This document shows positions 1 through 64,000 of a stretch of DNA of 64,000 nt, in pieces. The position numbers were made by a program, and so were the translations under genes. Origin of the DNA: Branchiostoma floridae (taxonomy: Eukaryota; Chordata; Leptocardii; Amphioxiformes; Branchiostomatidae); contig NC_049981.1 of the NCBI RefSeq assembly GCF_000003815.2, positions 12,555,625 to 12,619,624 on the forward strand, given 5' to 3'. Numbering within the stretch: the first letter of the stretch is position 1; each line of letters opens with the position of its first letter. Below the pieces are notes generated by a model. The model was not told the origin of the DNA and searched no databases. It saw only the letters and a program-made list of their open reading frames with translations.

Positions 1-705
1 AACGGTTTGTCTTCATATCAGAAAAAAAAATTATCTATTTACTTTTATACAAATGTAGCAAACTTAATCTAGTAATTTTGATGATTATTCCGAAACAAAT
101 GACGGCGGTTAAATATTTCTCATTGGCGTGTAATTTGAAGGTTTTGGGTTGGAAAATTCGCTAATTTGGCTGTTCTTAATCCACTATTACTTGCTGGAAC
201 ATTTCTCTGTGTAGTAATATGCTCTTTATTACGAAATTGTAGGAAAGATGACATGGCCTACTAAAAATCAAATATCTCCAAAATTAAGCGTGTTAGCACC
301 AGACAAAAATAGCAAAAGATAGTCGATATAAGTGGTAACAAGTTCATACCAGCAGGTAAGCGTTTTGGACAACTTTATTTTTTACAATTTTCTACCTCCA
401 ATTTTCCCAGTTAATGAGGAATGGGCGTTTTACAAACATTATCACAGCATATGATGATTGGCAATCTTGCTGCAGTACCAAGGAAGTCTACAGAAGGCCA
501 AAACTCGACCTTGTCCTTTACCTTGCAAGACCTACATCATGTAAGCATACTTAATATCATCACAATCAATTCCATAACAGTTACTTCTTTTCTTTATGCT
601 GGCCAAAGAAGGTTGGAAACACAGACACAAAACACCCTTAAAACAATACCTCCTTTTCGAAAGTAACAATTAAACGTAATCTTGGAGAAATTCTAGAAGA
701 CTTAC
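1..705. other. Intron of the ADAM10-type gene
   Basis: No exon could be supported here. The adjoining gene on the minus strand reads out of this side through a splice donor at 704-705, so this stretch is most likely its next intron. The disintegrin, cysteine-rich, transmembrane and tail exons should lie beyond the left edge. A short open frame at 421-666 has no recognisable content. Confidence 0.6.
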
Positions 706-3700
706 GCCTGTAACACCTCTGTGACCTTGACCCCACGGTGCGTCGGATGCTGTCCAAACTGCAGGAGGAGAACTTGTTGTTGTTGTTCTTGTCGCCTGAC
801 GTGGCTTGGGCAAACATGATGTAGTTCCCAAACTCTCCACCAGGGGAGCACGCCCCCTCAGGATCATGCTAATCATAGGGGTAAAAGTAAACAAAATTAA
901 TCTAAAATGTCCCCACATTCAATGAATAAGCCATTGAAAAGACTCAGCTAAGACAACCCCATAATCTCATTTCCTTATTTGTGTGTGACCAATTTGCATA
1001 TTTGAGACATGTCCACAAGTCTTATGCACCATACGTACAGGTGATCCCTAGCTGTATACATTAGTCATTAAACTGAATCTAAAATATCCCTGCAATCAAT
1101 GGGTATGCTATAGAAATGTCTTAGCTATGCTCTTTTGACAAACCCTTAATCTGATTTCTTCACTTACATCAAATTTGCATAGTTGGGTTCTGTCAAAATT
1201 TAGGTCCTTGGTAATAATGCACCATACTTACAGGTGATCCCCAGCTGTGGCCGACTTCATGGGCGAATGTGATGTGTGACACTTTAGGTGGGACATGGTT
1301 TCCATACAGCTGCACTGAGACAAGGCCTGTGTTTCTGGACTGGTACCTCCCACTGTAACTCAGGTACCTGAAAAGTGTTAAAGATTATGATTGAACAAGC
1401 ACTACCAGGATAAGTAAAGGTAAATGTCCTTTGAGGCTGAAGGGGCAGTGAGTGTCACTGTATTGGAGGGCTGAGTCCATCCCTCTTTTCCTCCACCTTC
1501 TGCCTCTTAAACTGAAGTACCTATTTATACGTGGAGTCTGGATATCTTATGAACAGTAAAGACCAAAGAACACAATGTCTAGCTAGGAATGCCAAGAACG
1601 AAATACATGATTTTTCGTCATGTCTGTTAGCCTAATATTTTGGCTATTAGAATTTGGACTTCACACAAAAGTGCTACCAGGTCAACTAAAAATTGGGGGC
1701 TTAATTTCCGCTTAGGAGAAAATGAAGGCTTTTGAAATGCTTTCAATTTACGATTAAAACAACTCTTTAGTACCATAATTTCATGGTACTGTTCCTCATC
1801 TATCTTTTTATTAATATAAAACATATATTTGCAGCTGATTTCACAGCAAAAAGTGACTGTGAAAAGCTTGGAAAACAAAACACCACAAATATATCAAAAT
1901 TTACAGCGATAAATATCACCTCCATCAATTATACAAATTCCTGATAAATGATTACCTGGAGCAAATACTCCCAACCCAGGCCAGTCCCAGAGTGCCTTCA
2001 AAGTCCCTGTCAGTGAAGCCATAGGCCAGACAGTAGGGGTTGTGGTTGTAGTTAGACAGGAGGTCCAGGTAAGCTTCTGCTCCAATGTTATCCGGCCTGA
2101 AGGGGTTGTCAGTCTGCAGGGCATCCTCTGTGGTGTTGATCTAACAGAAATTAAACACAGGCAACAGTTATTTTTTATCATTACGTCAGTAAAAACTGAT
2201 GTATTGTTTTCAGTTTGTTTGTTGTTCACCCAGGTGCAAGTTTATTGCCTGTTGAGTTGTGACCAGAGACTAGCACAGCAGGATGCAATGGTTGACCTGC
2301 TACCAAATGGCATGTGTCCAAGAGTGGAGCATATACATGTAAGGTTACAATTTTGTCAAGAATTTTACAAAAGCTCTTTAATATTTCAACAAGGTATGAA
2401 TCTGCCGGCCGAAAATTTTTAGAGGTATATTTAAGTCCGAATCATTTTAGTGTTGGTCAATCGAAGTTTAGTTTATCCATAATGTCATTTACCAACGCAG
2501 ATGAACTTTCATGCTAAGATGTTTTGGCGTTGGTTTCTAAATACAGATTGTACCAAATAACAATAAAGTACAGAGTGGGGCTTCAAACTACAGTAGAATA
2601 CAAACCCTGATTCTTGTGACTTCTACACCATATCCCGTCTTGTCGTCCAGCACGAGCGGCCGGTAGATGGCGTTAACAGCTTTCACATGTGCTGCGAGCT
2701 GTGCCACCGCCGCCTCCCATGTACCGTAATATCTGGAACAGAGAAGGAAAAACATATGTCATTCTAGAAACTTCAAGGTAACATAATGCAAGACATAACA
2801 TTTACCTTAAAGATCCCATGGTCTAGTACTAGTAACCTAAGAAACTCCTGCTGCAATAATTATTACTCAAACTCATTTAACATATATGGTGACCAGCGCC
2901 TAGAGCTCTGTCCTGCCACCTGCTAAATCATGTAGTTGAGCACCTCAGGATATCTGCAACTTAACCAGTTTTTGTTTGGAATGGAAGAAGAACAGAAAGA
3001 AGAAACAAAGCCAAAAATATATTTGTACTTACGCATAGAACTTGTGGTCCGCCATGATGTATATCTGGCACGTGTTCTTGGTCGGTACTGTCTGTCGACG
3101 GTAGCGCTTGTGGGGATCAGCGTACTTGTTGTACTCGTGGTCGTTAACCTCATTATCATCAACCTATGAAAGCATTTTAAACAAATCAAATTAGAGGCTA
3201 CAATTGAAAAATCCTCTTCCTGCAATACATACATATTCTAAGATTTTTTCACATAACATCAGAAAAGGAACAAGGGGGGATACAAGATTAGTCATGTTTG
3301 GGACCACATTCTACCCACTGCAGCGCCACCTAGCAGTGGGAAGTCGTCATTACTGCCCTGAGGAATGCAGCAAAACTACCGAAACATTGGTGATTAATCC
3401 TTTTGGTCGTGCAACAAAGAACTGTATTTTTTACGTCTATATTCAATGTATGATCCTTTTTCATGTTTTTACTACATTCTTTAAACGTTTGAACGCCTTA
3501 ATTACTTGGAGTTAGTTTTAATAAACTGTATGAAAAATACTCTTTTACTAGTTTTAGAAATAATCCAAGTGTGCTTTTTCAGCATACAGTAATTGGAATA
3601 TTCTAATATACATGCCCCCAGGATTGCACTTATGCAAAATGATTGAAAGATTTCCTCATTACTACATGATGTATATAGTCTGAGTATATACCTCTTCGGG

Positions 3701-6700
3701 CGGGAAAACAGATTTGGGCTCGTGTAACGTATAGTCTCCGTGGACGCCACATCCCGTTTTGTGTCCAGGCAGGGGGTCCTCTACGTGCTCTGCCTTGTAA
3801 ATGACGGAGTGGACATCGGCGCTCGTGTTGTAGCGTTCGGCGGGCTCGATGTAGTAGTCACCTTGTGGTGTGTAGATGAAGCCTTCAAACCTGCCATTGA
3901 TGATGCTGCCATGGCACATAGTGGTGCCGGGTTCACCTACATTTTACAAACACGTGAGTCAAAATGTTTGCAATTTAAGATCGTAGTACGATGTTAAACC
4001 TTCAACGTTAACAGAATTTTCATAAGCATTCCATCCATACAGTGGCTTTATCATTCACAACATTTTTATCTTTATCAGCGGCATTTTTATTTGCACCAGT
4101 TTTATTTTCACATACTATAGGACCCCAACTCTTGTTTCGTACTGAAGGTTCAAGTATTTACAATATACAATTTCAACTCACAAAGCTTCCTGTCTATACA
4201 TGCCTTTTCTTGCACTTCAGGTCATATACAATGTATGTACACAGGCAATAAGTGCCACTAACAAAAGACAGCGGACACTGTCTGAAACCTCTGACCATTT
4301 CCAAAATCTTATCCAGTTGCTTGAGTAGCTTCATACCTGGATGTAAAACAAGTCTAGTATGTTACCAAGTCTATTATCAGCTATGAATACTGACATACAC
4401 CCATACTGATCAACCTAATCCCCAAGCAGCTCTATGCAGACACAAAGACAGTATACGAAGAGCTAAACAGTGTCCAACTGGAGCCCAGGGTACAACATTG
4501 GGATCTACCAGTATTACTGTTAGAGATTCAAACCCAGAACATTTAGAATTAAAAACCCTAGTACCACAAGCTCACCATGTCACTATTGTGTTATTAACTT
4601 GAAGCCAGGCACATGTATACTCATTCACCACTATAGATCTATAGACTGTTACTGTTAGATCTATCACCACTCACCAGCCAGATAGCCAGAGTAGATGTGA
4701 GACAGGTCTATCTGTTGGACACCATCGCTAGTTTCCAGTTGGAAGTCTTTACTGAACATACTGTTGTCAGGTGACAGTTGTAAATGGAAGTCCCTGAAAT
4801 TAGTAAATCACACAGAGTTGAGCTAGAACTAGAAGAACTACTGGGTATTGACATTATAAAACAAGTACTGGAGTATAGGTTGATATCACTACACAGAGTG
4901 AAAATGAAAAAGAGTAATGTTTGATTATTAGACATAATGCATGAATGCATGACCATTTTTTGTTGTATATCATTTGTAATACTACAATATACAAAACCAT
5001 TTTTGAGCAAACTGTTGAAAAACTATACATAACATAAACAATTACATAAATCATCTTAGTATAAATCTGAGCTTGGAAAACAAAATGATTGAATATTGAT
5101 ATGCAGCAATACTACTTTTTCTTTAATAATGAGGCAAAAACAACAATAACAAATTAAATTGCTTTCTACACAATATACATCATGATGTATATCATTTATT
5201 ATCTCACATTTCAATCATCTTATAGATGAAAGACTTGGAAAACAAGTCACAGCATTCACATTTTGTACATTTTACTGTCCTTTTGGGGTGGGGGGAGCAG
5301 TGCATGTTTACTACCTTCCATGTGCAAAGAATGCCAGGTGCACATCCTCAGGCGTGGCCTCCCCCATAGCCGCCCTCTTGACTCTCTCATGTTTGGCCTG
5401 TAGAGTCTCTGTACTGTACCTGAGTCCTTCATAATGACTGATAAAGTCATTCAGTCTCTCACCTGCAGGAATTAAGACAGTGACAATCTTAGCAAAACAC
5501 ATTGTACTAGTATATGGATAATGCCCTTTATGTAAGAGTTAGAACATGGGCAAATAGGGTCACTCCGCCCACAAGAAGCCAAGGGTGTTTATTAAGGAAC
5601 CCTGGAGTGGGCGAGCGACCCTATTTAGTATGGCCGAATGACCATGTTCTAACTGTTTTAGAACATGGGCAATTAGCTTGCACAGTGTGTACCCACCAGT
5701 GATGCAGAAAAAGTGTGATACTATGAAAAATGTGTGGTTTTTAATTCATGCAAATGAGTTCATAGTACCATTACTTTTTTCATAGTACCATACTTTTTCA
5801 TTTCTGCACTATGGGGATATACAAATGCAGAAATGTTCACGGTGGATTTATGTTCGCGGTATTCGCGTTGGCCACTTCACCGCGAATTTAAAACCACCGC
5901 GAACATTTTTTCATGGCATTAAGATACTACAGTGCATGCTGCTACCGCGAAATTAAAACCATCGCAAAAAGTCCTTTTTCCGCTACCGCGAAATTAAATC
6001 CCCACGAACTTAAATGCATTTACAGTAATTGAAGGGCTCTGAAGGGTAGTGGCCATGTTCTGATACTTGAAAAGGTAAATGTTTTCGCAAACTTAAAATG
6101 ACTAGTTGTGAACATTTTCCTTAATAGAAATAATACTTTAACACAAATTATATATGATTTGCATCCAGGTTTGCCAGAATGCAATTTGCAATCTGGAAAT
6201 CTCCAGTTGTGACCTGCACGTTGCTGACATATCAAATGGTGGAAAAAGACATTATTATTGATCACATAGATATAACATTAGTTCTGTAAATGTATTTAAC
6301 TTAAAGTAACAGGTAGAAAATGAGGAGTAAGTGTGATTGAAACAATTGGGTAGGCAAACAGAGGACAAAACAGATTTTCCCAGTGGTTTTAAAATTTTTG
6401 GTGAAGAGGTCACAGTGAAAACATCACATAACCGCAAAAATCTCAATATACAGTGCTACATAGCAAATTTTACTTGTACATGTAAAACATCTAAATAAAG
6501 TAAATGTACAAGTTTCGAGCCCTGCATCAGCTTTATCATTCATCAATATTTCCAGCAACACAAAATATGAAACAAATAGGCCGTATTATCCTAGATACAA
6601 TGATATTTGATACTTTGATCATGACAAAGGCATATTTTTACATCCTGGAATATAATAATTTGCCCCCTCCCCACCATGATAATTTGCAAAAATAACAGTA

Positions 6701-6794
6701 AAGGCGAGTCGACCGACCTAAATTTTCACCTACCTGATGTGAACACTATGGTCGAAAGAAGGGCTGATAATAAGACTATCACTGCTGTCTTCAT
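706..6794 (-). CDS. ADAM10: ADAM10-type metalloprotease (sheddase), 5' nine exons
   Basis: Membrane-anchored zinc protease of the ADAM10/Kuzbanian family, which sheds Notch and other ectodomains. Coding exons in order: 6734-6794, 5315-5462, 4675-4793, 3692-3936, 3033-3163, 2606-2732, 1956-2140, 1232-1367, 706-868. The first exon starts [13 protein letters not shown], a signal peptide. The prodomain follows, with a basic furin-type site (KRYRRQ) in exon 5. The catalytic domain carries [16 protein letters not shown], then [10 protein letters not shown] at the end of exon 8 and HD opening exon 9, giving the HExxHxxGxxHD zinc site split by an intron. [20 protein letters not shown] is near identical to vertebrate ADAM10. 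The exon 6 donor reads GTTTGT, which is weak. The gene is cut by the left window edge. Orthology to ADAM10 rather than ADAM17 rests on these motifs. Confidence 0.93.
5538..5653. repeat. Foldback element in ADAM10 intron 1
   Basis: The ends GTTAGAACATGG and CCATGTTCTAAC are inverted copies. Just inside, AAATAGGGTC..CGCCCAC on the left faces GTGGGCGAGCGACCCTATTT on the right. The element is about 116 bp. A further partial end (TTAGAACATGGGCAA) follows at 5659. This looks like a small non-autonomous inverted-repeat element. Confidence 0.6.
5826..6027. repeat. Dispersed CG-rich element, copy 1 (ADAM10 intron)
   Basis: About 200 bp with several ACCGCGAA/TTCGCGGT segments in both orientations, ending in AAATGCATTTACAGTA. 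A degraded reverse-oriented copy lies at 45418-45611 in SMU1, and shorter remnants near 9160, 10570 and 60540. It is a dispersed non-coding repeat of unknown class. Confidence 0.55.
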
Positions 6795-8297
6795 CTTTCT
6801 TCGTGATTTTCAAATATTAGTCAAAAACAAAATTTGCGGAACTGAAACTTGACAGTGCAACAAGGAGCACCTGTTTCGGCAAGCGCAAATCACCGCCGCC
6901 GGATTCTTGGACCTTACAGAAAGCGTCAAGACAATATGACTTTCTTCACTCAAGTGCTAAGATGTTCGCAGCAAACTTAGAATCGTCTTGACACGACGTG
7001 CGAAAATTTAGAGTCAATTTTAGTCGCTGACAAGCCAAAACATTTACATGCTAGTCAACATGGCCGCCGCCCAACATTGTTCTCCGGAGGGTCTATTGGG
7101 GGATACGGAAATACCAGTTAAAATGGGGGTTTCAAGCACCTTGTGGACTATAAAGATAAAGATATCTTTTGTGGGCAAATTGGGAATCAATTACCTTTTT
7201 TGCTGGATATGTGCTATATGATGTGTTTTTCTTCTTCCTATTTATTATCGTAATTTAATAATGTTAATTTTACCCCAAAACACTCAAGCAACTGAACATG
7301 ATTGTGGAAAATCATAAACTGGACTGATTTTTTGGACGTTTTTATCTGATATGCACAGTATGACAGAAGTATCAATGATGGATAATGTTTGTTTTAATAA
7401 CATTTTCTAATATTTGATTTAACAAACTTAAAAAGTTTTCTATGTCATTGTGTCACACTATAAAGATCTATAAAGACATTGTTGCTTCTTAGCATAATAT
7501 AAAAAGATGTAGTTATATAGCTTACAACTTATACCCCAATGCAGACCCTTTTGTTCAGACTGGACAGGTTTTCCGCTGTCCGGTCAGGATGGGCTTTTCC
7601 CCGAAAACCATTACCTGCGCTCATTGCAATGGAATGTGTGTGGGAGTATGTGGGTGGTAATAGTGCCATAACACCTGTTACTGTTAACTACCTGTTTGCT
7701 TACAGCCAAAATAAATCAGCATAAGGCACCAGAAGCAAGTCATGATTTACATAAACCACCCACAGATTTCTGGGACATGGTTTTTCAGTTATTTCATTAA
7801 GCACTTGTATTAAACATTCATGCAGACTTCCGAACTGATAAACACTACAGTAGCAACATTTAACACTATGTGTATTGTTGATGTTTATATACCATGTTTC
7901 TACTATACAGCGAAATTATATTTTTTTCTGGTTAACATTATTATTTTCTTAATGTTTAAGAATAAAAAGCACAAAAATAACAGATCTATTCATAATATAA
8001 AGAGAAAGGCAAACAATTTTGAACAAGACAAAATGACTTGAGTTCAGTTGTGTTTTTTCATCATGTAAGGGTATTTCTGTTGTTATGACTAATATTTCTT
8101 GTCATCTGCCTATGAGTGCAACTCCACAACACTGACTAATGCACCTGAGACACAGTGTCAAGTGTTGTCCCCTGAAACAGAAATGGCACAGCCCAATATT
8201 GTTGCGCTTGCGCTTTGGATCATTGTGATCCAAGATGGCGGTGGCGACGTCGTGAAATTTGCAACTTTCCAACAAATTCACTCCTCTCTTCCACGCC
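6795..8297. promoter_or_regulatory. Intergenic region and promoters between divergent ADAM10 and MINDY
   Basis: This 1.5 kb separates two head-to-head start codons. The part next to ADAM10 (6860-7090) is CpG-rich and contains AACATGGCCGCC at about 7058. The MINDY side carries CCAAGATGGCGG at 8230. The middle (7100-8100) is AT-rich; its open frames at 7539-7724 and 7820-8041 show no protein signature. No TATA box is placed convincingly for either gene. Confidence 0.5.
8230..8255 (+). promoter_or_regulatory. YY1-type motif containing a six-codon upstream ORF
   Basis: CCAAGATGGCGG matches the YY1 consensus (AAnATGGCGGC) in the orientation usual at transcription starts. Its ATG (8235) opens a frame reading MAVATS before a TGA at 8253-8255, 43 bases before the MINDY start. 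If transcribed, it would be a minimal upstream ORF. Confidence 0.45.
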
Positions 8298-11200
8298 ATG
8301 GCCCAGAATCAAGAATCAACGCCAGAAGTCGAAACCATGGCTAGCATAGAAGGCTCAGAAGCGGAAAAATTGGAAGGAGCCGGAGCGAGTCCCGAAGAAG
8401 GGTCGGTAAAACTCGGCGGTGAATCGTGTGGTCTACCCGAAGATGACACTCAAAACACAGCTGATCCGAACTGTTTGCCCAAAGAGTCTGCTGACGCAAC
8501 AGAAGAAGCTAAAGCTCTAAACCCACCGGACGCGTCTGAAGAAGGAAAGGACACTGAACCTTTACCAGAGGCTTCTATACAGCGGGAAAGTTCGGGAATC
8601 GACGCCATAATAGAAAATAGAGAAGAGTTATCCGATGCCTCTGCCGAAAGTGGCGGCAACGTTACGACAGAAGTAAGACAAGACCACAACAAAATGCAAG
8701 TCGACGACGACAACAACGGATTGAACAATGACTCAGAAACTGGGGAAAAGGTTAGCCCCGAATCCTGTATGCAAGTCGATCCAATCGCGGCCATACCAAG
8801 TACTTCTGATGGAAAAGGGGTGAAAGGGGAGGAACCACTAGGTGCGGAGGGTGGAGAGGTATCCCCCGGAAAACTGTCTGCAGCGCAATGTCTCTATCAA
8901 GTCAAGTGGATAAAGTGGAAGGGAAAGGACACCCCCATCGTGACGCAGAATGAGAATGGTCCGTGTCCGTTGCTGGCGCTCATGAATGTTCTGTTCATGA
9001 CGTGGAAGGTGCAGTTACCCCCTGGAACAGAAGTGGTCACGTCCGATCAGCTCATGGATTATTTAGGTGAGACTGTCACTGAGAGGGTGTGTGGAGGGGG
9101 CAGACCATTAAGACTGGATGGGTAATTGATTGATGATGAAACTGCCACTAACAAGTACTGTAAATTCACTTACGTTTGTGGGAAATAAACCTCGCAGGTC
9201 TGTGAAAGTGGAGAGCTCACTGCATCTTTGCACTTCAAATAACAATACATGTCATGGTAGTTATAATATACACATGGGAAGATACTAGACAGAGTATTTT
9301 GCGTATGCTAACTAATAGATGGAATTAACTATTCAAGTACGTTCTTTGTGTCAAAATGGCAAATTACAAAAAAAGTGAGAAAATTTGAATATGTACAACT
9401 AGATAACTTGGTCCCCATATCATATTAATGAGTCATATCCCTTCTGGAGATATCCCTTCTGGAGATATAGAGTACATGTATGTGTTCATTCAAGGTCAAT
9501 TTCGAAGTGAGAAGACGATGTGAATTGTGAAGTGTACCATACTATTGTAATCTGTGGGTTTAGGCATTTGTTCAACCTTCCTGACCACATAGATTTCAGA
9601 CCATAGAAATATTTCAAGGAGATATGATTATGAGTTCTTATCACAATTTTCTTTACCGCTACATTTCTACAGGAGACTGTATACTCTCTAGTGCTCCGAA
9701 GAATTGCACAGAAGGCCAGCTGTTAAACTATGAGCAGAATTTCCACGATGCCATGTCCGTCTTCCACAAGCTTCAGACGGGGCTGGACGTCAATGTCAAG
9801 TTCACCGGAGTCCGACACTTCGAGTACACCCCTGAGTGTATAGTCTTCGATCTGTTAGGTAAGCATAAAATGTTCATTTTTTTATTGTATGCTGTTCTCT
9901 TAGGGATGTCCCTGTAGCTCAAGCTTATAGCCGCCTCACCTTTGAGCTTCCATGAGTTAGTAACTAGTAGTCCATGGTTCAAACCTGGGTTTGGCATCTC
10001 AGTTGGGGCTGCATCTGTCTTACGGAAGGGACGTAAAATCTCGACTTTTAAACACTTGAAGGGGGAGCAACCCTACCCTGTAGGATTTACTAAAAATATA
10101 CCCTACTATGTGTCACTAGGTACAACAAGGGTCTGATTGAACAAAAAATACTGTTCCATTATAAAAATCACCTGTGCTGAATATGCTCTGTCAGGAAGGA
10201 AACTGCAATCTGGCAGAATTTTGGATTCTACCTGTAGAGTCATACTCTCTCTGTTGACAGAGACTCTAGTCAGGATGCTAGGATTGTGTTAAGGTGGTCT
10301 CCCATTTTTAAATCCTAAATGTCAAGTCAATTCATTAATCTAAACTGACTAAAGTCAAACTTGAAATGGAAAGTTCAGACTGTCTGGTAAGGGACTGTCT
10401 TTGAATTTACAGAATCTGATTCACATTTTTTGTCTACTGGCAGAATTGCTGATTCTGCAAGGTTACAATATCTACCCTGACATGCCCTCTAAAATGGGTG
10501 CAAGCTCACTGCAAAAAAAATCAATATGATTATGAAACCATTTCAAACATTTTGCAATTTTCAATACCTGCATTTACAGTAACTCATTTTGACTACTGCA
10601 AATGGTTTCATTCAAAGAATCCAAGATGCCACAAAAACGTCACTTTCCATTCTACTGCAAAATGAGTCCACCACAAAAGTAAATTTGCAAAGCTAACATT
10701 AATGATATTCCAGATGTTAGAAGTGCTTCATCTTTACCCCAGTGCAGTCTTAATAAATCAGATTACAAAAGGACTCATACCACATGATGTAGTGTAATTT
10801 ATATGTATAAGGACATCCTTCGTTGAAGAATATCTATACTGGTTTCTTGCATGTACAATGTCTGTCTTAACTCAGTATTTCTCTATTTCATAGGGTATAG
10901 AGCAGATATTGCAGAACAGGCAGAATACCATTGCTTTATTGACCTAATTTCAAGCCATCAGAGCTTGTTTGAATTATTTATTACTGACATGTCAGATATC
11001 ATCTAGCAATTATATTCCTATTGATAAACAGGCTTTTCTTTGCCTCTCCCTCTCAAAATGTTATATGAATAAAAATAAGATTTCCATTTTCAGATGGGGA
11101 TAACTTATGTCATGACACAGTCCCTGGGAATTTGATTCTGAGACTTCTAAGTTGGCACCACATATTGAAAACTTGCTTTCCTTTATTGAATTATTATCAT

Positions 11201-14200
11201 TATTTATAGCAGAGGGTTTGGTAATTCATGATCATGGCAAGAATTAGATTAGAAGGAGGACTTTTGATCATTGTTCCAATTTTCATGTACTAGTACTAGC
11301 ATCAAATGATCTACATTTTGTACATGAATTTGCAGCCACAATGATAGGAAATTCATTTCAAATTTACAAATTATGGTTGTCTAATATGAGCGTTGGTTGA
11401 TGAGATTTGATCAAGTTGAGAATGATTTTTGTACACATGTATATATATGGTGACCAGCCCCTCCAGGTTTGTCCTACCACTTACTACACTGTGTAATCAA
11501 ACACTACAGAGTGTCTGCTACTTTACCCATAAGGCCGTAACCATGGTCCACCTGCCATTGACCATATTTGTTTCGGAGAAGAAAAGGAAACAACTGAACA
11601 AAATTTCCTTCCATGACGGTGATAAAATGTTAATTTTGTTGATTATGACCTCTTCTAGGAATAGTTCTATACCATGGCTGGCTAATCGACCCCCAGAACC
11701 TGGATATTGTGACTGCTGTGGGAAACTGTAGCTACAATCAGCTGGTGGAGAAGATCATCTCCAGCAAGTCAGCTCAGGACAGCGAGGTCGTGAGTCAAGG
11801 TCAGGCACAGAGCAATGTCATCCTAAAAGGGGAGAGGGAGGGTTTTAATAGTTCAGTCAAAATGTCTTAACTGCCAGGAGTCAGGCAATTGAAAGTAATT
11901 TTTTTTTTCAAATTTGAGCATGGTTTTGATTTATTTATTCGTTCAAAAAATGTGTGACATTTTATCAAGTAATGCTGTCCAGAATTATTATATAGGAAAT
12001 ATTCATGGTATAATGCTGAATGGGTGCTGCATTAATGCTAAACTGGTCTGGCATTTTTAGCATCAATGCCATTTGAGTCCAAATCCCACAACAATAGGCC
12101 AATTCCATGTAAAAATGAAAATAACAACATATAGAAGTAGATATTTGATGGACATGCAAGCAGTTTCTCATTGGTTGAATGGCTAATTGCCATGCTATCA
12201 TTGGTAGAAGTACTAATTGTGATGAACTGTCAGGATTGGTCAATTCTGCATCAAAACTGCCCCAATATAATGCATCTACCGAAATCTATCTAAAATGGCC
12301 ATGGACATGTTCCACCATTTCCCCCTGCAGGAATGATGGCGGAGGCGTACCTGGAGAGCACGGCCTCCCAGCTGACGTACCACGGCCTGGCGGAGCTGAG
12401 CGGCACGGTCAAGGAAGGGGAGTTCTGCGTCTTCTTCAGGAATAATCACTTCAGTACGATGTTCAAACACAAGGTAATAAGGACTGCAGTGATTTTAAGG
12501 CACTGCCTCTGAGGTATCGCCAAAAATTCTGCTACCCTCTGTATTTTAGTTGTCAACCTAACACTGTCTTTACCATAAGTTCTTTTTATTGTCAATAATG
12601 CTTAAGATTATTAACTTTAAGAAATGTATGGCCATCTGATAAATTCATTTTTTAATGTATTAAAGACTGTAACGATTATATCAATAAATTGTACTGTAAT
12701 GGTTTTCAAAATGTTTGTTTTTTTGACTTCTCGAAAGCAAAAATGTGCTGTAATTTGTAAAACTTTCCTTGTTGCCATAACACAGTTGGACTAGCTTTCT
12801 TGTATCTATTTGTGTTTATGAACACGCCTCTTTTTTCAGAGTGAGCTCTTCCTACTGGTGACAGACCAGGGTTTCTTGGGAGAGCCCAACGTTGTGTGGG
12901 AGACACTTTCCAACGTAGAAGGTAATGATCTGTTATGCATAGCCTGGCCTATTCCATTTTGAAATATTTGGGCAGGAGGAATAATGTCTTTTTTCTTCCC
13001 CAACAAAGAAAGTAGCATCAAAAGAGGATCTAAGACAGTACATGTAATAACCAATTAACTTTTCATCATTGTGTGTACATCAATATGCGTATTGTATTTC
13101 AGTGAAGTGTAAATTGTGTGGACTTCTTTGGAATGAATTGTGAATACTGTGCATTCATTGAGTTTTGCTGTATTTTCATTTTGTTGTAGAATGAAAAAGG
13201 AGGTTTCTGCAGTAATCAAAATTTGAAGCAAACCTGTAGCAGAGTGTAATACATTGGAAACATATTCATGGTGGGTGCCATGAATTTGGGGTTTACCGTT
13301 AAGATGTCACGGAAAACCCAGAGGAGGTCATGCAACCATCCCAGAATTCCTTGCAAGACACATTCTACAATATACATTCCAGATGGCAAACTATGTATCC
13401 CAAACTTAATGTTGCCTTTGATCGATCACAAATGGTACAATTTGAAAGTTTGAGATTTCCTATAAATTTGAACCATTCTTTTTTTCAGGTGATTCTACCT
13501 TTGTGGACGCAGACTTCAGGACGACCGTACCAAACCACGGGGGGTCTCCACAAGTGCCTTTGAGTTCCCAACAGCAGATCGATCAGGTACTGAAAACTGT
13601 CGTGAGCTCATTGGGCGATTCCTTCCGTACACTCGCTAGGTATGCGCCGCTGCCTCCACAAAGCAAACAACAAATGGACCAGGTATTCCGCTCCTTGTTG
13701 CCATGGTTACCCACCAACCATCACCTCTATTATTATAGCTTCTATGGTATTGTTACGTGCATGAAGTGGAGATTGTAGAAAAGACAAGTTATTTAGCTTT
13801 AATAATCATGGGACTCTATACTAAAATTCTAACCCATTCTCATAACCCCAACCTAATTCCTTTGTCAAAAGTTAGAAAAACAAACATGTATGAATTAATA
13901 CTAGAAATTTACTGACAGGCTTGTTAAACCTTTCTTTTTTGTTACATTTACAAAATTTGCCAGATTGGTCCGTTAAACCACAAGCAAACGGTTCCAAATT
14001 GAACATGAAATAGGGGTGGGGACAAAAAAGGACAAGTTGCTTATATTAAGTCCTGGTAGTGTTTCTAACCTAGAAGTTTACATGCCCCCCCTCCCCCTTG
14101 CAGGACTACCTGGTAGCACTGACCCTACAACAGGAGGCAGCCCAGGATGGAGAGCAGCAGCCCGCAGCCATGTCAGAGTGAGTAGGAATTACTGCCTTCC

Positions 14201-17104
14201 CTCCAAGTCATGTGTGACAAATCTTGTTCATCTCATGCCTCTAAACTGATGTGTATTGCTGAACATCAGTGATACGGGCTGTGAAATATGGATACAAATG
14301 GTGCTGAACACCATCCACACACAGTTGAACACATCTAATATGATCTATCCTTGGTGCTGAACACCATCCACACGCAGATGAACATGCCTGTTCTTGGTAC
14401 TGAACACCATCTACACACAGGTGAACACATCTGTCTTTGCTGCTGAACACAATGAATACATAGGTGAACATGTCTGTCCCCGGTGTTGAACTCTATACAC
14501 ACTCATCCTTGTTGTTGAACACCACACACACATAGTTAAACACACCTGTCCCTGGTGCTAAACACTATCCACATATGTAAATGCCTGTCCCTGGTACTAA
14601 ACACTCTCCACACACAGGTAAATATGCCTGTCCTTGGTGCTGAATGGTATCCATACACATGCAAACACTGTTCACACACCAGTTCAGCAATTTAGATTTT
14701 TACCCTTTTGTTGCAGTCTGGAGCTTGCCAAGAAGCTACAAGAAGAAGAAGATGCTAGAGCACAGCAGTTGTATGCTCAGCAGTTACAACAACAACAGCA
14801 GCAGCAGCAGCGACAACAACAACAACAACAACAAGCTGCCGGTGCTGCCCAGCCCCAACCCCTTCCCCCCCAGGCCCAGCCCATACCCGCCGGACAACCA
14901 CCCAGGAAGAAAGAGGTAAGTTTTTACCTCAAAGAAAATAGAACAACTGGAGGGTGTAGTTAATTCTTCTATGTAGAGCCTTGCATGCAGCCAGTGCAAT
15001 ATACCTTGAGATGCTGCTAATTCGGACAGAGGCCACACCTATTTAACTGATTTAATTTGTTGGTTCTTGGATTTTTTTTTAAATTTCAAGAAACCTTTAA
15101 CTGGCCATGAGAACTAGGTTTGTGCCTTGGTGCACTCAGTTTTACTTGGTGAATACAGTCATATTCAAGTTTACCTCCCTTCTCTATAGCTTTATTATGT
15201 CCTCTTTATATTTTCACGTATAGAAATCCGAGAAACAACAAATTAAATTAGTATGGCCAGAAGTTTCCATTTTTGTGGGTATAACTTCTAACCAGCTGTC
15301 AGCCAATCTGGTCATCAGCTTTACCTGAAGAAAATGTTAAGGCGATTCTCTGATTGGCTGACTGCTGGCTACAGGCTGCATCCACAAGTGGAAACCTCAG
15401 CCTGGTTTAGCAGAGCCTCCCTAAGGTCTGTTGTGTTGGTTGCAGGTGTGTAGGGGAAGGCATTTGAGGAAGGCATTTGTCAAATGAATGCAAAGTCCAA
15501 GGAATTAACTCTTACCTTGACCCTCTTAGTACCAAGGAAACCTATGGTACCAAATTTGTATTGTAATTAGGCAGCACCAAGTACATCAAGTTGTTAATGC
15601 TTCTATTTGATAATACATAGAGAGATTGATATAAAACAAAGGTTTCAAATTCATCAATTCATAATTGTTGTGCATGGATTATCCTAAGCCTAAGATATGG
15701 CTGATATAAGTGATAAGACAAGCCCCCCAAGTCATGTAAATCGGGTATCTCACTGAAGCTGCGGACGTTGGTGGCACTGCTAAGTCCTACATTGATTTGA
15801 CTTACTAGTACTCTTGACTCTATAATGTGAATATCGTACAAAATGTTTGACTTAAAAGGCAACAAAACAAAGCGTAAAAACATTTTTTTAAATCATGAAT
15901 GAGCTCACCGGTCAAATCACTTGGATGCAGTGATGCCACCAATATGCTGCAGGTTGGTTTGGCATTAATGCCGCACCGTTAAGTCATTAGTTCGACATAT
16001 TTTGAAGTGATTGCGGCATCAATATTGCCCCCTCCCCCCAAACTCTTTCTGTCTCTCTCCCCCCCCCCCCCCTTCTGACCACTCTTGTGGCTGTACTATT
16101 CACTCCCCCCTCCAGGCACCGTCACAACCTAAACCTCCGACCCCCCCTCAACCATCTCAGCCGGTCTCCACAGGGGGGCAACCCCCTGCTGCACCCAAGA
16201 AGAAAGAGGTACGGCATGCCTGCATGCGTACATCAAGAAAAAATGGCTGCACACCCCTCCCCCTTTCTTGCTGTTGCAGAGTGCCTTTTGTAGGCGACCA
16301 ACTCAAACTGGATCTTCTGTAGTTGTTGAGAATTGTTGTGCTATTTTTCTTTCAATGACTAGAAATTTACACACAGGGAAAACTTACAAACAAGAGTTCT
16401 CCATTTGGCACACACACGTTTGGCAACTATGATTTTTGCATGTAATTTCAGGTATAAAAATACTGGAGCCTCTTGGCCTTCAGTATGAAATTTTAGTCTA
16501 AGAGTAACTTTGCTCGGATTTTTTTTGCAGGCCTGTCTTCACTTGTTGCATGTCACATCTGCTTGTTTTCTCTCAACTTCATTATTACCTTTGTCCAAGG
16601 GCCCTTTCATGCTTTGTGCATATAGTCAAGTGCATATAAGTAGCTTATTGACAGTTTTTTTACTTAAAGTTTGCAGGAAATATTTTTTTCAATTTGACCT
16701 ATCATTGTGAAGACTGTTTATCAATTTAAAAAAAAAAAAAAGATTTTTCGGCCAAGAACTTATGTCAATACTCATGCATACATGAGTGCACAAAGTGTGA
16801 ATGGGTCTTGAGTAACTGTTGCTTTATACCTAGAGATAAGGGGCTATATAAGGCATTGCAATTAAAGGTGTTTAGCATGTGTTTATTGTGGGAAGAAGGA
16901 AAATAAGATTTTTGTATCCTATGATTAGTCAGTTTTTCAGGATCACATGGTGTGTTCTTGGGGATTATTCTATGTATGAAAAGTGGATTCACTACACTAA
17001 TGAAAGGATCAAGCTTCATCTTTACCAGATAATTGGTCTAATGTGTACATTTGTATTCATTTGTGCCTTTTCTTCACTTGCAGGATAAATGTACGATTCT
17101 ATGA
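8298..17104 (+). CDS. MINDY2: MINDY-1/2 family K48-ubiquitin deubiquitinase
   Basis: Cysteine protease that trims K48-linked polyubiquitin. Exons: 8298-9066, 9673-9858, 11659-11799, 12331-12473, 12840-12921, 13489-13682 (or 13586), 14104-14177, 14717-14915, 16116-16208, 17084-17104; together 633 (or 601) residues. The start is the ATG in GCCATGG at 8298, the first in frame. Residues 1-200 are acidic and low in complexity. The catalytic core follows: TQNENGPCPLLAL gives Gln217 and Cys223, and FFRNNHFSTMF gives His405. The Cys-His spacing of 182 equals that of human MINDY-1 (137/319). DLELAKKLQEEEDARAQQL is a ubiquitin-binding MIU helix, followed by a polyglutamine tract. The last exon encodes DKCTIL, a CaaX-like end. 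Vertebrate MINDY1 and MINDY2 probably share one such ancestor, so the symbol is approximate. Confidence 0.93.
9908..10134 (+). mobile_element. tRNA-headed SINE in MINDY intron 2
   Basis: The head has an A-box-like CTGTAGCTCAAG and a B-box GGTTCAAACCT, about the tRNA distance apart. The body continues with GGAAGGGACGTAAAA, a body motif of marine-invertebrate SINEs. No target duplication was resolved. Confidence 0.55.
14255..14665 (+). repeat. Minisatellite of about 44 bp, MINDY intron 7
   Basis: About nine diverged copies of a unit like TGGTGCTGAACACCATCCAC followed by ACACAGGTGAACA and TGCCTGTCC. It stops about 50 bases before the MIU exon. One unit in reverse orientation is found at 20195-20245, downstream of the gene. 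Confidence 0.75.
15255..15425. repeat. Dispersed inverted-repeat element, copy 1
   Basis: It contains AACCAGCTGTCAGCCAATC facing GATTCTCTGATTGGCTGAC, and ends in GTGGAAACCTC..TAGCAGAG. A second copy at about 59475-59695 has the same order and the same internal sequence, so this is a mobile or foldback family. Confidence 0.5.
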
Positions 17105-20100
17105 TGGCTGTGCTGCTGAAGAAAAAAAGCCCACCAGTAGTAGACCTGCCACCCCTATTTTGAACTCCAAATGCCCACGATAGGAAAAATCTCCAATACA
17201 AAAATTTGGGTGAACATTTTGTCTGTTTGTTGTAGACATTTTAAGACAAACTTTGATACCCCCAGATGGGTAATGGTGCAGTCCAACCGTAATAATCTGG
17301 AATGGCAGGTGAGGGCCATGGAATTTTGAAAGTAGGGGTGGATCAGGTGTAGTGGAGAAGATGGGAGGCTTTCAGATGACATACTCCACTCTTGCAAGAC
17401 ACATATTTGGGGAAAATGTGCATTCCAATCAGGAACAATGTGGTATGCAGATCATACAATGTACCAAACTGTGCCTCAGTCAAAAGGTTACTCCTGCAGT
17501 GCTGATATACTCCGTTAGGGGGAGCTTCAAACATGCAAGCTTGAAACACCATTTGTGAAAGAAATGTTTTGTACAATCCTAGATTTGTAGTTTTGAAGCA
17601 GTGCTAAACTATAGTGAAACTCACTTTCTGTTGCATTTCCAAACCCATTGTGGAAAAGAAATTTAGAAAGCCCATCTCTATTATAAGCCTACATAATTGT
17701 TGATACAGTGAAAATTGACAAAAATAATAAAATGTTTTTCTTCAAATATTGCTTATTGTCACATTTAACTGACAGTCAAGGACTAAGAATTATTAAAAAA
17801 AAATCTATGAAAAATTATTTAAAATGTTATTTTCAAGCTCTTCTTACCAAAGGCAACAACCCCATATGCTTCTAGCAACATGTCTAAAGTTTACATTGAT
17901 TGTATGACAAGAATTTTATTTGTAGACCATTGCATGCATCAGTATAGCTTGTATAAAGCTAGTCTTTGTCTTTTTGATTTGAAAATGAGTAATATGTTTC
18001 ATGTGTCTAAGTTATTAACAAGAAAGTCCAAATGTTTTCATTTTTTCTATTTTCTAATAGAAAAAAGGGTGAAGTTTCAAGTGTTCATGAAAGGAAGTAT
18101 AGAAGGTGTGACTCACAGTGTAAGATCAAGCAGAGTTATCTCTAAGCTAGTACAGATTTCTTTTGTAATGATCATTTGATTTTTTTTACTTTGCGCACTG
18201 GTAGTTTTTTCTCAACCTTTAAAAAAAATTCAAAATTTAAACTGGGCACTACGCATATTGTTGCAGTACTGAAAATTTGAGATATGTTTTATTTTCAAAT
18301 TTGGCAGTTTTTTTTTCATATTTGAGTAATGCATAGACTAGAATGAATAGATAATGCATTTAGGGTGATTGGGGCAACTTCACTATCAAAAGAGAACAAT
18401 GCAATTTAGTTGAACTGTAGAGATGCTACATTTTGTACCTGCAAAGTCAGATCATTTTACTGTATTTTAATACATCATTCAAAACTTAATGAAATGGTAG
18501 TAGATGAAGTTTAATTCTGATTTCACTTTCTACAGCAATCACTACTGCTTCAGAAACTTTTCTGTCAAATTTCACCAATATTTATTATGGAAGATGTGGC
18601 AATATTAATCACAGCATTAAGTTGCCTCAAGATTATATAGAATATTCGAAATTTGCAATAGGATAAAGATACAGTGTTCAAATATCTTGTTCAGCTGTGA
18701 AATACGATGTCAGAATGTGCAAAGGCATTTTTCAACTTTTTTACAACATTTTTTTTCACCTCTGTGAAGTTAAAGCTAGCATGAAACAGTTTAGCAACAG
18801 GCTATTGCCTAAGAGGTTGTCTAGGTGTCCCCACAGCCCACGCCCTGCACTAAAAAACAACGCCCTGTCTCCAAATTTTATTCCAAAGCCTGTTAGGCAG
18901 TTTGCCATAAATCATAAATAATCATATACAATCTGAGGAAAAATTTTTTTTTAAAATGAGACATGTATCTTACTGCAGTAAAACTTTGTATAGTTTAGGG
19001 CAGTATTCACACCTTTTCTGAGCAAACATACTTGTTAAACAAATGTGTGAAACAAACGTTGTATGAAATGAACTTTCATTAAGTACGATTTTATGACAAA
19101 GAATCAGTTTGCCAGAGGGCTGTAAAAGTTAAAGATGGGTGGATACAATGTTACATATTGTATATGTGTATAGTTTTTTCTCTTATTTTGCATTGTTCTT
19201 TCTCCAACAGAATTTGTACTGTTAGTATGTTGATTCTGCAGTCTTCCTATACTGCCATCCATTGTCAGTTGCATCTTCTGATTGATTCTTCCCATAGCAA
19301 CTCAAGTGCAGTATGCCTGATTGACCAAAGAAAACCCTTGACATATACACCAATGAAAGCCTGTAACATGCCTATACCCCTTCTACATGGGATTTCAAGG
19401 ACAAAGGCTTCATATTGTCTGAAAATGCTTGTTCGTCATGACATGTACATCTGTAGTTGTCTGCTTTACAGCTATCATGCAATGTAGTTATCTATGCTAC
19501 TACTTAATTTGTATTGATCTTTGTATGTATTTTGTTTGTGCTAATACCTTTAGTGGTACCAAATTTTTGCTTGATAAAACTTGTTAAAGGTGGTAGTAAA
19601 TTTCCGTGCAGTGTGTTTGTTACTCGGTTTTGGGTTTAGCAAAGAAGTTTTGGGAAAAGAAAATACCTCTATTCAATAGTGGCTAGTTCCATTTGTCCTT
19701 CTGCTATATGGGATAGGTAGACAGGCCCACTTAGTAATTAGGGTTGTGGAGAGTGGATTATTTTCTGTATTTATTACTTTCTAAATTTTGGAAGGAGTAG
19801 ACATAAAAGAAACAGAATTTTTTTAGTTAATGATACATACTAGTAGTTGATAAATTAAGTTTTTTTGTGGATAGAAAGGTTAAAGATATGAAACAGTTAA
19901 GTTGAGCTGTTCTTTGTATTTTGGTTACCGCACAATTGCTTTGCAATGCACATGTATATTAACTTCCGTTTCTTTACAATGTCTGTCAAACCACTTTAAA
20001 GTGAGATCTTATGTGTTGTCAGAAGATGTGCAGTACACTTAATAAACTTTTCAACTGGTTTCAAGGACAAAATATGAGTAGAGGTTGTACTTTGTAGCTT

Positions 20101-20536
20101 GCATTCGTCAAAGTGTGTGTCCATTTAACGTTAGTTATGTTAATGCAATAGACTAATTTGGTTGCTGGAGAAATAGTGCGTGTGTGCGTTGGATATGGTG
20201 TTCAGCACCAAGGACAGGTATGTTTGCTTCTCTTTGTGTGTGGAAGAATGGTAAATTTTTTTCCTTGAAGACCAGTTTTTGTGTCTGCAGGCATGTGCAT
20301 GAATGTAGTTTGAAACTGTGGTCGGATACTTAATTGTTAACTCAACAAGAAGAGAGTGCAGAAAACAAATGTGATACGAATTCAATGTTGTTAAAAAAAT
20401 AGCATTGTTATAAGTGACACCCATATTTTACTATACATGATACCTAGTGTCGTCACGCCAATCATTATACACTAAATTTAGTGCATTTAGTAATGCATTG
20501 CATCTAGACCTTTTTGTTTACATCCGGGTATCATAA
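17105..20536 (+). other. MINDY 3' UTR and intergenic region
   Basis: AT-rich non-coding sequence. Candidate polyadenylation signals AATAAA lie at 17726 and 20041. Which one ends the transcript cannot be told from sequence. Open frames at 17880, 18697 and 19158 have no protein signature. Confidence 0.5.
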
Positions 20537-20578
20537 TGACGTCACTGTTAGGATGTCGGCCATCTTGGTGTTTTATAA
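20537..20578 (+). promoter_or_regulatory. CRE and YY1-type motifs upstream of the THAP gene
   Basis: A perfect TGACGTCA (20537-20544) is followed by GGCCATCTTGG (20568-20578), the reverse of a YY1 site. Both lie 220-265 bases before the start codon, inside a CpG-rich stretch. This is a plausible housekeeping-type promoter. Confidence 0.45.
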
Positions 20579-20800
20579 ATATCTGTCTGAGACGTGCTTT
20601 CTACGACATAGACGCGCCTATTTCTGTCCTATGTAGCTACACTTCCTTCACCACAGTATAACCTATACAGTATAGCATATGTGTCCATGGCGTTTAATCG
20701 TAGCGTCTCCGTTCATTAGTAGCTCAGCAAGCAACGCGTACGTCTGCGAGGCAAAACAAGAAAATTTAAGTGGGGAGGGGGGCCAAACCCCGATGCCATC

Positions 20801-23463
20801 ATGCCGTGTGTTGTTTGCAAAAACTACAACTCAAAGACGAAGGGCCAAGGAATAAGCTACCACCAGTTTCCCCGGGACGAAGGCAGGCTGCAGAAATGGT
20901 TATCGGCCGTCGAGTCCCACTTACGGCCGCCTTGGACGGTAGACAGGATTCGCCAAAAATTTACCAGTCGGCCCGGAGCGGAGGTGTGCTCTCTGCACTT
21001 CTCTGCAAGCTGTTGTATCGACAATCCGAGGACTAAACTCGTTGCGTACAAGGTTCCTATAAAGGTGCTATTGAAGGGTGCTGTACCCACCATATTCGGA
21101 GAGGAGAAACCGGCGGAGTCGCCGAGTTGCCAGAGTGAAAATCTAGCCCGAAAGCAGGTAACGTTAACGTTGCTGTTGCAAGTCATATAAAACAATAGAA
21201 CAGTTAAAATTTGTGGATTTTTTTTTTATTTATTTTGATAATCCGTCCATTCATTACTCAGTTGCCGTCTGTATGTTATACTAGTATGTATTCAAAATGT
21301 AATTATCTACACGTGTAATAAATAATGTGGACATGAACACAAAATGTTTAAAAAGATTAATTATATTGACCACCATTCACGTTTGATACTCATTTGGTAA
21401 ATGATAAGCAAAACAAATACTGGAAGTTTTCGAAATGATGGCAATAATCCATCAGAGGAGTTTGGGCCATGAAGTAACACATATTTTACAAAATTGTTTT
21501 CAGCAATTACACGACTGGGTATCCAAGTAACACTAGTGATACAATAATCAATATAGATATTGAATCATCCATTCAGTCATTCATTTCTTTTTGTTCTGTT
21601 AGCTCATCCCAGAGAAAACACAGTCCATGGAGCCTCAACTGTCTGACCCCAGCAGCACATATGAGTTACAGTCTTTACAGTCTAGGCCAATCAGCACACC
21701 AGAACCACAGTCAACTAGCATGCCCGAAATGTTTACCGGACCAATCAGCAGACCCGAAATATTGGCTGGGCCAATCAGCACACCTGAACCAAAGTCTGGG
21801 CCAATTAGTAGGCTTGAACCACAGCCTGGATCAATTAGCAGACCCGAGCCACAGTCTGGGCCAATCAGCAGGCTTGAACCACAGCCTGGACCAATCAGCA
21901 GACCTGAACCCCAACCTGGACCAATCATCCAACTCAGGCCAGAGAGTGGATCAAAAAGCACACTTGAACCACAGCCTGGACCAATCAGAAGGAGTGAACA
22001 ACAGAGTGGACCAAGCAGCGCATCTGTACAACTTACTGGACCAATCAGTACACCCGAAACACAGTCTGGACCAATCAGCAGAATCAATTGCAAGCCTCAG
22101 GCTGGACAAAGCAGTCTTGTAATACAGACCGGCCCAGTCATTAATAGACTTAAACCACAGACTAGACCAATGAGCACATCTAAACCACAAATTGGACCAA
22201 TCAACAAAATTGAACCACAAAATGGACCATTCTGCAAGTCTGAACCACTGTCTGGACCAAGCAGCAGCCTTCAACAACAGCCTGCACCAATCAAAACACC
22301 CAAACCAAAGTTAGGACCAATCAGCACACTTCAGCCACAGACTGGCCCAATCAGCACACCTGAACCACAACCCATGGACACTAACTCAGACTGCATTGTG
22401 TTTCCAGTGGGACCTAAAATCTCTGTTCTTGCCATGTAAGTGCCTAATTTTACTGTGTTCTTCTTTCTTATCATTTAAACATCATACTGTAATAATATAC
22501 AGACATACATTGTACAAGCACAAGTATAGATCTATTAATAATCTGAACAAAGGAGAACAATATTTACTACACATTCCTGCATCAACTTTTCAAAAAATTA
22601 AATTGTTAACAAAATACAGAATACAGGAATACTTTCATCACCATGACGTCAGATCGAAAATTCTATGTCCTTTATCAGCTACCGACTCAAAAAAGAGGTT
22701 GCAGGTTTTTGCTAGGATCAGTCAGGATACCAGGTGAGGAGTCAGGTTACCAGAAACATAACATTTTTTCTTAGGCCCTATGTATGAAGAAAGGCAGTGT
22801 GTTACCATAATGTAATACTACTGGATGAATTACAAATTGTAGTTTGCTGACTATAGTCTGACATTGCTGACCTGCTCTGTCCACAGTAAGATGGATAGTC
22901 CCACCATGCAAGCGGACATCAAGCCTTTCCAGTGCCAGCACTGTGACTTCACAACAGTACTGAAGAAGGACCTAGATGCACACATGGTACAGCACGTCTT
23001 CGATAAAGCCTTCAAGTGTGGGATCTGCGGCCACTTGGCGGCATTCCGAAGTGCCCTGAGAAAGCACATGTTCGTACACACGAGAGAGAAACCCTACAAG
23101 TGTGAACGCTGCGACTATTCAGCAGTCAGTAGGAGGGATCTGGAACTGCACACAGATCATCAACACACAGGGGAGAAGCAGTACAAGTGTAACATATGCG
23201 AATATTCAACTGCTCGGAAACACAACTTAAACCAACACATGAACCAACACATTAGTGACAAACCCTTCATGTGTGGGGAGTGTGGGTTCAGGACAAACTA
23301 CAAGTGCTCGCTGGAAAAGCACATGAACGTTCACGTCTGCAATCTGGAGAAGCCCCATAAGTGTAAACAGTGCAGTTATGGTGGTTTCAGTAAGAAGAAC
23401 TTAGAGAGACATACACGAAACCGTCATGCAAAGAATGTGAAAAATAAATGTGAGAGTAGATGA
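20801..23463 (+). CDS. THAP-domain, repeat-array, six-C2H2-finger protein (copy A)
   Basis: Predicted nuclear DNA-binding protein of 588 residues. Exons: 20801-21157, 21603-22435, 22887-23463; phases agree and the sum is a multiple of three. Exon 1 is one THAP domain: MPCVVC start, the tryptophan in KWLSAVE, the VCSLHF zinc-ligand block and a closing AVPTIF. Exon 2 is a run of about 24 diverged 10-residue units (GPISRPEPQ type). Exon 3 encodes six fingers, each C-x2-C-x12-H-x3-5-H, starting FQCQHC, FKCGIC, YKCERC, YKCNIC, FMCGEC and HKCKQC, with a basic end. All zinc ligands are present. I do not recognise a named orthologue. A THAP joined to a finger array is a plausible transposon-derived regulator, but the target is unknown. 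Confidence 0.85.
21675..22370 (+). repeat. 30-bp coding repeat array (copy A)
   Basis: Unit close to GGACCAATCAGCAGACCTGA plus ACCACAGCCT, in frame, encoding GPISRPEPQP variants. Several other frames, including antisense, stay open through the array because the unit is a multiple of three. Those frames are shadows. Confidence 0.9.
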
Positions 23464-23485
23464 TATAAATGGTCCCAGCTCATGT

Positions 23486-23702
23486 AAGGGCGCAGTCACA
23501 TAGGTCGTGTGGTCGTTGTACAATTTTGATGCCATGGGATTTTCAAGTGGCCTGTGACAGGACCAAGCATCAACAAGGATCCAAAACAGCCTTTTGTGTA
23601 CCAAGACAGTTGAACTTTGCAGGAGACGTACATTTTTGTCTTCCAAAATGCCTGAAGTTAGTGATCGTACCGTGATTGCACGATCTATGTGTTCATGCCC
23701 TA
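23486..23702. mobile_element. PIF/Harbinger-like MITE, copy A
   Basis: About 217 bp flanked by TAA on both sides. The imperfect terminal inverted repeats start GGGCGCAGTCACATAGGTCG and end ..CGATCTATGTGTTCATGCCC. A 3-bp TAA/TTA target duplication is typical of PIF/Harbinger elements. Matching copies are at 29352-29569 and 35599-35815. Confidence 0.7.
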
Positions 23703-24900
23703 AGAGTAAGACAGGCACCAGCTAAAAGGACATGTAAAACAACCTTAGCAATTATATGGTTGAAGAGAACATGTGGCATAATTAGCTGCATGCCAATTTT
23801 AGTGACACCCACCGGTCCCCGCTCTCCATAGCCCTGTGGCAATATCCTAGCTAATGAAATAGTCTTTTGAAACTGTTTGATCATGTTAAGTGTTGTTTAA
23901 AACGTGTGAACCGTCAAATCTAACATACATTGTAAGGCTCATTTGTGATATTAGCGAATCCATTACAACAACTTCATTACAGAATTGAAACTCAAACACG
24001 AACCTAATTTCAACTTCATTCCCCATGGTGCTTTATCCCTCTCCCTCCCTCCTGCCCTCTCTTTCTCTCTCTCTCCATCTATCTATCTCTCTCGCAATAG
24101 AGTGCCATCTGAATTTGGGGACAGGTTTTCGTCCCATCTTTGTCTGGGTCAGTTGGCAAAGTAGCAAAGGACCTTATCTTCGGTGACCTTTGTGTCAAAC
24201 AATCTGGGGGCGTTTGTCAAAGAACGGGAACATCTCAATTTTTTTTCCGAGAATATTACCGCATAGTCGCAAGGGTCCGGGTTATTTTTATAGACAGAAA
24301 AATTTTGACGGACACCCACACTTCCGACATTTCAACACGGAGACTGATCTTGCACAATTAATCACTCAGACCATCCTAGGACTATTCACCGACCATAGTC
24401 GGATTGCAGCTGGCACAAGTTACAATTAAGAACATGAAGCAATGGATGTTAACTGATCACCAGTTTGATCACCAGTTTTTGTACTCTCCGCACTATCTCC
24501 GCATTGAACACTGTATCAAAGAAACGAAACAACAAAAGACCGCATTTTGCCTACTAGTATACAAGGACGTTATATCACGTCCTTGTAGTATACAAACGAC
24601 TCTGGCATGTAAGTTAATAGAGAAATTAAAGGGCTCGATCAATTCTGTTATATATTTAGCAGAAATGGAGTCTTATGAGGATGAGAGAGTATTCTTAGAC
24701 CAATCGATCTCAGACGATTTGTCTAAAATCGAAGAACGGAAGAGTTACTTGATACTATCTTTACATAGCAGAACCAGTCAATCCACATATAGGCATGAGG
24801 AGGACACGCCCACAAACATAAAGATTACATCACATGAAAGACAACGGATTTACATCAATTTAACATAATTATAGTGCGTTGACAGGTACTAGTATTTAAC
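23703..24900 (+). other. Non-coding part of copy A with a doubtful 465-base open frame
   Basis: Contains a CT-rich simple repeat (24035-24095) and an open frame at 24404-24868 that has no ATG at its beginning. Copy B differs in this frame at seven positions, six of which change the residue, and copy C breaks the frame. That pattern argues against a protein. A perfect 11-base inverted repeat (TACAAGGACGT, 6-base loop) lies at 24560-24587. Confidence 0.6.
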
Positions 24901-25077
24901 TATAAAGTTTATTGCAAATTCATGCCCGTGGGCTAATTGCAGATAACATGGGAGATTCAGACAAAGTAAAAACAATTTCCCCACTTCCACTCCCGCATTC
25001 CTTTGACAATCCCTCTCTCGACCTGAGAAGAAGAAGGATCTCCCGACTCAAGTCCTGCCGTGATCTCCAGAAACGCA
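24901..25077 (+). promoter_or_regulatory. TATA-like box and leader exon, copy A
   Basis: TATAAAG at 24901 is followed by an ATG at 24948 and a donor CGCA|GTAAGT after 25077. The 130 bases from ATG to donor would encode 43 residues starting MGDSDKVKTISPLPL. Copy B has the same structure ahead of AIF1. No downstream exon is recognisable for copy A before the gap. Confidence 0.5.
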
Positions 25078-25245
25078 GTAAGTAACCGCACAAAAGTCAA
25101 ACATTGGCAGTCGTCAGTTTACATATCTGCTTTCAATACATGTGTATTTTGTTAGTACTATATGCATCTTTCGTTGTAGCCAAAATCGGGCCTACTTTAG
25201 TTCTTAGTTCCTCCAACTTGGCTCTAACCATCACTTTTCTACAAA

Positions 25246-26815
25246 CAAGAAATCTTTTTAAAAAAGCTGTGCCTTGCCGCGTGGTAGGAATATCGTCAGG
25301 AAAAGGTAGGTCGGCACTTCAAGCCCAGCAAGGCAAAATGCTATGCCTTGGCGTGCAGTAGGGATAATTTGCTTGTCTGCTGAATACGTATTATGGTAGC
25401 CAAAGCCTTGTATTGATCTGTTAATCTTGTTGGAAATATATGTAGGTGTCTTAAAATATGACCTTGCATTTTCTGACCCTCGACCACTAATAAATATGAA
25501 ATAATTAGACATTATTTCAAGGATATACAGTAACAATTTTAATTTATTTCATTTCTGTGAAAGGGCAGCTGAGTGGGTACTGTATGCTTAGCAGGAGTTC
25601 AGGTACTGTGGTCAGCTGAGAGGGTACTGCATGCATAGCAGGCGTCCAGGTATTGTGGCCAGCTGAGTGGGTACTACATGCACAGCAGGAGTCCAGGTAC
25701 TGTGGTCAGCTGAGTGGGTACTGCATGCATGGCTGGAGTCCAGGTATTGTGGATAGCTGAGTGGGTACTGCATGCATAGCAGGCGTCCATGTATTGTGGT
25801 CAGCTTAGTAGGAGCTGCATGCATGGCTGGAGTCCAGGTACTGTGGTGAGCTGAGTGGGTACTGCTTGCACAATTTGAGGTACTGTGGTAAGTTGAGAGG
25901 GTACTATATCAGAGTCCTCCCCAAATGATGGAATAAGGGAGGCTCTCCACTATACTCCAGCCCAGCTCCACTATACTACATTTGAAATCTAGTGTGTTTC
26001 TTCCCTATTTTCCTGATTAGTTTTGCTAATTTTAATGAAAATTCACAGATTTTTGTGGTATCACTTTTCCAGTTGGCATTGTCTGCAAAAACTTGTGAAT
26101 GGGCGATGGTCAAAGCAATAGTGGTTTTGACACTTCACAACAAAGAAGTCACAACACTATATTGTACTTGTAGTATTTGACACCATCTGTCATGCAAAAT
26201 GAACAAATTTTCATGAAAGCGCAGCGCGTTGGTTTGGATTATTTTTGCCAGCCCCTCCACTATACTAAAAGATTCTGGGGAGAACCCTGACTATATGAAT
26301 GACTGCAGTTCAGGTATATGTACTATGGTAAGATTGAACAGTTAGTCAAAAATAAATTAATTGTCTTTTGACAAATTTGACAACTTATATGAAACGTGTT
26401 GTTTATCAGATGGCATTACTTTGTATATTGCAATATTTGATGTAGTTCATCAGAGCAGCGTGCATTTGTGCTAATCACAATACAGTCTGTACGGTGGCTG
26501 CCCCCCCTTCTTGTTGTATTGAGTGCGAATGCACAGTCTGCACGGTGGCAGGGGTTGGAAGATTGAGTGCAAAAGCACAGTCTGCACTATGGCAAGGATT
26601 GGTAATAAGTGGCAGTGATTAAACTTTGTCTACTTGATGGCGTATTTCATTCAATATACACTTTGGCTTTAACACCGCTCTGGTCTGTGCTGTGAAAAAA
26701 TCTGCAATCTAAGACTGAAAGAGAAAGGAAAACAATTTCTTGTGGCCACATTAAAACCACCTGAAAGACCATAATCATATTTAATTGATAAAATACCTAA
26801 TGGTTTCCTAAACAT
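25246..26815. other. Intergenic region up to the assembly gap
   Basis: Apart from the minisatellite at 25566-25880, this stretch shows only direct repeats of a GCACAGTCTGCAC motif near 26490-26590. No exon is supported. Confidence 0.5.
25566..25880 (+). repeat. 47-bp minisatellite
   Basis: About seven copies of a 47-base unit beginning CAGCTGAGTGGGTACTG, with GCATGC in the middle and CAGGTACTGTGGT at the end. Copies start at 25566, 25613 and so on, and the last one is degraded. Confidence 0.85.
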
Positions 26816-26915
26816 NNNNNNNNNNNNNNNNNNNNNNNNNNNNNNNNNNNNNNNNNNNNNNNNNNNNNNNNNNNNNNNNNNNNNNNNNNNNNNNNNNNNN
26901 NNNNNNNNNNNNNNN
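26816..26915. other. Assembly gap of 100 N
   Basis: Exactly 100 N, the usual placeholder for a gap of unknown size. It separates copies A and B of the duplicated block. Just right of it, CGACTAGAAAC and GTTTCTAGTCG form an inverted repeat (about 26945-27010). Confidence 0.99.
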
Positions 26916-27419
26916 AATACTTTTTAGTCCAATACGTTCCGCCCCGACTAGAAACAAAAACATCCTGTATATTATATTAAAATTAAATAAGTTTTTCGTT
27001 TCTAGTCGCCCCGGCTAGTAACGGTACTGACTTGCAAATCGCAGCAAAAAAATATAACACAGTTAACTAAGACAATATCAAAATTTGTGGATTTTTTTGC
27101 AATTTGTCCATTCATTACTCAGTCGCCGTGTGTATCATGTTGTATTCAAAATGTAATACTTATAATATATAAATAATGTGGTAAATGTTTAAAAAGATAA
27201 ATTATCTTGACCACAATTAACGTATAAATAAGCCAAACAAATAGTGGACATTTTCGAAATGCTGGCAATGATTCATCAGAGGAGTTTGGGCCATGAAATA
27301 ACACATATTTTACAATTTTCAGCAACTAGACGATTCGGTGTCCAAGGAACACTTACTACAATAATCATTATAGATAATGAATCATCCATTCAGTCATTCA
27401 TTTCTTTTTGTTCTGTTAG

Positions 27420-29329
27420 CTCATCCCAGAGAAAACACAGTCCATGGAGCCTCAACTCTCTGACCCCAGCAGCACATATGAGTTACAGTCTTTACAGTCC
27501 AGGCCAATCAGCACACCTGAACCACAGTCAACTAGCATGCCCGAAATATTTACCGGACCAATCAGCAGACCCGAAATATTGGCTGGGCCAATCAGCACAC
27601 CTGAACCAAAGTCTGGGCCAATCAGTAGGCTTGAACCACAGCCTGGATCATTCAGCAGACCCAAGCCACAGTCTGGGCCAATCAGCAGGCTTGAACCACA
27701 GCCTGGACCAATCAGCAGACCCGAGCCACAGTCTGGGCCAATCAGCAGACTTGAACCACAGCCTGGACCAATCAGCAGACCTGAACCCCAACCTGGACCA
27801 ATCATCCAACTCAGGCCAGAGAGTGGATCACAAAGCACACTTGAACCACAGCCTGTACAACTTACTGGACCAATCAGTACACCCGAAACACAGTCTGGAC
27901 TAATCAGCAGAATCAATTGCAAGCCTCATGCTGGACAAAGCAGCACACCCGAAGTACACTCTCAACAAATCAGCAGTCTTGTAATACAGACCGGCCCAGT
28001 CATAAATAGACTTAAACCACAGACTAGACCAATGAGCACATCTAAACCACAAATTGGACCAAGCAACAAAATTGAACCACAAAATGGACCATTCTGCAAA
28101 TCTGAACCACTGTCTGGACCAATCAGCAGCCTTCAACAACAGCCTGAACCAATCAAAACACCCAAACCAAAGTTAGGACCAATCAGCACACTTCAGCCAC
28201 AGACTGGCCCAATCAGCACACCTGAACCACAACCCATGGACACTAACTCAGACTGCATTGTGTTTCCAGTGGGACCTAAAATCTCTGTTCTTGCCATGTA
28301 AGTGCCTAATTTTACTGGGTTCTTCTTTCTTATCATTTAAACATCATACATGTACTGTAATAATATACAGATATACATTGTACAAGCACAAGTATATTAA
28401 TAATCTGAACAAAGGAGAACAATATTTACTACGCATTCTTGCATCAACTTTTCAAAAAATTAAATTGTTAACAAAATACAGAATTATACAGGAATACTTT
28501 CATCACCATGACATCAGATCGAAAATTCTATGCCCTTATATTATCAGCTACCGACTCAAAAAAGAGGTTGCAGGTTTTTGCTAGGATCAGTCAGGATACC
28601 AGGTGAGGAGTCAGGTTACCAGAAACATAACATTTTTTCTTAGGCCCTATGAGTATGAAGAAAGGCAGTGTGTACATGTAATACTACTGGATGAATTACA
28701 AATTGTAGTTTGCTGACTATAGTCTGACATTGCTGACCTGCTCTCTCCACAGTAAGATGGACAGTGCCACCCTGCGAGCGGACATCAAGCCTTTCCAGTG
28801 CCAGCACTGTGACTTCACAACAACACTGAAGAAGGACCTAGACGCACACATGGTACAGCACGTCTTTGATAAAGCCTTCAAGTGTGGGATCTGTGGCCAC
28901 TTGGCGGCGTTTCGAAGTGCCCTGAGAAAGCACATGTTCGTACACGCGAGAGAGAAACCCTACAAGTGTAAACGCTGCGACTATTCAGCAGTCAGTAGGA
29001 GGGATCTGGAACTGCACACAGATCATCAACACACTGGGGAGAAGCAGTACAAGTGTAACGTATGCGAGTATTCAACTGCTCGGAAACACAACTTAAACCA
29101 ACACATGAACCAACACGTTAGTGACAAACCCTTCATGTGTGGGGAGTGTGGGTTCAGGACAAACTACAAGTGCTCGCTGGAAAAGCACATGAACGTTCAC
29201 GTCTGCAATCTGGAGAAGCCCCATAAGTGTAAACAGTGCAGCTATGGTGGTTTCAGTAAGAAGAACTTAGAGAGACATACACGAAACCGTCATGCAAAGA
29301 ATGTGAAAAATAAATGTGAGAGTAGATGA
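27420..29329 (+). CDS. Headless paralogue: repeat array plus six C2H2 fingers (copy B)
   Basis: Exons 27420-28297 and 28753-29329 match copy A exons 2 and 3, with the same splice sites and phases, no stop codon and all zinc ligands. No THAP exon precedes it where expected (about 26975). Translation could begin at the ATG at 27444 (context TCCATGG, reading MEPQLSD), which would give a finger protein without THAP. The repeat exon is 45 bases longer than in copy A and has lost and gained individual units. Finger changes are mild (ERC to KRC, NIC to NVC). It could be a functional truncated gene, a pseudogene, the tail of a gene whose first exon lies in the gap, or an allele of copy A placed in tandem by the assembler. 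Confidence 0.6.
27492..28236 (+). repeat. 30-bp coding repeat array (copy B)
   Basis: Same GGACCAATCAGCA-type unit as copy A. Units have been added near 27700-27780 and removed near 27860, so the array changes length in multiples of the unit. Confidence 0.85.
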
Positions 29330-29351
29330 TATAAATGGTCCCAGCTCATGT

Positions 29352-29569
29352 AAGGGCGCAGTCACATAGGTCGTGTGGTCGTTGTACAATTTTGATGCCA
29401 TGGGATTTTCAAGTGGCCTGTGACAGGACCAAGCATCAACAAGGATCCAAAACAGCCTTTTGTGTACCAAGACAGTTGAACTTTGCAGGAGACATACATT
29501 TTTGTCTTCCAAAATGCCCGAAGTTAGTGATCGTACCATGATTGCATGATCTATGTGTTCATGCCCTAA
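29352..29569. mobile_element. PIF/Harbinger-like MITE, copy B
   Basis: Positional equivalent of the 23486 element, with the same TAA flanks, inherited through duplication of the block. Confidence 0.65.
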
Positions 29570-30786
29570 GAGTAAGACAGGCACCAGCTAAAAGGACATG
29601 TAAAACAACCTTAGCAATTATATGGTAGAAGAGAACATAGTGGCATGATTAGCTGCATGCCAATGTTAATGACACCCACCGGCCCCCGCTCTTCGTAGCC
29701 CTGTGGCAATATCTTAGCTAATGAAATAGTCTTTTGAAACTGTTTGATCATGTTAAGTGTTGTTTAAAATGTGTCTCGTATGAACTGTCAAACCAAAATC
29801 TAACATACATTGTACCTCATTTGTGATATTAGCGAATCCATTACAACAACTTCATTACAGAATTAAAACTCAAACACGAAACCTAATTTCAACTTCATTC
29901 CCCATGGTGCTTTATCCCTCTCCCTCCCTCCTGCCCTCTCTTTCTCTCTCTTTCTCTCTCTCTCCATCTATCTATCTCTCTCGCAATAGAGTGCCATCTG
30001 AATTTGGGGGCAGGTTTTCGTCCCATCTTTGTCTGGGTCAGTTGGCAAAGTAGCAAAGGACCTTATCTTCGGTGACCTTTGTGTCAAGCAACCTGGGGGC
30101 GTTTGTCAAAGAACGGGAACATCTCAATTTTTTCTTTGTCCGAGAATATTACCGCATAGTCGCAAGGGTCCGGGTTATTTTTATAGACAGAGAAAAATTT
30201 GACGGACTTCCGACATTTCAACACAGAGACTGATCTAGCACAATTAATCACTCAGACCATCCAAGGACTATTCACCGACCATAGTCGGATTGCAGTTGGC
30301 ACAAGTTAAAATTAAGAACATGAAGCAATGGATGTTAACTGATCACCAGTTTGATCACCAGTTTTTGTACTCTCCGCACTATCTCCGCATTGAACACTGT
30401 ATCAAAGAAACGAAACAACAAAAGACCGCATTTTGCCTACTAGTATACAAGGACGTTATATCACGTCCTTGTAGTATACAAACGACTCTGGCATGTAAGT
30501 TAATAGAGAAATTAAAGGGCTCGATCAATTATGTTATATATTTAGCAGAAATGGAGTCTTATGAGGATGAGAGAGTATTCTTAGACCAATCGATCTCAGA
30601 CGATTTGTCTAAAACCGAAGAACGGAAGAGTTACTTGATACTATCTTCACATAGAAGAACCAGTCAATCCACATATAGGCATGAGGAGGACACGCCCACA
30701 AACACAAAGATTACATCACATGAAAGACAACGGATTTACATCAATTTAACATAATTATAGTGCGTTGACAGGTACTAGTGTTTAAC

Positions 30787-30963
30787 TATAAAGTTTATTG
30801 CAAATTCATGCCCGTGGACTAATTGCAGATAACATGGGAGACTCAGACAAAGTAAAAACAATTTTCCCACTTCCACTCCCGCATTCCTTTCACAATCCCT
30901 CTCCCGACCTGAGACTAAGAAGAATCTCCAGACTCAAGTCCTACCGTGATCTCCAGAAACGCA
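30787..30963 (+). promoter_or_regulatory. TATA-like box and leader exon, copy B (AIF1 upstream)
   Basis: TATAAAG (30787-30793), ATG at 30834, donor A|GTAAGT after 30963. The 130-base open stretch ends ..SRLKSYRDLQKR in phase 1. The next AIF1 exon starts in phase 0, and direct joining would hit a stop, so this exon is either untranslated leader or joined through an unseen small exon. Confidence 0.5.
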
Positions 30964-31289
30964 GTAAGTAACCGCACAAAAGTCAAACATTGGCAGTCGT
31001 CATTTTACATATCTGCTTTCAATACATTGTGTATTTTGTCAGTACTATATATGCATCTTTCGTTGTAGTTAAAATCAGGCCTACTTTAGTTCTTAGTTCC
31101 TCCAACTTGGCTCTAACCGTCACTTTTCTACAAAAAAAAATAGGACAAGCATTTGGAGTGAAGTATGTCATATCTAAAGGACATAGAATTTTGATAAACA
31201 AAAGTTAGTAGAGCGTTATCTATATGCATGATGTCTCGCCTGAATAAAACTGCGTTCACTAATATCAACAAACATACTAGACAGAATTG

Positions 31290-31590
31290 TCTGAATGATG
31301 GAATTGTTTGCAATGGACGGTTCAGTTGTTAAGGGTCATTTTCTGGACAAAGAATGATGACAGAAGGCGACCCCGCGAGCTCTTTGAGTGTGCAGCAGTG
31401 TCTGTTACAGTTTTGACACAATGGTCAGCTTGTACAGATAGACATGTCCAGGCATTACTTTGCTTACAGGTGGAACAAAACCCCATGAAAAATCGTTACA
31501 GAAAAACACTCTATTGCCTTTGATGTCAGAATAAAAGCTATATATTGGGTGAAGGGTTTCAAGACGTTGTTATTCTTGGCAAAAAGGTAT
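31290..31590 (+). repeat. Triplicated segment, copy 1
   Basis: Shares TTTTCTGGACAAAGAAT, CGAGCTCTTTGAGTG and GTCAGAATAAAAGCT with 34430-34760 and 41450-41770. The two later copies lie in the duplicated 3' flanks of AIF1 and the WSC gene. This one lies inside AIF1 intron 1. Confidence 0.65.
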
Positions 31591-31716
31591 GAAACACCTG
31601 AGCTCACAATGCAGTGCGCCCATTTCCCTATCCCCATGGCCTGTAGTCCTGACATGGGTACATCCTCATCTGATGAACATCTGTTTTATTTTCCGCAGGA
31701 GGGAAGTCGAAGCAGT

Positions 31717-33857
31717 ATGGAGAAATCGCTGGACCAGATTAACCAGGTGAGTTCTCGCGAGAAAGAGTGGAACTTAATGACTCAAGATCGGCTAAGGAGC
31801 TAAAATAGTGGGACAGAGATGGTCGGACGTCCAGAAACAACAGATTACTCGATAATCCATTTCGGATATAATTTGTTTGAAACAGTAAGAGAGAAAGGAA
31901 GAAAACACGTCTGTAGGGAACACTGTCTATTCCAATGAAAACAGATCAGAGCTTTTGATGTGAAAGGTGTGGACACATATAGTTGGGCCCGGCCTCACGT
32001 GAGGCCTTCCGGCCAACAACAATCCAGACACTAAGTACACGTTTGTGATTGATAACCGTTGAACTATTGTTAGGAATATCCCGAAACGATAGTAATATTG
32101 GCGTTTAGGGTGTCTGTAATGACAGTGTGGTATAACAATTAACACAAAACGTTTCCGTCAGAACGATGTTTTGTGTCTAAACCGCATACGGCATAAAAAG
32201 CGCACTTGATTCTCAATCCAGTGTCCGTCTATCAGACGTTCGTATGTGTAGAGACATTTCGTTTAGGAGTCATTTCTTGCCTCGATACATGAAAATCAAC
32301 AATTTCGCTATCAAGGAACACGCCTGACGACTGTTGTCTGTTCATCCACGGGGACCCTCCAATTGCAAGGTTCAGACCTACAAGGCTCTAGTGTTCTAAT
32401 GAGACCCATCTGTCTGTCGAGAGAGAAAAGGACAGAAAAGACTGGCGTGATTGTCGTGATCATAAACCGTTGTTACACGAAAAGCGAATTATGCAGGAAA
32501 TGGCTATTGACAGGACGACCCTGTCAAGTAGTGTACATTTTTCCACTATTGACAGGATGATTTTATCAATAGTGAGAATTTTTCACTATTGACAGCATCA
32601 TCATGTAAATAACCTCAGGTTTTTATGTATCACTTGTCAATTCATCATTCCCATTCTCGTTACAGAAGTTCCAGACGGATGATGACTACAAAGAGGTGGA
32701 AGATCTGGCCGACAGGTTAGAGTCACTGAAAAGTGAGTATTCATATTCTGACTTTCCGTATGGCTGTTGGTCACATACAGGCTAGTTACATTATCCATAT
32801 GGCCACGATTTCTATTGGGACGAATTTCACGCGGAAGATATCGATGGTGATTTTTATTGCTGAATATCATTTTTTCTCTTTCCACATTTTCAGAGAAGTT
32901 TATGGAGTTTGATGAAGACAACAGCGGAGATATCGGTATGTAGTTGAAGTAGTGTTACGCGAAAGAAGTTTGAAGTGCTCCCTGTAATTAGAATCCATGT
33001 TGATCTGTATAATGGATATAACATACGTTCAGTCTGAAATCAGACGTGATCGAAATCCCGACGTACTACAGTGTCTAGCTATCCGAGACAGATTTGGTGT
33101 AACGTAACTTGCTTTTTTGGATATACTTAGACATATGGATGTCGGGAAAAAAAACAAAGTTGAATCACATGCACTATAGACCAACCATCAAAACCGAATT
33201 TTGTTACAGATATAATGGAGTTGAAGCGAATGATGGAGAAGTTAGGTCAGGCCAAGACTCACCTGGAGTTGAAGAAGATGATAGCGGAAGTGGACACCAC
33301 CAATGGGGGCGTCATCACGTACGGGGACTTTCTTAGAATGATGCTGGGCAAAAAATCCTCTGTCCTTAAGCTGTAAGTACAGTCCGAATGTCTTCGATAC
33401 GTGTTTGAAACCATTCTTTATACTCGTACAACACGACTGGTAATTAGTTCGCTCCACGTATTGACAAATGAGGACATCTATTCAGTTAAGGAGATAAGAG
33501 TGTAAGGCTATGCCTATGGCATCCTTCAGTTTTATGTGTATTTTATGTGAATAAGATAAGACAAAGCCTGCCATAGTCACGAGGTTAATCAACTTTGCTA
33601 GATACTCGGAAGAAGAGTTACCTTTGAATATACACCTTCACGATCAGATCTATTCCTAAACACGAGTTCCTGGCATTGCTTTTCTTTTTTATATTCTGTA
33701 ATCATATTATGTCTATATTTCTGTTGTGTGTTGTTGTGGTTTGTGTAACGTCTTCATTTGTATGTCTTACAGGATCTTGATATTTGAGGAGAAGAAGCAG
33801 GGGAAGGAGAGGCCTAAGGGAACACTGCCAAAACCTGACCTCAGCAGCCTACCCTAG
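31717..33857 (+). CDS. AIF1: Allograft inflammatory factor 1 (Iba1)-like EF-hand protein
   Basis: Small calcium- and actin-binding protein of the AIF1/Iba1 family, involved in phagocyte membrane ruffling in vertebrates. Exons: 31699-31746 (ATG at 31717), 32666-32732, 32894-32935, 33210-33372, 33773-33857; 128 residues from this ATG against 147 in human. [15 protein letters not shown] is followed by [20 protein letters not shown] and then [14 protein letters not shown], all close to vertebrate AIF1. The first EF loop ([12 protein letters not shown]) has all canonical ligands. The second ([12 protein letters not shown]) is degenerate. The exon is open upstream of the ATG (EGSRSS), so the N-terminus may extend into an unseen exon. 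The upstream leader exon at 30834-30963 is out of frame with it. Confidence 0.88.
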
Positions 33858-35598
33858 ATCAACATCAGAATGCCCGTCCCGTCCCTGGCCGTTTTTATCA
33901 GTATATGTTGGAAGAATGGAGTTATGGTTTTAGATTTCTAGTGGGATATTTTGGACATACAAAGTTCTATCAATGAAATAACGATTCTTAGTTGTAAGGA
34001 TAATACAAGCTGAGTAGAAGCATATTTTCCTTGTCTTCTGGTAACACAGAAGGAATTTTCTGTCGATCGTCTTAAACCTTGGGGTTAACTTTAACTATCC
34101 GAATGAAGTGCAGAATGTGTGTAGACTAAATCGAGTCCATGTTTCCATCTGTGGACTAATTGTATGTTGGGGAATAGAGATTTTTTTGTGTACTTCAATG
34201 GCACAAATTGTACTTTACGGTCGCATACACTTCGGTATAATCATAAATGTTTTCTATCGTGTTTAATACTGGTACTTCGTTTAGAATATATGGAAAGTAT
34301 AATAGAACTGGAGGTAGATTAAGACACGTGGCTTGGTGTTCTTAATTTCAAAATCTGTGTCAGATGGCTGGGCAGTTACACTGGTGTTAGTTCGTTTCAG
34401 TTGACAGAATCGTCGACGTCTAAATGACAATTGGAACTGTTTGCAGTGGATGATTTAGTTGTTAATGGCCATTTTCAAAGAATATGAATGGACAAAGAAT
34501 AGTCACAGAAGACGAACCCGCGAGCTCTTGGAGTAAACATCAGAGTCTGGTACCGTACGCCCCCACACATGCGTTTTGACACAGTCGCCAGATCAGATAA
34601 ACATACTTTTGTTGGCATTAATTTGCCTGCTGACCCAGAGAATCGTACTAAGAAACCCCGTGAAAATCGCTACAGATGGCACTGTATAAGCCTATGTCAG
34701 AATAAAAGCTAAAGCTTGGGTGGAGGGTTTAAAGACATTGTTATTCTTGGTAACGATGGTGTGAAACACCCGAGCCCCCAACGCAGTGCGGTGCTGCAAA
34801 CACACCACTGACTGTCGGTGTTGCTGTCTCAAATTCAGCAGCCTTTGCTTCAGCTTGTTTGACAGGAAGACTTACACAGCTCGGAAAACTGCATTTTTGA
34901 ACTGCTAAATGTGAATCAGATTCAGACGGTAGTTGAGACTGACTACTCCCTTGTAAAATCGTGTTTTTCTGTAATAGCCAGCTGCAGTTTTGTTCAAAAT
35001 CACTATAATAATTGTATAATAATACATTCTTTAAAAGTACACACACACAAACGCTTTCGAAAATATAACTTTCCAGCGAAGGTAATAAGAAAGGAGGCAT
35101 AAGAATGTGATCATGCCGCTCAAGTCCAGATCGCACCTTGCGGTTCTGCAGTTTGCAATCGTGGTTGGGACGATTTTCTGCAATGGTATCATAAACTGCT
35201 AGACGGCGCTTTTGAACCGTAAAAAATCATACATATACTCCTTGATGTACCTGTCTTGCCAAATACATGCAGCATGCTGTATGTGCTGGAACAAAGACAG
35301 CCACAACTATACAGTTACATCTAGACGACAAGCTGCACTTCTATTCTTTTCAACACAACCCAACAGGTTTAAATCTAGGGTTAGAATGATCAGGCACAAC
35401 TCAGCAGTAATCCTAATAGCCAAGAAAATACACAAGAAAGACAAAGTCAGTGACTGACCAACTTTAATCTATTCGTATTTCTGTTAGTGATACGTTGATG
35501 AAACGAATTCCCAAATAAATCATTTAAAATGAAAGTGCAACAAACACAGTTGGTCCATTTTTATCCAAAGGACAATCCCTGGAACAATCCCAATCCCT
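33858..35598 (+). other. AIF1 3' UTR and flank, later duplicated
   Basis: From about 34000 to 35595 this matches 40925-42668 in order, for example TTTAACTATCCGAATG and CTGCAGTTTGCAATCGTGG. No coding exon is supported. The copy includes the triplicated segment (34430-34760). Confidence 0.7.
34000..35595 (+). repeat. Duplicated 3' flank, copy 1 (after AIF1)
   Basis: Collinear with 40925-42668 over about 1.6 kb with moderate divergence. It ends at CATTTAAAATGAAAGTG..GGACAATCCC in both places. Copy C of the upstream block starts right after it. Confidence 0.8.
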
Positions 35599-35815
35599 AA
35601 TGGCGCGGTCACAAAAGTCGTGCGATCGTCGTACGATTTTGATGCCATAGGATTTTTAAGTAGGCCGTGACAGAACCAACCACCCACATGGATCCAAAAC
35701 AACAATTTGCGTACCAAGACAGTGGAACTTTGCAGGAGACGTACATTTTTGTCCTCCAAATGCCCAAAGTTAGGGATCGTACGACGATCGCACGACCTAT
35801 GTGACCACGCCCTAA
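35599..35815. mobile_element. PIF/Harbinger-like MITE, copy C
   Basis: The best preserved terminal repeats of the three: GTCGTGCGATCGTCGTACGA near the left end is mirrored by TCGTACGACGATCGCACGAC near the right. TAA flanks are present. Confidence 0.7.
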
Positions 35816-37329
35816 CTGCGTCTAAAAAGACATGTAAAATGTAAAGCAACCTTAGCAACGTTTGAAGACAACAGAGGTGGTGTAATTAGCTACATGCCAA
35901 TTTTAATGACACCCCCCCCCCCCCCATCTCCATAGCCCTGTGGCAGTATCTACCTGGTAATAAATGATTGATAGAGCCTTTTGAAACTATTTGTGTAATC
36001 ATTCTAAGACCATGTCTTGTCTAAAATGTCTCATATGAACCAGCAAACCTATGTAACATACATCTTACTGTGAATGTATTTCAACAATTTCATTAAAGAA
36101 TTAAAACCCAAACAGGAAACCTAATAGCAACTTCATTCCCTATGGTGTTTTATGTAAAGGCCTCTCCAAACCCCCCCCCCCCCCCCCCTATCCCTCAATC
36201 TCTCTCTCCCCATCTCTCTCAATGTCTCTTTCACCCCCCCCCCCCTCTCTGGTGGTCTGTGGTCTGTGGAAGGTACACCACACTTCTGGTCCGTCCATCG
36301 CCCCTGTAACATACCACATTGATATTGTTACTAAACTATTGCGCATATAGTTCGGTCCTATCCTTTTGCCTGCATTCCAATATGAAAGGCAATAGTGTGA
36401 CATCTGAATTTTCTGGGCACGTTTCGCCCCATCTTTGTCTGGGTCAGTTGACCAAGTAGCAAACAGGTGGGCTTTGTGTCAAAATGCCTGGGGCCGTATA
36501 TCAAAGAACAGGAACATCTCCAATTTTTCTTTGTCCGAGAAAATTACCGCCTAGGGCCGGGTTATTTGGGGGACAAAGAAAACTAAATTTGATGGACACC
36601 CACACCTCCGGCATTTTGACACAGAGACTGAGAAATATCACCACTCATCACTCGGCCAATCCTAGGACCATTCACCGACCACAGTCGGAAGCAGCCGGCA
36701 CAAGTTTGCATTAAGAACATGAAGCCATGGAAATCGATCACCAGTTTTTATACTCTCGACGAGCTCTTCAAAGTTTTTTTGTAAAGTGCAACGATATGTG
36801 TATCAAAGAAACAAAACAGCAAAGGAACGCATTTTGCTTATACAAATAAAATAAAACTATACTCGAAATAAAGTAACGGAATGTATCAATTGAAATTAAT
36901 TAGAAGGATTGGTCAGCAACAGAATTTAACGCACCAATACATAATACAGAAACATGCCGAAGAGTATGCAAAAAAAAACGTGTGTCATTGAATTAATATT
37001 AGTTGACACCATGGTATATGTAGATGATAACAGTATTTTGAAACAATTCACCGTGTTGAGTCCAACCATTTTAAATGTGTCCCGTATGAGCCGCTAAGAT
37101 GAAATATACGTCGTCTGTGGTTGTGATTTCCACATCAGTACAGAATTGAAATTGAACTCGTACACAAAACCTCATTCCATCTTTATTTCCTGTGGACCAC
37201 TGGTGTTTTCATATTAAAAAAAAACTCTCTCTGTCGCTCTGCCTGCGCCTGCATGTGTGTGTGTATGCATGTATGTGTGTGCATGTGTGTATGTTTATGT
37301 GTGTATGCGCTCGTGTCTCTGTGTCTGGC

Positions 37330-38245
37330 AGGCGAGAAAGGGTTTCATCGGTAAGTTTCAAAAGACGCGGAGTTTTTGGTCCAAGATTTCATGACACTAC
37401 CACCGGTACTGCACACGGCATATTTTAGACATTTTAGCCATCTCTCCTCATGATATGAATTCATCTATTCACAAACTGTACGGAAACTAGTTGGGAGAAT
37501 TCCTTTGAGTGCTTGACGGTCATTTTATTTCTTGTTCTACCGGGAACAATCAAGATTTCAACTTTGATTTGTGTAAACAATGACATTATATAATGTCCTT
37601 GGTTGAAACAATGAGCTTTTATCAGTGATAAAAGCTCCTTGGTTGAAATAAGTAAATTAGATATAAACGGCCCCTGTTAATTAGTTGTGTGTCTGTCACA
37701 CTAGAAAAGGTTACATCGGAAAGTTTTAAAAGACAGAGTTTTGACTCCATGGTTTCATCGGTCTTTCATGACACGGTCAGCTGCACACGGCACCTTTCAG
37801 ACAATTTTTGCTATCTCGCCTCATATGCATGTTGAGTGCACCTTATCTATTCAGAAACAAACTTGAAAGAGTTGTGAGAATTCCCTTGGCGGTCATTCTT
37901 GTGATTTGCAGGGAACAATGGACATTTCAACTTTGATTTGCCGAAATAAGTAGATTAGATATACAGGCCCCTGTTGATTAGTTGTGTGTCTGTCACACGA
38001 GAAAAGATTTCATCAAAAAGTTTCAAAACACGCGTACGGAGTTTTGGCTCCACGGTCTCATGACGCTGGTACGTCACAAATTTTGCCATCTCGCGTGATG
38101 ATGAGTTCACCTATCTATTCACCAACAAACTTCACGGAAACTACGATCGTATTTGAGAGAATTCTCTTGACGGTCATTTACTTCTTGCTACCAGTCGGGA
38201 ACAACCGAGATTTCGACTTTGATTTGTTGTATAAAATTTGTTGAT
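37330..38245 (+). repeat. Three tandem units of about 300 bp
   Basis: Units at about 37335, 37700 and 38000 each run from GAAAAGGTTTCATCG through AGTTTTGGCTCC, TTCATGAC, CGGTCATT and GGGAACAA to TTTGACTTTGATTTG. Between the first two, GAGCTTTTATCAGTGATAAAAGCTC forms a hairpin (about 37613). A GT-rich simple repeat lies at 37255-37325. Confidence 0.7.
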
Positions 38246-38772
38246 TAGTCAACTCAGTTCTCGCTCAAGAAAACAATCGGACAGTAGTTGTCTACGAAAC
38301 CAAATTGACAGTCACTGATTTTTTGGTCAATTTATCAAGACAAACAGCGCCATGGAAACAATTGTGTGATGTTTTGTCCTAGGGCTGTGAAGAACAGGTG
38401 TTTGTCTTTAAAATCAGTATGCAGCTAATTGCAGCTCCTCTGTTGTCTTTAAACGGTCGTTATAGAGAACTTATAGGGCTTGATCAATAATGCTATATAT
38501 TTGGCAGAAATGTATTCTTGTGAGAGTGAGAGAGTATTCTTAGACAAATTGATCTCAGATAATTTGTCTAAAACCGAAGAACGGAAGAGTTACTAAGTAC
38601 TTGATACTATCTTCACATAGTAGAACCGGTCAAACCACATACAGGAGGACACGCCTACAAACAGAAAGATTGAGAGTATATCACATGAGAGACAACGGAT
38701 TTACATAAATTTAACATAATTATAGGGCGTGGGCAGGTACTGGTATTTAACCCCATTCCCCCTTGCACTCCC

Positions 38773-38855
38773 GCATTCCTTCGACAATCCCTCTCCCGAC
38801 CTGACAAGAAGAAGGATCTACAGACTCAAGTCCTACCGTGAACTCCAGAAACGCA
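38773..38855 (+). promoter_or_regulatory. Leader exon, copy C (upstream of the WSC gene)
   Basis: Matches the 3' part of the leader exons at 25077 and 30963, including the donor CGCA|GTAAGTAACC. A deletion of about 70 bases has removed the TATAAAG box and the ATG, so any use would be as an untranslated first exon. The next acceptor downstream (39555) opens the WSC gene. Confidence 0.5.
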
Positions 38856-39560
38856 GTAAGTAACCACAAAGTCAGGCATTGGCGGTCGTTTTACATATCT
38901 GTGTTCATACATGTGTATTTTTTGTTAGTACTATCAAGGAGGTTGAAAAGAGGGTACTATATATGCATTTTTAGTTGTAGCCAAAATTCGGCCTACTTTA
39001 GTTCTAGCTCGCCCTATTAAGGCTCTAACCATCTCTTTTCTGCCAAAAATGGGACCAACATTTGGAGTGAAGAAATTATGTCATATCTAAAAGACATTGC
39101 AACGGCATTGAATTTTGTTAAACGAAAGTTTGTGGAGCATTATCTATATACATTATGTCTCGCCTGAATGCGTTCACTAGTATCAACAAACATACTAACG
39201 TTATAGTTAACTTGTGAAGTTGTATATGTACGGAGTAGAATGAGTATCCTCTGGATAGAATGATGAGGAAACTGTTGGACTGTTGTTTGTACAATCATGC
39301 AGAATTTACTGGGGAACATTTCAACTGAGAACCTTATCATAGCTGAAATCTGTACATCAAGAACCGGTCTTTCTACTTTCTTGGGCGTCTTCGTTCTCAT
39401 GTTTTCTTTAGGTAACCAAAATGGCTTTTTAAGCTTTCTTCTTCCTGTCTACTCGCCGATCAGACCAAATCGTTCATCCTCACATAAGTTTATGTCTGTA
39501 TGTCTTCAAAGTACAACGTAATAGTAACCATTATTGTTTTGTTTATTTTGAGCAGACACC

Positions 39561-40893
39561 ATGAAGGTTTTTACTTGCACGCTGCTCGTTGTGGTACTTC
39601 TGGCGGTGGCTAAACAAAGCTCTGCCGCGGAGTACAAGGGTTGCTACGTGAAGAACTACGGAGAGCCCTACTTCCCGTACAGCTTGGTAGACAGGAAGAT
39701 GAGCAACGACATGTGTATCCAGCACTGTCGGGCCCAGGGCAAGCCGTATGCAGGTACGTTCTCCGTCTGGGTGGATTGTGATGAACTTTAATCTGTGATT
39801 TGATAGGTGTTGGAAAGACAAAGCTTGTGGTCTATTTTGGGCCTCCTGGTGCATGACCTTATTACTGCAGCAGAACATCACTTTTTTATCATCTTTTGTC
39901 CTAAACATGCTTCGGCCTTATCGTTCGTGTTATCTAATGTTACATGTTGTATTTTTTCCTTAATAGGAACCAAGAGTGTTCGTTGCGGCTGCGGTACTGA
40001 GGAGCACGTGGTAGAAATGACGAAAGCTGAGGAAAGCGACTGTACCAACGACTGTAAGGCAGGAGGGGGGATCTGTGGAGGCTACGCCAGGCTGTCAGTG
40101 TACAGCACCGCCCAAGGTAACCAAAAACATATTTCCAACTGAAACGTTACAATATGAGGTGTAGTCTACACATGTTGCGTGGATATTGTCAATTTGGTAC
40201 AATTTTATACGTAACAGTTTATATTTTTCTCATTTGCCACTCAATAAAACTGTTTTGGTCGCAAGGCCATGTTCATTTTAACATACCCATGACATATCGA
40301 CACATTTTGTCATATCATATAGCGCTACTATAAATTCCACAATGCAGCAGCAAAATGAGGAAATAATTACATGTGTGCCGTACTTTGCAAACACAAAATA
40401 TCGAAAAATGGCTAGCAATTTTGTAGAATGCCATATTCAAAGAAAACGAAGTTTAAGAATAAAGATGGAGAATCTATTAATAATATTCAGTATACCATAG
40501 TCTGTGTTTTCGGCCATTTTGTCAACCTTCCTGGCCAGTTAGTTCTCATAATGAAGTCAACTATTTTTTTTTGCCAAACGTTTTTTTTTATTCTCAGACT
40601 CGCACCAGTGATATTTTGGGGATGTCATTCATATAATCACATCAACGTTACATGGCCTAGTGCAAATGATACAATCGTTGTTCCAGAGTTTGTCAAATCA
40701 ACTTAATCGTCTTCCTCTTCCCCCAGAAAAGCGGATGTTAAACTTGAGGGAGGTTCTTGGCGACTTGACCGACACCTTGGAGACACTGGAAAACGCCTAC
40801 AAACGGGAGATGGGCGAGACGGAAGACTTTGAGGAGGACATGAGTGAGCTGGAAGACATGGAGGCCGCTGGTATGGCTGAAGACGAGGAGTAA
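39561..40893 (+). CDS. Secreted WSC-domain protein with acidic C-terminus
   Basis: Exons 39561-39753, 39967-40116 and 40727-40893 give 169 residues; phases agree. The acceptor AGCAG|ACACC puts the ATG five bases into its exon, so an upstream leader exon is expected. Residues 1-22 (MKVFTCTLLVVVLLAVAKQS..) are a signal peptide. Residues 25-113 form a WSC domain, a cysteine-rich carbohydrate-binding fold: GCYVKN, MCIQHCRAQ, the CGCG block, a DCTNDC-type pair and CGGYARLSVYS. The last exon encodes a heptad-like helix (LGDLTDTLETLENAY) and a strongly acidic end (..MAEDEE). No membrane segment is seen. Possible roles include lectin or innate recognition, but none is shown. Both flanks are homologous to those of AIF1. 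Confidence 0.85.
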
Positions 40894-40924
40894 CACTACT
40901 AGCAATAAATTTAGTATATAGCAC

Positions 40925-42668
40925 GCCTTACAAGTTGTCTGAGTAGGGATATTACAAAAGTGAGCAGAAACAAATTTTCCTTGACTATTGGTACCACGGA
41001 AGGGATTTTCAGTTGTCTTAAAACCCTCGGGCAAACTTTAACTATCCGAATGGAGTGCAGAATGTGTGTAGATTAAATCGAGTCCTTGGTTTCATCGGTG
41101 AACTAGTTTTATGTTGGGGAATGAAGAGTGTTACAGGTAGAGTAAAGCATGTTTGCATGATTTCATCATCAATTTTTAACTTTGTCTAAATTGATATTTA
41201 CCACGGTGTGGATCAACGTTACATGTATTTCAATGGCACAAATTGTACTTTACGGTCGCATACGCTTATACGGTATAATCATAATTGTTTTCAATCGCGT
41301 TTAATACTGGTACTTGGTTTAACATGTATGGAAAGTATAATAAAATTGGAGGTCGATTAAGACGATGGCTTTATGTTTTTAATTTCAAAATCTGTGTCAG
41401 ATGGCTGTGTCATGTCGTTTCAGTTGACAAAATTGTCTAAATGATAAATGGCACTGTTTCTGGTGGGTGATTTAGTTGTTAATTAAGGGTCATTTTCTGG
41501 ACAAAGAATAATTACAGAAGATGACCCCACTCTTTGAGTGAGCAGCAGTGTTTGGCACCGTACCGCCAGGCATTTTGGAACAATGGCCAGTACAGATAAA
41601 ACATATTTTTGTTGGCATTACTTTGTCTGCTGACCCAGAACAGGTGGAACGAACCCCGTGAGTAATCGCTACAGGTGACACTGTGTTGTCTTTGATGTCA
41701 GAATAAAAGATAAACCTTGGGTGAAGGGTTTAAAGACATTGTTATTATTGGTGATGAGGGTATGAAACACCTTAGCCCACAAACACATCACTGATCGCCG
41801 GTGTTGCTGTCTTAAATTGAGCAGCATTCTCCAAGTATTATTATAATGATAGAATGTAATTCCCTTGTGATCTGTGTCTTTGGTACATAGTCCCCTTAGC
41901 TATCGTTTTTGTTCGTTAGACTTGTGTAGCTCGGAAAACTGTATCTATGAACTGTTAAATGTGCATCAGTAGTTGAGACCGACCAAGTGACACATCCCTC
42001 GTAAAATTACATTTGTCTGCAATAGCCAGCCGCAGTTTTGTTCAAAATCGCTATACAGTAATTCATTCACACAAACAAGTACACACACACAAACGCAATC
42101 GAAAACATAGTTGCAAGGGAAGGTAATAAGAGAGGAAGAATGTGATCATGCTGCTCAAGTCCTGATCGCGCCTTGTGGTTCTGCAGTTTGCAATCGTGGT
42201 TGGGACGATTTTTCTGCAATGATATTACAAACTGCTAGGCGGTGCTTTTGAACTGTCAAAAATCATACATGTCCTCCTTGATGTACCCGTCTTGCCAAAT
42301 ACATGTAGCATGCTGTTAAGTAATGGAACAAAGGCAGCCACAATATAACAAACTATGCAGTTACAGCTAGACGACAAACTGCACTTGTATTCTTATGAAC
42401 ACAACCCGACAGGGTTAAATTTAGGGCTAAACTATTGGGCACAACTCAGCATTAAGTAAGCATTAAGATGGTTGAAATAATCAGGCACCTACCATTCTAA
42501 TAGCCATGAAAATACACAAGAAAGACAAAATCAGTGACTATACCAACTTTAATCTATTTGTATTACTATCAGTGATAAGTTGATGAAACAAATTCCCAAA
42601 TAAGTCATTTAAAATGAAAGTGTAACAAACACAGTTGGTCCATTTTTTATCGAAAGGACAATCCCAAA
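40925..42668 (+). repeat. Duplicated 3' flank, copy 2 (after the WSC gene)
   Basis: Collinear with 34000-35595. The polyadenylation signal AATAAA at 41339-41344 falls in it; the AIF1 copy reads AATAGA at the same place. It contains the third triplicated segment (41450-41770). No exon is supported. Confidence 0.8.
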
Positions 42669-43209
42669 GAATACACAATGTCATTATAAAAGTCTGTTCT
42701 AAGTATACCACAAAGATTTACATACTAGACACAAGCCTCTTGTGCTAGACTTTCTTGTTGAAAATGAATGTAGTCTTCAATGATTTGGGTTGCTGAACAT
42801 ATCTTCACTTTACTGCTCTACTTTGAGGATCGTACAATTAAAATTGTAAAGCTGTTACCATGTAGTAGTGGTATCTAAACCTAGTTACATGTATTTGGTT
42901 CTACAACATTAGAACAGTTGAGATTTTCCCACCAGTGCCACCACATGTACAAATATTTAGGTTGATAAAATATCAGAGTTCTTGTCGCACCAGTTGATAG
43001 TCCATTTAGGTGCCAGAAAGACTACTGAAAAGTTGGCGAGACAGTCTTCTTAACTTGTGCAAAAGGAACTCTGATATGCACAAAACTTGCGTTACTGTTG
43101 TTGACTGAACAGTAGTGTACATGTTGCTTTGCCATTCCATGTACAAGTGTTTAGGAAACCACTCTGCTTCCCTGGCCTGGACAGTAGTGTATAGTCTATG
43201 ACTGTGTGT
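42669..43209 (-). other. 3' flank of SMU1
   Basis: Non-coding. It probably contains the SMU1 3' UTR, read leftward. No clear polyadenylation signal was fixed. Confidence 0.4.
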
Positions 43210-50732
<7,523 letters not shown>

Positions 50733-51446
50733 CTTGGATGCGTCTTGAAAAACGTAGTCTCGTCAGCAACGAGACTTGAGAGAATTTCAGATTGTTGAGC
50801 CACTTAAAAGAAATTAGCCGTGAAAAGCACACAAACTTCTGTCCTATTGATAAATGTTCGTTTTCTACTTCAATATGAGTATGTAAATATTTCAATAATA
50901 CCTTTTTTAAAGAGTATTTTCACTTTCTGTCTCACGTGATCAAGGTTATGAACGAGACTTCAGGTCGTTGACCTTTGGCCTGTTTACAAACTATCTGCTG
51001 TGCCTGTCAGTCATCATTTTCAGTGCAAGAAAAGAATGGAATTTTGGTGTTTCTTCGCCTGACAAGGAAAAATCGCTAAACCTGAGGGGTTGGGAGTGTT
51101 CAGGTTAGTCATCAGAAATTGCGTAAGTTGAGGAAAACATCGTAACACTGCAGGTGGCGTGAAAGTTTTAACGGGAAATACAAGGCCTATGACTATCATG
51201 TGATGAGTTATTGATATTTTTAAACCGGTATCTTTCTTATGTTTCTTACCCAACGTCATTCATTTTTTAAAATCTCTGTTAACGAATTTGCAGCAGAAAC
51301 AAATCATCTTTAACTTTAAGATTCTGTTATTTTCAACTTACAGATCATGACAGACTTGATGCAGGCATCCTAATGAATCTTTTAAGATACTTTGAGAAAT
51401 TTAGTCAAGATTTGGAGGACTCTTAAGACTTGAGGTAAAGTTCGAG
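50733..51446. promoter_or_regulatory. Shared promoter region of SMU1 and the LRR gene
   Basis: The start codons are 714 bases apart and divergent. The SMU1 ATG lies inside CCAAGATGGCGC (50727-50738, minus strand), a YY1-type site. A palindromic E-box TCACGTGA is at 50932-50939. No TATA box was assigned. An acceptor-like CAG at about 51343 could open the coding exon of the LRR gene if a 5' UTR exon exists. Confidence 0.5.
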
Positions 51447-54400
51447 ATGTTTCCTTCGCTGGTGTTTGGAGAGGGCATCGTCCCACAGATATCGCTGGCA
51501 TACAACGAGTTGACGGAAATTCCCGCGGACTTTCACAAGCACCAAGATTCACTGGAGATCCTGGACCTGAGCCACAACAAGATTTCGTATCCTTATTATC
51601 ATAACGTTATTTGTGATGCAGGGTTATCTCATGAGTTATGTATTAGCTTTACTAAGTGCTTAACTGTAGAGTACTGCCAATGCTTTGCTGTTGAGCAGTT
51701 GCAGGTTTAAACCCTTGCTAGGTCACACAAAGACTTTCAAAATAGTAGTACATTTCATTTTTTGTATGTATTTGTATGTATGCATAAACTATGACATACA
51801 CATGAAACCCCTGCTAGGTCACACCAAAGACTTTCAAAATAGTGCATTAATTTCATGGATGTATATATAATGCTTTCCCTGCTTTAAAAAGAACACTCAT
51901 CAATTATCTTATGAAAAAGAGTACTAAGTATGATAGTTAAACATGTACCACTAAGTTTGAATTTTGATGTACTAGAATTAGTAAGGCTTGCACAACTGTG
52001 TAGCCCAAGGGCTACAGAAGAGGAGATGGGCACAGCCCTATACATACCATAAGGTGTGGGGAGGATTTTAGCTTCAGCCTTAAATAAATTCAGAATATTT
52101 TTTATCATCATTCATTTTACTTTTATATAAAGGTTCATTTAAGTGCTTGATTACAAGTTGGTATCCCTTAACATTGTTCAAAAACAGGTCTCTGCTGCCT
52201 CTGATGGACTTCAAGCGACTGAACACGCTTATCTTGGACAACAACGGCCTGACGTCACACGTCAAGTTTCCCCCCCTCCCCAGCCTCCACACACTCTGGG
52301 TCAACCATAACAACATCACCAACCTCTCCGTCTTCATCGAAACTGTTGCAAAATGCTTCCCAAACCTCAGGTATACTAGAGGTATTAGAAACAGACTCAA
52401 GCAGCTAGCACGGGTTGTATTTCAATATTTTTTGATATAATGGGCCTCCTAGCAGCTTTCTGCAGTACTGAGCAGAACCTCTGGTTTTCAAATCTTATCA
52501 AATGATTTTTAAGCAGCAGAATCTTTTGGGGCCAAGATCAAATGTCTGGATTTGACCCTCTAGCAGCTTTTTTCTTTACTGCAGAGGTCTGATGTATGAG
52601 AGAGCTTCAGGCATCTATTAAAGCTTTTACTGCATTCTGCATATAAAAGACCCTGGCACAGGTATTGAGATTTAGAGTAGGAATGACCCAGTGTGCTTGA
52701 CTGAAAACACAAACTTTGGCAAGGCATGCATTGCACTAATACAGGTAGCTATATACAGTACAAGTGCTACACTTTGCAGCAGTCTGAGGTCGTCTGCTTT
52801 GTCTTTCCCTTTTACTGGAATTGATATCCTTAAAAAAGATAGTCATTATTAAGATTAGTTATTTACATAATGTATTAGTTTTGTCTAATAAGTGAAAATC
52901 ATGATCATGCAGTGATTTTTAAGATTTTTATATGATACCGTATGTTACAATGGCCATATTTTGTTCCTCTGTAGGTTCCTGAGCATGATGAACAATGAGG
53001 CAGCCCCAAGTTACTTCAATGGAGGAACAGTCCCACAGTATCTGGACTACAGGTCTGTCTTTTTTGTTACCTTCGTGAAAGAGGTTTTGCTTACAGTACC
53101 TTGTTTTTATGTGCATGGGTATTGCGCTTGACCTAGTTGTGGTGTAGGTAAGCGGGTAGATGTTGACAGTTGAGATATGTAAGATGCATGCGATTGCTAG
53201 GTCTCCTAGCAGCTTCCCTTGGTACTGCAGTGAAATTTCCTGTTGTCAGGCTACTTGTTCTTGATTTTTGGAGTGATTAGCTTTTGGGGATGGGAATTGG
53301 GGCCCTCTATAGCTACCAGCTTATGCTTGTATTGTTTGAAACTCTCTATCTTTGCAACATAGTAGTACTGAGAAATTTAGTATCGCAGCATATTGCAATA
53401 TGGCTTGTGGGGCCAGTACAATTATTTGGATGAAATCAACTCTTTTAAATCGTATGCATGTCTCTCCCAAACTTGGCCAAAGACAATATGTCATCAGCCG
53501 GTTGGCAAAGCTGGAGACTCTTGATGACCGACCAATCAGCAAGGACCAGCGGGAGGAGGCGGAGAGAATCTACGGTCGCAGGCAGAGCGAAGACAACAAG
53601 GGCAAGAAAAAGGTAAATGCAATATTACTATTAGGTATTGTATACTATGACTTTTTGTAATTTCTAGGGTGCCTTAAAGCATTCACATGAATTTCATGAA
53701 AAGACATGAATCACTATTCTCACAACAAACACAGTCCTTTTGATTCTGTACAAACTGCAAACCGCTGCCAGGGTCAGGTGACAAAGCATGATATTCAAGA
53801 GGCAATGTTGAGATGCGATGATGGGGAAGATGGCAAGACACTTTAAAGTGATGCTTAAGAGTAGCTCACAGGTTTTGTGACTTACAGTCAAAATTTTATT
53901 GCGGGTAGAAAACTAGAAATGCTAACCAGCAGATCTTCTCCCAATGCAACGGTTGGCTGGTTTGCATAAAAAGGCTGCATTCTCATGTTATTAGATTCCT
54001 AGGATTTGTATACAGTATAATAGATATGCTTTCATTAGATTCACCATTTTGTATCATTCATGCAAATGCTTATTAGGCACCCCTGAATTTAGAGATTTTC
54101 CAAATTTCTACATATGATTATGATGCATATTTTTGATGCAAGGGTCTAAACAGTGATAATCACTTCAAGTCAGCCGATAGATTTTGTTTTGCATCATAAT
54201 GTAGTGATTACACTTGATCTGTTGATGAATTTTGAATGTTTCAAACTGTAGCATAAAGAAAAACTGGATATTAAGTAACTGGAACAGAGATAAAATCTCA
54301 AGCACCATAGGTTCTTTCATTGCAGGATTGTTTTTCAAGAAATACAATATTGATATGACAGGCAATTTTGATGATACCGGAAGTTTTCTTGACATTCTGT

Positions 54401-54466
54401 TTGACATTATTTTTGCAGAAGTCATCAAGAAAGAAGTCAGCTCAGCACATGGAAAACAGAAGATAG
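51447..54466 (+). CDS. LRMDA: Leucine-rich repeat protein, LRMDA-like
   Basis: Exons 51447-51586, 52188-52370, 52975-53052, 53483-53612 and 54419-54466 give 192 residues; phases agree. Repeats read [47 protein letters not shown] and [17 protein letters not shown]. They are followed by the LRR cap region [37 protein letters not shown] and a basic tail (..[15 protein letters not shown]). Length, the NEA-P-YFNGG segment and the cap resemble LRMDA (C10orf11), linked to melanocyte differentiation in vertebrates. That assignment is from memory of the family. The exon 1 donor is TC|GTATCC. Polyadenylation signal AATAAA at 54588. Confidence 0.8.
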
Positions 54467-54587
54467 ATATTAAAAGCACTTCCAGCATCATGTTGTGTAC
54501 ATTTTAGATACAAAATACTTGTAATGAGAAAGCTGGGAAGCAATCATGTATTACCATTGGACTGAGCATCACAGTGTATTTTTAGAC

Positions 54588-54593
54588 AATAAA
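54588..54593 (+). terminator. Polyadenylation signal of the LRR gene
   Basis: AATAAA 122 bases after the stop codon, the first good signal downstream. Confidence 0.6.
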
Positions 54594-54762
54594 TTTATTA
54601 ATCTACCTCTATAATAACATAATGACTCAAGTTATAATCACATTATTATGAACCAAATTTTCTAGTATGTGAGAGGGGAATCACTAGTAGTAATTTTGCT
54701 CAAATGTCTTCATTAAATGGTTATGATAGAAAATCTACAGGTGCATTGATTTTATATATTTA

Positions 54763-55127
54763 GGCCACACCAATTTAAATCCTTGGTTCACGGATTTTTT
54801 CATAAAAAATATGGAGCGAGAGGGCGAAATAAAAATAAAAATAATAAAATGGTTGGGGTAAAGGTAAATGCTAATCCAAAACATAAAGAATAAAAAGTTT
54901 TCAGCTTGAAAAAGTACAAAAACTGTAAATAATGACTGTACAGTAACAGCACCTGTTCGTTGAAAATTACAAAAGTAGTGTCAGTTTTTATGTTTGCTAC
55001 ACCAGAAAGTTGGTGAATGGTTTCATTATTGGTGAAAATTTGCTGAGTGGTATTTTCATTTTTATTTTTTTTCCAAAAAAATAGGAGCGAGCGAATCCGT
55101 GAACCAAGAAATTAAATTGTTGTGGCC
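54763..55127. mobile_element. MITE with TTA target duplication
   Basis: 365 bp bounded by TTA on both sides. The ends GGCCACACCAATTTAAATCC and ..AATTAAATTGTTGTGGCC are inverted copies. The next segment, TTGGTTCACGGAT, is mirrored by ATCCGTGAACCAA, and GGAGCGAG occurs at the inner end of each arm. The arms are about 55 bp. TTA duplication again suggests PIF/Harbinger. Confidence 0.75.
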
Positions 55128-58008
55128 TTATTGATAATCTTGATATAATATATATATATATATATAGTTCAATGGCCGTGATATACGAAGCGTACCACAA
55201 ATGTACGTGGATTATAAAAATGTGTGCTTATAGGGTGTATTTTTGTTGTATGAAAAGAAAAATATCAGTTGGATCATAGATTGTAACTTTTGGTGACCTG
55301 AGCTCAACCTTGTGCAAGTTGTCTAATATATATTACATATTAATTATGATTGCTATTATTTTGTAAACCATATCTTGTGTTCTTGCACATCTCTGCTAGA
55401 TTATGGTAAATTTGTGTCTTGGAAAATATGATTTTGGTGAATGGCTGAGTAACATTACTTGTACGTGAGGTAACGTTAATTTGTTTAGAATATTTTTCTC
55501 ATGAGATTTGCGAGTTATAGTTCAATGTAATCAATAATCCTATAATGATACAATTGGTGGCTTTTTGTTTCTTTTTTCATCATATACTATATATTATGAT
55601 TCCTTTGTCAAAATTATTAGGGAATATAATGACAAGAGGAGTTTTATCTGTCAGTGAGAGCTAACTCAAATTTAGAATCAAATATTTTGATTTATGGTAA
55701 TTCGGCATTAACTATAATCTGCATCAGGATACTTAGTCTAGTACATTTTTGTAAATTATGACGAACAAAAATACAAGTTAAAGGACTTTATTATAATCCA
55801 CTTACACCAAGACCCAATACATAATATATAGCAAGTAGAATAAATAGCCAGATGTAAGTCACCATAAGAATATAGTCTTGAAATATACATATAAAATTGT
55901 ATGTTGCAAAATATACAAAAAAATGCTTTTAAAATTATGAATGTTGCATAGTAGATCCTACTGCTGGCAAAATTACCAAATCATACTGCATTTAATTCAA
56001 GTCAACTTTCATCATAATTATCTCAATCAGTTAGTATCAAAGAACACAAAGCATCAATACAATGACTAATATTTCATATTGCAAATTATAAAAATCCTAA
56101 ATTTCAGGGTATACAAAAAATATAGCAGAAAAATATTGTATCTTATAGTTCAATACAAAATTTTAGTAAGAGTGAATTCGAAGTCAACATAAAGAATTAA
56201 GTTATGAAAAGCTTTCCTCATCATTGACAATTTCTATTATAAAGGAATAATCTCCATGCCATTTTACATGACATAATAAATGCGCATTTGGAGTGCAGGG
56301 TGGCTTAAACAGGCCCCGTCGTTACACATTTGGTGACAGAACGTTACCAATCTGAATGCTTTGGAGAATGTTCAGACGCAGCATCTGACAGTTTGTAAAA
56401 GTTTGCATAGTTAGGAGAGTTTCAAACACAACATTCACTGAACAATAATCCATTTTGAAAAATGTCATTAAAAATCTACCACCAAGTTTTGTTCTGTCAC
56501 ACACACAAATACATGACTATACACACTATAGTTTCAGACACACTAGAGACAATTTGTATACCATGTCTAAAGGTGAATCTGTAATTTTCTAATATCAAAA
56601 ATATACATACAAGAGGGCTGCTTTGGAAAGAAACATGGAAACCTCTGTTTTTCTAAATGTAAGTCTTGCTGTTAACTTCTATTCCAATTTTCTCAATTAT
56701 GAAATTCTGAGGAAAGGATTTTGGCTTTCAGGGAAGAATGAATATTGCAATGTCCTCCAATTATTATAAGACGTTTTTTAGTCACTAATGATGACATGAG
56801 TTAGCACAGACAATATTTAAGTTAAAAGGCTTTATGCTTCAGTGTAGGACAAAAATGAAGCATTGTCTGGTACACAATCTACGATAATAAAAGTTTTCAA
56901 CTGTACCAACAAAATTATAACAAAATCACATAACACAGCTCAAAAGAATTAAGAATATCTGTAATTTCACAATCTCATTAAAATGCAATACTTCATACAG
57001 TCAAACCTGGTCTACCGACCACCTGTGCATAACGACCCACTGTCCACTACGACCGCCGAAAAGCGGTCCCTTGAATTTTCCCATAGACGTAAGCATTAAC
57101 ATTTCTGTATATGACGACCACTGTCCAACGGGACCACGACCACCACTAAAGGCGACCGCACGTTACCTAAACACTGCCAAAACGACCGCGGCATGTGATT
57201 TTGTCACGCTACTTTAATGTTCACGGCGAAAAATGAGCGTAATTACCACAAATTATGCCCCCTCCCATTCTCATTACTTCTGGATCGGCACTTCACTCTA
57301 CAAATTTTCGGTGGCTTCGTGATGAGAATCTCAGGCTAATCATTATGGAATTACTACATTTCTATCACCATTAGTTGTACTAATCAAATGACCTTGCATA
57401 GTTTTTTTTTATTAATTGTACCTCCAAATGACTTGACAAGAAGAGCAGCTGTTTTAATTTTCTGATAGATAAGATCCTGTTAGATTGTAAAATGCAAAAC
57501 AGAAGCACAAAAATGCAAATATATACAGCCATTCAGCAATATCTCAATGGTAGAACCTAAGCTATAATGCTGTCATTGGTTGAACTGCTGGGTGTGATGG
57601 ACAGTCAGGATCATATGGTAGACTTATGGAGTACATTGAATTTGAGGCAGTGAGACTCAGTGCAAATGCAGCATTTTAATCACCCCTATTTCCTAATATA
57701 AGATTCCATCAAATTTTTAGAGGGACAAGCAAAAAAACTACAACAATCCTCCTTGTTATTGAATTTCCAGAAGGCTGAGAGGAAAAGCTGTATCTGAATA
57801 TATTCTGTCCTCAGAAACAAAATTTTACAGACTACCCTGACTGGGTTTTCATTGTCAATCCCCCAGTTTAGCCATTCTTTTAAATTTGGAAAACACACAT
57901 ACAATGTAATATATAAAACTGGTGTAGCCAATTTATTTGATTAATTCATTGACAGAAGGCACAAATATTTCAACAGCTGCAAGGCTTAGATTGTCTATGG
58001 ATAATCAA
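55128..58008. other. AT-rich intergenic region
   Basis: Contains a short TA microsatellite (55147-55167) and, at 57000-57200, a sequence starting CAGTCAAACCTGGTCTACCG with repeated ACGACC motifs that looks like a transposon end. Nothing coding is supported. The left part may hold 3' UTR of the LRR gene and the right part 3' UTR of the minus-strand SEA gene. Confidence 0.5.
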
Positions 58009-58104
58009 GATTGACAGGTTATCATGATTGACAGGTTACAATGATTGATAGGTTATCATGATTGACAGGTTACAGTGATTGACAGGTAGCCATGATTGAC
58101 AGGT
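58009..58104. repeat. 17-bp minisatellite touching a stop codon
   Basis: Five to six copies of GATTGACAGGTTATCAT-type units, ending two bases before the stop codon of the SEA gene on the opposite strand, and therefore at the very start of its 3' UTR. Confidence 0.85.
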
Positions 58105-58106
58105 GT

Positions 58107-59852
58107 TCACTCAGGATAACCTGCCTCGGCTGCCTTCTGCTTCAACTTGAGCTGCTCCTCCTCTGTCAGCTGCTGCAGTTCTGCCGGGTTCTCCTCGTAG
58201 GGAGGGGGCGCTTCAGCACCTGTGCAGGCACAACATTATCATGTTCATTGGAGTTAGAATTACGAACAATGTAATGACCTTACATGTACCTGCAATATCT
58301 GACCACATGTGAGAAATGCTTCTTTTCCTTAATTTACTTATAAGGTTTAGCAAAAAATAACTCTCCTTTCCTAAGCCTACCGATACCTCATTTCAGAAGT
58401 CAGTAAAATCGTACATCTTGCACAATTTTTCTAATCCTTTTTAATTTACATCCCTGATATAACTTTTTGTAGGAGTCCATTAACCCACTATATGGCTATC
58501 AGAGAGCTCTTAGACTAAATAACTTCTTCCCGTATTATTTGAAAGGAATGTGTGGCTTTTTAGGTCAGTTTTTGACCAAACTTTTGATGTAATGAGTCAT
58601 CACAGAACTGACCTGGAGGTGACAGATCCATCCCAGCAGCCTTTTCAGGTGCCACCATCCCGTTCACCTGATCGTACAGAGGGTTGTTCATGTACATCAG
58701 GTGCTCCCCCTTGTGCACCTGCACACCTGGCAGAGGTGCGGCCATGGCACCTGGCATGTTCTCGTACACAGGGTTGTCTGCTCCGATGCTGGTTGTGCCC
58801 CGATCGTAACTACAGTGTCAGGGAAAATTGGAATTTACTGTAAATTGTTTTCGGTTTACACATAGTTTTACTTAATTTTGCTCCTGAAGGCAGAAGAAGA
58901 AATTCGTAGTGTTCATCTTTGGAAATAATCACAGAAAGAGCTTAGACAAAGCATATTTTTGCAGTAAGTTTGCATTGAGTGCTCATCACAAAAATTGCAA
59001 ACACAAACTCACTCACTCACAAAACCACTACAAAACAATTTACCTAATACTGTTAACAGTAGTTCTGATAAAACCAGTGTTTCCTAATATCAAATAAATG
59101 CTGCTGCAAAGTTAAGACCATCATGAATACGTCACGTATTGTGAAATTAAACAACTGACGATTTGTACAGGTGGAGTAACTTGACAGACTGAGAATAAAA
59201 GAAATACGTACGACACAGTTGGCTCAGTGGGCCGCTTCCTCAAGCGAAGGTAACGGAAGGCAAGAAACGCCAGAACCACCAACAGTACAATCAGAGCCAC
59301 TCCAATCACAGCACCGGCTATGTTTGGAATAACAATAAGGGAGGATTATAAACTTTGGATAAATAATGGCCTATACATACAATAACTGAATTTGAGACTT
59401 ATATTATTGTGGATTAGATATTATTCTTTCTCTTAACCAGAACCTCACTAGTGGCCTACATGTATGTATTATAAAACATCTTCTGGAGGCTCTACCAAAC
59501 TGGGCTGAGCTTTCCACTATTATGGGCATGCCCTTTAACCAGCTTTTATTTTTCCAGCCAATGAGAGAATCGCTTTACCTACAGAAAACATTTGGTCGAT
59601 TCTCTGATTGGCTGACAGTTGGTTAGAGGCAATGTCTACAAATTTTCATTTTAAAAGTGGAAACCTCTGCCATTTAGCAGGTACAGTATATTGTATACAG
59701 GCCACATGCAGGCATATTGCAAGGCTCTACATATACAATGCATGTAGGAGAATGCTGTTAAGTACTATGGTCACTGCAAAAATAAATAGACATTCAGATG
59801 GTTGCAGTTTACTTTGCTTTATCCTAAAATAACAAAGCATGAAGTTAATTAC

Positions 59853-59904
<52 letters not shown>

Positions 59905-61960
59905 TATAACGTTACTATATAACGTTATATATACATAAATGATTGATTCTACCAGCTGTATATAATGTATGTAAAAACCTACCGACAGCGCCTGCTTTTA
60001 TAGGCCTTCCATCACCATCACCATCTCTGTCATCATCACCATTTCTGTCAGGCCCATCACGCTTTGCACTGTCTCCTGATTATACAATGTTTAAAATTGC
60101 ATGAAACATTTCAGTGTACATCAAAATATCAGTGACTCAGTCCCTTCTAAATGTCAGACTAGAACTATACTGAATAATGCAAATAAATACTCATGAAAAA
60201 CCAATTAAGATGGGTCTGCCAAGAAACTATTCGAAGGTGAAACTGTGGGAAGCTTGAGACAGCTATGCATTCAAAACATTGTGCACTCAGGTTCAATAGG
60301 TTTTGTAGCCTAAGTAAACAATGTCCTTAAAGAAAAAGTAATCAATGGAAACGTACAGTGTAAGACAAAAATATCAGCGTGCATTATAGCATTTTGCTAT
60401 ATTCATGGTGACCTGTTACCGCAAAATTGTATCTGTATGGCTGTTTGACTGTACTGCAAATATGATAATGTTATGTTATGTTATTTTACTGTACTACAAA
60501 ATTAGTGTTTCAACCACAAGCCTCAAATTACTGCGAAAGAAACCATCATAATGATAGTAAATGCATTTACTGTACCTTCAATCCCATTGGCTGTTTGATC
60601 GACCTTGAGACCGCCGATGTTGACTACCCTGTCCAGCTGTTCCCCGACGTCCTCAGCCCGTACATCGGCACCGGGTCGGAAGTACAGAGTGAAGTCACTC
60701 ACCACGCTGCCTTCACTACAGGGGGGGGGGGGGGGGGGGCCAAAGCATGGTTCAACTTCAATTTTAAGTATGAAGACAATTAGCACCTAAAGTATATACA
60801 TGTAGCTTTGGTTAGGGACAATCCCTTGGTCAGGACGTTAAATGGTGTTAGAGAACACCCGCACGTAAAAGAACCCACCACAATTAAGTTATCCAAAAGA
60901 GAAGGGGACGTTCCCAGTTTTGAGTGAGTTTTCCAAGCAGCCTTCATAATGCCTGCTTCATCTAGCCTTCAATCTTAGTGAGCAGTTGAACTCAACTCAA
61001 TAATGATCAGTTGTCAGGCCATAATATTTATCAATATTGAGAATTCAAATAATTTTTCAACAAAAACAGGCAACTGCTGTAATAATTCCAATTTCATAAT
61101 GCATTTAAATTTAGAAATAAAACGGTAAATTGATGGTTGGATGATTGCTACATTATATGGGATGAAGATTTATCTAAAATAAGCTTGAAATTCAAATGTA
61201 TAATATTTACCTGAACTGTTTGACCTTGGCATGAAGATAGTCTCCTGATAGAGGACTCTTTCGGTAGATCTCGTTCAACTAAAAGAGACAATTTTACGTG
61301 TTGTCATCATGAGAAACAAAATATATTAATATAATAGTATAATAATATATAATAATAATATAACAGTAATATAATATGTGTAATGTGTATGTACTGCTAA
61401 ATGACAGAGAACTACATTTTTTTTCAAAACTAATTCATAAATTTTAAAGAGTCAGTGTAAGTGGTACAAAAGTCAAAGTTTTGTAGAGGTTTATTTCCAT
61501 GATGTAGGTCATTTGATGATTTAATGGATACACCAGACGCTTCGCATGCTGCATGAAGAGTCAAGTAGCAAGGTGGTCTTGCGGTTTAAGAGTTGTTGAC
61601 AAAAGAATCTACAGTTTCTGGGTTCGAATCCCAAACATTATGCCCTTGGGAAAGGTACTTTTGAGTACATTGAACATTTAGCGCTGCACTTGTATCCATC
61701 TCAGTGTGAGCAGACAAAAACCTACAGGCCTGGTCTTACACAGCTTGCACTGTCCATATACAAACTCAGTGTGTGCTTCAAGGTAGTTTACTGGTTAATA
61801 TGCAAAATCTGCGGCTGGATGAGTCATACAACAAAACATCAACTTACGCCATACTCTACAACACCAGCCAGTTTCTGGTTGTCTGTGGTGGTTTTGTCGG
61901 CCAGCTCTGGTCTCCAACTCTCTGACGTTATCCTAATGCTGCCGTCAAATGTCTTCAGCA
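58107..61960 (-). CDS. SEA-domain single-pass membrane protein, C-terminal seven exons
   Basis: Exons: 61848-61960, 61211-61278, 60576-60715, 59983-60075, 59212-59317, 58613-58809, 58107-58219; 275 complete residues with consistent phases. The first three encode a SEA domain: TFDGSIRITSESW, LNEIYRKSPLSGDYLHAKV, then EGSVVSDFTLYF with the G-S-V-V self-cleavage motif. A polar DG-rich stalk (DRNGDDDRDGDGDG) follows. The membrane helix is GAVIGVALIVLLVVLAFLAF, with a basic stop-transfer RYLRLRKR. The tail has NPVYENM, NPLYDQV and PPPYEENP and ends ..AEAGYPE. The N-terminal ectodomain was not found in the remaining 2 kb and is probably off the window. I do not recognise a named orthologue. A mucin-like or adhesion receptor is a reasonable inference. 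Confidence 0.85.
59475..59695. repeat. Dispersed inverted-repeat element, copy 2
   Basis: GGAGGCTCTACCAAACTGGG at the left faces GTGGAAACCTCTGCCATTTAGCAG at the right. The interior (GATTCTCTGATTGGCTGACAG) matches 15340-15362. Confidence 0.55.
59855..59902. repeat. AC microsatellite
   Basis: 24 uninterrupted AC units in an intron of the SEA gene, followed by a direct repeat of ACTATATAACGTT. Confidence 0.98.
60721..60739 (-). promoter_or_regulatory. Polypyrimidine tract of 19 C at a splice acceptor
   Basis: On the minus strand, 19 consecutive C run into CTGTAG, directly at the acceptor of the exon 60576-60715 that carries the GSVVS motif. The run should be prone to length change. Confidence 0.85.
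60800..60905 (+). mobile_element. SINE 3' fragment
   Basis: GGACGTTAAATGG followed by CCCGCACGTAAAAGAACCCACC resembles the conserved body of marine-invertebrate SINEs. No tRNA head is adjacent. Confidence 0.45.
61565..61690 (+). mobile_element. tRNA-headed SINE fragment
   Basis: GTGGTCTTGCGGTTTAAGAG (A-box region) and GGGTTCGAATCCC (B-box) sit at tRNA spacing. The sequence then continues into GGGAAAGGTACTTT. It does not fold as a complete tRNA with an acceptor stem. Confidence 0.5.
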
Positions 61961-64000
61961 CTATGAACATAATCAGCCATTCAGAATTACTATGATAATA
62001 GTAAGATTTCTTGCAAAGCTGGTTCGCTCCTTACTAGTATTTACAGTCGAGTGACTGTCAAGTATTTATATTTCAGCCATACCATATATGGTATGGTGAA
62101 ATATATTATATTCGTAATGTTTCTTTCTTTCTTTCTTTCTTTCTTTCTCCTGTCAAATCTTCAAATCGAATCATCTCCGTCGTTCCGGGACCGAATGACC
62201 TGAAATTTGGCACAAAAGTAGAGTGGGTCAATACCGAGGTGCTTTTTTCTCATTTTTTTCATATCTGCCTCTAAAATGATTTTATTGAAGTTTAAAGGTC
62301 ACGTTTTGACCACAACGGTATATTTTGACCCCCTAGTACCATTGAATTACAATGGAATGACCTTAAATTTGGTGTAGATAGGCATTAGATAGTTTGTAAA
62401 ATGATCCAAGTAAAATTTTTGGCATGGAACAATTTCAAATTATTGATTTCTGCACTTTTCTGAGGGGAAATTGGTTTTCTTTCGGCCTTCTCCCGTGAAC
62501 TCCCGTGACCCCAGAGCCCACAGGTGCCAGGTGCCAGCGGTCTGGGGAGAGCGAGAGTTAATTACTTTATGGACGCCAGCCAATCAGCGACGAGAAAGGC
62601 GAATGGTAGTTAATATTCATAAGCGGGGCCTTGCAATCCCGTTTATACACAAACAGATGCATATTACAGCATTACAGTGGCCATATGTTACCCTGTGCCC
62701 GGTTTGAAATTGTAGTTTGCGAGGATTTGGAGTTCAGACAGGGTCATTTGAGCGGTAGCGGACGGTACGCGTGCATTGAACATCAGAATACAAGTCTGTG
62801 TCGATGAATTTACCAACATTCCGCATGGCACTATCAATCATTTTTGGCAGATTTGACTTTGGAGGTTAGTTGAGACAATCGAGAAAATGTTACTTGGCAG
62901 AAAACGCGGGAAAATTGGACAGTTTGCGTTTGGTTTTGATACGTAAGTTTGACAGTGCACTAGTGGCGAGAATGCATGTATTTTTTCCCAAACAAATGTA
63001 GGTACTTCTAACGTTAGTGTTGTTGTTGTTCTTTTTTGACGTAAACTTTGTACATTGAAATTGTTAGTAACTTTAAACTGCCAGAGTTTGAGCCCAATAA
63101 AACACTCTTAGTACCAGAGTATCACCACTGACCTCCGAAAAGAAACCCCCGAACAAGGTATAGAAACTCCTATCCTCCGGGTCTCGCACGCTACGAGCAG
63201 GAAATTACAACACTCAGACAAGATTACGTCCGATGGCTGATTGCATACGAAGTAAAACAATTTAACAGTGGTATGCAGGGCATATACTTAACAAAGAATT
63301 CGAAGGAAAATGAAATATATAGATAAAGCCAAATCAAGTTAACTTGTTGGTCCTGGGATTTTTCAGAAAAGAAATGAAGCGACAGGGTGGTAAAATTCTT
63401 GTAAAAATTCGAGACGTCTCCGTTTATGTAATGGTTGTTAGCTTAAAGGTTTTTAGCTTGAAAAAAACACACAACAACAACACACTCCTACTACACAACA
63501 CCTGCACCTGCTTGACAATTATTAAAACGTATGCCCTACTTGATTAAAAAAGTTCAATGCAATAATAAATGTACCCACATCACAAGGAGATTATGACGGT
63601 ACTTAGACCTAGTTATCGAAGTGGAAATTGTTGAATGGCGTCATGTAATTTCATGATGAAAATCTTCTGAATGGAAGATGCGTTTTTTTTCACTCTCGGA
63701 AAAATAGGAGCTGCCGCAATTCTAAAAGCCAATCAGTTATGCATAGGCGCTCCTGTGGAAGATTATATTCTTCCATATGGGCCCGGTTCATATTGGGAAA
63801 GCTCTGTTTTGACCTGGAATCAATTCGCAATATTAGTTCTCTTTTGGGGATAACTTACAGTTGAAATATTGCACTTTTGCGCAGGGGTGACTTGGAACAG
63901 TCCAATGTTGCGTGGGAATGGGTATGGCTGAAATATGCTGTATTTGCACCCAAGCAAATGTCGGCCTTTCTAGTTCATTTTATAATTTCATGATTTCATT
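61961..64000. other. Intron or intergenic sequence upstream of the SEA exons
   Basis: Contains a perfect 20-bp palindrome CCATACCATATATGGTATGG near 62078, a TTTC microsatellite (62117-62147) and, after it, a repeat-like segment (GTCAAATCTTCAAATCGAAT). No exon for the missing N-terminus could be supported on either strand. Short open frames at 62471 and 63671 have no signature. Confidence 0.5.

Follow-up and report, generated by a model that had tools for sequence, protein, structure and literature searches.

How do two genes with unrelated coding exons come to lie side by side within the same duplicated surroundings, and which of them arrived second? The question is raised by a window of 64,000 nucleotides from the Florida lancelet, Branchiostoma floridae (the whole stretch of DNA that was analysed), in which a gene of the AIF1 family and a gene encoding a WSC domain are enclosed by homologous sequence, here termed the shell. 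A preliminary description of the sequence suggested that the shell is the AIF1 locus, tandemly duplicated, with its coding body replaced by the WSC gene in one copy.

Three copies of the upstream part of the shell, A, B and C, are arranged on the forward (+) strand, to which all window features given below belong, and self-alignment confirmed the arrangement as described earlier. Copy A (21206-25251, self-BLAST) contains a zinc-finger ORF, a MITE, the promoter, the leader and a splice donor at 25077, with no matching body behind them. In copy B, the 5' part of the shell (29351-31279, from self-BLAST and K2P) consists of the MITE, the promoter (30503-30786), the leader exon with its donor at 30963 and the start of intron 1. 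Its counterpart in unit C (35598-39197), which matches B in four self-BLAST pieces of 73.6-83.5%, comprises the MITE (35598-35814, including its TAA ends), a stretch absent from B (36748-38461), the promoter, the leader with its donor at 38855, and the intron. The donor reads CGCA before the junction and GTAAGTAACC after it at all three positions, and the common upstream segment reported for A, B and C is present in each. Downstream, the 3' flank of the WSC unit (40943-42665) recurs after AIF1 in unit B (33994-35579, with AATAAA at 34701 and then at 35514) in three collinear self-BLAST pieces of 81.5, 75.7 and 78.1%, so that the asserted homology between the flanks of the WSC gene and those of AIF1 holds. 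The exon-bearing bodies between these flanks, 31619-33990 for AIF1 and 39198-40940 for WSC, are likewise as unrelated as had been stated, their similarity not exceeding that of dinucleotide-preserving shuffles (z 0.6, n=40). The end of the B flank is joined to the end of the unit C MITE by an 18-bp filler (35580-35597), which constitutes the tandem-duplication junction.

Copies A and B agree at 91.8% over 4,140 alignment columns (21206-25251 against 27080-31140, self-BLAST), with a K2P of 0.027 over 2,841 sites, and are separated by a 100-N gap (26816-26915) on which the preliminary description did not remark. They may be allelic copies, judging from this gap and from a divergence that falls inside published lancelet allelic variation, given as 4.39% SNP variation in the Chinese lancelet (PMC4284660). 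A-B homology was not found past either end of copy A, which speaks against allelism. The tail of copy A shows no similarity to the two bodies or to the B flank (z -0.4, 0.2 and -0.3).

The origin of the AIF1 body can be followed to a relative on another contig, C236, which carries a complete AIF1 gene of 152 amino acids with its coding exon 1 at C236:73218-73179. The spliced window gene scores 169.8 bits against the Pfam AIF-1 model (PF21008; cut-off 50), covering model positions 11-140 of 140, and two loci among the six rows of a search with this model lie above the cut-off. A third AIF1 gene was considered and rejected; the other four rows fall below the cut-off, and the strongest of them, on C14, is a different EF-hand protein, which we take to be EFHD-like. 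Seven pieces of the C236 gene (C236:71746-66816, minus strand), introns included, align to the window from 31618 to 34000, which rules out an AIF1 retrocopy. The inserted body (31619-33993) accordingly comprises part of donor intron 1, exons 2-6 and the first ~135 bp of the 3' UTR, with stretches lacking a C236 match at 32418-32633, 32743-32807, 33405-33425 and 33483-33738. Its exons are exon 2 (31699-31746), exon 3 (32666-32732), exon 4 (32894-32935), exon 5 (33210-33372) and the coding part of exon 6 (33773-33857, stop TAG 33855-33857). The window gene has no coding first exon, and the frame of exon 2, intact in C236, is broken: the original frame ends early, and an open frame begins at ATG 31717 in a shifted frame. 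The limits of the match coincide with both junctions between shell and body, namely the end of a flank relic at 31618 (as aligned to the B flank; 31609 as aligned to C) and the start of the flank at 33994. Queries with the promoter/leader, the relic and the flank gave no match in C236:60001-80000 (1,134 N; word size 7, E 0.01). Both parental loci can thus be identified, the AIF1 relative on C236 and the shell relative in unit C.

The relic just mentioned, e', was overlooked in the preliminary description. It lies in AIF1 intron 1 (31280-31618, including AATAAA at 31530), is joined directly to the leader intron and matches the 3' flanks at C 41426-41782 (71.9%, z 80) and B 34418-34790. Homology between B and C after the leader stops at 31279/39197, and e', corresponding to C 41426 onward, starts at the very next base. 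Site patterns place e' weakly outside both flank copies (40 sites against 27 and 24), leaving room for e' to have arisen earlier. Examined by eye, one of the joins has a 7-bp overlap with one mismatch (GTARGGA, 33994-34001), one has the 18-bp filler and two have 0-1 bp; junction 1 is without microhomology, and junction 2 has at most 1 bp of clean microhomology.

The reading that we favour, with a probability of roughly 0.77, is that AIF1 was inserted into a duplicated shell, is the newcomer there, and forms a chimeric gene. AIF1 is regarded as the newcomer because no shell was found around the complete C236 gene, because homology stops at both junctions and because the window copy is 5'-truncated; the direction proposed in the preliminary description is thereby reversed, and the WSC gene is the probable resident of the shell. 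The starting locus would have held the promoter, the non-coding leader exon, probably the WSC gene as original occupant, and the 3' flank, and would then have been duplicated. The upstream copy would have come to lack the WSC-bearing stretch (39198-41425 in unit C) and to contain a 2.4-kb genomic AIF1 piece, reaching from inside the first intron to ~135 bp past the stop, between the flank relic and a full flank copy. A template-switch path would lead along the shell to 39197, on to 41426-41782, through AIF1 from intron 1 to the 3' UTR, back to 40943-42665 and finally to the MITE at 35598.

It is plausible from the sequence that the gene inside the shell uses the leader and 3' end of the latter, as had been suggested. 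The leader would be spliced onto AIF1 exon 2 in unit B and onto the ATG exon of the WSC gene in unit C, and AIF1 would be polyadenylated in the borrowed flank. From the AIF1 stop to the flank there is neither AATAAA nor ATTAAA, and the first AATAAA downstream is that at 34701, within the borrowed flank. The leader stretch of B contains an ATG (30834) whose frame is not that of AIF1 in exon 2 and which could hamper translation.

Whether the joins arose together is addressed by their divergence. Upstream non-coding sequence of B and C (K2P 0.237, 0.196-0.281), e' and the C flank (0.249, 0.175-0.363) and the AIF1 copies of the window and C236 (0.244, 0.201-0.299) date alike, in keeping with a single complex duplication by template switching. 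Divergence of the 3' flank is lower than in these three non-coding segments (0.169, 0.141-0.201), a difference that calls for constraint, for gene conversion or for some later event as an explanation; the promoter and leader exon are the best-conserved part of the shell (0.120 against 0.237 for upstream non-coding sequence). That all joins stem from one replication-based template-switching event is put forward at somewhat less than even odds. Equally tentative is the fuller proposal that one such rearrangement made a functional hybrid, combining an AIF1 body with a neighbour's promoter, its leader exon and its region for 3' processing, while the donor gene stayed intact next to it; that an out-of-frame ATG then became the start of a shortened, conserved AIF1 through a small net deletion in exon 2; and that AIF1 may thereby be rewired to the WSC programme.

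A stepwise version of the same core, in which the WSC unit was tandemly duplicated, WSC was deleted in B and AIF1 was inserted separately, would account for the lower flank divergence, as 0.169 lies below the 0.24-0.25 of the other non-coding segments. We consider it unlikely, since all but one of the four non-coding segments are of similar age and since separate steps would not readily bring an insertion to lie precisely between the flank relic and another, complete flank copy. Less probable still is an ancestral unit with both genes (leader, WSC, flank, AIF1 and second flank) that was tandemly duplicated, a different gene then being deleted from each copy, in C through recombination of the two direct flank repeats with one another. 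Such a unit would explain e' upstream and the full flank downstream of AIF1 without template switching, and the weak placement of e' outside the other two flank copies agrees with it, but it requires an earlier flank duplication and two independent deletions, and under it the AIF1 copy, e' and the B/C duplication would have similar K2P values by coincidence.

The original proposal, an AIF1 locus that was tandemly duplicated and whose body in copy C gave way to the WSC gene, is favoured by the shared flanks around unrelated bodies and by the residues of the proteins. Polarised with one human AIF1 sequence as reference, five AIF1 changes fall on the window branch, 13 on the C236 branch and eight are ambiguous, so that ancestral residues are better preserved in the window copy than in the C236 protein, which with its more derived residues need not be the literal donor. 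The three observations that mark AIF1 as the newcomer weigh against this proposal, as does the start of e' in AIF1 intron 1 exactly where unit C homology ends; nor was a close copy of the WSC gene found elsewhere that could have been its source. We regard it as very improbable.

The suspicion that the flanks could be dispersed repeats proved correct for the MITE and incorrect for the promoter/leader and the 3' flank. All seven matches of a promoter/leader query (38500-39000) lie inside A, B or C (three of three candidates scored), and the flank query gave ten, five of them, the query itself included, falling in B or C (eight of eight candidates scored). The MITE is dispersed, at least 36 of 47 rows being copies at other sites with lengths of about 200-230 bp; the best 40 of 2330 candidates were scored, which makes this search a weak test for the stretch from MITE to promoter. 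In the 274 kb around the window (3,614 N), no further copies were found past A, B and C except short repeat matches, and for the sequence from MITE to promoter it is this local search that speaks against dispersal. A coincidental arrangement of dispersed repeats is a negligible alternative: the MITE, a dispersed repeat carried by one WSC intron and the other five flank matches, scraps of 53-81 bp elsewhere, would agree with it, but the promoter/leader and the remaining flank were found in this array only, and collinear.

The window gene is probably a chimeric gene of known kind, AIF1-derived. On its predicted product, it is named AIF1-derived rather than standard AIF1 because the full-length N-terminus is missing through the break in the exon-2 frame. 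Translation would begin at ATG 31717 and yield 128 amino acids, with the EF-hand pair kept and the usual AIF1 N-terminus gone. The GGK-x-F/Y-G region at the N-terminus, which is typical of the family and not required to pass the Pfam cut-off, is absent. In common with the AIF1/Iba1 family (PF21008), the protein aligns to the human AIF1 chain (PDB 2g2b) from residue 21 to the end; it differs in lacking the residues before chain residue 21 and in its promoter and first exon. Over exons 3-6, window and C236 copies show dN 0.138 and dS 0.298 (pairwise dN/dS 0.46, Fisher p 0.023), and the protein looks conserved; together with the polarised changes, five on the window branch against 13 on that of C236, these values speak for selective constraint after its birth.

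Comparable processes are known. Chimeric genes from tandem duplications in Drosophila yakuba likewise shuffle exons and regulatory sequence between genes, with new expression expected (PMC5460883); in contrast to the cases set out there, the promoter, leader and 3' flank come here from one foreign locus and the body from another contig, and a sister unit still carries the other gene alongside. Complex duplications attributed to MMBIR or template switching also combine duplication, deletion and a piece from elsewhere, some of their joins showing a short overlap or filler, whereas the present event is a germline one, is ~24% diverged and has a clear overlap at one of four joins. A TIR element bordering the duplicated unit, here the MITE, is shared with TIR-transposon-linked duplications, for which template switching is the proposed route (PMC8277862); unlike in those described there, the AIF1 piece lies outside the MITE, which marks only the left edge of unit C. 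Among the literature matches listed for lancelet AIF1/Iba1 or WSC, titles and the beginnings of abstracts do not mention the locus, and the accessible portion of the main text of PMC12373286 mentions neither AIF1 nor WSC.

Between the Chinese and the Florida lancelet, introns are reported to retain virtually no similarity after 100-130 Myr (PMC4284660). Since intron similarity is lost across that split, the event should be younger, and other lancelet genomes should therefore carry the pre-event state; chromosome-level assemblies are named for B. belcheri, B. japonicum and B. lanceolatum in PMC12373286. Old chimeric genes often retain no trace of how they were formed; here the body still has a relative and the shell a sister copy, and what is left of the replaced stretch can be read together with the junctions. 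In vertebrates, AIF1 is a marker of macrophages and microglia. If the second lancelet AIF1 runs under a foreign promoter, caution is due in using AIF1 as a cell marker in these animals.

The WSC gene of unit C consists, after the leader, of exon 2 (39556-39753; ATG 39561, with the acceptor 5 nt upstream of the ATG), exon 3 (39967-40116) and exon 4 (40727-40893), which encodes an acidic tail and ends with the stop at 40891-40893, followed by AATAAA at 40904. An acceptor at 39412 scores higher than that before the ATG exon (9.2 against 6.3 bits, scored on consensus frequencies as a plausibility check only), so that splicing of the leader to the ATG exon is not the sole option. The spliced protein scores 37.3 bits against Pfam WSC (PF01822; cut-off 27.8) over residues 25-103. 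It shares this domain with Kremen-1, to whose chains it has a weak match (PDB 5fww and others; E 0.004), and differs from it in having a single WSC domain and the acidic tail, a Pfam scan finding no further domain. By eye, its N-terminus is hydrophobic, and the protein is putatively secreted.

Self-BLAST of the window recovers three copies of the upstream segment, which comprises the MITE, promoter, leader exon and donor. Copy A (21206-25251) matches copy B (27080-31140) at 91.8% identity, and the segment of unit C (35598-39197) aligns with B (29351-31279) as four pieces of 73.6-83.5% identity, the leaders of all three being closed by an identical donor. As the preliminary description had claimed, the sequence downstream of AIF1, into which copy B leads (33994-35579), is repeated collinearly behind the WSC gene of unit C (40943-42665; three pieces, 75.7-81.5%; self-BLAST), and the bodies between these flanks, 31619-33990 and 39198-40940, are unrelated, with similarity at shuffle level (z 0.6). 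Restricted to unit C are three imperfect direct repeats of ~290 bp (37320-38237), between its MITE part and promoter (self-BLAST).

The picture of a shared shell therefore holds for the flanks common to both units, but it overlooked a relic in AIF1 intron 1 (31280-31618), which repeats a portion of the 3' flank (C, 41426-41782; z 80). B-C homology downstream of the leader ends at 31279/39197 and the relic starts at the very next base; compared with unit C, B looks like a leader intron joined to the flank, with 39198-41425, including the WSC coding exons, absent. The AATAAA of the relic (31530) aligns with those of both full flank copies (34701 and 41702); this conserved signal, now within AIF1 intron 1, could give premature 3' ends.

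In a profile search of the assembly with the Pfam AIF-1 model, two loci exceeded the cut-off, the window and a second contig, C236; the remaining four of six rows fell below it, the strongest being a different EF-hand protein. The C236 AIF1 is complete, encoding 152 aa; its first exon is coding (C236:73218-73179) and its exon-2 frame is intact. Seven pieces of its DNA, introns included, align to the window between 31618 and 34000; the AIF1 stretches 32418-32633, 32743-32807, 33405-33425 and 33483-33738 have no C236 match. Queries with the promoter/leader and flank of B and C and with the relic found no match in C236:60001-80000 (word size 7, E 0.01; 1,134 N there). Because the C236 homology stops where the intron-1 relic ends on one side and where the 3' flank starts on the other, we take the AIF1 body to be a module placed in the shell. 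On the left it begins inside donor intron 1, which would have left the coding first exon uncopied; on the right it ends about 135 bp beyond the stop codon (33855-33857). An AIF1 locus with its body swapped for the WSC gene, as proposed earlier, has the direction reversed, given a complete C236 AIF1 with no detected shell and homology ending at the shell/body junctions; insertion of AIF1 into the shell is supported by the junctions, the absence of exon 1 and the state of the frame. The locus would thus be a real, well-preserved birth of a chimeric gene, adding another case to a kind already known. Intron 1 of the C236 AIF1 holds a TIR-type element (about 260-1320 of L036, the stretch C236:70001-80000; by eye) that the window copy lacks.

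By conceptual splicing, the window AIF1 scores 169.8 bits against the AIF-1 model (cut-off 50). Its exon 2 has 48 nt (62 nt in C236) and the original frame hits a stop; ATG 31717 is the first in the frame fitting the other exons, with a predicted product of 128 aa. Across exons 3-6, dS between the copies is 0.298 and dN 0.138 (Fisher p 0.023), and the 26 differing residues, polarised with human AIF1 as sole outgroup, fall 5 to the window branch and 13 to C236, with 8 ambiguous. These figures do not suggest a window AIF1 decaying as a pseudogene, and they make C236 the more derived copy at the residue level, which argues against C236 as the literal ancestor, not against the insertion direction. 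Since neither AATAAA nor ATTAAA occurs between the AIF1 stop and the 3' flank, the borrowed flank probably supplies the 3' end. The copy B leader (30834-30963) contains an ATG-started frame with a splice phase equal to that of the original AIF1 exon 2; A/B substitutions in this frame do not look coding (by eye).

The WSC gene, conceptually spliced, encodes 169 aa with a WSC domain (Pfam, 37.3 bits, cut-off 27.8). No close relative of the protein was found in the genome, where three of 13 rows were its own exons and the other ten showed 32-42% identity over about 45-70 residues; among solved structures, only Kremen-1 chains matched, weakly (4 sequences, best E 0.004). Among the best 40 of 1265 candidates, the only matches to its DNA body elsewhere were those of a dispersed repeat in intron 3 and a single short one in intron 2. 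In a plausibility check against a splice-site consensus, the acceptor 5 nt upstream of the ATG and the donor 38855 further upstream each reach 6.3 bits, and because a stronger acceptor-like site (39412, 9.2 bits) lies in between, the leader may be spliced to either. In contrast to AIF1, the WSC gene has its own AATAAA (40904) and so need not rely on the flank for its 3' end; the simplest reading would make it the original shell occupant. Convergent with it are WD40-type exons (43210-44049, minus strand), presumably SMU1-like, with weak Pfam WD40 matches below cut-off in two of three ORFs.

Dispersed repeats as the source of the shared flanks find no support for the promoter/leader and 3' flank in the 513.4-Mb assembly containing the window, where repeat counts are lower bounds and matches to these parts lie in the array besides short scraps. 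The C promoter/leader query (38500-39000; 3/3 candidates scored) gave seven matches, every one in A, B or C, and of ten matches to the 3' flank query (8/8 scored), one was the C copy itself, three fell in the B flank, one was in AIF1 intron 1, and the other five were scraps of 53-81 bp outside the array. Query 22380-25250 gave at least 47 matches, seven in the array, among the best 40 of 2330 candidates; at least 36 were MITE copies of about 200-230 bp elsewhere, with two shorter MITE pieces, and two of the matches listed, each <160 bp, were neither array nor MITE. This query is a weak test of the non-MITE parts, as MITE copies crowd the candidates.

Ages were estimated as K2P distances with block-bootstrap 95% limits. 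Three segments agree: B/C upstream non-coding sequence (0.237; 0.196-0.281), relic and C flank (0.249; 0.175-0.363) and non-coding AIF1 sequence of window and C236 (0.244; 0.201-0.299). The 3' flank (0.169; 0.141-0.201) is either younger or under more constraint, and the promoter with leader exon (0.120; 0.082-0.164) is conserved; the relic falls, weakly, outside the two full flank copies (40 sites against 27 and 24). According to PMC4284660, the Chinese and Florida lancelets split 100-130 Myr ago, their orthologous introns have virtually no similarity, and Chinese lancelet alleles differ by 4.39% SNPs. On this basis, and if the genome is that of a Branchiostoma, the event would postdate that split and, with a divergence of about 24%, predate today's allelic variation by a wide margin.

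We favour one complex duplication by template switching, in which the template path would have run from the shell to 39197, to 41426-41782, through AIF1 from intron 1 to 3' UTR, to 40943-42665 and to the MITE at 35598. Mixed evidence comes from the junctions as read by eye: 33994-34001 shows a 7-bp overlap containing one mismatch, 35580-35597 is an 18-bp filler repeating ACAATCCC, and the remaining two joins have 0-1 bp of overlap. A stepwise history is possible instead, as is a two-gene ancestor followed by reciprocal loss. For template switching, the whole event fits MMBIR as described in PMC2621351, and the MITE that bounds unit C on the left fits the switching at TIR elements reported in PMC8277862.

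Copies A and B differ by 2.7% in substitutions and are separated by a 100-N gap (26816-26915), with no homology past either end of their match. They are possibly alleles left uncollapsed and presented as a tandem duplication, or possibly a recent true duplication. A C2H2 zinc-finger ORF is duplicated along with them (22843-23463 and 28709-29329; pS 0.077, pN 0.020), preceded by a repetitive ORF with GPIS/SRPE repeats (27420-28301) that has no Pfam match. Immediately upstream of copy A lies a THAP-domain ORF (20723-21190; Pfam, 53.2 bits), and right behind its orphan leader a minisatellite whose units are spaced about 94 bp apart (25563-25909; self-BLAST).
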